Origin: Triatoma infestans
Taxonomy: Eukaryota; Arthropoda; Insecta; Hemiptera; Reduviidae
Assembly: GCA_011037195.1 (NCBI GenBank)
Contig: JAAEAF010003335.1
Coordinates: 94,872 to 158,871 of the forward strand
Reading direction: 5' to 3'
DNA length: 64,000 nucleotides
Shown here: one piece after another, positions 1 through 64,000 of the stretch
Position numbering within the stretch: position 1 is the stretch's first letter
Layout of the letters: the number at the start of each line of letters is the position of its first letter
Made by a program: the position numbers and the translations under genes
Notes under the pieces: generated by a model
What the model was told of the DNA's origin: nothing
The model's input: the letters and a program-made list of their open reading frames with translations, nothing else
The model's database searches: none

Positions 1-733
1 CATATCTATCACTGAAAAATGATGTAGTTTCCATACTGCTGATATCTTCAACAAGCTTCATATCAAGCATCTCTTCAGAATCAATACAACTATCACTTGA
101 ATTTGCACTATCTTTATGAGCATCGTTATTTGAACGATCTAAAGTAATTTGTTTGGCTACCATTTCCTTCATTCTATCATGCCAAGATTCGTCTTCCTTA
201 AACTTAGCCCAAGCTGTATTGATCTCATTGTCTATATCATCAGATGCTTGGTATGATGATTTACTTGTTATACTTTCTATTAATCTATACGTTTCTGGAT
301 CATTAGCTATATGAGTTGATCTCGCCGGAGTTGTTTCATTTTTAGGATTTATTATTTTATCAATGTTTGTTTCAGAAATTTCAGTTCCTGCAAGCGGCTT
401 ATTATTTTTAACAACATGTCTATCTATTTTTTTTACTTTTGGTACGTTCACGTTTTTACTTCGAAGTATATCAGAAGGTGTTGGCAAACGATAAATAATT
501 TTATTATCTTTTTTAAAAATATTGTTAGTTTGATTTATAATTGTCCTACCTTTATTTCCTGTATTTGACATTGATAATGTATCTAATCGAACATCTGGGA
601 CATATGGTGAAACTTTTAAACCTGGTAACTGATTATTTATGCTAGTATCGTTAAGTTTTAATTTCATTGTTTGCTTTTTCCTTAAATAACGTGGATATTT
701 AACGCTTTTAAATTCTGAATCATCCAAAGACAT
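1..733 (-). CDS. Open exon or gene start running off the window edge, unrecognised protein
   Basis: On the minus strand an ATG at 733 opens a frame with no stop to base 1 (244 codons and one extra base), so the gene continues outside the window. The product is hydrophilic and rich in N, S, K, D and T, with no membrane segment or recognisable domain. It begins MSLDDSEFKS and has an acidic, serine-rich stretch near residues 205-240. It lies just downstream of the last clear ZC2HC1 exon. It could be that gene's C-terminal exon, but the obvious acceptor (CTAG, 743-740 on the minus strand) brings an immediate stop in the incoming phase. Joining in frame needs the weak acceptor just before the C of codon AGC (AAAAG/C). 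The alternative is a separate gene starting at this ATG. Openness over 733 bases in about 68% AT DNA strongly suggests real coding. Confidence 0.7.
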   Translation of the reverse strand, partial: MSLDDSEFKSVKYPRYLRKKQTMKLKLNDTSINNQLPGLKVSPYVPDVRLDTLSMSNTGNKGRTIINQTNNIFKKDNKIIYRLPTPSDILRSKNVNVPKVKKIDRHVVKNNKPLAGTEISETNIDKIINPKNETTPARSTHIANDPETYRLIESITSKSSYQASDDIDNEINTAWAKFKEDESWHDRMKEMVAKQITLDRSNNDAHKDSANSSDSCIDSEEMLDMKLVEDISSMETTSFFSDRY

Positions 734-922
734 TTAGTTACCTAGGTGTTTGGAATTTTTTCAAAAAAATAAATAAATAATAATTATATACAAATATATC
801 CCCAATTTATCAAAATAAGAAAATTATCGTAAAAATTAACTAATTAATATACACATGATTAAAGTAATATTTATGGCATTTGCATATATTGTCAAATTTT
901 ATAAAAAAAAAAAGTAAGTTAC

Positions 923-2862
923 CTTTTCTCAGAAGAAGAATTTGATCTTATTTTTGGTGAAACTACAGTTTTCAGTGGCGTGGAAGTTGAATCAGTCTCA
1001 AGATTAATTTTTCTCATAGTCATTGGAGATTTTAAATTCACATTTGGAGTTTGATTTATTTTACTGCAAAATATAATATATTTATATATTTTTATTAGTC
1101 AACAATAATTAAAACAAAAAAAAAAGTAAGATAAAGACATATAATAAGACTAACCTCCGTTCTGTGGTCTGCCCTCTCACTGGACTTTTTGATATACTAA
1201 ACGTCTGCGATCTATTTACCTGTTCATTTATTTTTGGTTTTGTTGTATCAGCTAAAAATAACAAATAGTATTTCAATCGAAGATAGAATATGAAATAATA
1301 ATAAAAAAATTGATAATTTGATGCCACAGACGTTAACCCTGTTTGAAAAAAGTAATCACTCCTTATCAAAGCAAAGGAAAACTATCGACAACAAATTTAT
1401 ATGAAACATTTTGTAAAGCAGAATAAGACCCAATAATATATCTGACTTTATACCAGTATATCAGTATAACTTATGATAAATGATATATTCATATATAATC
1501 ATGTAATCTATAACCATATATATATGGTTATATATGATTATAATATATATACATATATATAATTATTCTGAGATTTTATATATATATATATGGGTTACAT
1601 ATATATCTCATGGGTTACATTCACACGATTTTCTTTATTGCCTTTTTTAACTTCCAGTGTTCAAAAATTCTTCAAAACATTGAGCTAGTCTGAATAATTA
1701 GGTAAATATAAATTGGTAGTTGTGATATTCTTGTGGGATATGTAACGTCAACGCCCCTTCCCTGGACATCAAAATAAAATTTTCAGGTAAAAATGTTTTT
1801 TTTGTAAAATTTTTTTTCATATTATGCTTGTGTCGGAACTGCTCGACCAATTCCCGAGATTGTCCAATAACATCCCATGTTTTCAGTTCTTCTCTAATTT
1901 TTGTTTCTCAGAAGTTGTTAAAATCACCCCCCATAGAAGTCGAGTTATGTCCGATATTACAATATAATACTATTTATCTTCTTAATTACTGAAACAACTG
2001 CAGAGAAAATTTAATATTGTACTTTGTACACATAAGCGAAGTTCTGTCATACACTGCCGCGGGAGCTGGGCCACCTATGCGGTCAGTGGACGAATACCCC
2101 TGGTGAATATACATATTCAAAACTTCTGACATATTCAAACTCCTGATAGGGCTCCTCAAAAACATAAACAACAAAAGACTTTGACTTTTATATCTACTGT
2201 TATTAAGACCAATTTGGTCACAGTGTATTGAAGTATGGGGATCGACTAGACGTACCAATTTCCAACGCATCATCCATCCCTTGCAGTAAAAAATCCTTAA
2301 TGCTCCATTTTTCGCATTAACCTCCCTATCCATAAAAACATGAATATGCTTCTGCCCTACAATACCAGGTAATCCCCTAAGGAGACTGAAGAGGAGATGG
2401 CCTCGTGATCTACTATGATACGATGAACATGATACGATAACAAACATACATACGATGAACGTGACAAACATGATACGATGAAATAATGTATCACGTTTCA
2501 TGATAAAGGAGGTCACCATCACTGGATGTCTTCTTCAATCTAGCATCTCGTCATTATATTAGCTTCCATTATATTTACTTGTTGTAACTATAGTTACAGT
2601 TCTATTGCTTAGAATCAGACAGACATAACTACACTTTTGTCGTTTTCGGGTTATTACTCTATACCCATAAGAAAAGTGGTACCTTTCTTAGGATCAAACA
2701 AACGTAAATGTTTCTAATTGTGTCGTGTAACAAGTTCTTCCAATTCATTTTTATTCTCTTGAATGGGAATGTTAGAAAAAACTTAAAATCAGCAATTTTG
2801 TAGTTCCGTCGATCTGATCGTAAGCAAGGAGAACTCTGATCGAGTTGTAAACTTCAATACTA

Positions 2863-2913
<51 letters not shown>

Positions 2914-5867
2914 TAGAAAAAAGAAAGTAAAAAATGATCCCATCTTTCAGCTGAAAAGATAAATAATTTTTCATACCTCAAAACTTTCTAAGTGATACTC
3001 TTAGAATTCTAATTCGAAATAATTATGGAATAGATTTGCAGAGTGATTTGGTAAACTACAATTAGTGCAAGCAGCAATTTTTACCTTTGGTAAGACTTGG
3101 ATCACGACTACGACGGCCTCCAGGCTGGTATTTATCTCTGGTTAAGACTTTATTTGGTAGTGGAGCTCGGTACTGCAAAAATTGAAATAATCCATACTAT
3201 AAGAATTCACTAGATTAAAATATTTCATAGAACAGTGATTGAAAAGTAGGAACAACTTAGAACATCATTTATTTCTATCACAGCTCTAAAGGTAGGAAGC
3301 ATCTGCATTATTTTTTCAAGTCGTCTAATAAATTAGCGGATGAAATTTCTTGTCTCTTAATCTGAGAACTGGAAGTGGATAATTATATCAAAAATGGTTA
3401 TGGATTATGGAATGATTAAAAGAAATGGAATAGCAGGACACTTTATTCTTTGATTTAAATTACTTTAGTAACACTACATGGAGTTCATGGCAAGAATTTA
3501 ATGTGTATCTCTGTAGTTTCTGTCACATACTTCACAGATTGATTGCGTAATGGAGATTATATTATATATGCCAATATGTATGAAACAATGAAAAACTACA
3601 TGATTTTTGTATACTAAATGTACACAACATAGCCTCCCTCATACTATCATTCGTTGTCATTTGTGACAGAAACTTTGAAATGAAAGTCACAGTTTTTACA
3701 TTCAATACACAAATGGTGAGACACAAGATTGTAAAGTAAACTCTAAGTTAATATAGAAGGTTAGACGAAAATGCGAAACCGATATGAACCCAAAAATTCT
3801 GGGCAAATATCTCATTATTATCAGTTATTGCGGACCCATTCACATATTAAACATACTCATGCAGGTATATCTAAATAATATGTTAGTTAACACCTGCTAA
3901 TGCAATTATACAGAGAATATTTAGTGAAAAAAAAACATTATGCAGTCAATAACCTTATTTTAACCATTTCTAATGTTCAACTTAACTTTATCTATCGGTT
4001 ACATAACAAAAACTTAAAAAAGAATATTAAAAAAATAAAATTATACTCACTCCAGTCCTAACTTGTAATCTTTCTCTGGCTTCAATGTTTATATTGGTAT
4101 TTTTGAATTTGAGCTGTTGTCCTTTACACCATTCCACATGTCTTCCATAAGCTTTAGGGCCAAAAAATCTTTCACAAAATGGGCATTTCTGATGATCGGA
4201 AGGTTTACCTGTAATCGCTACACTTGGGGTATTTGAGGTCTTTTTTGTCGGTTGCACTGTCTTGACCAAATCTGCTTGTTTTTCCTTCCATTTGGCTGGA
4301 CTGGTTTTCGTTTTAACTGCCTCATCTTTTTTCTTATTTTTTATTATTGGTGTTAAGTTGGCATAGACTTCAAGTTCAGTACCTTGCAATCTTTGTTTGG
4401 AAGAATCAAAAGTTTTACGCTTTTTCATTAAAGTTTTTTCACATACTTTAGTGTGTTTGGCAAGTACCTCTGGTAGAAATGTACGACCACAGGAGCCACA
4501 TGCGAATAGTATCGGTTCTTTTTCCGCAGCCTCTGTGACAATTTAAAAATATAGCTATTAACGTATGTAAAAACATAGAAATACTACTTCAGTATAAGTG
4601 GTTAAAATAGGATTTAAGTAGTTGAACGCATACAGAAAGAAACATTTTGACAAAGTGCCAAGCTCTTCTTTGTTAATAAAAGGTAGTAAAAAAAATAAAC
4701 AGAACTCGTAACGAAGTAAAAATAATCTCCATTATGCTGGAATTAACCGAAATGAAATGTTCCTAAGCATTTGAAAAATAATAATAAAATAAACCTTTTT
4801 TTAATTTAATTTTTTTACTCTTTTTCGTTGTTTTGACAGAGGTCATCACTTTCAATATAGTTTGATGTTCGTTGTAACATTAAATCATATTAAACAAGCA
4901 AATAAGAGATCATTAAAGAATTAATCCTGATTTTTTTTTTAATGGAATAAATAGAAATTTTGTTTGTTTACTCCTATTTTGGCACTATTTTCCAAAAGTA
5001 AAATCCAACTAAAAAACTGAACACTAGAAAATCAAAAACTTATAGAACATTTTTCGCATTATATTCTTAATTTTTCGTTAATTAAACTACAACTTCATAT
5101 TTCTAAAAAAATAAAAAAAAAAAATAAGCTAACAATTAAAATAAATAACCAAGACATATGATCCATTTCTTTTATAGTCTCTTATGGTAAACACATGTAT
5201 ACTAGACCCGTTAAAAGTTTTATAGTTATAAAAGAGAACTGAAGCTTTTTTTAAGTGCAAATTTTAGAAATTCTTGCGACATTTTATCGTTATTTAAACC
5301 CATAGTGGAATCTAGTTTAAGTAACTGTTTACATTGGAAACTCCCAAGCAACTAAATTGTTTTAAAGGTAAAATAAACGGTTACACATTAAAATATGGAG
5401 CGAAAGAAATATAATATACTGAAATGTTGTTTCCGTAACGAATTTTAAAAAAATTACCGGAATATTCATGATCAAATGATGTGTGGTTGGAGAAAACTTG
5501 ATTATTGACCCAGCTTTGAATGTAAAGCAAATAAATAATACTGAATGCAAAAAAATAGAAAATAAATGGTAATTTTAGCAATTTAAATCAAGAGGTAAAT
5601 CTTTTCATTGTTAAAAAAAATTAAAACAATACAAAACTTGAAAACGATTTATGACGAAGTAAGCCAAGGCTATAACCAAAAACGAAAACACCTGTTATAT
5701 GAAACTTAATTGTATAACAAACACAATATAAATTCAATTTCAATTTATTTTCTTAAAATACTTGAAAATGAATACATCATAAAATAATTCTATTTTTCTA
5801 TAATCTTTTTTTAAGTAAAAGTAAACAATTTTAGAAAAAGCATACACTTACCAGTTAGTTCGGCCAT
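923..5867 (-). CDS. ZC2HC1: ZC2HC1-type zinc finger C2HC domain protein (5 exons)
   Basis: Exons on the minus strand are 5852-5867 (ATG at 5867), 4051-4532, 3085-3172, 1155-1251 and 923-1063. All introns are GT..AG and the phases fit, giving about 274 codons before the open 3' question. The protein starts MAELTEAAEKEPILFACGSC. Finger 1 is C-G-S-C-G-R-T-F-L-P, then K-H and a final C (about residues 17-37). It is followed by the family signature KKRKTFDSSKQR. Finger 2 is C-P-F-C-E-R-F-F-G-P, then R-H and C (about residues 121-141). After that comes a low-complexity S/T/K/P tail through exons 3-5. The paired C2HC fingers with KKRKTFDSS between them identify the ZC2HC1 family; the molecular role is poorly known (zinc binding predicted). 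Which paralogue (A, B or C) cannot be told. The 3' end is unsettled: reading past exon 5, or splicing to CTAG/G, gives AGG TAA (stop), unless a weak acceptor joins the ORF at 733. Confidence 0.88.
1252..3084 (-). other. Intron 3 of the ZC2HC1 gene
   Basis: An AT-rich intron containing an AT dinucleotide tract near 1510-1595, a degenerate ATGATACGATGAAC repeat near 2415-2490 and a TAA microsatellite. A 178-codon minus-strand ORF (1986-2522) lies inside but shows no recognisable family. Confidence 0.7.
2861..2912. repeat. (TAA)n microsatellite
   Basis: About 17 TAA/AAT units with one interruption (AGT), inside an intron of the ZC2HC1 gene. It creates isoleucine or leucine runs in chance ORFs on the minus strand. 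Confidence 0.97.
3173..4050 (-). other. Intron 2 of the ZC2HC1 gene, no other feature seen
   Basis: AT-rich sequence bounded by GTGAGT (4050) and TTTTGCAG (ending at 3173). No repeat family seen elsewhere in the window is obvious here. Confidence 0.7.
4533..5851 (-). other. Intron 1 of the ZC2HC1 gene, no other feature seen
   Basis: AT-rich intron with donor GTAAGTG at 5851 and acceptor TGTCACAG at 4533. The short ORFs in 5362-5581 are compositional and lack family signals. Confidence 0.7.
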
Positions 5868-5935
5868 TCTGGTTGCTGGGGGCAACTGACTTCTGCCCAC
5901 GTTTTTTTGTTTGCACTTCCATATCAATAAATTTC
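5868..5935 (-). promoter_or_regulatory. 5' UTR of the ZC2HC1 gene with an overlapping upstream ATG
   Basis: An upstream ATG at 5922-5920 opens a different frame from the main start at 5867. It reads MEVQTKKRGQK and on through the main ATG, and meets TGA formed across the first splice junction (AACTG/A). Such an overlapping uORF would be expected to dampen translation of the main frame. The main ATG (AGAATGG) was chosen because only its frame continues into the zinc-finger exon. Confidence 0.5.
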
Positions 5936-6509
5936 TTAATTTCTTATAACTAATCATATTTTTTTAAAAATTGATAATCAACTTAATGGTTTTAAAATAT
6001 TAAATTAATTTTTCTACCTATAAACTATTTAAAATTAAGTAACAAAAATATAATTATATATTCAATAAATAGAAAAGTGAATATAATTAGAAATAATAAT
6101 TAAAAAAATAACTAATATTAGTTTTGTAAGATAGGAAGACACTACTAAGGGCAAACTGTTGAAAGATTTTTAGTCCTTACAAACTCATTTATGGAGTCGG
6201 TTATATTTTTAGAGGTAAATGTATATATAAAAAATAAAATAGGGGCCTTCTTTAGTTGCAGAGACGGTCCGCCTGGAGCGCTGGAGCATGGCAGGTGTGA
6301 TGGAGCCAAGTCAGGTGTAAATTCAACTGGCCGAAAGAGATTCATTCTCCATCGGCTGCTGCGGTGGAGAACTTCTTAATTTTTATGGAGACTTGTGTTC
6401 TTGACGGTTCGTGTTTCTTTTAGACGTGACTTTTACACCTGAAGTTTTTCAAAAAAAGGTTTTTCGGTTCTGAATTAATGTTTAAGTAATATTTTAAATC
6501 AAAAACAAA
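5936..6509. promoter_or_regulatory. Head-to-head intergenic region, probable bidirectional promoter
   Basis: About 570 bp separates the 5' end of the minus-strand ZC2HC1 gene from the first coding exon of the plus-strand Orange-domain gene. It is very AT-rich except for a GC-richer block at 6255-6370. That block holds a possible alternative first exon: ATG at 6288 reading MAGVMEPSQ, donor CAG/GTGTAA at 6314, phase 0. It could splice to the 6693 acceptor just as the annotated first exon does. Assignment as a shared promoter rests on geometry alone. Confidence 0.4.
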
Positions 6510-9500
6510 ATGCAGGAAAGGATTACTCCGTGTTTAATTGATGACAGCAATATTTCTGAAGCTGAAGTACGATTCTTTTGTCCATTTTTCTCCTTTAATT
6601 AATACATTTATTGAATTTCATTTAAATATCTTATTATTGTTTTTATAGTTGATACAAAAACAAAAATTATATACCCAAATTTCTCTTCTTAGGCAACCTT
6701 AGAAGACAACATGGATGTGCTGATACCGACTGATGTTGAAGGTAAATAATAAACGAAATAAATTCTTTTCATTAATTCATAATGATATAATCATAAACTT
6801 TTTAGCTAAAATTAACTTATAAAAAGGTAAATCTACCTGATTTCTTTTCTGAGAAGCAGATGGTATTCACGGCTGATAAGATAGCCCTCAAAAAGACACC
6901 TGCACTCTTCATTTTCTTATACAACTTTTTGCGCTACTCTGTAACAGACAATTTATTTCGTTCTTAATAGATAAGTTTTCGTTCTTTTCGAAAAAAGATA
7001 AAAATCATTTTCTAATAAAATAAAACTGCCCAAAATCCTTTTAATGAATTCGTGTAAAATTCTGTTACATTATTCTTCATTTACCCTACGTTGTTAATGC
7101 TGAATAATTTTTTTTGTCTCCACTTTTACGCGATTTCTCGATTTTATTTAAAATTCGTGTATTGTCAATATAAATGCCTATCCTATTAATGAAGCATTTT
7201 TCTAGGATAATTAAGAGGGGGAATTCTGGGAAGCAGTTTTCTCCTAGAGTACCACTGCAATACAATGTATGGTTCTATCAAACCTACATAATATGAAGGT
7301 ATAATAAATCTATTGCTAGAATTACTCCTTTGAAGAATATTGGTTAACCGGATGTACGACTTTACTTAATTTAGACTTTTGAAATTTTCTCATAAATGGT
7401 TACAACGATTTTCTTAAACTTGGAATGCTATTTGCACAGGTATAAACGTTTCACTTTTATATGAAACTTTTTTCCGACAAAAATTATTTTAGGGTATTAT
7501 GGAGGAATCTGCGGATGAAAAAAATAGTGTAGGTTTGTTCTATGTTGTGGCGCTCTCTTGTGGTCCCAATGTCATCCATCCATCACTTCAACTAATACCT
7601 GCCTTGGGTAAAAAATATTATAAATATTTTTTTTTTACCCCCGCCACCTCTGTATTTATGTTAGGGCTAAGTAAAAATATCCAAGTTTAATTAAAATTTG
7701 TCTTCAAGCCAGCATTTTGGAGATATCATCAGAGACATTTTCCGTGGTAGCCTGCTTCATTTTGTGGTCATCGACCGTTTTCGGGCGTTCGCCCATCTTC
7801 AGGATGCGTTTTTCAGACAGTGTGACAACACAGACTTGCACAGAGCAAATTCAGTTTACACACATGAATTTTTGAAACTTTAGGGATAGTGGCTTGTATA
7901 TGTTTTTTATATATTGTTTTACATTTTTATTTAAAACTGTCATGAGCAAAATAAGGTAAAGTGCCGAATGCTCATCAACGTCAAGTTAAGGTTTTGCTGT
8001 TAATTGATGGTATCTTGTAATAATTTCATTATTTCTACTTTCTCTTTCTGCTCGTAAGAGGAAGTACTGCGATCGTGTCAAATTTTCCAATTTGAGTTTT
8101 CACCGGAAATACATTTTATAAGGTTTAAAGGCCTCATCAAAATCCTTTAAAATCAATTTTTACGGAAAAACGTATTAACTAATGTGAGAGTTTGAAATAA
8201 ATGTGCAGTTAGCATTCAAGTTTCAAAAAAAATTATTGGAACCTTTTTATTTTTATAAAATGCCCAAAACAAGTAAAAATTGTGTAAAGTCGTATATTGA
8301 TGGTGGATTTTGGAGGAAACTTTCTGTTTAGATTCCATGGTGGTACTAACACGGAATATTAGGTTCAAGCTTCCTGCAATTTTTGCTTTCTCTTAACGTA
8401 GTAAGAGGATGTATTCTGAATGAAGGGATTAGCTCAGTGGTAGCACGCTGGACTAGCAGCGCGGAGGTCCCGGGTTCGAATCCAGCATGCTGCCCTTAGA
8501 TTTTCTCTTCCTAGGACCCTCTACAAGCTCACTGACAGATGATGGGCAGTGTTTTCTGTAGCTAAAAGCACTGCTCGGAGGGCGGCATTGCACTGAGAAG
8601 GCTCCGGGGGGCATAATAGATCTTTCAGGTCGGGCTGCAATAATCCCCTATAACAATCTAAGCAGGATGTATTTGCGATCGCGTAAAATTTTCAAATTTG
8701 AGTTTTCACCGGAAATATACGTTTTGAGGTCCCCTGAGTAAGAAAAAAAGAAGTTTTTTTAGAGAAGAATGGGCTGTACATAATACGTATGTATATATGT
8801 GAACAAAAACGAAAAGTCGCAGGAAGTTCAAACTTGGTATTCCGTTTAGGTGTCACTACCGTGTCTGTTACTAAGTTTTTGGTAAAAAAAAAAATATCCA
8901 TCAACCGTAAATGCGATTTTTCTGAATGATTTCTAACACATTTATGCGATTTTTCTGAAAATGGCTCCAACAATTTTCTTCAGATTTCATATACTATCTT
9001 TACACATAAATGCCCATCACTTTTATTTGAAACATTTCTGGAGGAAAATTGATTTTTGGGAGTTTTCTAGGGGAATAGCAATTTAAGCTTCCCTTTAATA
9101 TCACTTCAGTAAAATCTAGAGTTATACCCTACACTTATACTGTAGAATTATTTGTAGAATTCTAAATTCATAGAAAATCTGTTAACTAGAAAGTGAAATA
9201 GTACAGAATAGATTTTTGAGTTTCTGGAATTTACTCAAACATGGTTTTAGGGATTTTCTTTTAACTTGGAATACTAACTGTACACATACAATAACCTATC
9301 GCTTTTATTTGTAACACTATTCCGGAAAAATGCATATAATGTGTTGAGGGGGCTCCATGTCAGTTATGTTGAAATGTAATTGGTTAGGTCAGAGTTGGGC
9401 CATGTAGCTGTATATATCTATAATCCCTACTACACCTATGGCCAGCCAAACTAAACCTTTGTAAACATTGCATTGCATTGTCCATTTAATTGCAGTAAGA

Positions 9501-12500
9501 AAAGGTCGTCTGAGTGTTCCATAAAAGAATTTCTATTCGAAAAAATTGATTTTAGTTAGTTCTAAGGAATCTGGGACTTTAGATTTCGTTATTTGTTTAA
9601 TATTACTGTTGCTCCCTTCTGGACTACAATGTGATCATTCTACTACCTACCCGGGGTAGATACTTGTCCTCCATACTATTATTCTATATCTATCAGGGCA
9701 AATGAGTAAAATTTGGAGCGTAAAGAAAATTAGTCATTTTATAAATGATTGTGTCTATTAACAGCAGTAAGAGACAGTCATGTGAGTGTTTCACACCCAC
9801 ACACACACACACAGCTTATATGCCTTCGGTGAAAATTCAATTTTGAAAAATTGACCGGATGGGGAGTACTTCGTCTTACACCATTCAGAGAAAGTAATAA
9901 GATTATTTTCTGAAGATATTAAGCCAGCCGCCAGATGTGTAGTATACCGGCAGGTGAAGAACGAAACGTAGTTCTGGCAAATGTACCAGAAGTAGGGATA
10001 TTTACATGGTTAATAACTTGGATACTCCCCTCTAAAAGATGTTGACAAAAGTCTCTTGAATCTATCTGCCTAAAAGTGATTTTATTTTTTATCTAAGGAC
10101 TTAAGTATTTGCACAAATATTCAGGGAATTTCCGCTACAAGTTAAATTACATGAGCTTATCGTGTGGGACAGATGTTAGTTAATTGAAACACTGGATTGC
10201 CTTTTTAATATTAGACTAGCTGTTTGAATCTTGTTGATATGTGATAATACGTTAAAAATAATCTGGTAAGAAAAACTTACTCGACTTGCTCTTACTGTTT
10301 ATACCAGATTTTCATTATTTCTATAATTGTATCTCTAAAACATTGAAAAAACTGACAAATATTCTTTAAATTAAAAATTATTACCTAGTTGCCCTAATAT
10401 GAGTATAGAAGTGATGGGGTTAGAGTACAGATTGGAGGTTTTGGCTGCCCCTTTTGGAAGATAGAAATTTTAAGTGTTTAGACTATAATCCTAAAGATAG
10501 CGCCGAAACATTGCATAAACTCAAATTTATCGTTTGAAATATCTTAGATACCGCAGAAAACGCTTAAAAGCAATTTTTACGCAAAACTGTTTGAAATAAA
10601 AGTGATAGGAAAATCAATGCAGTCGTTTTCAATTCCAAAAAAACTCAAAAACCTATTCTGTAAAATCGCCCTATAGTTTAACCGATTTTCTACAAATTCT
10701 GATTACTATCAATATGCTTTTACAGTAATTCAATATTATATAGGTGACACAACCATACATAATACTGAAGTAATACGCATTTATGTGTGTACGAAGTTTA
10801 ATGAGAATCGTTGAAGCTGTTTTCAAGAAAATCGGAAAAAAACTGAAATCCTTTGTTCAGATGTCAGATACAGTGGTAGTTCCTAAACGTAATGTCACAC
10901 CTTAAACGCAGTTTTTCGTTTTTGAAATATTTTCTACACACAGAATCGCTAGAAATAATTATTTCATATTCATGGGATCTGATGTAACCTTATTTTCGAA
11001 AATTTGACACGACCCTAATAACTTACTTTTACTAGGAAAGGGAGTAAGAGAAAGTAAAAATAATCTGGTTCAGATAAACTAATACGACTTTTTCCAATTG
11101 CATTTAATAAATTATAAATTTGAAATTTTACTCATTTGTCCTAACATAAAGTTACCTACCCTGGCGGCAAGTTGTACTTGAAGTGATTACATTGTAATCT
11201 AAAAGAAAGTAACATTGAACAAACACATGTATGTGATAACCTATGCTATTTAAGTCACAGATTCTTCAACAAAAACCACATAAAATTAAATTTACCTTAA
11301 AGAATGTTTAAAATAATAGTGATACGTTAATATCTATCCAGTTAAAGAAAATCGTTACATCCATTTTCGAGACACATGTAATCATCTGTTTCCGGTATTT
11401 ACTTAATTTTAAAGGTTTGACTTATAAGAATATTTACTTTATTAGCATTATTAATAAGAAAAAGTAAATAATAAATAATTGAAAATAAAATGTAATGTAC
11501 TTATAAATAAAAGTCACATAAATTAATTTACATAGAAATAAACTTTTATTAAACGAAGTAATTAAAACGAAAAGAGTTTTTATTGGACACTATTTAAAAA
11601 AATAAATAAATAAAACAAATTAAATACTATTTTTTAATTATACGAAAGAGATAAGAAAATTCTATTTTCCTTTTGTTTTAAATTATGAATATAATAATGA
11701 AAAGGCTTAACATTTTCACCACTAGAGAGGGTTATTTTATTTTTTAATTTATGTTTTAATTATGAATGAAGAAGAGATATGAGAAGCCCCCTCCCGCTCT
11801 TTTTACACTTTTTAATTAAAATATTACAAGGGTGTGAATATTTAATTGGTAGGGATAATCTAAAATGATATATCTAGCAATTTATCACCATTACAATGTG
11901 AATTTATCATACTAATCACTTTGCTATCATTCTGTAGCACCATAACACGCTGTATTTTAATTTAAAGTTACAAAGTTAGTACTCTAGTTTTAATTGGATA
12001 TTAAAGTTTTACTAAAACAAGTAAAACCCTTTTTTTTTTGTTTTTTTTACTTTCTCTCATTTTGCAATCGTGTCAGATTTTCAAAATTGTATCTTCACAC
12101 CGGAAATATATATGTTTTCAAGTCTCTTGGTTCTGAAACAAAATGGTTTTAGAAATGGGCTTGTGTGTGAACGGTATAATTTCAAATTTAATAGTTTCAA
12201 GACTATAGGTTATGTATGTGTGCGTTAACAGAATGATATATCAATAACAAAAAGTTTTTAGGAACCTCAAACTTGGTATCCCGTTTAGTACTACCACCGC
12301 AACAGATAAGAATATTTCTGGCAACAATCCATCAACCGGAAGTACCACTTTACTGAAAGATTTTTTCCACTTTTTCGTAATTTTCTCGAAAACGGCTCCC
12401 ACGATTTTCTTTCGTAAACTATCTACTTCGTTCTAAGTCTGAGTATGAAACACAGTGGTTCTAGAAATTGGCTATGTGGTGAAGAGTATAGCTTCAAGTT

Positions 12501-14755
12501 TGATATTTTTGGGCATCACCATTGGTATCGGATAGAAAGTTATATGTTAAAGTTGTACTATTAGGACTCGAAGTACTATTAGGATGTCAAAAAAAATGAC
12601 CGCTTTCAATAAAAAAATCAACCCTTGTCACTGACTGCTGTAAGCCATCATTCTGCCATCTGTTGCCATCTCGCTGATCCCATTCCTTGGGGGTTTGGAA
12701 TAAAAAAAAAACCTGCACTCCAGTTTCAACTTCGGTGAAATTAGTAAATTTTCTCCCGCTAATAAAGTGTGTCATGGACCGGAACAAATGGTAATCGGAT
12801 GGAGCTAAGTCTGGACTATAGGGCGGGTGTAAAAGAAGTTCAATGCCATCAAGTTCTTCAGTTTTTTTTCTTTAGTCTGTCGGGAATTGTGTGACCGAGC
12901 ATTATCTTGCTGTAACAAAACTTGGTTGTGATTGACGCTTGGCCATTTTGAGTACATTCTTTTTAGTTGTTGACAGTAAAGATCGGAGTTCATGGAAAGT
13001 TTATTGGAAACCATTTCGTGATGAATTATTCCTTTATAGTTCCAGAAAACGCAGAAAATCTACTTTTTCTCCAATTGCCCTTTTACACTAACCGGAAATG
13101 TCGTATGACCGCGCTCCAACTATCCTGTCCCAGGATTTCGCCAGTAAAAATCCATTTCTTATCAGATGGATTTTTTTACGAGAAGTTGGCAAGTATCCAT
13201 TCTCCTAGCGGGCTGTTGAGGTGTAAGTTCATGCGGCACTACTCTTTCTTTTCCCTTTGTATGGAGATGGCGGCTAACGGTGTCTTTAGAAACTGTCAGT
13301 TTTACAGCAAGTAGTGAGGAATATTTTGAGGTTGAATTTGAACTACAGCTTCCCGTGAAACTTCATTAAGGTCAGATGATGGCCGCTCTGAACCTGTCTT
13401 TCTTTCTAAGCTCGTGTCACCCACTATTAAATTTTTGAAACTAAAGACGGGCAGTACGTGATCGAGGAATTTTTCCCCTTCGATTTCACATAGATCATGC
13501 TGTAGCCATTTCAGCTGTTGTAGCCTGTTTTTGTTTCAGGTGTGACGTACATTTGCTAACATTTCGTAAGACAAAGGTAGTCATGTTTTCTAAAAAAAAA
13601 AGCTCACAATATGAAGGGGACACAATATCTGTAAAAATACTCTATAGAGTCTAAAGATTAATATAATATTGGGTTTGTAAACATCAACGCATGTTGAAGT
13701 CATGCGGGGTCATGGAAGTTTTTTAGTTAGAAAAACGGTCATTTTTTTTTGTACACACCTTTTTTGCAAATATTTGAAATATTTTACTGGAAAAATTGTT
13801 TTAGAAGATTTTTGGGGCAGGAATAATATTAGGCTTCCCTCCAAATCGACATTTCAGGATATTGTACGAACGCAGTCAAATAATATATTTAACACATTTA
13901 AATTTATTGCAACAATTCGGTGTATGAAGAAAATCGATTGATTGGAAATACGAATTTATTGATTCTTTTCTCTATTTTCTATTATCTAACTGGACAAAAA
14001 GGGCGTGTTTATGGTTATTTAGTGATGGAACAAACAATGGGAATATGCTTTTGTAGGCTCATATTTGACTATAAGTTAAAAAAAACCATACACCTTAAAT
14101 AAATCTTCCACAGAAATGTTTAAAATAAAAGTTGTAGCTCTTTGTATGTCTAGTCAATATACCACAAGTTTAAAGAAAATTGTTGAAACCGTTTTCGAGA
14201 AAATCTTAGAAAACTGAAAAATCCATTCGGTAAAGTGGTATTTCCGATTGAGGAATTTTGATAGATAAGTCCCCCCGTCGGGACCATGCTGATACCCAAA
14301 CAAGTATGAACTTTATGCGATTTTTGTTTTTGAGTTATGCTCTTCACATACATATATATGTACATACAACATATACCATTTACTAAAAACAATTTTTTTG
14401 GACTCAGGGGGCATCAAAACGTCTATTTCCAGTGAAATCTCGATATCGAAAATATGACACGATCGCAATACTTTAATAGTATTTTTAGAAAGTAAAAATT
14501 TATTTTCTTAATATTTTTAATCAAATTTTCTGTATCTTTTACTTTGTTTATATTTTATATATTCATTTATTTTTAGATGTAGCAGAAATGGTGAGCGGTT
14601 ATGCTGAATGTATGGCTGAAGCAGTACGCTACTTGACCCAGGTGGAAAATTATCCATTGCATCATCCAGCTGTAAGGGCTCTACAGTGTCATCTGGCCGA
14701 TTATCGAAGGAAATTACTGCAGACAGCATTATACAATAGTCGTTATTCATTCTGA
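6510..14755 (+). CDS. Orange-domain-only protein of Hairy/E(spl)/Hey type (3 exons, 94 aa)
   Basis: Exons are 6510-6566, 6693-6741 and 14577-14755 (stop TGA). Junctions: GAA/GTACGA; TTCTCTTCTTAG/GCA; GAAG/GTAAAT; TTATTTTTAG/ATG. The phases fit, giving 94 residues starting MQERITPCLIDDSN. Residues about 36-80 resemble an Orange domain: GYAECMAEAVRYLTQVE, then HHPAVRALQCHLADYRRKLL. Compare the E-C-x-x-E-v-x-R-Y-L and H-L motifs that follow the bHLH in HES and Hey repressors. No basic helix-loop-helix is visible upstream, and the C-terminus (NSRYSF) lacks WRPW or YRPW. If expressed as modelled it could dimerise through the Orange region but not bind DNA by itself; that is inference. A missed upstream bHLH exon is possible, although the ATG at 6510 is not preceded by a splice acceptor. 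Intron 2 (6742-14576) is packed with P repeats, a SINE and a mariner relic. Confidence 0.68.
7200..7690 (+). repeat. P-family repeat, partial copy
   Basis: Carries the P internal segment (stretch before CAATGTATGGTTCTATC, then a block ending TGTATTTATGTTAGGGCTAA). The latter serves as the uninterrupted counterpart of the copy at 42.4-42.8 kb. Confidence 0.6.
7715..7882 (-). mobile_element. Single arm of the hammerhead-bearing retroelement family
   Basis: From CATCAGAGACATTTTCCGTGG to the ACACAC junction this matches one arm of the inverted-arm elements at 26.8, 32.7 and 59.7 kb. Only one arm is present and no clear TSD was found. Confidence 0.75.
7769..7806 (-). ncRNA. Hammerhead ribozyme motif, copy 1 (stem III palindrome damaged)
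   Basis: Minus strand: CATC, CTGAAGA, stem-loop TGGGCGAACGCCC, GAAA, ACGGTC, GATG. The core and the 4-bp stem I (GATG/CATC) are intact. The palindrome is ACGG instead of CCGG, which should weaken dimer pairing. Confidence 0.65.
8033..8400. repeat. P-family repeat fragments
   Basis: A short P start (CTTTCTGCTCGTAAGAGGAAG and the TCACCGGAAATA block) runs to about 8120. It is followed by rearranged P-internal sequence up to the next copy. Confidence 0.55.
8385..9525 (+). repeat. P-family repeat, near full-length, split by a SINE
   Basis: Starts TTTCTCTTAACGTAGTAAGAGGA, has the CACCGGAAATATACG and CGATTTTCTTC blocks, and ends GCAGTAAGAAAAGGTCGTCTGAGTG. A SINE interrupts it at 8416-8663. Confidence 0.75.
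8416..8663 (+). mobile_element. tRNA-derived SINE with 10-bp TSD
   Basis: The 5' end resembles a tRNA: A-box-like TAGCTCAGTGGTAGCACGC and B box GGTTCGAATCC. The body contains TCTTCCTAGGA.CC and a 3' part ending in GTCGGGCTGCAATAATCCCCTA. The direct repeat AGGATGTATT occurs on both sides (8406-8415 and 8664-8673), and removing the insert restores a continuous P repeat. The A and B boxes are the expected internal RNA polymerase III promoter. Related copies lie at 16.3, 22.2, 22.7, 26.5 and 42.8 kb. Confidence 0.92.
9525..9812 (+). repeat. P-family repeat 3' part, ending in a CA microsatellite
   Basis: Ends GCAGTAAGAGACAGTCATGTGAGTGTTTCACACCC followed by (CA)n, the typical P 3' terminus. Confidence 0.6.
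10255..11420 (-). repeat. P-family repeats, minus orientation
   Basis: The stretch begins with a degraded TCTGGT..CTCTTACTG terminus at about 10262. It carries reversed P blocks, and one copy ends at CTAGGAAAGGGAGTAAGAGAAAGTAAAAATAA (11033-11064). A second degraded copy follows to about 11420. Confidence 0.65.
11420..12045. other. AT-rich stretch, nothing further recognised
   Basis: About 625 bp of intronic AT-rich sequence within the Orange-domain gene. No coding signal or clear repeat boundary was seen. Confidence 0.5.
12047..12590 (+). repeat. P-family repeat, 5' part
   Basis: ACTTTCTCTCATTTTGCAATCGTGTC followed by the CACCGGAAATATA, CGTTTAGTACTACCACC and TCGAAAACGGCTCC blocks. It ends at the mariner relic; P-like sequence reappears past about 13,670. 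Confidence 0.7.
12590..13560 (-). pseudogene. Mariner-family transposase relic
   Basis: Reading the minus strand from about 13,540 gives broken frames with a mariner order of motifs. First is a region with SERPSSDLNEVSREAV and TVSKDTVSRHLH (helix-turn-helix end), then VPHELTPQQPARRMD. A catalytic block LLQQDNARSHNSR follows. After a frameshift comes PYSPDLAPSDYHLFRSM, then GRKFTNFTEVETGVQ near the C-terminus. The second and third catalytic aspartates are recognisable. Several frameshifts make it inactive. Terminal inverted repeats were not found with confidence. Confidence 0.88.
13670..14490. repeat. P-family repeat pieces in both orientations
   Basis: 13,670-14,090 holds plus-orientation internal P sequence. 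14,090-14,490 holds the reverse orientation: TAAAAGTTGTAGCTC, CGTTTTCGAGAAAATC, CCAGTGAAATCTCGATATCG. Confidence 0.6.
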
Positions 14756-15475
14756 AATTGAGACTACCCAGTTCCCGAATCCCTTCCGTCCTTCTTTTAT
14801 TTCATTTTTCTTTTCTTTTTTTGGTTTTTACATTTTCTATTTTTTCTTCCTTTTTTTTTTTTAGAAAAAAAAATAAGTTGGTAACAAGAAAAGTAAGCTC
14901 GAATACCAAATACAGGTTAGTTGCTAAAAAATTAACAGCTGTTTGTTAGAAGCCTGCATGACTGCAGGTTATAATTCTATGGAGTACGAGCACGTTCGTG
15001 GATTTAAATACATCCCGCCAACAATAACTCGTAAAATATTGTTGTTTTTTTTTTTGTTTTTCTAATAAGAAAATTCTCCATTAATTGATAATTATTTTTC
15101 ATAAAAAAGAGTAGGTATGTATTAAAACAATTTTGTTGACTTTTTTTTACTTTCTCTCTTTGTTATTAGGTTAAAATATTATAAGGTTATAAAGTGTACA
15201 ATACCATAATTTGATAGTTACTAAAATAAATCTATTTTGTGTTGACTTAATGTTTTAAAAACATGAAATTTTACTCCAAGTTTGATATTATTGAAGTAAT
15301 GTAATCAATTTTACAACCCGTACTTCTCTATAGGCTCTTAAATTTTTTAGGGAAAAAATAAAAAACGCAGCGCAAATGAGGTTGCACTTTGTGATATATT
15401 TTGTACATTAATAATTAATGTAAATATTTTTGTATTAATTTTTTTAAAATAAATATGTTAAACATGCAAATTTTC
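14756..15475 (+). other. Probable 3' UTR of the Orange-domain gene
   Basis: Mostly unique, T-rich sequence with AATAAA signals at 15357-15362 and 15448-15453, the second followed within about 60 bases by the start of repeat DNA. End placement is inferred from these signals. Confidence 0.5.
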
Positions 15476-15517
15476 TTTAATTACTTACACCATTTTTCTG
15501 TGACATAAGTTATATAT

Positions 15518-16035
15518 TTTCACTTTCTGTTACGGCTATAAGAGGAAGTATTCCGACGATTTTCGAAATTAATTTCCTCGAAAATTCAAGGTTTGCGATC
15601 CGCAGGATAGGAAGCTTTTTATTTTCCGTTTAGGCATTACCACAGACAGCGGTAAGAAGCGGTTTCTCTCAAAATCTATCAACTAGAACTACAACTTTGT
15701 GGAGTCACTTTTTTCTTTCAGTTTTCCCGATTTACTCGAAAATGGTTTCAAAAATTTTCCTTTCAGATTTTCATACTTTTTTCAGAAAATTTATCATTTA
15801 GAATTGTAATAGTTGTAGTAAGATGAAGTATTGCGATCGTGTCAAATTTAATCGTTTGCAATATTTAAACTTTGAACCCTGGTTCCTTGAAAAACATTTT
15901 GCAAAATTTTAGTTACTTTATTTGTTGCCTTAATATAACTTTTTCACACATAGACTATTACTAACTGAAGAAAATGATTTTTTTATGTTTTTTGAAGTAG
16001 CATAACAACTAAAGTCCTTTGCCCCAAAGAAGTAA
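15518..16035 (+). repeat. P-family repeat fragments
   Basis: CACTTTCTGTTACGGCTATAAGAGGAAG opens one partial copy. A second start-like block, GTAAGATGAAGTATTGCGATCGTGTC, lies at about 15,820. Confidence 0.6.
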
Positions 16036-16264
16036 TTAGTGAGAAATAGGGGTGAACGAGTGGGGAGCACTAGATAACAGTTAACTAGAGCTATAACTAT
16101 GTTCTGAGTTATACCAACCGTCTCCCTGGCATAGCGATATTCTCTTATTCTTTTACTCAGACTGTATAAAGAAATATTTCTTCAAGCAGTGAGTGTTTAT
16201 AACAGAAGACAATAACTATTAAAATTTCATTTCTCTTTGTCTTTAGACATTTATCTTGTAGATA

Positions 16265-16465
16265 TAGGTTGTTATAGTGATATTGCACTGCGATCTGAAA
16301 TATCTATTGTGCCCCTCGGAGCCTTTTCAGTGCATTGCCCATCACTGGGAAGTGAGCTGTAGATGCTCCTAGGAAGAGAAAATCTAAGGCCAGCACTGCT
16401 GGACTCGAACCGGGATCTTCGCGTTGCTAGCTCAGCACCGTACCGCTGAGCTAATTCCTTCCCTC
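16265..16465 (-). mobile_element. tRNA-derived SINE copy, minus orientation
   Basis: Same family as 8416-8663. Reversed B box GGACTCGAACC at about 16,402 and reversed A box GCTGAGCTAATTCCTTCCC at about 16,445-16,463. Body includes GCTCCTAGGAAGAGAAAATCTAAGG. Confidence 0.85.
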
Positions 16466-16477
16466 ATTAAGCAACCT

Positions 16478-17004
16478 TCTATTAAAATGATTGGAGATAT
16501 AGTAGCACTTTTAAAAAAAATTCGTTTGGAATTGAAACAATATTTAGAAGACTACTGTCAAGACGGTTAGGGAAACTGAAAAGCGTATCAAAGTTATAGA
16601 AAAGCAATAAAATTGAAGTGAGGCAAATTGATCGTGAATTAAGGAAAAGTAATGTAGTATTATTTGGAGCCTCTGAAGAATTGTCCAATTATTGGAAGTT
16701 AGATAGATTGGTTCTTGATTTCATAAAAGAAATATTGGAGGCTAATGTAAATGTTACTGATTTAGATTTTGTTTTAGACGACTGGGGAAGAGGGGTAATA
16801 AAGATAAACCCACGCTTACAGGTTTTTACTACCTTTCGTATAACTGTTGGTTATGAAGAATGCCTTCAGGTTAAAAGGGTACCCATTATGTTCATTGCAG
16901 AAAACTTCCCTTCCCAATGAGGTACTAGAGATACATAAAAAGTTGATGCCAGAATTTAGAGATGGGCGGAATGAATGGAAGTTTGTAATTTCAAAATATG
17001 ATTA
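16478..17004 (+). pseudogene. LINE ORF1-like protein remnant
   Basis: A 100-codon frame (16618-16920) reads RQIDRELRKSNVVLFGASEE, then LVLDFIKEILEANVNVTDLDFV and IAENFPS. After a frame slip it continues EIHKKLMPEFRDGRNEWKF. This is the pattern of the coiled coil plus RRM-like ORF carried by many insect non-LTR retrotransposons (conserved R-K-x-N-V-V-L-F-G and 'sedFP..v..ir..L.P'). The clade is not assigned. No reverse transcriptase of matching orientation follows. Confidence 0.65.
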
Positions 17005-17059
17005 ATTAATTATAAAGGAACCTGATTTTCGGCTCACCTCAAATAAGAAACGCCAGTTT

Positions 17060-17235
17060 TCGAATTCGCCTCCTGCGTATTCATACTTCGAATACCTACT
17101 GCTTCACATGAGGCATCTCCATTGGACTGTCAAGCAAGAGGGGGGCTGTTCTCTTCACAGATGAATCGCGATCGGATTTGTAAAATTAGGACGGTCGAAT
17201 TGATGTGTGGCGAAGGCAGAGGGAGCGCTTTATTC
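17060..17235 (+). pseudogene. Tc1-like transposase fragment
   Basis: Plus-strand reading gives HLHWTVK, then AVLFTDESRSDL, a stop, and DGRIDVWRRQRERF. This matches the Tc1-family block '..VLFSDESRF.....DGR..VWRR.GER' that contains the second catalytic aspartate. Stops are present, and the rest of the element is not visible. Confidence 0.7.
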
Positions 17236-17356
17236 AATGTACTAATTTGGACAGAGAAAAATGTAGAAGAGAAAAGTACACTGACTGAACATTGGATACA
17301 TTGACTGAGAAAAGTGAGTACCGCAAGGACTTTACATTGATTGATATAGAGAGTGA

Positions 17357-18944
17357 TTTTTTTTTTTTATGGAGGGAGGGAAAATGCCTTCGCACGAGTG
17401 TGGGACTCGCACCCACTAAAACCCCCTCCTCCCTCGCTGGCATCCGCCCACTCCGGAGCTGATAAGGTATTACTTCGGGGTGGTGCCTTGTAATATGCCC
17501 TAACGGGTCCACTCCAGACTAGCTGGACTCCGTCCCCGGGGTTCGAGGTGCCGGTTCATCTCAATAATCTTTATCCTAATTTGGTAGCTGGACGTTAAGC
17601 CCGCCTGAAAAAATAGGCATTATTTTACTTTACAATAATCTTTATCCGAAGGACCGTCCGGACAAAGATAGCAACCTTGTCCCATCGGTCTCTTCGGATG
17701 AGCATGGTCCTCACCACCGTTTCCGGGGTAACCCTCCCGATTTCAGCCTCCAGCCTTTGCCTTTCTCTCGCCCATTTTCCGCACCCAAAAAAGGTGTGGC
17801 AGGCGGCGCCCCGTATATGCACGCCGAGTCTCCCACCTTCCCCACCCTACACAGGTAAACGGCAAAACAACCGTCCCGTGAGAAAATGGGTGAGGAAGTA
17901 GTCGACCTCGCCGAGCTTTCTACTTACCCATTCCGCCAAGCTTGGGATGAGTCTTACTGTCCACCTACCACGATGCTCCTCCTCCCAACGCTCTTGCCAC
18001 CTCATCATTATGTTCCTCCTGGCTACAAAGCTGGCCTCCGCCTCTCCAATCTCGGCCTTCAACTCCCGGACTTGGCATCTCTCCCGCGCAATGAGGTCGG
18101 TAGGAGCTACCCCTGCAACCACCAAAACCGCAGGTCTTGACACAGTGCGGTACGCACTGGCGGTCCTCGACTCCCTCCTCTGCCCCGCGGCCAGCTGCCC
18201 CAGGTGTCTTTTCTTTCTTAAGGCCCTAGCCCAAACCTCGCATCGTACAAAAGGATGCCATTCGTGACGGACATGAGGAGCCGGCGTCTGCTGGCCCTCG
18301 GTCCTCCCATATTTGCCATCAGCCTGTTCAAGCTCGCAGTTACCCCCGCCTTCTCGCTGGAGCGCCGCACTTGCTCCCAGAACGTCAGGTTGGTGTCTGA
18401 ATGCACCTCCAAGTACCTGACGGAGCTCTGAGCTTTCAACGTTCTACCGTCGATCCTCAGGCCCCAAGTACTTGGGAACCGACGTCTAGTGAGCAACACT
18501 ACCTCCGTCTTCTCCGGAGTCAGACTCAAACCAAGTTCTTCTAACCAGGCAATATTATATGTGCTACCTCGTAATCCCTGGCTACTACAATCGCGGCAAT
18601 ATCGTCATAACGTCTGCGTAGCCCACCAGGAACGAGTCCTCCGGCATACCCATTCGCAGAATGCCAATATAGGCCACATTCCACAGTTCGGGACCTAAGA
18701 TAGAGCCCTTAGCTGCTCCTCCTGTAACCGTTCTACTAGGGAGTCCCTCCGCAGTATCATAGCGCAGCTCTCTGTCACTCAGGTAGCTGCGTATCACCCG
18801 CAATAGGTTTTCCGGCTTGTGGAACACCGTTTCCAGACTCGCTAATATGTTCATCCACCTTGCCGAGTTAAAGGCATTATGGACATCCATAGTTGCCAAT
18901 AGCACGACCCGCTTCGTACGCCAGGTCCCCAGCTGTGCCCTGTA
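17357..18944 (-). mobile_element. R1-clade non-LTR retrotransposon, 5'-truncated, defective
   Basis: On the minus strand it holds the reverse transcriptase palm: LLATMDVHNAFNSARW, GGAAKGSILGPELWNVAYI, then LVGYAD followed by a frameshift where YADD is expected. The thumb follows (SLTPEKTEVVLLTRRR, LRIDGRTLKAQSSVRYLEV). A C-terminal region (EVDYFLTHFLTGRLFCR, and AACHTFFGCGKWARERQRLE with the cysteine-histidine remnant) and a GC-rich 3' UTR complete it. A T-run at 17,357-17,369 is the poly(A) tail. Near-identical flanks TGATATAG..GTGA lie at 17,342-17,356 and 18,945-18,955, as expected from target-primed insertion. At over 50% GC it stands out from its surroundings. R1-clade assignment rests on the GGAA.GSILGP.LWN motif style. 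Confidence 0.9.
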
Positions 18945-19324
18945 TGATATAGTGATAACATGAGTAGAAATGACAGACTGAAATGGCAGAGTGTTTGTGA
19001 TGGTGATGTTTTCTTGAACACTGTATGTACTAGACTCAATTGTAGACTGATTGAGTTTTGGTAGCCCTTATAGATGCTTGTAGAAAACTTCCCCTACTTC
19101 TCCTTCCAGATAGTTTAGCGGGTGGTAGGGAGATGCGTTAGGGCTCATGTGACGTAGCAGTGGGACGGATTGCCAGTGTTTTTTTTTTTGTTACAGGCAA
19201 GATATGCTGCAAATCCATTACATTCTTGCTGGTAGCATATCTGCCTGCAATAACCATTAAATAGCATAAATCCAAGATATATAATAGTTTTAAGTGATGG
19301 CATTGTGGTATAGTAGAAAGCACC

Positions 19325-19690
19325 AATAATATTGAATAAACCTAATATTTGAAATTTAACATCACAGATTCCTCAGATAAAATAACTTTTTCCGATGTTT
19401 CAGATAAAAGTGATAGATTTATATCAGTGAAAATAGCATTCCTAGTTTAAAGAAAATCGTTGCTGCCGTTTATCAGAAAAAATTCTATGAAATTAAAAAA
19501 AAAAAACCTGTTCAATAAAATGGCACTCGCGGTTGACGTGTTTTGACCAAAGACATGGTATCCAAACGGAATATCAAGTTTGAGCTAGCTGCGATTTTTC
19601 CGTTCTTCAGATATTTAGTCCTCACACACACACACAGAGCATTCGCTAAAAACATTATTTTCATGCTCAGATGTCCTGAAGAGTGAGAAA
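19325..19690 (-). repeat. P-family repeat, minus orientation, partial
   Basis: Reversed P blocks: GTTTAAAGAAAATCGTTGCTGCCG, GGTATCCAAACGGAATATCAAGTTTGAGC, and a CA microsatellite at 19,621-19,636. Confidence 0.65.
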
Positions 19691-19699
19691 GTAAGAAAA

Positions 19700-20500
19700 A
19701 AAAAAAAAAGGAGAAAAATTCGCTTAAACATATTTTAAGTAAAAATAAAACTGGTGGCCTAACAAAGTGTATACATACAAAATTTGAAAGTGGTTTAAAG
19801 GAGCAAAAGTACGAGAGAGGGAGAGGGGAGTAGGGAGAAAATCGTCTATCTTCCTCGCTAGACTCATTCTCCCTTTGCCAAAAGAGCTTTTTGTGGAATA
19901 TTACATACAAAAGGTAATTTGCAAATGCTTTTAAAGAGAACCTACTGCCGTGCGGGGAGTCATGGGTAGGCCAATTTGTGAGGGTAATTTTATAAAGAAG
20001 AAGATGAGAGAGTGAGTGAGAGAGAATGAAAGTGGTAGGGCGGGAGGAGAAACCCATGGGTCTTGATTCAAAAGCATTTAAATAAGTTTGCAGATGAGTG
20101 CTTTTTATCGATTTAGTATGTGTGTATACTAGCTCAGTCTGGTGTGAGGTGCTCCAGTATATCCAGCAGCTTGGTTGCCCCCACTCTCACACTATCTCCC
20201 ACTCTCCTGTGCTAGCCACAGCCTACATAAACTTTCTTTCTCTTTCTCTCAGTGGTGCCACCATTCTCTCAGCTACCCACACCCACAATAATAAAGAGAG
20301 ACAGAAAATAAAGAGCTTTTCTCTTCTCGTTATTCAACTTGAATTATAACAATGGATTCTATTTAGGACCTCGTTCTCTGTTTAAAGAAATTAATTTGTA
20401 CTGTCACAAAAATAATTAATAAAAGTGAGAAAGAGATTTTTAATTCATTTAATTTATATAAACTTGTTTTAATATTTTAATATCCAAGGATAAATTTATT
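19700..20500. other. Unassigned sequence
   Basis: Contains a purine-rich AGAGAGTGAG tract and ORFs up to 181 codons without recognisable domains. No coding call is made. Confidence 0.4.
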
Positions 20501-20506
20501 TAAACA

Positions 20507-20870
20507 AAAAAAAATCTGTGTGAAACACTCTCACGACTTTCTCTTACTGAAATTCTCTTACAGTTGTAAGTTTACTAATTTTCTTTAAACCTTATAATTC
20601 TTAATATTTACCAGACTTCAATTTAATCTTAATAAAACCACTTTTTTGAGAAAAGACAAAAATCCTTCAATGAACTTTCTCGCGAAAAAGTTTTCAAATA
20701 AAAGTGTTATGTCTCAGTATTTATAGTTAGTACACCAAATTCAATTTAATTTAATATGTCGGTATTTTTTTGGAGAAAATTGCGGAAAACAGAAAAAAAA
20801 AAAACTGTTCAGTTAAAGCCATTTCCGCATAACCGATTTTCGAATATTTTGGCAATATATTTAATTCTTT
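20507..20870 (-). repeat. P-family repeat, minus orientation, with terminal hairpin
   Basis: Opens AAATCTGTGTGAAACACTCTCACGACTTTCTCTTACTG, the reverse complement of the P 3' terminus, followed by reversed P internal sequence. Confidence 0.75.
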
Positions 20871-20933
20871 AACTTTAAATAATATTATTTAACTGCCGTG
20901 AGAAAACTTGTCACAGGTGTATGATCACAGGCA

Positions 20934-22010
20934 ATTTTTTTTTTTTTTTTTTTACTCAAACTGATGCATGTTACAGAATCTCTTCTGGTCGTAGAAAAGT
21001 CTTGGGAAACGTTGTCCAGTACAGTGCTTTTGACATCCTCTGCATTTCAGAGCTCCTTGGAGAGATTTGCCGCTTATCCTTCATGAAGGAAGGATTTTGC
21101 GCCTTTCCTTTCACCAGAGTCCGGCCAACTCATTCTCTAATACACAATCATGCCGTAGCGCCTACAATCATCGTTGTACTGAACACACATTACTATGGAG
21201 ATGTTGGAAAAAAAACTTGCTCATTATTTCGAGTGCATTGTGCTAAGCCATAACTTTCTAGATTACCAGGAGTATCCAACCAAAGAAGAGTCCTTTCAGA
21301 ATATTCTTGCAGTTAAGTGCACTTATTTATAACTTGTTACCACGATAAAGACGCTTTTAAAAAAACTTTTTAAATTTATTAACCTTACAGATTATAAAGT
21401 TACGAGAAAATTTACTAAAAACAGCATGATTTAAAATGAAACAAACAATTGATAAAACAAAACAAAAAAATAACATTAAAGATATACGCAAAAATATAAA
21501 TAAATTTATATATAGTTAGCAAGAGTGTTTAGGTTAGTGTTCAAATGTAAATAAAAACAAAACTAAAAACTGTTAAGTTTGTCCATTCATAAACAACATT
21601 GGCTCAAAGCAACTTGGAACAAGACCAAGTCCTTTGGCAATTTGACAGTACAAAAATAACTTGTACGGGGACGTAGAGGGCGGGAGGAAGGGGAGAGCAG
21701 CTACCGTCTCTGATAAATATACAAACTGGATGGTAGATAATCAAATCAACCAATACGGAAACCTTTATTACTAAAGGTAAACAACAGCTCGTCACATTAT
21801 ATGTCGTCATATTGATGACGGCTGTCACATCATTGTATTTCATTCATAAAATTTTATCATTTTTAATGTACATGATCAATCAATGATAAATTTAATTATA
21901 CATTGCTTAGATTTATTATTACTTTTTTATTGTCGCCTCATATACTTTGAGGTAGGTTTTTAATTAAATCACTTTATTTAATTTTATTAATTCAGCTTTG
22001 ATGGATGATT
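20934..22010. other. T-run and unassigned sequence
   Basis: A run of about 20 T at 20,934-20,953 precedes moderately GC-rich DNA to about 21,300 containing a 110-codon ORF. The layout resembles the 3' end of a minus-strand retroelement, but no protein motif was found. The rest is AT-rich. Confidence 0.35.
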
Positions 22011-22014
22011 TAAT

Positions 22015-22070
22015 TCTACAAAATCTGGTGTGAAACACTCGCACGACTTTCTCTTACGGCAGGTTACACA
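22015..22070 (-). repeat. P-family repeat terminus, minus orientation
   Basis: AAATCTGGTGTGAAACACTCGCACGACTTTCTCTTACGG: hairpin terminus and start of a reversed P copy, then AT-rich DNA. Confidence 0.75.
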
Positions 22071-22231
22071 GATTTAACAAGTGTTTAAACAGATTTAAGT
22101 GACAATTCCTTTTTAAACTTAAATTATGCATTATAAATGTAATATAAATTATATTATGAACTATAATTAATTATATTATATTATTAATTAATTATATTAT
22201 TATTTTTTTTTAATTTAAGGCGCGTCAAAAT

Positions 22232-22372
22232 ATAAAGTCGTTGGCGCCCGGAGCCTTCTCAGTGCATTGCCGGTCTCCGGAGAGTGAGGTGAGAAAAGAA
22301 AATCTTAGGGGAGCACAGCTGGACTCAAACTCGGGAACTCCGCATGGGAGTCCAGTGCCGTAACCTCCCTTA
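22232..22372 (-). mobile_element. tRNA-derived SINE copy, truncated
   Basis: Retains the CGGAGCCTTCTCAGTGCATTGC part and a degraded reversed B box (GGACTCAAACTCGGGA). The A-box end is largely lost. Confidence 0.75.
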
Positions 22373-22724
22373 TATTATTATTATTTTACATTTATATATG
22401 TATATATGTATAATAGTTTTAATTATTATTTATTATAACTATTATATATTATATATAAATTAATTATATTATTAATCATAATTAAATATATTATATTATT
22501 AATATACATATATAATATATATTTAAATTATATTAAACTTATATATTATATACTTATACTTTTAACATATGCTTGTCTTTAATTTTAAATTATTTGGGGA
22601 ATCTTACAGTGACTTTTTTGTAGAAACCGTACCCACCACGTCCCCCAAAATGTTTAAATGAACTTTCTCAGAAACGAATTCTCCGTAAAAGAGATAGGAC
22701 TCTGTATTCATAGTTGTATATTGT

Positions 22725-23092
22725 TGTAGGGGATTATTGCACTGCGACCTGAAAGATCTATTGTGCCCCCGGAGCCTTCTCCAAGCAGTGTTTTCTAGCT
22801 ATAGACTATATCGCTCATCACCAGGCAGTGAGTTGTAGAGGCTCCTAAAAAGAGAAAAGCTAAGGGCAGCATGGCGCCGCGTTGCTAGTCCGGCGTGCTA
22901 CCACTGAGCTAATTTTCCGGCGCGCTCCCTTGCCTTTCGCCAATTAACTAGGAACGGAGACCCTAGTTTGTGTACTGTGTTTGTCCTTGTCTGTAAAGTG
23001 TAGAGTGTATGTAGTTTAAGGTATTGTGCACTGTTCTGATGAAGTACATGGAGTACTGAGCTTTGGTAACCCGTGGGGTCGCTACTCCCCAA
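22725..23092 (-). mobile_element. Composite SINE: tRNA-derived unit plus an extra upstream segment, minus orientation
   Basis: 22,725-22,925 is the SINE body. 22,926-23,092 (CTAGTTTGTGTACTGTG to CGTGGGGTCGCTACTCCCC) matches, in the opposite orientation, the DNA preceding the SINE at 26,340-26,500. The two copies therefore share a unit of about 370-400 bp longer than the other SINE copies. Confidence 0.75.
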
Positions 23093-23099
23093 GTAACTG

Positions 23100-23930
23100 C
23101 AAGCAACAGATATCCCTTACGGGCTTGTACTCATAGTTACTGATAAATTTTTAATAAAACTTGTCGGTGTTTTTATGGATAAAATCGTATAAAACTGAAA
23201 TAACTTCAGTAAAAAAGCATTTGTGGTCAACTGATTTTGTTCAAATAATACATTGTATGTGTACTTGATGCACTAAGTTTAAAGAAAATCGTCGGAGCCA
23301 TTTGCAAGAAAATTGGAAAAAAGTAGGGAAAAAAATTTAGTAACGTGGTACTTCCGGTTGAGTAATATTGACAGATAACTTACTATCGGATCCCATGGTA
23401 CCTAAACGGAATGTCAAGTTTAAACTTGCTGCGATTTTTCGTTTTTGAGCTATGCTGATCACATACACACACACACACATAAGCACAGACCATTTTCTAA
23501 AAACCACTTTTTTGGACTCGGGGGACCTCAAAGTGTATATTTCTGGTGAAAACACGATATCGAAGAAAACTTGACACACTAGGAGTAAGAGACGTAAAGA
23601 AAAAAAAAAAGACTTTCACTGACTGTAATCTACATATTTTTGATTTATTTATTTATAGTAAACATATTACTCAATTACAAATTTCATATACGAAACTGAA
23701 AACATGCATAAGTTCACCAGAAATGTAATTAGGCAAAAAAAGTAATCGTATATCCGATAAACCGATTTTCTCAAACTCGAAATTATGCCAACGCCATAGA
23801 TCCAAATTAATCTTATTTAGATGATAGAGTGGTATAGTATACTGAAATGGCACTGTAGAGGAAAGCCTGACATCACCACAGTTCAGAACACCAAAATTTT
23901 CCAAGGAGAATATTTCAAATAAAGCAATAC
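23100..23930 (-). repeat. Two head-to-tail P-family repeats, minus orientation
   Basis: The first copy runs to CTAGGAGTAAGAGACGTAAAG and an A-run (about 23,610), with a CA microsatellite at 23,463-23,482. A second copy starts directly after (GACTTTCACTGACTGTAATC) and runs to about 23,930. Confidence 0.7.
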
Positions 23931-24127
23931 CTCTTTTTACTTTTCTTTTCAGCGACTGGCAGTTCCCGGTCTTCATCTTGCATTTTATCAAGTAAAATAA
24001 ATTTCGAAAACATGTTTTTTTTTTTTTGTTAAAATATAACTCCGTTTTAAATATAACTTCAAGGCCTATACCACGAAGATTTCAGTCCCAGGCCTTCAAC
24101 TGGAAATATCACATTTTGAAGAATATT

Positions 24128-25000
24128 TTTATTTTCTCTTCCGCTGTAAGGAGGATGAAGTAATGAATTTATGGCAGATATTTATGGTAATTTTTGAAAC
24201 TGTATTTTTTTCCGGAAATACATGTTTTGAGATCCCCCCTCCCCCCGAGTATGAAAAAAATGTTTTTAGCGAATTGTGTGTGTGTGAGAATCCCACCGCA
24301 TCTGACAGAAAGGATTCGGATTAAATCTATCGTCCGCAAAAAGCGTCTTTACTGAATGGATTTTGTTTCAATTCTTCGCGAATTTGTCGAAAATGGTTCA
24401 AACGATTTTCGATTACTATCTACACACATAAATACCTATCACTTTTATTTGAATTACTTTCTCGGGAATATTGATTATTTAAGGGTTCTGAGGGGAACTT
24501 TTCCTCTTGGGATCAGTGTATGGATTTACCACCTATATTATATTAATATACACTAAAAACGTTGATATAATTCGAAATGTGAAGAAAATTGGTGAAGAAC
24601 GGTAAAGTACATCTTAACAGAATAGGTTTTTTGAGTTTTTTAGAATTTTCTCGAAAACGGCTGAGTAAGTTTTCTTCAAACTTGAAATGCTTAGGGTACC
24701 GATAGAAATTTATCACTTTTATATGAAACTTTTTTCCCAAATAATTGATTTTAGAGATGTTTGGAGTTGGTTTCAGTTGAGGTTTAAATTTCAATTGCAC
24801 ATGCTTTGTTGATTTTAATAGAGGGCGTTATACACAAATCCGTTCAGGTAGATATAACCATTACCCCTTATTTTATGGGCAGCCCAATTAAAAATTGTCA
24901 ACGTTGCATTTTTAAAGAAATTGTTAATGGAATTGTTTTAATTGGAGCAGGAGAAAGCTTGCGAGTGTTACACATCATAATTTTTTTTAATCAAAATGGA
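24128..25000 (+). repeat. P-family repeat, variant 3' end
   Basis: Starts TTTTCTCTTCCGCTGTAAGGAGGA, with the CCGGAAATACATG and CGAAAATGGTTCAAACGATTTTC blocks. It ends in the alternative 3' module (GTCAACGTTGCATTTTTAAAG..GGAGCAGGAGAAAGCTTGCGAGTG) also seen near 38,020-38,110. Confidence 0.7.
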
Positions 25001-25554
25001 CGCCCAGTCTATTTATAATATAGATAGATACTGTATTAATAATTTCAAATTTTTTTTTATTTTTTAGTTTTTATCTAATATAATAGTGTTGACAATACAC
25101 TACAACAGTTACACACACAAACGCACAAAGAAGGGGTGGAATGCGTTGTTGAAATGTGGCTGCCAGATGTTTAACAAACCATACGCCATATTTATAACCT
25201 CCAGCTCGGCACTTAGTAAAACTCTCAGAATTAGCAGCTGTTTCCAACGGCCGACACAACTCAATACTTTTTACTACCATAGAGTCCACAATAAGCCCAA
25301 CCCTCTACGCTTGTCCATTATATATGTGTATGCACATATTTAGAGATACATATAAGTTTTTATTATATTTAAACCATTAGAGTGTTTGTTCAGAATTCAA
25401 GTCTACAGTTAGTGACAACACTTCTTCACACAAACTAACCAATCAGGTAAATTTCTAGTTTTAGATCAAGGGTGTCTTGTTTAATTCGCCAAGTAATTTT
25501 CAAGGGGTCCCCCCCTAGATATAAGTATTTGCAATTGAAAAACAGAATTGTTCA

Positions 25555-26335
25555 TTATACCCCTAATCCAGATTTTTTTTTTTTTTAATCCCTTCCATTT
25601 TTATTTTCTCTTTCTGCTGTGAGATAAAGTGTTGTTGTCGTCACAAATTTTCTATTTTGGTGTTTTCACTGGAAATTCATGGTTGGAGATCCTCTGAATT
25701 AGAGTTTTTCTTGATTTTCTCGAATATAACACCATTAAGTGTATATCTACACACATTAATGCCTGCCTTCTTTTTTTTAAACATTTTCTTTTCCTAGGGA
25801 AATTGGTTTTTGATGGGTACATCCGTACAATCTATGGTTCTATCGATTGGAGAATCTAAATTTTAATAAATGACGTTTTTGAGGAAACCATACATACATT
25901 CCCCTCCAAAATTTCTTTAAATGAACGTTCTCGGGAAAAAGGACCCAACAAAAGTGATAAGAATTCATTATTAGTGTAAAATATTAAATGAAATCCGTCG
26001 GGTGTTTTTATGGTTAAAATAGTAGAAAACTAAAAAAACGCACATCCGGTCCAACCGTTTAAATCAGAATTTTCACAACATCTTAATTCTAATTAATATT
26101 ATTTAGACGTTAGAATTCTTTAATAAACTAAAGCAGCACTTTAGATGAAAACACAACATAGTCCCACTCCTAATGAAGACCTTAAAATGAAATTGACCAG
26201 AGTAATGTTTAAAGAAAATCATTGGAGCCGTTTTCGAGAAAATTGCAAAAAAAAAAAAAAATAATGAAAAATCCGGTCAGTAAAGAGGTACTTCCGGGTG
26301 AGCAATTTTGACAGATAAGTTCATGTCGGATCTGT
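25555..26335. repeat. P-family repeats, plus then minus orientation
   Basis: A P 3' remnant CCAGATTTTTT joins a P start (TTTTCTCTTTCTGCTGTGAGA) through a T-run at about 25,570-25,615. After 25,870 the orientation is reversed, up to the SINE. Confidence 0.6.
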
Positions 26336-26339
26336 TATT

Positions 26340-26750
26340 TGGGGAGTAGCGACCCCACGGGTTTCCACAGCTGTATACCATGCACTTCGTCAGTACAGTA
26401 CAGAATACACTTAAACTACATACACTCTCCTTTTTACAGGCAAGGACCAACACAGTACACAAACTCGGGTCACCGTCCCTAGTTAATTGGCCTAAGCCAA
26501 GAGAGAAGGAAGGGTTAAGCTCAGTGTAGCGCGTTGGAATAGCAACGCGGAGGTCTCGGTTTCGAATCCAGCATGGTGCTCTTAGATTTTCTCTTCCTAG
26601 GAGCCTCTACAACTCACTGTCCGATGATGGGCAGTGTTGTGTATAGCTAGAGAACACTGTTGGAGGCCGGCAGTGACTGAGAAGGCTCCGGGAGGGCACA
26701 ACAGATCTTTCAGGTCGCAGTGCAATAATCCTCTACAATAATCTTTACTG
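26340..26750 (+). mobile_element. Composite tRNA-derived SINE, plus orientation
   Basis: Extra segment 26,340-26,500, then GGTTAAGCTCAGTGTAGCGCG (A-box-like), GGTTTCGAATCC (B box, one base longer) and the body ending TCGCAGTGCAATAATCCTCTA. It pairs with the copy at 22,725-23,092. Confidence 0.85.
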
Positions 26751-26817
26751 TCGGAACTCAGAGTGATGAATCATTTTGAACATTCAGACATTTTCCGTGG
26801 CCTGCTTCATTTTGTGG

Positions 26818-26856
26818 ACATCAACCGGTTTCGGGCGTTTGCCCATCTTCAGGATG
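26818..26856 (-). ncRNA. Hammerhead ribozyme motif, copy 2 (core intact)
   Basis: Minus strand: CATC, CTGAAGA, TGGGCAAACGCCC, GAAA, CCGGTT, GAATG. All core bases and the CCGG palindrome are present. Stem I carries one bulged A. Confidence 0.75.
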
Positions 26857-26915
26857 CGTTTTTTCAGACAGTGTGACAACACAGACTTGCACAGAGCAAA
26901 TTCAGTTTACACACT

Positions 26916-27642
26916 CCAAAAAAATTGAAGGCGCAAACATGTATTGCAGGTTTAGATATTTAGTATACCCAAAAAAATTAAAGGGGCAACCCTGTATTGC
27001 GGAATTAGATATTTAGTATACCCAAAAAATTGAAGGGGCAACCATGTTTTGCGGGTTTAGATATTTAGTATAACCCAAAAAATTGAAGGGGCAACCCTGT
27101 ATTGCGGGTTTAGATTTTTAGTATACCCAAAAAAATTGAAGAGGCTCACCTGTATTACAGGTTTAGATATTTAGTATTCCTAAGAAAATTGAAGGGGCAA
27201 CTATGTATTGCGGGTTTAGATATTTAATATACCCAAAAAAATTGAAGGGGCAAACCTTATTGCGGGTTTAGATATTTAGCATAACCAAAAAAATTGATGG
27301 GACAACCACGTATTGCGGGTTTAGATATTTAGTATACCCCAAAAAATTGAAGGGGCAACCATGTATTGCGGGATTAGATATTTAGTATACCCAAAAATTG
27401 AAGGGGGACCATGTATTGCGGGTTTAGATATTTAGTATACCTCAAAAATGTAGGGGCACATGTATTGCGGGTTTTAGATATTTAGCATAAGCCAAAAAAA
27501 TTTATGGGACAACCACGTATTGCGGGTTTAGATATTTAGTATACCCCAAAAAATTGAAGGGGCAACCATGTATTGCGGGATTAGATATTTAGTATACCCA
27601 AAAATTGAAGGGGGACCATGTATTGCGGGTTTAGATATTTAG
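26916..27642 (+). repeat. 53-bp minisatellite array, about 14 units
   Basis: Unit runs from CCCAAAAAAATTGAAGGGGC through CATGTATTGCGGG to TTTAGATATTTAGTATA. Fourteen copies of the TTTAGATATTTAG part are visible. A higher-order duplication is evident: the three-unit block at about 27,285-27,435 recurs at about 27,489-27,640 with the same private variants (GATGGGACAACCACG, GGGATTAG, GAAGGGGGACC). Confidence 0.95.
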
Positions 27643-27702
27643 GAGTGTGTAAACTGAATTTGCTCTGTGCAAGTCTGTGTTGTCATACTATCTGAAAAAA
27701 CG

Positions 27703-27740
27703 CATCCTGAATATGGGCGGTCGCCCGAAACCGGTCGATG
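27703..27740 (+). ncRNA. Hammerhead ribozyme motif, copy 3 (catalytic G lost)
   Basis: CATC, CTGAATA, TGGGCGGTCGCCC, GAAA, CCGGTC, GATG. The second core G (G8 in CUGANGA) is T, predicted to abolish cleavage. Stems and palindrome are kept. Confidence 0.7.
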
Positions 27741-27829
27741 ACCACAAAATGAAGCAGGCTACCACGGAAAATGTCTCTGATGCTTTCCAGCTCTGCAGAA
27801 CCAACCACCACAACAACATTTTGAACTTT

Positions 27830-28250
27830 CTGCTATTTTTCGTTTTAGAGTAATTCTGTTTACACACACAACACACTACAAGCCATTTCACTAAAACTCC
27901 TGTGGCAGACGGTACAGCGTACCATGTTGTAATTTTCTTATTTTTATAATCACTATAAATTATATATAATTCAATAAAAGAAGAAAAAAAACAGGGAACC
28001 TCAAAATGTGTATATTCGGTGAAAACTCGATATCAAAAATTAGACATTACAATAATTTACAACTGCAATAACTGCAGTTAGAAAAAGTAAAAAAAAAAAT
28101 TCTACCGGAAATACGACTTTGCAGAACGAATATTTAAGATTTCCGTAATTTCCACGAAACCAGCTGCAATGATTTTCTTTAAACTTAGCATGCTAACCTA
28201 CTCAGTATATAAACCTATACTTGAAATTACGTTTCTATTTGACCAGAGGA
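27830..28250. repeat. P-family repeat fragments
   Basis: Reversed P sequence with an ACACACAAC tract to about 28,090, then a short plus-orientation piece containing TCTACCGGAAATACGACTTTGC. Confidence 0.55.
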
Positions 28251-29235
28251 TCAAAAATGAATGTTAGGATAAGGAGTTTTTTATTTTCTTTTTAGTTTTT
28301 TAAACGTAGTGTTTAATAAAATATATTAAATTAAATTAAAAATACCAATCAATAAAATGCTTTAATCTTGAAAAAAATACGCGCAATATGTTTGAGATAA
28401 AAAACAGATATGATACTGTACATAATATTACGCATTTAATGTTTCTGGTGAAAACATCGATTATTGCTGATAAGATAAAATAAATAATGTAATAATAACA
28501 ATAAAAGATCAATATTTTAGAGGAAATTCAAGAGAGAAAAAAATTTAGTGGGAAATGAATGCATTGTAAAAAAGAGAGGGAGAAAATGTAACAGTTGGTA
28601 TTACTGAAACTTATTGTTTTATGCATTTAGTATCGATTATTCAGATATGTTCAAGTTCGCCCGCTTTATATTCATGAATACATAACCTCATAATAAAACT
28701 TTGTTTCAAATAATGAAGTTTGAATTATTTAATGCAATTTACTTAACATATTATTGCCATTTATAATTAATGAACAATTGTGATGGTATCGCTTTTGTGT
28801 GAATTGTTTATAAAAATGTAAATTCTAAATAAGTACAATATTTGTGCTAGCTTTAAGTTTATTTATTTGAGCTGACACTAATGTAGATTATTTGATATAT
28901 TTTACACTCTTTGCTATAACTGTCTTTGGTATTGCAGCAATTATTAATCTCTTTTATTTGAAACATTTTTCCCAAAAAGAGAAAGAGGGTTCTGAGACCA
29001 TTTTAATGACGTTAGATTTAACTCTAAATTCTGTCATCATAAATTTTGCTGGTGAATGATGTGGTTGCTCCTTATGTCCTAAAACAAACAAGGATAATTC
29101 CGACCTCCCTATAATTAAAGGTAATGCAGTGCTTCGGACAGCTAAACTAAAAAAACTATAAAACTAAAAAAATTCTTTGTTTAATGAAAATGTATTAATT
29201 AGAATATAGACAGCAATCAGCAAAGGGTCCAATCA
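28250..29235. other. AT-rich stretch, no feature recognised
   Basis: About 1 kb of unique-looking AT-rich DNA with no long ORF and no clear match to the window's repeats beyond short P-like traces near 28,970. Confidence 0.5.
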
Positions 29236-29238
29236 GAA

Positions 29239-30520
29239 GTGTCAATATACAGAGTGTCAATTTTAACAAGCAACATCCACTTGTCTTGGTACGCCAGATA
29301 GAAACAAAATTCCAAATGACCCGTAATTTTTTCAAGCATTCTAAATACGTAATCAATTATTTTGTTTAAGCTGCAGAAATAAGAGATTTTGAAACCACAT
29401 TTCTTATTCCAAATTAGACCACATATTCTTGTTAACCAACTCTTAAAGTAGATTATCTTCTTTTTTCATGGTAAATTGGTTATTAATCTGATTTTCTAGT
29501 TGGTTATTAATCTGATCTGGACTAGTTATTCAATTTTGAACGCTGAGAAATTTTTATTTAATTTTCTTGACTTATTCTTTATTTTTTTTGGTTTTGAAAG
29601 ATTTTGTATGGAGTGATGCATGAATACGGATTATTGAATAAGGTGGACGCCGAATATGGCAGATGAAAATCCAGGTATTACACATAGTCCAGACACAATA
29701 ATTTCCTTTAAATATGTGGTGCAACCTAATAGGGAATCAACTTATAGGTCCGTATTTCTACAATAAAACATTAAACACAGGCAGGTATCTTCCTTTTTCT
29801 TAAGTGAAGTTCTCCTAGATCTGCTTCTTGGAAATGTCATGTTTGCACGCTAGCAATGATGTAGTTTCAGCAAAATGGATTTCCAGCTCATAATCGAGGA
29901 TAGGAAGGTTGTCATCTAACAGCACACTTAGCTCGTGGGGGGGGGGGGGGGAATGGATTGGCACGACACCTCCCCAGACATTTTTCCGGGCACTTCCCCA
30001 GATTAATTCTTCTTGGGGATACCTTAAAAATTTTGTAATGAGTGCAGTCAATGAGAACTAGACAAAATGGGTGTGTTTGTGTCCTTATTTAATGATGATG
30101 CCCATTTTAAACAACTAATGTGAATATGTTTACGTCTTATTTGAGTAAAAACTAAAAAAACAGTGGAATAACAGCAACGAGAAGGCAGAGAAATTTCTTT
30201 ACATTCAAAATTGAATATCTCAGCGAATATTCACAGGAATTGTTTCGTTCAAAAACCATTTTTCATGAAAAAATATATACTTAAAGAATTATACATTCAA
30301 GAATAATGAATTGTTCATTACATAAAAATATGTGGTCCAATTTGAAATAAGAAAGTTGTTTCGAAATCACTAATTTTTGTAGCTTATAAAAATAATCTAT
30401 AACATTAATCGAATATCCTTGAAAAAAATTAAGAAATTTTTGTGGATTTATGACGTACTTTCCAACATAAGTAGGTAGTACATGTTGAAGCTGTCACCCT
30501 GTACAATCTCAAAGAAATGG
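29239..30520. repeat. Inverted-repeat structure with arms of about 200 bp
   Basis: 29,239-29,440 and 30,320-30,520 are diverged inverted copies: CTTATTCCAAATTAGACCACATATTCTTG against the reverse of CAAAAATATGTGGTCCAATTTGAAATAAG, and the flanking AATTTTTTTCAAG. Between them lies about 880 bp with a run of 15 G (29,937-29,951) and a 78-codon minus-strand ORF of no known family. This is probably a DNA-transposon derivative, but no TSD was identified. Confidence 0.6.
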
Positions 30521-31245
30521 ATGGTAGACGATAGAATTAAGATTTTTAAAGATGGATAATAATGGAGGGGGTGGGGGATGACATAATGAAATGCGCTTTT
30601 TATAGTATTTACGTATTTTACATCCCAGAAGTGAACGATTTTAATTAACTAAGGAAATTAAAAACAACGTTTGGGTGGGTGGCTCCAAGGCAAAATTATC
30701 ATCTTTTATTTATATTTTGATGAAATATACTAGCAGATTGGGATCCGATCTCATTCGTGCTATTTAATTTAATAGGCCACCCTAATGACATCATCCCAAA
30801 AAGTGACGTCACGCCTTGTTAAGACAATTATTCTTAACTATGTACTATGGTGTTAGCAAAACTGTATCAGTCAAGATAGCTATTTCTAAACTGACATATT
30901 GTACTTGTTAGAAACATATGTATCTACGTAATTTTTTAATTTTTTTTTGTATCCAAGAAACGAACATAATAATTTTTAGTGTCTGTGACAAACTTTGTTT
31001 TTTTGTAAACCAAGGACAAAAATTAAATTGATCAATTTTAATTAACTGGAAACTGTTTCAATTAAAACATTGAGTAATCAAGTGAGGCTAAAGACTATTT
31101 TCAATTTTATTTATTAATTGAATTATTAAAAAAAAATATATTGAAAAGTGGTAAGTTGCACATACGTTAAACTTATAATAATTATGTTATTCATTTTTAG
31201 AACAACTTCTATTATAAATTCCAATAACATTCATAATTCCCATTA
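30521..31245. other. AT-rich stretch, no feature recognised
   Basis: No coding signal, RNA gene or matched repeat seen over about 725 bp. Confidence 0.45.
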
Positions 31246-31246
31246 C

Positions 31247-31812
31247 TTTCTCTTTCTGGGTACTGTTGTATTTTTTGTAAGATTTTTCGAAAGACAGTTT
31301 TCGTTTTAAATAGATGTTTTTTAAGTTTTCCTGAATATGAAAAATAATTGATGTGAAACATTCATTTTTTCTTACTGCAATTTACTTACAATTTACAGCA
31401 ATTTACAGCAATTTATACAATTTCATTACAAATTTTCTTTTAAAATTACAATGCTTAAAAAACGTTTAGTTAAGATGACCATAAAAAGAAGTTGCTAGGA
31501 GTTATACACCTGAGTAGACATTTTGGGCGTTCTCTGTCTCAATTAACAAAGCTTGCAGCGGCAATTTAAATTTAACCAATCTGACAGGTTCCACAAACCC
31601 CTCTAAATTTTTTTTTTGTTTATTGAAAAAATGTAATATAAATAAAAGTGACAGGTTTATATCTATGAAATTACTATTCTTATTTTGCTAGTAGTTTTTA
31701 ATAAAATTCTCAAAAACACAAAAACCTATTTCTGTGAAGTGGCACTTCTGGTTTTCTGATTTTCTAGCAATATGCATTATATATGTGATAGAACGATCGT
31801 GTTGAAGTGATA
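31247..31812 (-). repeat. P-family repeat fragments, the target of the hAT insertion
   Basis: A short P start occurs at 31,247. A reversed copy from about 31,340 contains the CTTACTGCAATTTAC and GAAGTGGCACTTCTGG blocks. The reversed copy is interrupted at CTTTAGAG (31,813) by the hAT element and resumes at 33,189. Confidence 0.6.
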
Positions 31813-31969
31813 CTTTAGAGCAATGATCGCCAAACTTTTTTGATCGCGTAACCCTAAAACGAAAATAAATTATTATTGTACCCAGACATAATATATATGT
31901 GTGTGTAGTTAAGAATCAAATTATTTATTATTTATTAACTAAAACAATATTAATATATGTACCTACCTG

Positions 31970-32290
31970 TAAATTAAATTGGAAATTTACATTTTGAATT
32001 AGAATTTAATGTGATGAAAATCTGGTTTGATATGCCCTCTGTTAATGCAATTCGAAGATCTGATTCTAACTCTAATTTATTTCTGTATTTAGTTTTAATT
32101 GTTGTCATTGCAGGAACGCTACTTCACAGAGCATGTAGAACCAAAGAGTAAGATTGCATTCGTTGCTGTGCTTACTAAATCTGGATATTCGGTTTCCAAT
32201 TCTATCCACCAATTTATGAAGAGATTTTTCTTTAAATTCGGATTGTAACGTTGTTCTTTCTCTCATGTTGCAGAATGGCTGAACAGTCAT
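31970..32290 (-). pseudogene. hAT transposase C-terminal remnant
   Basis: The minus strand gives NLTLWFYMLCEVAFLQ and, one frame over, MTTIKTKYRNKLELESDL followed by RIALTEG. This fits the end of a hAT dimerisation region ('F..M..IK.KYRNKL..E.DLR.AL'). A frameshift and internal stops make it inactive. Only the last part of a normal transposase (usually over 500 aa) is present. Confidence 0.7.
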
Positions 32291-32478
32291 GGATGGCGCC
32301 GGGGGAAAAAGCCTGTTATTAAATGCTCAAAAATCTATTGTTTTGGGTTCTCGAATACATATATGGATAAGGAATTGGAAGGAATGTTGAGGCTAAATAA
32401 ATCTCCTGAAATAAAACTCTTCCAATAAATTAGAAAAATGTACATCAAATCTATATTTATGGAAATAATTACTATATG

Positions 32479-32588
32479 AAAACAAGAATTAGTTGGCTTC
32501 TCGACCAATTCCAAGGTAAAAAACAAAAGTAATTTGGTAATTGTTTTTTACCTTGGAATCGGTCGAGAAGCCAACTAATTCTTGTTTT
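32479..32588. repeat. 48-bp near-perfect palindrome
   Basis: Arms 32,479-32,526 and 32,541-32,588 are reverse complements at 47 of 48 positions, with a 14-base spacer. As RNA or extruded DNA this would form a very stable hairpin. It lies inside the hAT remnant just upstream of the hammerhead element. Confidence 0.95.
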
Positions 32589-32762
32589 TATATTACAACT
32601 AACGGCCAACAAAGAAAATCTTCTGGAAATTACTATATTTTTTACGTGTCAGAAAAATTTGCTAAATTTCCATTATAAATATATAATTGTTGTGGTGGTT
32701 GGTTCCGCAGAGCTGGAAAGCATCAGAGACATTTTCCGTGGTAGCCTGCTTCATTTTGTGGT

Positions 32763-32800
32763 CATCGACCGTGTTTCGGGCGTTCGCCCGTCTTCAATGC
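32763..32800 (-). ncRNA. Hammerhead motif, copy 4 (degenerate)
   Basis: Minus strand GCAT, TGAAGA, CGGGCGAACGCCC, GAAA, CACGGTC, GATG. Bases are missing at the start of the core (CC of CATCCTG), and an extra base breaks the palindrome. Predicted inactive. Confidence 0.55.
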
Positions 32801-32906
32801 GTTTTTCAGACAGATGATAACACAGACTTGCACATAGCAAATTCATTTTTTAACACACTCAAATTTGCTATGTGCAAGTCTGTATGGTCATAACTGTCTG
32901 AAAACG

Positions 32907-32944
32907 CATCCTGAAGATGAGCGAACGCCCGAAACCGGTCGATG
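32907..32944 (+). ncRNA. Hammerhead ribozyme motif, copy 5 (core intact)
   Basis: CATC, CTGAAGA, TGAGCGAACGCCC, GAAA, CCGGTC, GATG. The core, stem I and CCGG palindrome are complete; stem II has one A-C mismatch. Confidence 0.75.
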
Positions 32945-33259
32945 ACCACAAAATGAAGCAGGCTACCACGGAAAATGTCTCTGATGAAATATATAATTTC
33001 TGCTAAATTTCCCGCTACACGCAATTAAAATTTTTCCTTGTATGACAGCGTACTTCTGCGAAGCGTACTTCTTCGGAGGATGACTGTAAGATAGACAGAC
33101 TGCGGACAGAACACACATACAGTATTTTGAAGGGAAACTTGCCGTACCCTCAAATATGAGTTTGCAAACCCCAGTTTGGAGACCACTGCTTTAGAGGAAA
33201 GGATGAACCCAAGGCTCCACGGGAAAAACCCAAAAAATAAATTTTCCAGAGAAAATGTT

Positions 33260-33910
33260 TCAGATAAAAATGATACGAACAGAACCACACATGGCCTGTA
33301 CAATACATAACCTAATTAAATATATATTTGCATTTCCGAATCTATTTATTATGAAGCATCGAAACTTAGCAATAAATAATATATTTATTAAGTAATAATA
33401 TAAAGTTTTACTTACTATCTGATATTTGTAAAAGCTCATAAAGATAGTTTGCATCTTCTTTTATTGAGATGTTTACATAAACTTCAGTTATCTAAACAGA
33501 AAACATAACCTTATAATTATTCCCTACGGGCGGGAAGAAGGCAGAGTGTAGGTTACAGTGCGTAGATAATTGCAGGCTTGCCAGCAACCCTCCCGCCGCC
33601 ACTACTGTCCAAAACAAACATCTTCATATCTTATAGAACGTTAATCAAAGAGTGAAAACTAACAAGCTAGAAATGGGAGAAGAGGGCGTTTATTAGATTT
33701 TTTTCATTAGATAGATTTCTTCTCTATTGTGTTTTGGTTTTGTCCAGTTAAAGCTCCGCTCATAAAACAAATATAACGCGCACATCTACAAATATATATA
33801 CCTATACATTTCATTGTAGTGCACTAAATCAAAAATATTTTTCAAAACTGGTTACACTCTTCAGTTCGTTTTTTTAGTGCGTTCTTCTTAGAAAAAAAAA
33901 CATATTAAAC
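33260..33910. other. Unassigned AT-rich stretch
   Basis: Follows the end of the P copy interrupted by hAT. It contains a short GC-richer patch at 33,525-33,610. No coding or RNA gene is supported. Confidence 0.4.
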
Positions 33911-33911
33911 T

Positions 33912-34784
33912 TGTTGTTGAGTTAATTTGTGGCGTGTTGCGGACCATTTTGAGGAAATTAATCAACAAACTCATTGACAATGGGCTCTTGGGACTCCTTT
34001 TTACAAGCTTGAGCACACACCCTTAGGCTGTGGGTGTCAGTTATATGAACCTTAATATGTAAACACTGTAGCAGGTAACATAACAAAACAAAAACAAAAA
34101 GTAAATAAATAAATGTTGATTTAGACGAAGGAGGAGTGAGTGGACATGCGTGAAAAACAAACAACCCATAATTTTATCTGATCAGGTGTTTTTTGGGGGC
34201 GTTGCGAGATATCACCTTGATTGTCTCCCCCCCCCCCGGATTTAAAATGAAATTTATGATACTTCCCGAATATTAACACTAACATCTTACTTAAATGTAA
34301 ATGTAATAAATACTGTGCCATTGAAATAACACCTGATGTGAAACATCATACGGATATTCTTTTGCTGCAGTTACAACCATTATAATTGATAAATTTTTTA
34401 CTCTCTCTTACGCCTAGTAAAATTTTGTGGCTAATTTGAAGTGTCTCAATGATGAAATTCTCGGTTAATCTGTATAGGAACTGGATACATGATGAACTGG
34501 CGCTTAATAGACACTTTCATTTTGCCAGAGTAAGCCCAAAATTAAATTCTAGAAATAGTGATTATTATTATGCATATTATGCTTCGTTATAGAATATCAT
34601 TTGCAGCAAATCGCCAAAAAAATGAAAATACTGGCATTACTGTTCGTATAACTGACACCCACAGCCTGAGGGTGTGGGCTCAAGCACGTAAAAACAAGTT
34701 CCAACAGCCAATTGTCAATGATTTTATATGGTTCGTTGATTAATTTATTAAAAATGGTCCGCAACACTCGACAAATTAACTCAA
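33912..34784. repeat. Inverted repeat with arms of about 145 bp and a conserved short reading frame
   Basis: 33,912-34,052 and 34,636-34,784 are inverted copies (GAGTTAATTTGT, GTTGCGGACCATTTT, CACCCACAGCCT/AGGCTGTGGGTG). Reading outward from the centre, both encode ITDTHSLRV, AQA, PIVN and end in VD-stop, although about 20% of bases differ. The 580-bp interior has a run of 11 C at 34,227-34,237 and no recognisable protein. The element class is unknown. Confidence 0.7.
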
Positions 34785-35122
34785 TTCTCGTACTCCTAAT
34801 AAAGAGAAAGTATTACGAGCTTACCAGATTTTCGAAATTGTGTTTTCTCTCGAAATACGTTTTGGACTGATCTGAAAACAAAAAAAAATGTTTTTAGCAT
34901 ACAGTCTGATAATCTTTTGTGTGTTTGTGTTAACAGAATACCTCAAAAAACGAAAAAAATCACAGGAAGCCCGAACTTGATATACGTTTAGGTACTACCA
35001 CCATATCTAATACGAAATCTGTCGGGCAAAATCCACCAACCGGAAGTATGAACTTAGTAAATCTTTTTTTTTTTTTTTAGTTTTTCGCGATTTTTTCGGA
35101 AATGGCTTCAATGACTTTTTAT
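34785..35122 (+). repeat. P-family repeat, 5' part, cut by a LINE fragment
   Basis: AATAAAGAGAAAGTATTACGAGC opens it, followed by the CTCGAAATACG, CCACCAACCGGAAGTATG and TTCGGAAATGGCTTC blocks. P sequence resumes at about 36,120-36,260 after the LINE. Confidence 0.65.
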
Positions 35123-36065
35123 TGAACAATATTAATCCTATGAACCTGGAGATGGCCGAAGGAAGACTTGAGGTACTTCATGGCGTCAGTGCTAAAAATA
35201 ATATGAGTGAAATTCAGATGAAGCTAACATCACTGGAGGCAATAGAAAAAAAATATCCAGCAAACGAATGGCTTCATATATATACTGACGGGTCATATGA
35301 TGCCAGTAAGAGGCGGAGCCGACATTTTCTCAAAAGCGTTCCAAGAAAGCATCCCTCTTCCAAACTGGTGTGGTGGACAATTATGATGGGGAAATGTACG
35401 CTGTCCGTGTTGCCCTAGACTTTATGAGCACTAGGCCTGAGGAGAAAGTAGTGTTGCTGATCGACTCCCAGTCGGTTATACGATCGCTTACGTCACCGGA
35501 AACCAGCGAAGGTTGGCTACGCTAAGCTGCGTGTAAAAAAAGCATTAACCGCCTGACTAAAGCGGGTAAACTCATTGTATTGCAGTGGATACCGGGCCAC
35601 TGCGGAATTTACGGGAACGAGCAAGCTGATCGTTTGGGAGGGATCGAAAAAAGAACAACCTGACCTACCCGTTCCACTAAGAAATTTAAAGGCTCTAGTA
35701 TCGTCGTCATTAAGGGATTTATGGCACAATAAGTACAGAGAAAAGGGAGTTGGACGTAAGTCGGAGAAATTGGTGGAAGCAGCGGCAGGATTCCCGCCAC
35801 TCTTCCGCGTTTGGTTGCTGTTGCCTGCTTCCGTATGCTGACCGGCCATGATCTGCTACAGAAGCACCTCCACCGTATAGGGATTGTTGACACCCCCCCA
35901 TTGCCCTTTGTGCGGCGGGGAAGACATAACAGGGGAGCATTTAGCTCTCTGCCCCGAACTCAAAGATGTTACATCATCTTTGCAATCCACTTTCGTGTAT
36001 GATGCACATTTATACTGGGCTGCCAGAAGAAGAAAGGGCGAAAGGCCAAACTAATGGCGTTGTAA
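35123..36065 (+). pseudogene. LINE-derived RNase H domain, frameshifted
   Basis: Three plus-strand frames together hold the RNase H catalytic series: IYTDGSYD (first D), NYDGEMYAVRVALDF (E), VVLLIDSQSVIRSL (second D) and LQWIPGHCGIYGNEQADRL (last D). A downstream ACFRMLTGHDLLQKHL resembles the region after RNase H in Jockey or I-type LINEs. It is 5'-truncated, with reverse transcriptase absent. Stops and frameshifts rule out activity. Confidence 0.85.
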
Positions 36066-36779
36066 AAAAACTTCTTAAACTTGTTGTATAAAAACTTTTT
36101 ATAAACTTCGTATAATAACTATCTAAATAATATAAATATCTATTAGTTTTATTTGAAACATTTTCACAAGGAAAGTTGATTTTTCCAAGGGAACAGTAGC
36201 GTTATGCTTTCCTCTACGAAAGTACCACTTCAGTATAATGTATAATGTTTTTTCTCGATGCTTTTTTTAAAAGAGCTCTCTACATTCATCATAAGGAGGA
36301 TTAAACTTCCTGAAAGTAAGTTACATACGCCACTCGCGCATAACAATATGTTGGTAATTCTTGTGGCGAAATTATTTGTTTATATTATCTGTCACGTCCA
36401 GCTAGTAACCGCAGCAACAGAATACACCTTGGATTTTATTTAATCTAAAGACTTTGAAAAATACATTTCTAAAAAAAAAGATTATCTCGCTTTTGAAATA
36501 AAAATGAAAGAAACAATCAGAGATACCTGGTCTAAGTCAGTTACAATAAGAATTCAGTTATAGACGCTTCTACACTGCTCCTGCCATAACTTCTCTAAAG
36601 TAGATTATATGAATAAACTCGACAATATAGACATTGTGTGTTCTCTGTTTTATAGCAAGTACGAGCATCGATAAGGTGAGTTAGCTTAGTAATTTATTGG
36701 TTTGATTATAAGTAATTAGGAATTGATAAATTCTAATTAGCATACATCTTACAGACATGAACTATTAACTTCCATAGGT

Positions 36780-38120
36780 ATCGATTTTTCACTTTATATC
36801 GATTATAACGAGTACAACGATTTTCTTCAAACTTGAAATGCTCACAGCACAGCTAAAATGGTGTCACATTTATTGAAACATTTTTTTTTTTTTTTTTTTA
36901 CAAAAAAAAGGTATTTTTAATGGGGTTTTGGGGTCTGTTAGGTCTATGCTAGACAAGCTTTGTTGGTTCTGACAGAGGGTGCTCCATACAAGTTCTCTCA
37001 GCTATACAACTAACCTGAATATCGTGATCACTTTTTTATTACTTTCTGTTACTCCTAGTAAGAGGAAGTATTGTAATCATGTCAAATTTTCGATATCGAG
37101 TTTTCACCGGAAATATCCGTTTGGAAGTCCCCTGAGTCCAAAAAAGTGGTTTTTAGCAAATGGTGTGTGTGTGTGTGTGTATGTATGTATGTGAACAGCA
37201 CATACGGTAAAAAGTTGAAACTTGATATTCAGTTTAGGTATCACCATTGCATATGACAGTGGGTTATCTGTCAGAATTCCTCAACCGAAGTACCACTGTA
37301 TATGTTGTTTTTTTTACTTTTTTGCGTTTTTCTCAAAAATGGCACCGACGATTTGCTTCAATCTAGATATATCAACTACACATATAAAGAGCTACAACTT
37401 TTATTTGAAATGTTTTTCTGGGAATATTCATTTAAGGGCAGTTATGGGGGAGGGGAGGAGTTAGGTTTCATCTAAAGTGCTATTTCAGTTTATTAAACAA
37501 TTCCATCATCTAAATAATGTTAATTAGAATTGAATATGTTGTTGAAATTCCGAGTTTCAAAAAAATCGGATAACCGGAAGTGCGTTTACTTTACCACTTT
37601 ACTAAATGATTTCTTCACTTTTTCGCGATTTTCTCAAAAATGACTCCGACGATTTTCTTCAAACTTCGTACATACAATGATCTACAACTTTTATTTAAAA
37701 CATTTCTCTAAGAAAATTCATTAAGGATACTTTTGGAGGAGAGGTGGGGTTATGTTTTTCTCTAAAATGCTATATAGTTGATTATACAATTCTTCCATCC
37801 AAACAAAATTAATTAGAAATAATAGATGCCAATTCGAGTTCAACAAAAAAATTAGTAAACCGGGAGTGCGCTTTTACTGAACAGTTTTTTTTTCAGTTTT
37901 CGACGAATTTCATTAAACTTGATACACAAACTATAAAATTTGTCAATTATAATTTTAGGAAACGGAGTTGTGTGTGTTTCACACCAGATTTTTTTTTTAA
38001 TGGTAAGCCCATTTACTAAATATTGTCAACGTTGCAAATTTTAAAGAATATATCTTAATGAAATTTTATTAATTGGAGTAAGAGTAAGTCGTGAGGGAGT
38101 TTCACACCAGATTTGTTTGT
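36780..38120 (+). repeat. P-family repeat, long copy with both 3' modules
   Basis: A leading piece (36,780-36,905) is followed by AATGGGGTTTTGGGGTCTG..CTATACAACTAACCTGAATATC, then a P start at about 37,040 (ACTTTCTGTTACTCCTAGTAAGAGGAAG). A GT/GTAT microsatellite lies at 37,164-37,190. The copy runs past TGTGTGTTTCACACCAGATTTTT (37,970) to the alternative end GTAAGTCGTGAGGGAGTTTCACACCAG (38,080-38,110). Confidence 0.8.
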
Positions 38121-38161
38121 TATGAGGGGGGACTAGCAGGGGAAAAAATAATTTATTTGTT

Positions 38162-38197
38162 GCCAACGTTCGACCTCTTTTAGATCTTCATCAGGGC
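38162..38197 (-). ncRNA. Second, damaged hammerhead-like motif (PLE end)
   Basis: Minus strand: GCC, CTGATGA, stem II GATCT..AGGTC (one G-U), GAAC, GTT, GGC. The core CUGAUGA is perfect and GCC/GGC can pair as stem I. Where GAAA+CGUU is expected there is GAACGUU, one A short. Its different stem II marks a separate family from the CCGG type. Confidence 0.5.
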
Positions 38198-38639
38198 TGT
38201 TTTTATAGAAAAAGAAGATACAACCATAAAATATGTGTGTCAAATGTAAATATACAAAAATATAAAAGTACAGTATTGAAAACAAATTATTCTTACTTTA
38301 AATACTGCTATTATTTAGTGTTTATACAAAATGTTGTTGATGGCTATTGTTTGAAACTAACTGGGCATGATTATAAGAAATATTTTCTATTTTGATGCAT
38401 GAAAAAACGGATTTTTGAAAATATTTTGTTGAACCGTTATGGAACCTTTTCCTTTGTTAAATCAATGTTGCCACTTCTTTTTCTTTGTTACCGATAGACA
38501 GAAAAAGCTTTATTACAAATACACAAAAGTATGTACAATAATAATATCTAGAAGTGCCAATATACATTAACATTATAACCTTCCTAAATTGTTTATATAA
38601 TAATTTTTGGGATAAGGCGAGAAACAATATGCAGGGCAA

Positions 38640-39560
38640 AACCTGCAGCTTTAGGCAAATATTAAGAGAGGATGCGTTTCAGTCGTTTATGCCTGTATGT
38701 ATGGAGGGATCGTAGGTTGCTATTTCGAGGCAGAGTGGATTGGGATGATAGTCTAGAGTGGAGAGGAGTTTCAGGAGACGATTTTGGATGAAGGGATGAA
38801 GGTGAAGTAGGTCGATTTTGGAGTGTCGTGGTAAGTCAGTCACAAGTCTTAGGAATATGTTCTGGGTTATCTAAACTTTTTTCATATTACTGTTACTAGT
38901 TAGGCTCTAGGCTGAGGAAGCGTGAAGTAACATTGGTCTGATGACGACTTTGTACAGTAGGAGTTTGTTTTGTGTGGTCATTCTTTAGTGGCGGGACAGT
39001 AACGGGAGGATATCTTATAGTCATTTTTCCAGAATTCACTTTGTCTTGTAAATGGATCGTGAAGTTCAACTTGCTGTCCAGAGTTATTTTGGGTATGGTT
39101 GCAGAGTATTTTGGGTACGGAATACCCGCTTCATCTGAATGGCAAGGCAAAGTCCCGGCCTTGTGAGGAGGGTGTTGCAAAACCGTAGGCTCTATTTCAC
39201 AAGCTTGCCTGTCCAAGGCCGGGCCAGTGACCATTCTAGGCCTTTAAGTTGGAGACTTGTTCTCTCTACATAATGGTACCACGGGATCGTGAGTCAGCCC
39301 AGCAAAGCTTGCTCTGCACTCACGAGCTGAGGAAAGGTTTCGTGGTGGTCGAGGTTAGCAGGGACCATAGTGATTTTCCCAGCGTTTCTTTTAGATGAGC
39401 GGGAGTTGGTTTGGTTTGCCTGCGGGAACAGTCCGCCTTCTCCCAATCTCACACAAGAACATGTCAGAGTTATTCCGAAGTACTTGACGTTGTTAGTCCA
39501 AGGGATCAAAGTATTGTTGTGTTTTATTTGTCTGTTGATTGTAGATCTACGTTTAATAAA
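38640..39560 (-). pseudogene. Jockey-like LINE reverse transcriptase fragment
   Basis: Minus-strand frames give IPWTNNVKYFGITL (39,509 onward) and LDSKLNFTIHLQDKVN with a following decayed thumb. Compare 'PW...VKYLGITLD.KL.F..HI' of Jockey-type reverse transcriptases. The frame is broken between the two parts by about 250 bp of rearranged sequence. Confidence 0.6.
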
Positions 39561-39919
39561 CAGTATGGCGTTTGTTTTCTAAAGATTTATTTTCATCTTC
39601 CATATAGTGCAGTTTTGTCTATTGCAGATGTAAGACTGTTAGTAATAGTATCAATTCTCCATGATGATGTGTACAAAGCAACAGGGCTTTGTCATTGCTT
39701 TTTGAGTTAATGATGTTCCAATAAACGTTACTAATATTATTAGCGTATCTTTTGAAATTAATACCATTTTCATTTAAACCTATATGTAACGATTCTAGAA
39801 TTTTTATTCAATTTAAATGTTTTTCTATTACTAATAATTAAACATTGTCAAAAGTAAATGTGTAGCCTGTTTTATAAAAATGGTCTGTAAGAGTGGTGGT
39901 AATTTTTTCTGTATTCACT

Positions 39920-40610
39920 TGTTGCGTCGTGACAAATTTTCGAAATAGAGTTATTACCGAAATACATGTTATGAAGTTCCTTGAGTGCGAAAAATTATTT
40001 TTAGCGAATGGTGTGTAGGCGAACAAAATATCGCAAAAACAGCAAATTGCAGGGAGCTCACAAATTTGGTATTCCGTTTGGGTACTAGAACCGTATCTGA
40101 CTCGAGGGTTTCGGGCAAAATTCATCACTCGGTAGTGCGACTTACTGAATGTTTTTTATTCTTGTTCAGTTTTTCGTGATTTTCTTGAAAACGGCTCCAA
40201 CGATTTTCTTTAAACATCGTATATTATTTACATATATAAATTCTTATCACTTTTGAAATTGATTTTTCCAAGGGAACAGTAGCGTTAAGCGTTCCTCTAA
40301 AGTACTACTTTAGTACAATGTATTATATTACCACCTACTTAATATTATTATTACACATAACAAGCATTGCTAGAATTCCAAATTTGAAGAAAATAGGTTA
40401 ACCGAAAGTGTAACTTGACAGTATAGGTTTTTAAGTTTTTTGGAATTTCTAGAAAACTACATCCATTGAACTCGGATGCCCAGATTATATACCAAACAAA
40501 CACTTTTATTTGAAATATTTTTTCAAAAAAAAAAAATTATTGTGGATAGTTGTGCTGAATTTGTGGCTTTAAATTTCAAAAAATTGAGTTAATTAATGTT
40601 ACTGAAGCGC
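39920..40610 (+). repeat. P-family repeat lacking its start
   Basis: GACAAATTTTCGAAATAGAG, then CGCAAAAACAG, CGTGATTTTCTTGAAAACGGC and CCAAATTTGAAGAAAATAGG, in the usual P order. Confidence 0.7.
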
Positions 40611-40619
40611 TGTTCTGGG

Positions 40620-41590
40620 AAACAATATAACCACTTAGATTAGATTTTCTTTGAACTATGGACCCTAACCTAAAACAATCATAATCTCGAACAAACAAAT
40701 TACTGTTACTTTAAACATGGCACAATGGCCTCTGTTGGCTGCAGTGCTGGGGTATAGCCCACCCTAGATGTTTAATAATAATAATACTTGAAACACAATA
40801 CTAATCCCTTTAACTACCTAAACTTTTCTTTGTCATTAAATTTATACGAAGATATCCTTAAACATAAATATAACCTTCCCTAAAAAAAAAACAAAGTAAT
40901 ACCGTTACCTACCGTATTATGTAGTGTTCTGAAAAACTTAATAATAAAACCTTTCCCTCCTTAGTCAGTATTTAAAAATAGTTTTAATTTTAACTATAGA
41001 TAGGGTTAGTACTTCTTTAAAGTTTCACTGACTTTCTTCTGTGGATTTTTCATATTAGTTAATAAACCATCCGTTTAGTAATACTTCAATACTTTTCATT
41101 CGATTAACATAACCTCAAACGACTATAGAATCAAGGCCAGAATTTTATCTGTACTTATTTATATTTCTTGCGAAGATCAACTTTCAAAATAACTACTGAT
41201 TTAATGGACACATTCTATACAAGCTGGTTGTGGACACCACAAGTTTACAACTCCTATATGGTAATTACCTTATTAAATTATTATTAGTTTGAAAGCTTTA
41301 AAGTTAACATCTTTATCATTCTGTGATCTAATTTAAAATTTCTTGATACAAACGCTAGACGTTCCCCCATCATAACCTGTAGTAAGAAGTGTTAAACCAT
41401 TTTTTTATGACACACAATTCCACTGCGATGATGAGAGAGAGGTAAAGCTAATTTATTTCTTCTATCATCGGAGCTTTTTAACTCAACAAATTCCTTTCAA
41501 ATTAGACGTTGCTCTTTTTAATTTTGCTTCTTCTACTACTACTTTTTTATATTTATTTTAAAATAATTTTTGTTTTTTTTTTTATTATAA
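40620..41590. other. AT-rich stretch, no feature recognised
   Basis: About 970 bp with no long ORF, RNA gene or clear repeat match. Confidence 0.45.
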
Positions 41591-41599
41591 CGGGCACTG

Positions 41600-42830
41600 A
41601 ATTTATTTTCTGAAAAAATGAAATTTTCATTTATTCTGGACTTTTTTCTTTCGAAATTGAGTGATCGTGACAAATTTTCGAAAATGAGTTCTCAATGGAA
41701 ATATATTATGAGGCGCACGGAATTGGCGAAAATGTCATCAGAGTCTGTGTGCGCGAGGGAGGGAGAGAGAGAGAGCGGCAAAGAAAGAGAACAGAAAATG
41801 AGCTCATACAGAAAAATCGCAGGAAGTTCAAACTTGGTATTCCGTTTAGATATTGCCGCATTCGACACAAAGGTTTCAGGCAAAATCCATCAATTGGAAG
41901 TGCTGCTTTATTGGTTTGTTTTTTTCCAGTTTTTTGCGAGTTTTTCAGAAACGGCTCCAAAGTTTTTCTTCAAACTTGGTTTACTATTTAAATACATAAA
42001 TGGCTACCACTTTTATTCGGAGCATTTTTTCCATGAAAATTGTTTTTGGAGGGGTTCTGTGGATACAGGAACGTTAAACTTCCTCTTAAGTATCATTTCA
42101 GTGCAATGTTTGGTTCATTACTTATGTAATATGTATTCGTTACTTATACATTATATTATATCGCCAGGATTCCATATTTGGACAAAATTAGTAATACGAC
42201 TTTATGAATAGTTTTTTTTTTTTAATTTTCTGGAATTATCTCCTAAACGGGTATAAACGATTTTCTTTAAGCTTGGTATTCTATTTGCACAGATATAGAC
42301 GAATCATTTTTATTTGAAACATCGGAAAAGTGGATTTTCGGCGGTTTTAGGAATCTGTGACGTTAAGGGTTTCGTTCGGTATTAAAGGCAATGTAATCTG
42401 AACAGCAATGTAATCTCTGCAAGTAGGTATTACCTCCTGTGGGTAAATACATGTACCCCAACCACCTTTGTATTTATGTTAAGGCTTGTGGCGGCACCCC
42501 CTCTGAACCTTATTCTTGACCGTAGATAACCGGAGAGTACCTCTCAAGTTTTGGCGCTTAATAATGTGTGTTCTGTTCTATACATGGTTATTAGACATTG
42601 TTCAACTTGTTTTTTCCATTTGTTTTGTGAGGTTGTAGACAGTTGTTTTACTAAATATATACACTAAAATTTATTGTTTATTCAATTAAAGTGTTTTATT
42701 TCAAATTATACCGTGATTCCTGGTGACCCCAACTGTTAACCCACACGCTAAATAAAAATATCCAGGTTTAACAATTGTATAATTACATTGACTGCAGTAA
42801 GAGAAAATCTAAGCATTTTAACCGGATTTT
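41600..42830 (+). repeat. P-family repeat, GA-microsatellite variant, with insertions
   Basis: P blocks in order from GTGACAAATTTTCGAAAATGAG to CTGCAGTAAGAGAAAATCTAAG. The usual GT run is replaced by GAGAGAGAG (41,755-41,790). A 259-bp insertion sits at 42,487-42,745. A 197-codon chance ORF spans much of it. Confidence 0.75.
42487..42745. mobile_element. Candidate solo LTR, 259 bp, TGTGG..CCACA
   Basis: A P copy is interrupted between ATGTTAAGGCT and GCTAAATAAAAATATCC, which are contiguous (TTAGGGCTAAGTAAAAATATCC) in the related copy at about 7,660-7,685. The insert starts TGTGGCGGCACC and ends GTTAACCCACA (LTR-like TG..CA). It carries GGTGACCCCAACTG near its end, and four flanking bases are similar (GGCT/CGCT). 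No internal retrotransposon is present. Confidence 0.55.
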
Positions 42831-42834
42831 GTTT

Positions 42835-43035
42835 TTATTATTAAGGTGCGGACTCTTTTCGGTGCTTTGCTGGCCACGAGGCAATGTTCACGTGTTACAG
42901 ACAATACTGTCCATCACGGGATAGTCAGTTGTAGAAGGCTCCTAAGGCGAGAAAATTTTAAGGCAGCACTGCTGACCTGGAACCGGGGACCGAGGGTCAC
43001 TGCGTTCCAAATCCGTTGTGCTACTGATAACTAGT
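42835..43035 (-). mobile_element. tRNA-derived SINE copy, diverged
   Basis: GTTGTAGAAGGCTCCTAAGGCGAGAAAATTTTAAGG and reversed B-box remnant GACCTGGAACC; the A-box end is degraded. Confidence 0.75.
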
Positions 43036-43159
43036 ACGGCACCTAATAATGTTTTTTTAAATAACGTTTTCCACAATAGTGTAATCCACATATATATGAT
43101 TATAATCAAGTTTTGAGTGTCTGTTGGTTAAATTCGTCGTTTTTGATGTACATGATTTT

Positions 43160-43445
43160 TTTTTTACATTCTCTTACTCTTAGTAAGAGGAAGTATTGTA
43201 ATCGTGCTAAATTTTCGATATCGAGTTTTCACCGGAAATATCCGTTTTGAGGTCCCCTGAGTCAAAAAAGTGGATTTTAGCAAATGGTCTGCGTGTGGTG
43301 TGTGTGTGTATGTGAACAGCATAGCTCAAGAACGAAAAATCGCAGAAAGTTCAAACTTGATATTCCGTTTCGGTATCCCCATGGGATCCTACAGAAGGCC
43401 AGCGGTCGGAATTCCTCGACCGGAAAGACCAAAAAGTAGTTAAAA
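43160..43445 (+). repeat. P-family repeat, partial, first of a tandem pair
   Basis: Starts TTACATTCTCTTACTCTTAGTAAGAGGAAG and stops at TCCTCGACCGGAAAGACC. It shares private variants with the next copy (CGTGCTAAATTTTCG, GGCCAGCGGTCGGAATTCC). Confidence 0.85.
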
Positions 43446-43449
43446 CCTC

Positions 43450-44570
43450 AGTAAAAAGTTATTTTTAATGAGGTTTTGGGGTCTGAGGTCTATGCTAGAC
43501 AAGCTTTGTTGGTTTAGACAGAGGGCGCTCCACTCACGTTCTCTTAGCTATACAACTAACCTGAATATCAGTGATCACTTTTTTTTTACTTTCTCTTACT
43601 CCTAGTGAGAGGAAGTATTGTTATCGTGCTAAATTTTCGATATCGAGTTTTCACCGGAAATACCGTTTTGAGGTCCCCTGAGTCAAAAAAGTGGATTTCA
43701 GCAAATGGTCTGTGTGTGTGTGTATGTGAACAGCATAGCTCAAGAACGAAAAATCGCAGAAAGTTCAAACTTGATATTCCGTTTCGGTATCACCATGGAT
43801 CCGACAGTAGGCCAGCGGTCGGAATTCCTCGAACGGAGTACCACGTGACTAAAACATGTTTTTTCACTTTTCTCAACAATGGCTCCAACGATTTTCTTTA
43901 AACTTGAAATATCAACTACACTTACAAAGATCTATAATTTTTATTTGCAACATTTCTCCGGGAAAATGCATTTAAGGGCAATTTTAGGGGAGGTGTTTGT
44001 CGACTAAAGGTGCTATTTCAGTTTACTATACAATTCTATTATCTAAACAATATTAATTACAATTAAATGTGTTCTTGAAATTCTGAGTTTGAAAAAATCG
44101 GATGACTGGAAGTGCGATTTTTACTAAAATGTATTTTTCAGTTTTCTGGTATTTTTTTATTTTCTTGCAATTTTCTCAAAAAATGCTCCAATGATTTTTT
44201 TCAATCTTCGAATATCAACTGCACATGCAAAGATCTACAACTTTTGTTTAAAACATTTCTCTGGAAAAATTCATTTAAGGGCACTTTTGGGGGAGGGGTG
44301 GGATTAGGTTTCTTCTAAAGTGCTATTTCAGTTGATTATGCAATCCTACCATCCAAACAAAATAATTAGAAATAAATAGGTGGCCAAAATTCCGAGTTTC
44401 AAGAAAATAAGTAAACAGGAAATGCGCTTTTACTGAACTTTTTTTTCAGTTTTCGACGAAGTCCAGCGAATTTCATCTGATTTGGTACACAAACTATAAA
44501 ATTTGTCAATTACAATTTTGAAAACATGAGTAAGAGAAAGTTGTGTGAGTGTTTCACACCAGATTTTTTT
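43450..44570 (+). repeat. P-family repeat, full-length copy
   Basis: Preceded by the AATGAGGTTTTGGGGTCTG..ACTAACCTGAATATC segment shared with 36,910. The P start is at about 43,580 (ACTTTCTCTTACTCCTAGTGAGAGG), the GT microsatellite at 43,710-43,722 and the 3' end at GAGTAAGAGAAAGTTGTGTGAGTGTTTCACACCAGATTT (44,528-44,570). Confidence 0.85.
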
Positions 44571-44599
44571 TGTTGTGTGAACGATACACCTCAAAAACG

Positions 44600-45290
44600 A
44601 TATCGCTGTAACTTTAAACTTAATATACCCACTGGTGACACACTGGTGTCCTCTTAGTCGGCAATGCCCTGTGAGGAAACCCGTAAGAACGCGGAGCTTG
44701 TTCTTGCTCAATCCGATGCAGGCCTCCGATCTCTGTTGGTTATAATTTCCCAAGCAGATCTTAGCCTGCCGCAAACCGAGGAGGGAGTACCAGAGTTGAG
44801 ATCTCCTCGTCACCTCCTCCTTTCTAAGTTCCTCCAACAGAAACTGGTCGCTGACCCCACAAAAAGGTTCCGGCCCTAGGATAGGGGTTCTAGCGCCTAA
44901 CGTGGCCAGGGCGTCGGCCATCTCATTCCCTTCAATGCCAACATGCCCCGGCACCCACCACAGGGTAACTTTTGTTCCTCCTGCCTAGGTTATTAAGTTT
45001 ACCTAGGCATTCCCAGACCATTTTAGAGCTGATAACCGATGCACTCAATGCTCTAATGGCTGCTTGATTATCGGAAAGGATTACAATCTCCTGGTTCCTA
45101 TATCTCCTATCGAGGTTAAATTTTACGCATCTTCCAATAGTGTATATCTCCGCCTGGAAGTTGCTGGGAAAATTACCCATGGGTTCCGAGTGCTTGATCC
45201 TTGAACCAACCACTCCCGCCCCAGTCCCCTCGAGGGTCTTAGACCCATCCGTATACCAATGGCATGTTCCTTAATGCCCAACAGCCCTTA
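44600..45290 (-). pseudogene. LINE-derived RNase H domain, minus strand
   Basis: Minus-strand frames encode NFQAEIYTIGRCVKFN (E region), IVILSDNQAAIRALSA (second D) and MPGHVGIEGNEMADALATLG (last D). Then LLEELRKEE and a C-terminal GLSKNKLRVLTGFLTGHCRLRGH, the usual RNase H tail of Jockey or I-type LINEs. The frame breaks near 44,940; the reverse transcriptase is missing. Confidence 0.87.
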
Positions 45291-45944
45291 TGAACATAAG
45301 TGGAAATATTACGATCGTGACAAATTTTTGAAAATTTAGTTTTTTTGGAAAAACATACTTCCCGAATACGAAAAAAAGGGTTTTTAGCACATACGTTCTG
45401 CTTGTATATGTGTGGAGTATCAAAAAAAAAAGGTCATTCGCAGGAAGCTGAATGTTTGCATTCTGCTTAGAGACCACATCTGGCAGTAGGTTTCGTTAAA
45501 ATTCATCACCTGGAAGTGCAGTTTTTAATGTATGGTCTTAATTTTTTTTTTGTCCCGAAGATTTCGCGATTTCTCGAACAAAACTGCAAAGACTTTTTTG
45601 TAAGCTTTTGATTTTAACAACATTCATAACGGTCTAGCTATCACTTTTATTGAAATACTTTTTTCCCAGAACAAAAAAAAAATTTTGGGTGAGTTCTGGG
45701 GGAGCTATAACCTTTAGACTTACTCAAACAGCTACTTCAAGTACAATGTATGGAAATTATCACGACAATGGCTCTAACGTTTTTCTTTTAAAATTGAATT
45801 GCTAACTGCAATATGGACCCAGTTTTTTTAAAATCACTTTCCCAGAAAAAATTATGGATTCTAAGGAAGCTTAGAATGGTTTATCTCTAAATTTCACAAC
45901 CAGTATTTTTGAGGATTGATAGTTGACTGTCATGTGGACTACGT
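45291..45944 (+). repeat. P-family repeat, interrupted by the mariner
   Basis: GTGGAAATATTACGATCGTGACAAATT, CTGGAAGTGCAG and TGGCTCTAACGTTTTTC blocks lead up to the mariner TIR at 45,945. Confidence 0.65.
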
Positions 45945-47222
45945 GGGCAAGGTGAAAAGTTGTCGGCCTAAAAGTGAAAATGAGTTTTTTTATTTATTTT
46001 AAAAATGCATTTATTTCTCAATGTAGTCTTCCTTCAGTTCAGTACACTTGTCCAACGTTTCAACAACAACTGGATTCCGTCCCTGAAGTACGATTTCTGG
46101 AAGGTTTTCAAAATATCCATTTACTGCTGCTATCACGTCTTCATTTGACTCAAAACTTTTTCCAGCCCCAAATTTCTTAAGGTTTGAGAATAGATGAAAG
46201 TCAGAGGAGCCAAATCTGGCGAATAGGGGGGATGTTCTAACAATTCATACATCAAATCTCTCAATTTTCCCATTGTCAAAGCGCCTTTATGGGCGGCTGC
46301 ATTGTCCTGGTGAAAGAGGATTTTTTTTTTGCAAACCAGGCCTTTTCTTTCTTAATTTTTTCATCTAGCTGGTCAAGAAGATGTACGTAGTATTTTCTAT
46401 TAATTCTCTGATCCTTTGCCAGGTAGTCAATTAAAAGAATCCCTTTGGAATCCCAAAAGCACTAGTCACAACCTTTCCAGCCGATGCAATTGTCATTGCT
46501 TTCTTCCGTGCAAAGCCATCGGCTTCTACCCACTGCTTGGACTGTTGTTTTCACTTAGGTATAAAGTGGTGAACTGACGTTCCATCTATCCTAACAAATT
46601 GGCGCAGAAAATCGGTTGGATTCTTTTTAAAACGGCAAAATATTGCCGAGATACTCGATTCCTCATTTGTTTATGATCAGCATTTAACAAATGCAGCACC
46701 CATCTTGCACAAAGCTTTCTCATACTGAGTTCTTCGTGTAAAATGTGCCGTACCTTTTCTTCTGAGATGCCTACTGCCTAGCCATCTCATATAACGTTAA
46801 TCGTCGATCATCTAGAACCATATTGTATCTTCTCGATATTTTCTTCGGTAGTTGCAGTTTTTGGCCGTCCTTCGCGTGAATCATCTTCAATCGATGTACG
46901 ATCACGCTTAAACTCAGCTGACAATACTTTTTACTGTTGATAACGGAGGTGCAGACTCCTTATATACTTTCACCAACTTTGGATGAATTTCGGTTGGCGA
47001 TAAACCATCCAAAACGAAGAATTTTATGACGGAACGGTATTCAAGTTTCTTAATTTTGTCAGAAATACACAACACACTTACTTTAAACAGTCGTATAAAA
47101 CAATTTGTCTGATCAAATTCACAGTTCGTATTACTTTTACAAGTGTGCCAACTTAAGAAAACAGTAATTTCATTTGTAATAGTGCCATCTATGGATTAGG
47201 CCGAGAACTTTTCATCTTGCCC
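45945..47222 (-). mobile_element. Mariner transposon, 1,278 bp, with terminal inverted repeats
   Basis: The TIRs of 27 bp (45,945-45,971 and 47,196-47,222) begin GGGCAAGGTGAAAAGTTGTC and GGGCAAGATGAAAAGTTCTC read inward, differing at two positions in all. TA lies beside the right TIR (47,223-47,224). On the minus strand the transposase is present nearly end to end but frameshifted. An N-terminal region SVIKFFVLDGLSPTEIHPKL is followed by REGRPKTATTEENI. Further on are LFHQDNAAAHKGALTMG, HPPYSPDLAPSDFHLFSNL with the third D, and GRNPVVVETLDKC, ending near 46,010. It is a mariner of full-length size, inactivated. Confidence 0.93.
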
Positions 47223-47411
47223 TAGAATAATGTAGACATCTTCATTACCTGTTATATCTTAAAAACTAATATCTGTAATATGAAGTTCCCCTATTTGTCA
47301 TCATTACAATGTGATATGAAGGGCAAATCAATGTTAAGTAAAATAGTAAGTTTCAAAAAAATTTATAGAATTGCAATAAATGCATAATCGTGTTAGTATC
47401 TTCACCCCAGA

Positions 47412-48225
47412 TTTTTTTTACTTTCTGTTACTGCCGGTAAGTGTTTAAATAAAATATAAAATTTCGATATCGAGGTTTTATCTGAAATATACGTTTTGAG
47501 GTCCTCTCAGTGGCAAAAGTGGCTTTTAGAAATTAGTTTTGGCGTGTGTGTGTGTATGTTTGGGGGTCAGCATAGAAAACTCACAAAATCGAAGAAACTT
47601 CATAATTGATGTTTCGTTTCTACCAGGAGATGGAGCAATAAGATTTTAGCAAAATCGATTAACCGGAAGTACCACTTTATAAATGATTTTTCCGTTTGTT
47701 TGAGAATTTATCGAAAGTGATTTTTCTTTAAACTACACATACAAAGAGCATTTATTTTGAAACATTTCTTCCGGAAAATTCATTTTTGGGAGAGGGTTGG
47801 GGTTATGCTTTCCTCTAAAGTGCTGTTTTAATTTATTATACAATTCCACTATCTACATAATATTAAGCGGAATTAAATATAGAGATTGCAAAAATTCCGA
47901 GTTTGAAGAAAATCGGTTAACGGAAGAGCGAGTTTTTTTTTCAGTTTTCTACCATTCTCATCATAAAAATACCCCAGGGGTTTCATAAACTTGGTGTGCT
48001 AACTATATATATATCCAGAGAACCTATATTTGATTAAAAAAATTCCCGAGAAAATTCATTTAAGGGGATTTTAAGAGAGGCTGAGATTATGCGTCCTTCC
48101 CATTCTTGTAAATTGAAGGAAACTAAACATATAGTAAAAAATTATATATTTGAAGAGAATTAATCAACTATGTAAATTGCAGTAAGAGAAGGTCGTGTAG
48201 GTGTTTCACTCTATAGTTTTTTTTT
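47412..48225 (+). repeat. P-family repeat joined head-to-tail to a preceding 3' end
   Basis: TTCACCCCAGATTTTTTTTACTTTCTGTTACTGCCGG shows one copy's 3' end running straight into the next start. The copy ends GCAGTAAGAGAAGGTCGTGTAGGTGTTTCACTC just before the exon at 48,278. Confidence 0.75.
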
Positions 48226-48277
48226 TACTTTAAGCTAGTTTGTAAGTTACTAATATTACTGAGTTTTATTTCCGCAG

Positions 48278-48574
48278 ACAATGAGAGCCATTGAAGAACC
48301 ATTTGCCGGATATCGAGAACAAACTAGACATCGTCTACGTGAACTTATGCTCAAAGATGGTTACCATCCAGGACATCCTTTTGTTGTGGCTACCGGACAA
48401 CATCTGGAAATGGGAACAGCTGAGGCAGCAGCCGAACAATTTTGGGCCTCTCATCCTATACGACACTATCAGGGTTGTGATCTAATCTATAAAGTTCCAT
48501 GTAGACCGGCATCGCCTATATCTCCAGCACCGCCGGCTAGTAATCCAAAAAGAATACGCAGTTCTAGTCCTTAA
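48278..48574 (+). CDS. Terminal coding exon of an unrecognised gene (97-aa frame)
   Basis: The acceptor TTTTATTTCCGCAG/ACA is followed by an open frame to TAA at 48,574. An in-frame ATG at 48,281 starts MRAIEEPFAGYREQTRHRLR. The frame is GC-richer and more codon-like than its surroundings. It has an arginine-rich helical N-terminal half, HPFVVATGQHLEMGTAEAAA in the middle, then WASHPIRHYQGCDLIYKVP. A proline-serine tail ends NPKRIRSSSP, resembling a nuclear-localisation patch. The strong acceptor three bases before the ATG suggests that upstream exons contribute more protein, or that the ATG lies just inside a leader-spliced exon. In phase 0 it could follow the exon ending at 6566, but a 42-kb skip is only a possibility. 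The family is not recognised. Confidence 0.7.
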   Translation, partial: TMRAIEEPFAGYREQTRHRLRELMLKDGYHPGHPFVVATGQHLEMGTAEAAAEQFWASHPIRHYQGCDLIYKVPCRPASPISPAPPASNPKRIRSSSP

Positions 48575-51030
48575 AAGTTTGTCTTCTGGTTTAAATTTTT
48601 GTTTAGTAAATAAGTTAGATAAATGAATGGTATATAAGTCAGAATAAGAATTTTTTTTTAGTATAGAAAGCAAATATTCAAATTGAATTCTTATATATTC
48701 ATCCTATGCACAATTAAGTCATCTAAAAATGTTAAAATGTTTAAAGTTTACATATATTACATAATATCTCTTAGGAAATTGACGATTTAACTACGTTTTA
48801 ATTATATAAAGCTTTTAGCTTAATTTTATGTTTTAAAGTCTAAAATTCATTTATTTCATATTTTAATTTGTTATTATTACATTTATATTATTTATGGTTC
48901 AAAAAATACTTTATATAATTGAAATAAGCTGATTAAAAGTTAGATTATAACGACTCAGAACGGTGAATTAGTCATTAGAATAAAAACTGTTAATAAGTTT
49001 ATTTAGTTCTAATTAACATAATATAGGTATGCGCCATTTAACGTTGTATTAGGACCTAGAAAATGCAGTAATGCTCATGCGTAAACACCTTGGAATATAT
49101 TGTTTTCCAGTTTCAAAGTTTCTGAATTAAAATTTTTTTTTTGGATATTACCTATATTTAACTGAAATTTTAATTAGTGTGACGGAATTACAAGGATTGA
49201 TGATAGTTAAAACGTATGTAATTACTCCATTCTGATTTGGTTTGTGCTTTGTGATGAAACTCGGAGTCCATCTTAAGTTCTGTATTGAATTGTCTGTTTT
49301 GTTGAAATTGTAACTTCTAAATTTTATTTCGTAGTTTAAGCTAGGGCTGCAGGAGTGTAACACTTGTTATAGACATATTTTTCTGGAAGGAGAGGGTTAT
49401 TCGATTGCATATTTAAATCACTATTATGAAATTTGAATCTTGGATACATGTGGAGTCTGATTAGAAAGTAAATCCATGCCACCTGAAAGCACTATTATGG
49501 TTCAACTTTAGTGTCAGTGTCTATTATTGTTTGTAAAAAATATAAACGTGTAAATTGTTAGTCAGAGTGTGTGATGTTTGTGAACTAGAGTTTGTCTGTT
49601 GGTTCGTTAAACGTAAGTACTTGCATACATCTGTTACCTCTCTGTAGGCTCCATGTATACCTGTAATGTTAGAGGTGTTGGTTTAAGGTTGTTTGTGTAG
49701 TTAAGTGGGATACTTGCTCAGGGACGGTAAGTTCCCTTAAGAATAGCTAATCCACTCCCCCCTCCAAGAGGACGTTCTCAAAAATGTAGTATTTAATTCA
49801 GTTAATTGCGATTGTTAAATATTTGAGAAATACATGATTATTATATAGGTGGACAAGTATTACAGACATAGATGTTGGGCTTATAGACTTGTTAACAAAA
49901 CCTTACAAGATATCTTTGAAAACTTAGAACAACTGTGAGTAGATATGTTAAATTATGCTAAAAATTTTTTAGACATTAGTAATTCAATTAGATTAGCTTG
50001 TCCATGTCCAAAATTTTACGCAATTTATGCATAATGCAATGTATAACGGGTGATAAACGAGCGCTCGTCTGATTCCCCTGATACAAAGCAGCGGTCCGGG
50101 TAGTGACGTACACCGAATGAATACGCCAGTAAAAAAAATCCACATATGTTTATAAAGTGCTTTTACATATACTTTTACAATAACAATTCAGCAGCTCATT
50201 GGATATCCTCATATCTTGAAGCCTCTTTATTTCTTGTTATTTGGAATATTCAACTCCAAGAGATCGCGGCGGGCCAGTGATACGTCAATCCTTGCAGCCT
50301 TATTGATAAATATTATTATTTGGGCATAACTATATAACAAGAGTATTTAGTTTTTTTTATTCTTTAGTTGATGTCTTATTGTATAGGAACATAACCTAGA
50401 CGTTAAGTTGCGCATACCACTTACATAATTTCCATTGTTTATTTAAACAAGAAAAACCAATGATTCAACTTGTTCACAAAATAAATCTAGCATATAATTT
50501 TCTTTAAATACAAACTATATAAAGTACCTCTTAAAACACAAATAGTTACTAGCTATTTTAATGGTGCTAAACAGTAAAATTAACTTAAAGATAAAAGTAA
50601 CTTAATTCCACCATTGTCATGTTCACCAAGATTGTTTTTTTTTTTACAATTATTTAAGTAGGGGTAATTAATGAATAGTTTTCGAATAAATTGCTTGAAT
50701 TTGTTGCAAAGTATGAATGACATATATAAACTATCACATGACAGAATCTTGGTAAATGTGACCAGGATTATATACATTTTTTTTTATATCTCATAGTCAC
50801 ACATTTTCTTTTAATTATTACCTAGTGCAATTATTGCTTTTTTTTTCTTTCTTTTTTTAATATTAATTTGTTTTAATAAAGTATTTTGTGATTAATCTAG
50901 TCTAGAAATGCTTAATGAATATTACAAACTTAATAAATATTCTTGTGCTTTATTTTGTTTTAAGAGAATAAAAATGTGTTTTTTAATTGAGGGAATGATT
51001 TTGTTTTGTGAAACCTGAGATTAGCTTGTG
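48575..51030 (+). other. Downstream unique AT-rich region, probable 3' UTR at its start
   Basis: Free of P repeats, unlike its surroundings. AATAAA occurs at 48,979-48,984 and near 50,875. How far the transcript extends cannot be told. No other coding signal seen. Confidence 0.45.
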
Positions 51031-51560
51031 AATTGTTATAATAGTCTCTTTTGATAGAGCCGTCCTATCTGGCAGAAATTGTATACGTTTGAGATAGGCT
51101 AAACAACATAGCCAGTATTGAAGCACAAGTTAATGCGCTATAAACTGCAAGTGCCCGAATGGAAAGTAAGGCTAAGTGTGAGAAAAGCAGACTGTCAAGC
51201 CTTTGGAGGACTGTACTTCAATAAAAATCCCTACTTCAATTAAAGGTACTAGGATTTCCGCAAACCTGGCCAGTGTATCAGTAAATTGTACTTCCGGTTG
51301 AGGACACCAGCGGATTCCAGGGTGACACCTAAACTGAATGTCAAGTTTGAACTTTCCACGATTTTTAGTTTTTTAAGCTATTCTATCACATATACATTAC
51401 CCATCACCACACAGACCATTTTCTATAAACCACTTTTTCGGACTCAGGAGACTTCAAAACGGTTATATCCGCTGAAAACTGGATATTGAAAATTCTACGC
51501 GATTACAATACTTACTTCCTCTTACTGGGGAGAGGAGTAAGAGCAAGTAAAATATTATTT
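51030..51560 (-). repeat. P-family repeat, minus orientation, partial
   Basis: GTACTTCCGGTTGAGGACACC, CCTAAACTGAATGTCAAGTTTGAAC, and an end at CTTCCTCTTACTGGGGAGAGGAGTAAGAGCAAGTAAAA (51,508-51,550). The first 200 bp are unassigned. Confidence 0.65.
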
Positions 51561-52262
51561 TACTTATTCCGTTTTATTTTATTTATTCCGGCAAGCTATC
51601 GCGGACCACAGCCTTATACATATTCAGAGGAACCTAAACACATATATTTCCAGTGAATACTCAATTTTCAAAATCGTGACACAATAGCAATAAGAGAGAA
51701 AGTTAAAAAATTTCATAATCTCTTTTACTTTAAAGATATGATAGAGATGATAGGATGTTCAAAGGGATAAATAGGGTATCCAGCTGAGAAAGAAGTTTGG
51801 ACCACATGCCGTGAGTTAATGTAAGTTTGCACTTATAATATTAACTAACTAATATATATACATATATACTTAATATATGGGGACAGATATATTATTGTGA
51901 GTTTATGTTTTGACAAGTAATGTATTTCGGTAGGTGTTAAAGTTCAAAAGATAATTAGTTGTAGAAGTAAAGTGGGGAATAGGACAAGTTGTTTCTCCCA
52001 CTGCTAGTAATCTACCATAGTATTTGAGTTAGGAAACTATTTTTTGTTATAATTAAGTTTTGTTCATTTTACTAAACAATATTATATGAAGTTATATTCT
52101 CTTTTTGTCACCTCATATACATATAGATTTTAAAACATATTACTTTTACAGATACAAAGAAGATCTTACTGTTCATATCCCTCATAAAATACATTGAGAC
52201 CACAAGTATACAGATGTACATCAAAATAGAGATGTATAGTTTTCGAGATATCGAAACGGATT
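51560..52262. other. AT-rich stretch with a short reversed P fragment
   Basis: 51,600-51,705 contains reversed P terminal sequence; the remainder holds nothing recognised. Confidence 0.4.
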
Positions 52263-52264
52263 GG

Positions 52265-52690
52265 TATAGATAGATGACATTACTTATTCATACAGCAGTA
52301 CCCCATGTTTCAACGTGTAAAAGGACAAAAAAAACTTTTGCCCCCAGTCGCTCAGACTGCCCAACTGTATACATTAACAACACACCAATATCTCACCATA
52401 TTATTCCTTACCTTGGACTGGTAAACAGACGCCACCTTACACGAAACTCTTTGTGACGAAGATTTGCTAACCTTCATTGTTAAACGTTTACTCGATAAGC
52501 GATCCAAATTAGACCTAAAAGATATTAACTTTACCAATTACCATAGATGTTGCAGCGCCTTAAAAAAACTCAATTCGACATACGGTATGCAACTCTGAGG
52601 AACTGCCTATTTGACTAACACTAAACGGATACAAGCTATACAAAAACAAAAAAAAATAAGATTTTACGTTCGATCATGCAAGGACTTTAA
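52265..52690 (+). pseudogene. Jockey-like LINE reverse transcriptase end, decayed
   Basis: Plus-strand frames give VYINNTPISHHIIPYLGL, then NRRHLT, later YGMQL, a stop in place of W, and GTAYLTNTKRIQAIQKQK followed by KIRFYVR. This matches 'NGTPIPW...VKYLGV.LDRRLTW' and 'TYG.QLWG.A..SN..KIQ..Q.K.LR' of Jockey-type reverse transcriptases. Confidence 0.75.
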
Positions 52691-53189
52691 ATAAGTGACA
52701 AATGATGAAACTAGGTTTTTTTTTCAATCAGCATGAGACATCTTATGATTTATAAGTGTAACATTTATAAATAAGTTTAAATGTCATATTCATTACTAAA
52801 GTGTGACAGTCTGATAATTTTCAGACGTTTTATTATCTCTAAACGGCACCCACCATTGAAGGTGAATATCACTACATGTAAAACTTAAATAATGATGTAA
52901 ATGTCATGTAATTTACATTCTGTTAACTCTTAGCAGATAATTATTTTATTTTTTAATTTCAGCAAATAGTAAAAAATACAGAATCATTTTTATTGGTTAC
53001 AAATTAGATTTTCCATTTTAAATTAAACAATTTATTATTTTATCAAGTTACTTTCACAAATTTAATGGCCATAAATAATATTATGAGTAATAAATCATCA
53101 TTAATAATGTAAACAATATTAAGCTAATTTGCACTAATTGCATTATGGAAATTACACACTAAGTTGTGCTAAAATAAATATACATTATG

Positions 53190-53680
53190 TTCCTACCGAA
53201 AGGCACGTAAGTTGAAGCGATTACATTGTGGTCCACAAGATGGCGCCAATTACATTGAACAAACCTAAATAACATTTGAAATTTAACGTCATACAGATTC
53301 CTCAGAACCAACTAAAAATAAATGTTTCAAAAAAAAGCGATTACGTTTATATCTGTGACGTAAGCATTTCAAGTTTAAAGAAAATCGTTGTGGCCGTTTT
53401 AGATAAAAAAAAGTAACTGAAAATTCTGAAAAGTCGCACTTCCGATTAACCAATTTTCGTCAAATATTACACCGACGTGGTAGTTTAGAGGGAAGCTTAA
53501 CGTTGTTTCTGATCCCAAATCCTAAAAAAAAAGAGAAAAAAATCAATTTTAATCAGAGCTTATTATGAAAGGAGGAGTGGCAATAAACAGAACATCAAGT
53601 TTGAACTCATCGCGATTTTTCACTTTTCTGATATTTTGTTCACCACACACACACACCATTTGCGTTAATTTTGTTCAATG
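53190..53680 (-). repeat. P-family repeat, minus orientation, partial
   Basis: AAGTTTAAAGAAAATCGTTGTGGCCG, CACTTCCGATTAACCAATTTTCG, ATCAAGTTTGAACTCATCGCG and an ACACACACAC tract at 53,646-53,656. Confidence 0.65.
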
Positions 53681-53689
53681 TTTTTTTAG

Positions 53690-54730
53690 CAATTAACTGT
53701 TTCAACTCTCTTTTTTGACAAAAGTGCTTTTAAAACGCCAGAAAGTTTTCTTCAAGCCACCACACTAATTAATCAACAACCAGAACAAGCAAGAGTTAGA
53801 AATAGCCATATCATTGTTCAGTCACTCTACCCTTTATTTTTACTCTTTTACCTCATTAGTATCGTTAAAATATAAAATTGTGAGTACAATGCCAGTTTGC
53901 GTGTTCATTCATATCACATCGACCAATAGCCTGGTGATATAACAAATTAATTAATGAGGTCTACGAAAATATTAAACAAAATTGGAATATCTTAATGAAA
54001 ATATTGCAATATAGCCGTAAATGGGCGTTAAATGATAAAAGAAATACTGGAAATTAATCAAAAACCCAACACTTCCCTCAGGGAACACCTAATATAACCT
54101 TAAAAAGAAACAATAACATGTATGAATTCAGTTAAAAATTGAAGGAAGAAGATATAAATTAAAATTTATATTCACCGACTCTACCTTGCTTGAGACTTAG
54201 TAGATTAGAGATGGCTTCAGGCATAAACTTGTTATGTTTCTTTACAATTATATTTATCTTAACTAGAGTTATATTTATAAGGTCTATTGTAAGAAGAACA
54301 GACCTGTCATCATCAATCATCATTGTTTCTACCTCATTATTATCATCAGCAAATTATCATTTAATTAGTGAATTAAATTTGGACAAAATCTATTCTTATT
54401 AATATTACAGCCGATGTCTGTTTGTTAATAATTGCTTATAACTCCGATTGTATTTGTTCAGTTATGTTGAAATATTGCTGTGTTTATGTCCTAACAGAGA
54501 TTATAGGCAGCTTTTTTCTTTCGCCACCAAATTTCCTCCTTCAAGTTTTCAGAAAGGATGAAACCCAAAACCCCAAATATTTGCCTTGATATTTGTTTTA
54601 CATAGAAATTTGATCAAGCAAAATCTATTAAAAATAATATAATCGATACAAAATTTTGATAGAAGAAACTTCCCGATTATAGTTATTATTACTATAGAAA
54701 TCTATTTATATGTTAGGTAAATATAATAAT
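53690..54730. other. Unassigned AT-rich sequence
   Basis: About 1 kb with no recognised coding or repeat feature; the 70-codon ORF at 54,190 has no family signal. Confidence 0.4.
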
Positions 54731-54734
54731 TATT

Positions 54735-55050
54735 ATACACTATAATTTCCACTGATAAATACATGTTTTGAGGTACGTTAGCAAGAAAAAGTGGTTTTTA
54801 GAAATTGATATGTGCTTTTTGTGTGTACAAGTCTTCAGACTTCATTCAGATGTTATATCAGATGGACCACAAAGGGAATCCATATGTTTCCTCATAAGTA
54901 AAAGCTTACCGAGGCGATTATCCTCGGCATGATTAGAGGCTTATCGCTAAAATGCTATATCGGTAATATGTAGTGTTCGCCAAACCACTTATAGACTAAC
55001 TAAGGTCTATTAAACATTATAAACAATACTTACTAGGAGTCAGAGAAAGT
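54735..55050 (+). repeat. P-family repeat fragment, rearranged
   Basis: CCACTGATAAATACATGTTTTGAGGT and AAGTGGTTTTTAGAAATTG, then an end piece CTAGGAGTCAGAGAAAGTAAAAA. Confidence 0.55.
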
Positions 55051-56245
55051 AAAAATATTATATTTTGAAAAGATGTTTTTCAATTAGAAGAAAATGAAGA
55101 GAGATATTTGTTTTCTACATGTAAATAAACGTCCAAAAATAATGAAAACTTGTTCAGACTTGGAAATGAAACAAAGATTTTGCTGACTAAAATACTTTTT
55201 AAAATGTAGAGAAGTATACACAGCTAGAAAAAGGTTATTTCATCAGGTTATACACGACCGGAGAAGGTTGCACTAGCAAGGTTAATTGATTTTCATGATT
55301 GGTTAGCAAAAACAATAATTGAATTCCCTTTCAAATAACTTCTCTGATACTTTTGTACAGGTGTATTATCGTTTCAGCCTTTGATTTCTTTTTTGTTTTA
55401 TTCTGTTTTTTTCCCGTGATTTATGGAGATTAATTTAACTTAAAGGTTCATTTTTTTCGTTCACCCTCTAAAGCAGTTCTTTGTTTTATAATTGATTTTT
55501 TTTTTTAATTCCATAATTTTCAGCAAAAAGATGCGCATTTAAATGAACTCATCTAGAGAAATCTTTAACCTTCCCTCATGTTATTTTCATTTATGGGTGG
55601 TCCTGTGATCCCGGAAATGGACAGGTTTTACTGTACTCGAAACAAATGAGTTTTTTGTTGGGATGGGATGAGAGGGATCTTTTGAAAAACTATGAATATA
55701 TTTATAGAATTCTCATAATTTGTAATATTTTTTTACTTTATCTCGCCGCTGTAAAAAGAAAATTTTACTTCGTGTTCAACTTTCGAAATCGAATCATTGG
55801 AATCCTATGTGAATGTTTTAAGTCCTATGGGAAGAACAAAACAAATCTGATGTAAAACATTGAAACGACAAAAATGTAATGGATTACAATTTAATTGACA
55901 ATTTTTTTTTTAGAATTTAATTAGAATAAAACTAGGCTTATCACACATACTTTTATTTATTAATAAAATAACTTTTAGTTGGATTAAAAAAAATACTAAA
56001 CATAGAATACTCTCGATTACAAAAAATTTGTTTTCATAGATTGTGTGCATTATCTGAAGACCCTAAATATAATTGGAATTCTTAAATAAAACGTGCCCTG
56101 ATCGTACATAATATATCATATCGAAAAGAATTGATGATTTGTCTCAAACTTTTAATAATTATTGAATAACTACTATATTGTCTGCTTCAAAAAATTCTTG
56201 TAGAGCGTGAAAGATTATTATTTATTATCGCGGGATATCATTTTT
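55050..56245. other. AT-rich stretch with little recognised
   Basis: A weak P-like start occurs at about 55,735 (TTTATCTCGCCGCTGTAAAAAG). Otherwise no feature is supported. Confidence 0.4.
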
Positions 56246-57238
56246 TTACTTTCTCTTACTCCTAGTAAGAGGAAGCATTGTAATCGTGTCAAATTTTCGA
56301 AATCGAATTTTCACTGGAAATATCCGTTTTGAGGTCCCCTGAGTCCAAAAAAGTGGTTTTTAGCAAATGGTCTGTGCGTGGGTGTGTCTGTGTATGTATG
56401 TGAACAGCACAGATCAAAAACGAAAAACCGTAAAAGGTTGAAAACTGATATTCCGTTTAGGTATCACCATGGCATCTGACAGTGGGTCATCTGTCGAAAT
56501 TCCTCAACCGGAAGTGCCACTTTACTAGTTGTTTTTTTTACTTTTTTCCGTTTTTCTCAAAAATGGCTCCGACGATTTTCTTCAAACTTGGTAGATTAAC
56601 TACACATATAAAGAGCTACAACTTCTATTTGAAACGTTTCTATGGGAAAATTCATTTAAGGGCAGTTATGGGGGAGGGGTGGGGTTAGGTTTCCATCTAA
56701 AGTGCTATTTCAGTTTATTAAACAGTTCTATCATCTACAAATAATTATAATTGAATATAATATTGAAATTCCGAGTTTCAAAAAAATCGGATAACCGGAA
56801 GTGCATTCACATTACCACTTACTAAATGATTTTTTTCACTTTTTCGCGATTTTCTCAAAAATAACTCCGACGATTTTCTTGAAACTTCGTATATAAACTG
56901 AATATACAAATATCTATAACTTTTTTTAAAAACATTTCTCTGTGAAAATTCGTTTCAGGGTACTTTTGGAAGAGGGGTGGGGTTATTTTTTCTCTAAAGC
57001 GCTATCATAGTTTATACAATTCTATCATCCAAACAAAATTAATTAGAAATAAATAGATGCCGAAAATTCCGAGTTTCAAGAAAATTAGTAAACCGGTAGT
57101 GCGCTTTTACTGGATAGTTTTTTCAGTTTTCGACGAATTTAATTAAAAAGGGGTACACAAACTATAAAATTCGTCAATTACAATTTTGAGAACTGGAGCA
57201 AGAGAAAGTTGTGTGAGTGTTTCACACCAGATTTTTTT
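56246..57238 (+). repeat. P-family repeat, best full-length copy
   Basis: Start TTTACTTTCTCTTACTCCTAGTAAGAGGAAGC with a hairpin CTCTTACTCCTAGTAAGAG; a GTGTGTCTGTGTATGTATG tract near 56,380; blocks in full order; end GGAGCAAGAGAAAGTTGTGTGAGTGTTTCACACCAGATTTTTT. The outer ACTTTCTCTTACTCC and GGAGCAAGAGAAAGT are near-complementary subterminal repeats. There is no ORF. Inverted subterminal repeats, a 3' hairpin and insertion next to T-runs resemble helentron-type (rolling-circle) non-autonomous elements, but CTRR-type or TT-junction proof is lacking. Confidence 0.85.
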
Positions 57239-57239
57239 T

Positions 57240-58155
57240 TTTTGCAATCGTTGAATAATGTGACGTTTACTACGCAAAAGTGAGTTACATATTAATTTCT
57301 CTCATTAGTATGTGAAAGTATCATTATTCAACACTAATTAGCCTGACATCTAGCGTCTCTACGCGAAAACATATCAAAACAAATTCCAGATATAGCGGAT
57401 TTGAGGTTATACCAAACGGAACAGGTTATTGAGAGAGGGAATATTTGACTTGAATTAAAATACATTCTCATTGTTTTCATATTCATATAAATTAAGAATC
57501 TATTTAATATGGTTGCAGAAAATACCTAATATTTAACTCGTGAGCGAAATAAGAATTTTCTTAAATCTTTCGTCCAGTTTGATGCAAAACTATCTCACAT
57601 AATTCATATCTCTATAGCTTTCATTTGTTTCTTCCTTTTATTTTTAAATCGATTTTTAAGCAGTGTTGATGAATCTGTGTCGTTAGTTGCATTTCTATAC
57701 TGCCTTTTCAGTATCTGCACGGTTCCACCACCTAGTGAGAGTTAAGTAAAAACAAAATATTTAGTAAAAATTTCGACTTTTATGAAAATTGGTCTGTGAG
57801 AACTGCAGTAGGAGAAAGTAGGTGAATATTTCAAACAAGATATTTTTTTTCTTAAGCCGTAAATTTTCAAAGAGATAGCCATATATATATATAATATATT
57901 TCCTTATAAAATACGGAAGGGATCTAACCCGGTTCTTTCCCAATGGTTTATGATAAAAAAGGGTTTTTTGTGTTATATTCCCCCCTACTACCTAACAACC
58001 GCTTTATAAAAATAAAATAAAAAAACCAGTACTGCAAAGTGGTTAAGCAATTTTTAGAGGCCCCCTCTTTCCAGAGCTTTCAAAACAGGATTCAATTTTT
58101 TTTGTCTCCCTGGACCGCCATGACAATTTGAATTAGTGCATAATAAAAAAAACAC
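57240..58155. other. AT-rich stretch, no feature recognised
   Basis: A P-like end (GCAGTAGGAGAAAGTAGGTGAATATTTCA) at about 57,803-57,835 is the only match. Confidence 0.4.
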
Positions 58156-58639
58156 AAAATATTACTTCATCAAGAGAATGGATGCATCATATTTAAAAAG
58201 AGCTTTAAAAAAAAAATATTGAGGTATACAACGAAACTCAGGGTGAGTTGCTTAATCCGAGTAAGAAAAAGTATTGGAACCCTTCTCTTAATACAGCCAG
58301 TAAACCTTTTTATATTTTTATTGCATAATTTTATGTAAATGAAAAAACGTTATCAACTTCTTTATTTCCCATTCTGGCATTTGTTGATCGCATTAGACTG
58401 CAAGTTCTCTCCCCGGTGAATGTTGTTTCCATCAACAAATAGGAGACTTATTCTTAGAAAGATCAACCAGCGTTTTTTATTATTACTGTTGAAAGTAGTT
58501 TTTGGAAAGGGGACTATTAAATTTGTACTATAAAATATGTCCATCTAATGGCATATTCACCACAACAAAAATATTACAATTAACGACAAAACATATACTT
58601 TGCACGATTAATTAAGTGTTTCTAACGACACTTGATACT

Positions 58640-59540
58640 GTAGTAAATTATGTTGTCCGCACATAATAATCGTCCTTTAAGTTACTGTTATCAATGTAAT
58701 TCTTAGGTTTAGCTGCATTCTTGATGGTTTTCACCCGAAATCTTCATGTGCGATGCGGTGGTAGCACCTGAACGGAATACCACGTTTGAGCTTCCGGCAA
58801 TTGTTTGATTGCCTTCAATTTACATGAATAAATAATATAAACGTCTTTTTTGAGGAAAGCAAAATTTCCCCCTCCCTCAAAACCCCCATAATCCCGGAAA
58901 AAGATTGAAACAAAAGTGATAGGTCTCTTTATGTATAATTAGTATACCAAATTTAAAGAAATCTGACAGTTTTTTCAAGGAGCAAATCGCAGAAAACTGA
59001 AAGAAACTGTTGAGTAAAAATGCACTTCCTGTCAACCGATTGTCTTCAAACTCGAAATTTTGGAAACTCATTTATTTTGTAATTAATATTGTTTAGATGA
59101 TAGAATTGTATTATTAACTAAGATTATTAGCACTTTAGAGGAAATATAACCCTCGCCTTCCCTAAAAGTCCCCATAAATGAATTTTCCCAGATTAATGTT
59201 TCAAATAAAAGTTGTAACTCTTTGTACGTGTGTAGTTGATATACTTAAGTGCGGACCTAAGTTTTGGAGCAAATCGCAAAAAACTGAAAAAATCCAGTCA
59301 ATAAAATGGTACTTCCGGTTTGATTGATTTTTGATCATAACTTTGTGCCGATTCAGCTGACAAACTTAAACTAAATAACAAATTTAAACGTTCTGCGATT
59401 TTCCATGTTTTTAGTTATGTTCACCCCACACACATACAGATCATTTGCCAAAAAAAAAAATTTTGTTTGTTCTCAGGGGACCTCAATACAAGTATACTCA
59501 ATATCGAAAATTTGAAACGATAGCAATACTTTTTCTTAGG
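58640..59540 (-). repeat. P-family repeat, minus orientation
   Basis: Reversed blocks CCTGTCAACCGATTGTC, TAAAAGTTGTAACTCTTTGTACG and GGTACTTCCGGTTTGATTG, ending near TTTTTCTTAGGAGTATG (59,530-59,546). Confidence 0.7.
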
Positions 59541-59714
59541 AGTATGAAACTGCGGAAATCCGTGAAGATTGACGAATGCCTCCAAATCGTCGAAGATCAT
59601 AAAATGAAGCAGTGTATCCTGGAAAAGATTTTTGATGTTTCTTGTGGTGGATGGTTCCGCAGAGCTGGAAAGCATCAGAGACATTTTCCGTGGTAGCCTG
59701 CTTCATTTTGTGGT

Positions 59715-59752
59715 CATCGACCGGTTTCGGGCGTTCTTCCATCATCAGGATG
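59715..59752 (-). ncRNA. Hammerhead ribozyme motif, copy 6 (weak stem II)
   Basis: Minus strand: CATC, CTGATGA, TGGAAGAACGCCC, GAAA, CCGGTC, GATG. Canonical CUGAUGA and GAAA, but two mismatches in stem II. Confidence 0.65.
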
Positions 59753-59858
59753 TTTTTGTTGAACGGTGTAATAACATAGACCTGCACAGAGCAAACATAG
59801 TTGATACACTGCTGCAGTCTATGTGCAAGTCTATGTTATTACACTGTTCAACAAAAAT

Positions 59859-59895
59859 ATCCTGATGATGGGCGAACGCCCGAAACCGGTTGATG
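59859..59895 (+). ncRNA. Hammerhead ribozyme motif, copy 7 (best canonical core)
   Basis: ATC, CTGATGA, TGGGCGAACGCCC, GAAA, CCGGTT, GATG. Canonical CUGAUGA, perfect GGGCG/CGCCC stem II with AA loop, CCGG palindrome, and stem I of three pairs (ATC/GAT). Confidence 0.78.
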
Positions 59896-59945
59896 GCCCC
59901 CATTTTCAGGTTATCACGGAAAATGTCTCTGATTTTTGGTGTTTC

Positions 59946-60775
59946 CCAGCACCACGGACCTAACTACTGTGAATGAAAATAAACACCAAGTACTTGCAAT
60001 GAAATGTTAATTGCACCACTAGTAACAAGAAAATAAATACTTACATCTTTCTGTAATTAACACTACACAACTATCATCTCCGACTACAGAATTATGTTCT
60101 ACAAGCAACTTTAACACCTCTTTACTAAATTCCTTTTCGCATTAAACTGACCTTCCTCTACTAAGCCAGCAATTTAATTAACTAGTGTAACAACGCCATT
60201 AAACATGTGAGTACTGGTTGGGTTTACCCTTTTAATTCATTGACCACTAGAGTGTGTTCACTAACACAGGCATTACAGTTGTAAACGAAGTGGTTTAAAT
60301 GAGCTGAACGTAATAAAATTCAGCACTTATGAGGGGTACACTTGTTTTAATGGCAGTGTAAAGTGTTTGTTAATAAAAATAAATAAAAAGGTAACTAGAG
60401 TTTAGGCGGGTAGGCAACCGTCTAAATTGGTCTAAGGATTGGGAAGGTTAGGCATCATTCTGAGACAGAGTGTATGAGAATGTGAGAGAAGGGGATCTAT
60501 TCCGGCCAGAATGCTTTAACTTGGCGCTGTTATTTCCCCGCCTATTTTTTTTTTACTTTTTCTTACTGCTGTAAGATTAAGAGTTTACCTCAGCCGGTCA
60601 ACTATACACCCGGGCTCAGATGCAAAAATATTTTCCGGGCCCCTTCAAAAAAAAGAAAGGTTATATAAAAATAACAAAAATGTAAGTAACTTTTTATATC
60701 TGTATAGCTTTAATGCCGCTATATGGACCCAGAGGGATTTTGAATAGCATAGGGCTAGATCCGCCCCACAACAAT
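59946..60775. other. Unassigned sequence
   Basis: Mixed-composition DNA with a T-run and weak P start at about 60,548 (TTTTTACTTTTTCTTACTGCTGTAAG). No gene is supported. Confidence 0.4.
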
Positions 60776-60779
60776 ATAA

Positions 60780-61560
60780 CAAACAAAAAATCTGGTGTGA
60801 AACAATCACACGACCTTCTCTAACTGCAGTTTACAAAAAAAATTGTAATTGACAAATTTTTTAGTTTAGTATGCCAAATTTAATGAAATTCGTGGTGTTT
60901 TTGTGGAGAAAATCGCGAAAACTGAAAAACTGTTCAGTTTCTGGATTTTTCGCTAAAATAGTTTTTCATTTACATAAAATTATGCAAAAATATAAAAAGG
61001 TTTACTGGCTGTGTTAAAGAAGGGTAAGAATACTTTTTCTTACTTCTAAGCAACTCACCCTGAGTTTTGTTACATACAGACGAACGATATGTCCGTCCGC
61101 AATAATATCATCTTATTATTATTTTTTTTAAAGCTCTTTATAAATATGATGTACCTCATGGAAACTCAGACTTATTGCAATCTATTTATTTCTAATAATT
61201 AATTTTATTTAGATGGTAGGATTGTATAATCCACTAACATAGTACATTAGAAGAAAACAAAATCCTTCCTCTCCTGCAAAAGCCCCCTTAAATGACAATC
61301 CGGATAAATGTTTCAAATAAAAGTTGTAGCTCTTTATATGTACAGTTCACGTACTTAGTTTAAAGAAAATCGTTGGAGCCGTTTCTGAGCAAATGGTGGA
61401 GAAAAGTGAAAAAAAAACATTGAATAATCTGGTACTTCCGGTTGAGGAATTGTGACAAATAACTTATTGTCAAATATCCTATAGAGATATCTAAACCGGA
61501 TGTTAAGTTTGAACTGTCTGTACACACACGTACACCAAACCAGCTTTATAGAAGATAAAA
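60780..61560 (-). repeat. P-family repeats, minus orientation, partly inside the inverted repeat
   Basis: AAATCTGGTGTGAAACAATCACACGACC terminus at 60,788, internal sequence to 60,960, and a further reversed part at 61,170-61,560 (TAAAAGTTGTAGCTCTTTATATG, GGTACTTCCGGTTGAGG). Confidence 0.65.
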
Positions 61561-63390
61561 ATTCTCTGCAGGTGTTTGTCAAGTTTATAAATAGTTTTGA
61601 TTTTGAAAAGTTGTAAAACTTTATATTATATATATATTTATGTAATAATATACATTTGTATTTATATACATATTTATATAATAATTATTAATTAGTAGTA
61701 TTTGTATTTTGGATCAAACTTGAAAGTGTTAGATAGTTGATTATTTTTTTGAATTTCTCAGAATATTTCATTTAACTAAGTTATTAATCTTAATTGTAAA
61801 TAGATTACTTTAAACTTTATTGCTTTTAAACAACACATATAATGTATTAATTTGCGAGATATGTGGAAATAAACGCCCTTGGGTCCAGGGTTACTGGCCT
61901 GAGGAAAAGCACACACACAGAGATCATTTTCTAAAAACTATTTCCTACGTCAAAACGTAAATATCTGGTGAAAACTTGATATCGGAAATTTTAGATACAA
62001 TTACCTATTAAAAAGGTTCATAAAAGCTATTTCCACAGATTATAAATAAACCTAAAACTTTTATTTCGAATTACTTTTTATGAAAAATATTAATTTAACA
62101 GAATTTTTGAGTTTTCTTTGACGTGATATTTCAAGAGTTATTGGGGGTTTTAATTTAGCCGCTTTGTACTGGTCTATAAAGTAATCACGTTCTTGTAACT
62201 GTACCCTGCTATGTTTATGTAAAATCTGAGTAAATATTCTTCATTTTCAGATTTTATTAACTGTAGAAAGTGGTGTGTGTTTTATTCCAGATCTTTTTTA
62301 TTCTGCCTAGTTATGTGTAATGATGAATGGCGGCATTAAAAGCAAAAAAATGGAGAAAGAAGCCAGAATAAAAGAAGAAAGAAAAAACATGACTACCCGT
62401 TAAAAAATTCATGCGGTAAGCATTAGTGGAGAAGTAATAATTCATAAAGTATTATAAAGTGAAATAAATAAAGTCCTGAATATGGGGGTGTGTTTTTGCT
62501 TGAAAGGGGTGTCAAAGTCTGACTTACTTTATCATTCCGTCTCTCTCTCGTTGTTGAGGAAGAAAAAAATATTTTCTAAGGGGGAGGGAGGGTTATTCTC
62601 TTTTCATTTCATTTCGTTGCATAATTCAGTAAGGAGGTAACATAATACAATGTTAATTTTTTTTTTCTCTATTTCTTTGAATATTAGTGAACGTATGTAT
62701 GTATGTATGAGTTTGCGCCTGCGTGTAGAAGATGAACTCCACAAATCATAATGGGCACTAGATAATCTTTACTTACCCAACTATTCTTATGTGTTTTCGA
62801 TTACTCCAACGTCAACTTATACAGGCAGACAGAAAACGAGCGTCACCACTGTGCATTTAACAACATCATTAAAATGATGACGCTACAACTATAGAGTGAG
62901 AATGGGGGTGGTCTTTAGTCTGGGAGAAGAGAGGGTGAGTGAATGAGTAATATCCTTCTTTCTCTGGCTGCCTGGCCGCTAAAATCCACCACTAAAGGAT
63001 TATGGAAGATTTATGGGGAGGGGGCGGATTTGAAGACGAGTCCGGCTAGAAGTTGGAAAGTTAATTTTTCTTTTTAATTTATGTAATAATTTTTGTTTAT
63101 ATAAGGGGCGGGTTTAACTAATTTGCATAGATGGTTATTTAAAATTACATTTATATGTGTAAATAATTTAATAACTTAAACAACGCATCTATAGTAAGAC
63201 GACATTTGACGGCAGTAAGTATCTTTGACGTTCTATGGGTTCCTCTATTTTTTCTTTTTTTTATTTTACGAAAGAAGCAATGTAATCGTGCAAGTTGAGC
63301 ATTTCTCAGAATAACTGATTCTGTACGTTCCAGGATGTTAAAGTAACAAAACTTTCCGTCATCAAATCTGGTTGCCAGATCAGATCTGGT
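61560..63390. other. AT-rich region with minor P fragments
   Basis: A reversed P fragment lies at about 61,905-62,010 and a plus fragment at about 62,030-62,290. A GTAT microsatellite is at 62,693-62,708. No coding sequence is supported. Confidence 0.45.
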
Positions 63391-63394
63391 TGCA

Positions 63395-64000
63395 TCAAAA
63401 TTCTGATGCGAGACATTCACACGATCTTTCTCTTTCTGCAATTTTTCACAGATCTGTTTGACAAATTTTCTTAAAAGTTGGAATTTTTACTTGATTTCGC
63501 TTGACCTCAACGACGGTGGAGCTGAAACTGTATACTGAAAAAAGAAATCCAAGGGTAAAGTTGCACTCATGATTGACGGACTTTGACTAAAACATTCGTT
63601 CCAGAAATCAAGGTGGTACCTAACGTAATATGAAGTCTGGATCAACCTACGGTTTTTGTGTTTACACACACAAAAAAAAATCTGGTGTGAAACCCTCACA
63701 AACTTTCTCTTACACCAATTCTCAAAATTATAATTGACAAATTTTATAGTTTGTGTACCAAATTTAATGAAATTTGTCGAAAACTGAAAAAAACTATTCA
63801 GTAAAAGCGCATTTCCGGTTTACTGATTTCCTTCAAACTCGCAATTTTGGCCATCTATTTATTGCTAATTAATTTCATTTGGATGATAGAGTTGTATAAT
63901 CAAGTATAATACCACTTTAGAGGAAGCTGTAATCCTACCCCTCTCCTAAAAGTGCTCTTAAATGAATTTTTCCAGAGAAATGTTTTACATAAAAGTTGTA
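63395..64000 (-). repeat. P-family repeats, minus orientation, running off the window
   Basis: A partial copy (63,395-63,670) joins at CACACAAAAAAAAATCTGGTGTGAAACCCTCACAAACTTTCTCTTACACC to a new copy that continues to the end in reversed P order. Confidence 0.75.

What the first reader, a model, noticed from the sequence alone, without database searches (positions are those of the whole stretch)
26818..59895. A family of compact hammerhead ribozymes built to work as dimers
Seven loci (7,769; 26,818; 27,703; 32,763; 32,907; 59,715; 59,859) share CUGANGA, a 5-bp stem II, GAAA, and the palindrome CCGG where stem III should be, then U-H and a GAUG that pairs with the preceding CAUC as stem I. A CCGG palindrome cannot fold back without a loop but can pair with a second copy, so activity would need two RNAs. 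Small hammerhead variants that cleave as dimers are known from Penelope-like elements; these fit that type. Copies 2, 5 and 7 keep the core, copy 3 has lost G8, and copy 4 is degenerate.
Basis: partly seen in the sequence, partly recalled or inferred. Interest (0 to 1): 0.85.

Follow-up and report, generated by a model that had tools for sequence, protein, structure and literature searches.

The report
Penelope retroelement repeats carrying small hammerheads
The seven spots are parts of four insertions of a very abundant Penelope-type jumping gene whose end repeats carry a small motif of a known self-cutting RNA kind; several of the seven copies are damaged and none was shown to cut.

Summary
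The motif is real: CAUC-CUGANGA-U-GGGC-GAAC-GCCC-GAA-ACCGGU-H-GAUG. A strict form occurs twice in the window and in 0 of 300 simulated windows. A looser pattern has 18,352 exact matches in the genome and 0 for the reversed control. [quoted passage not shown] The seven loci are four insertions. Three are head-to-head pLTR pairs with 10-13 bp target-site duplications, one arm carrying an extra 'tail', a layout described for rotifer Penelope. The genome also holds an open 809-aa PLE frame (RT, GIY-YIG) whose pLTRs carry a hammerhead with an ACGT palindrome. Five families change stems I and II in concert. Corrections: stem II has 4 bp plus one extra nucleotide after A9; stem III is ACCGGU; the pairs are inverted, so one transcript of them cannot form a sense dimer and is predicted to fold into a long hairpin. 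Dimer cleavage of small PLE hammerheads is published. Filed as a new member of a known kind. Activity and the autonomous partner are untested.

The parts
7769..7806 (-). Hammerhead copy 1 in a single pLTR (7722-7863); core intact, palindrome broken (AACGGU)
   Evidence: no partner arm and no TSD found
26772..26781 (.). Left target-site duplication CATTTTGAAC of insertion A (right copy 27817-27826)
26782..27816 (.). Insertion A: inverted pLTR (no tail), 53-bp tandem array 26916-27642 in the middle, direct pLTR with tail
26819..26856 (-). Hammerhead copy 2: strict motif, H17 = U, predicted cut between 26823 and 26822
27703..27740 (+). Hammerhead copy 3: G8 replaced by U, so expected inactive
27713..27816 (+). 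Possible N-terminal codons of a PLE ORF plus 'tail' in copy 3, from the ATG made of A9, the extra U and the first base of stem II: MGGRPKPVDDHKMKQATTENVSDAFQLCRTNHHNN
   Evidence: translation; other copies; an older family keeps a similar frame
32689..32986 (.). Insertion B: head-to-head pLTR pair (left arm tailed) with TSD AAATATATAATT at 32677-32688 and 32987-32998
32763..32799 (-). Hammerhead copy 4: degenerate (two bases lost at the core, insertion in palindrome)
32907..32944 (+). Hammerhead copy 5: core intact, A/C mismatch in stem II, H17 = C
59642..59932 (.). Insertion C: head-to-head pLTR pair (left arm tailed, right arm untailed) with TSD TTTTTGRTGTTTC at 59629-59641 and 59933-59945 (one mismatch), inserted inside the old eighth relative
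59715..59752 (-). Hammerhead copy 6: core intact, stem II broken
59858..59895 (+). Hammerhead copy 7: strict motif (U/G pair in stem I), H17 = U, predicted cut between 59891 and 59892
59560..59641 (+). Left piece of an eighth, old relative of the pLTR, hammerhead core lost; its remainder continues right of insertion C (from 59946). With flanks joined it aligns without gaps to the arm query (40.4 bits against 25.4 for the left piece alone)

Best explanation
These are pseudo-LTRs of a Penelope-like retroelement family that is very abundant in this 941-Mb genome. Each pLTR carries a small type I hammerhead whose stem III is a loopless six-base palindrome, and an ATG that opens a reading frame overlaps the catalytic core. 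In an active element, sense RNA would cleave 3' of H17 when two copies pair through ACCGGU (a double hammerhead), either in trans or between direct tandem pLTRs. The cut would fall 24 bases inside that frame. The dispersed pairs in the window are probably dead-end insertions: a reverse transcriptase copied uncut pLTR RNA, an inverted second arm was added, and 10-13 bp of target DNA were duplicated. Shown here: sequence motif, copy number, TSDs, inverted arms with one tail, coordinated stem changes, and a PLE with an open RT/GIY-YIG frame and the same kind of motif in the same genome. Inferred: cleavage, its dimer nature, mobilisation by a PLE reverse transcriptase, that the frame is the ORF start, and the role of the start-codon overlap.
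For: Strict motif 2 in window, 0 in 300 simulated windows; 18,352 genome matches, 0 in reversed control. In 16 copies that were not fetched by the core pattern, the 9 core columns vary in 4 of 144 cells, flanks in 190 of 1,749. Random 9-column flank sets are as conserved in 128 of 20,000 draws, upstream columns alone 15, downstream alone 489. Twelve sites separate two subfamilies; inside the 39-nt hammerhead only position 7 and one base outside stem I differ. 25 head-to-head insertions: 21 with exactly one tailed arm by machine, 19 with TSD score 9 or more against 6 of 600 mismatched-flank controls. Removing insertion C and one TSD copy restores a gapless older relative. Inverted pLTRs, TSDs of 9-10 bp and one optional 31-bp tail are described for rotifer Penelope (PMC3846280 section 6). 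L062 has an 809-aa frame with RVT_1 (29.0 bits, cut-off 29.6) and GIY-YIG, an inverted pLTR plus pLTR-ORF-pLTR, and an ACGT hammerhead intact in 2 of 3 pLTRs. Five families: 40 of 40 stem pairs standard in the forms used (39 of 40 with the commonest listed form of family 2), against 84 of 160 with strands swapped between families. Stem II pairing was a condition of the scan that found three of these families; stem I was not.
Against: No full-length copy of this very family with its own RT ORF was found. The protein search meant to find one did not complete, and the longest frame after the ATG in 43 sampled copies is 89 aa, in a copy of an older family; 84 aa in this family. Rfam hammerhead models do not hit the window even at E 10, though they also miss the L062, L032 and L049 motifs, so this test is uninformative. 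ViennaRNA prefers a monomer hairpin that pairs part of the core, and for the consensus a non-hammerhead dimer (-31.2 against -27.3 kcal/mol). The 16-copy conservation count leaves out 6 divergent copies, several of which have lost the core. Against the downstream flank alone the core stands out only mildly (489 of 20,000). No RNA data of any kind. A canonical hammerhead has no extra nucleotide after A9 (recalled).
Confidence: 0.85

Rival explanations
1. The family is a separate non-autonomous, pLTR-only miniature element (mostly about 180-500 bp, two inverted arms, no ORF) multiplied in trans by another PLE, comparable in habit to metazoan retrozymes but with inverted rather than tandem arms.
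For: 25 of 42 sampled insertions are head-to-head pairs, 19 of them with TSD. A tblastn search with the L062 ORF matched nothing inside a sampled insertion (L024, L032 and a weak hit in L027, all outside).
Against: The downstream part keeps a reading frame like an ORF start. Severely truncated copies of an autonomous element would look the same. The autonomous partner was not looked for to the end.
Confidence: 0.35
2. The hammerhead is a relic: once active in ancestral PLEs, now conserved only because it lies in a promoter, start codon or protein-binding hairpin.
For: The predicted monomer fold is a hairpin that is not a hammerhead. 64 of 67 arms contain both sides of the cut, so uncut RNA was the template (biased sample). 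In PAc, hammerhead mutants still insert (PMC11167929 passages).
Against: Core and a palindrome are kept while both stems are rewritten in concert in five families; the only core difference between the two subfamilies is position 7.
Confidence: 0.2
3. Inverted-repeat DNA transposon (MITE) with chance resemblance to a hammerhead.
For: Two inverted arms and flanking duplications.
Against: The ends are asymmetric (one arm with a tail in 21 of 25 pairs), TSD length varies, some arms are 5' truncated, and the strict motif did not occur in simulated sequence.
Confidence: 0.03

Closest known systems
[quoted passage not shown] Lunse, Weinberg and Breaker 2017; both known here only from titles and from passages in other papers)
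   Same: Type I, minimal, helix III lacking or replaced by a palindrome, in PLE pseudo-LTRs; dimer cleavage (passages in PMC7761336 and PMC6466107).
   Different: Palindrome is ACCGGU rather than the ACGU of three other families in this genome; one extra nucleotide after A9 (also in those ACGU families); pairs here are head-to-head, not tandem. Whether the published consensus contains these features could not be read.
PAc (Poseidon, Anolis carolinensis) hammerhead, PMC11167929 (passages read)
   Same: ORF starts at the beginning of stem II; [quoted passage not shown] uncut RNA is suggested to be the dominant insertion substrate.
   Different: PAc cleavage was seen only with protein added; our family has no demonstrated ORF or activity.
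Adineta vaga Penelope families Pen2/Pen2a, PMC3846280 (section 6 and passages read)
   Same: Inverted pLTRs, TSD 9-10 bp, one optional 31-bp tail that extends the ORF's first codons.
   Different: The Pen2 elements described there keep an ORF or part of it; no ORF was found in our sampled insertions.
Metazoan non-LTR retrozymes, PMC7229834 (passages read)
   Same: Short, non-coding, type I hammerhead, dimer activity in axolotl.
   Different: Retrozymes are direct tandem repeats with canonical type I helices and loop-loop contacts; here arms are inverted and the motif is minimal.

Membership tests
Hammerhead ribozyme, type I | CUGANGA ... GAA core with A15.1-U16.1 and H17 before the cut | tested here: met
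   CUGANGA and GAAA in 5 of 7 window copies; genome pattern
Hammerhead ribozyme, type I | Stem II directly on A9/G12 without inserted bases (consensus recalled) | tested here: not met
   one extra nucleotide in family 1, family 2 and three ACGT families; of 36 motif hits 35 have one extra base, 1 (chance-like) has two, 0 have none. Most of the 31 ACCGGT hits were fetched with a pattern that forces it; the 4 ACGT hits were not. The scan required a palindrome throughout
Hammerhead ribozyme, type I | Stems I and II conserved as pairs, not as letters | tested here: met
   stem I was not required by the scan, yet all 4 ACGT hits have 4 of 4 pairs; family 2's commonest listed form has one stem I mismatch
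Hammerhead ribozyme, type I | Self-cleavage after H17 | not testable with these tools
   needs in vitro transcription
Small PLE hammerhead that cleaves as a dimer | Loopless palindromic stem III | tested here: met
   ACCGGU in 5 of 7 window copies
Small PLE hammerhead that cleaves as a dimer | Direct tandem arrangement of two motifs (as stated in PMC6466107) | tested here: not met
   25 of 42 sampled insertions are inverted pairs, the others single; two direct neighbours in L059 are separate insertions by my reading. An active full-length element was not seen
Penelope-like element | pLTRs, inverted copies, optional tail, TSD | tested here: met
Penelope-like element | ORF with reverse transcriptase and GIY-YIG next to these pLTRs | tested here: inconclusive
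   present in a different PLE family of the same genome (L062), not found for this family; the decisive search did not complete
Metazoan retrozyme | Direct tandem repeats with canonical type I hammerhead | tested here: not met
Rfam hammerhead models | Covariance-model match | tested here: inconclusive
   no match in window nor in the PLE motifs used as control

The most novel reading that the evidence does not exclude
PLE hammerheads form a distinct core class with an obligatory extra nucleotide after A9. In this family that nucleotide, with A9 and the first base of stem II, makes the ORF's start codon, so pairing of two RNAs through ACCGGU would switch an mRNA into cut, untranslatable pieces: a concentration-sensed choice between translation and processing, with core and palindrome kept at more than 18,000 places of one genome. 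In the three ACGT families the extra base is A, so the start-codon part would be special to this family and its older relative. Whether the extra base is described in the two papers I could not read is unknown.
Probability: 0.12. Interest if true: 0.6.

Novelty: new member of a known kind. Interest (0 to 1): 0.35.

Why it matters
The role of PLE hammerheads is called unknown and a mystery in a review (PMC7761336 passages). This genome offers at least five PLE hammerhead families side by side, 18,352 places that keep core and palindrome of one of them, and an open 809-aa PLE frame. That makes comparative and biochemical tests of dimer cleavage and of the extra core nucleotide easy to set up. 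The window itself holds ordinary copies, most of them with a defect.

Tried and rejected
Rejected: a MITE (asymmetric ends). A retrozyme (no direct tandem). A link of this pLTR to the PLE fragment in L032: beside that fragment lies another, ACGT-type motif, so the neighbourhood proves nothing. The best Rfam microRNA matches in the window fall on inverted repeats and are below the gathering scores. Matches of a loose pattern in bacterial and archaeal genome contigs (14 loci) were not followed up; I take them as chance, by inference. Two scans of viral contigs gave nothing. The whole-genome DNA query returned nothing, not even the window's own copies; the tool says that very common words are skipped. 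Larger-element boundaries for the 17 single arms could not be fixed with confidence. The dimer energy for copy 5 includes a non-standard pair and is not used. The cut-site count is biased, because 27 of the 45 sources were fetched with the intact motif. By machine, one search counts insertion C as having two tailed arms; one search shows that the second 'tail' belongs to the older relative in which C sits.
Full report
Observation. The seven loci are real copies of one repeat. In hammerhead orientation the best copies read CAUC (or UAUC) CUGANGA U GGGC NAAC GCCC GAA ACCGGU H GAUG. A strict test asked for 4-bp stem I, CUGANGA, 0 or 1 extra base, stem II of 4-6 bp with a loop of 3-8, GAA, a palindrome of 4 or 6 from A to U, then H. 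It finds copies 2 and 7 and nothing else in the window, and nothing in 300 Markov-1 simulated windows. Copies 3 and 4 have lost core bases, copy 1 the palindrome, copy 6 stem II, and copy 5 has one mismatch.

Surroundings. The loci are not independent. Copies 2/3, 4/5 and 6/7 are the two inverted arms of three insertions with target-site duplications CATTTTGAAC, AAATATATAATT and TTTTTGRTGTTTC. In each, one arm runs on into a 'tail' that the other lacks. The two arms meet head to head with 12 and 9 bp between them in insertions B and C, while in insertion A a 53-bp tandem array lies between them. Copy 1 is a single arm without a found partner. Insertion C sits inside an eighth, old relative: with C and one TSD copy taken out, the flanks align to the arm query without a gap (40.4 bits against 25.4 for the left flank alone). 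This also shows that the apparent tail right of C belongs to the old relative.

Whole genome. G000 has 941 Mb in 13,959 contigs. The pattern CTGANGATGN{6,20}GAAACCGGTYGATG has 18,352 exact matches and the reversed control 0. I pooled 45 sources (window, 17 stretches of 10 kb, 27 loci fetched with the pattern; 3 overlapping loci of the 30 were dropped; 315,919 bases) and defined 42 insertions around matches of 25 bits or more: 25 head-to-head pairs and 17 single arms. Of 25 pairs, 21 have exactly one tailed arm by machine, 2 both (one of them insertion C, corrected above) and 2 none. TSD score is 9 or more in 19 of 25 pairs, in 1 of 17 single arms, and in 6 of 600 controls with flanks of different insertions; for insertion C I set the right boundary by eye. 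Of 67 arms, 64 contain both sides of the predicted cut and 1 starts near it. Many of these loci were fetched with the intact motif, so this count is biased, but the second arms and the 10-kb stretches were not chosen so.

Conservation. Of 25 matches in the window and the 10-kb stretches, I used 16 and dropped by hand 3 fragments without the core and 6 divergent copies, several of which have lost the core. The 9 core columns differ in 4 of 144 cells, upstream flank in 115 of 825 and downstream flank in 75 of 924. Random sets of 9 flank columns are as conserved in 128 of 20,000 draws overall, in 15 for the upstream flank, and in 489 for the downstream, possibly coding, flank. Two subfamilies (10 and 6 copies) differ at 12 sites; in the 39-nt hammerhead only position 7, which is free in the hammerhead consensus (recalled), and one base outside the 4-bp stem I differ.

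Other families in the same genome. A scan that required stem II but not stem I found, in 320,120 bases, 31 ACCGGT motifs, 4 ACGT motifs and one AGCT motif; ten simulated sequences of that length gave 0. The ACGT motifs belong to three different sequence families (L032, L049, L062); all 4 have 4 of 4 stem I pairs and exactly one extra base, A, after A9. The AGCT hit has no stem I pair and two extra bases and is taken as chance. A second ACCGGT family has stem II GGAT/ATCC and another stem I; 4,140 genome matches lie within 3 mismatches of my 41-base pattern, which I assembled from several copies. The commonest form among the about 100 listed places reads AGGAAC, which leaves one mismatch in stem I. 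Across the five families 40 of 40 pairs are standard in the forms used (39 of 40 with the commonest listed form of family 2), against 84 of 160 when strands are exchanged between families; seven of the eight pair positions have two or more pair types.

Penelope identity. A search for GIY-YIG gave 80 matches among 150 scored of 1,157 candidates. One, fetched as L062, is an 809-aa open frame with RVT_1 (29.0 bits, just under the cut-off of 29.6) and GIY-YIG (28.1 bits, cut-off 22.6). It is bounded by an inverted pLTR and two direct pLTRs. Each of the three carries a hammerhead core, GGUA CUGAGGA A GAUUAU... GAA ACGU U UACC; the 3' one has one change in stem II, so 2 of 3 pass the scan. PMC3846280 section 6 describes inverted pLTRs, TSDs of 9-10 bp and a 31-bp tail that extends the first codons of the ORF. 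In PAc the ORF starts at stem II and the cut is 26 bp downstream. In our family the ATG formed by A9, the extra U and the first base of stem II opens a frame MGERPKPV... (MGGRPKPV... in copy 3), and the older family keeps a similar frame with other codons. I found no full-length copy of this family; the search meant for it did not complete.

Mechanism. A loopless ACCGGU cannot close stem III inside one RNA. Two RNAs can form a double hammerhead in which each core cuts the partner strand. ViennaRNA gives a hammerhead-like dimer as best for copy 2, but for the consensus another dimer is better (-31.2 against -27.3 kcal/mol) and the monomer prefers a plain hairpin (-11.9). In the inserted pairs the second motif is antisense, and the RNA of insertions B and C is predicted to fold at -165 to -211 kcal/mol. 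Any function therefore probably lies in an active element, not in these insertions. Since almost all sampled arms carry both sides of the cut (biased sample), uncut RNA is copied, as suggested for PAc.

Comparison and verdict. It works like, and very probably is, the small PLE hammerhead. Dimer cleavage of that class is in print (Lunse 2017, title only; passages in PMC6466107 and PMC7761336). Differences worth a look are the hexameric palindrome, the extra nucleotide and its overlap with a start codon. The two key papers are not held, so I do not claim that these are unpublished.

Noticed in passing
26916-27642: A 53-bp tandem array of about 14 copies lies between the two pLTR arms of insertion A, so it was captured or expanded inside the element.
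   Followed up: partly
59560-59967: Insertion C is nested in an older relative of the same repeat; the joined flanks align without a gap.
   Followed up: yes
32473-32594: A strong inverted repeat of another sequence just left of insertion B; it causes several sub-threshold microRNA matches in Rfam.
   Followed up: no
17847-19067 and 44430-44984 (-): Fragments that look by eye like non-LTR retrotransposon reverse transcriptase and RNase H.
   Followed up: no
4027-4542 (-): Open frame that looks by eye like a C2HC zinc-finger protein exon.
   Followed up: no
8930-63908, many places: Dispersed repeat families of 60% identity or more, with a tandem pair of 298-bp units at 56517-57085, apparently unrelated to the hammerhead repeat.
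   Followed up: no
L032 near 1066 and L049 near 2039: Two further Penelope-type hammerhead motifs with an ACGT palindrome and one extra base after A9, from families other than L062.
   Followed up: partly
L062 877-3306: An open Penelope-like element frame of 809 aa (RT plus GIY-YIG) in the same genome.
   Followed up: partly
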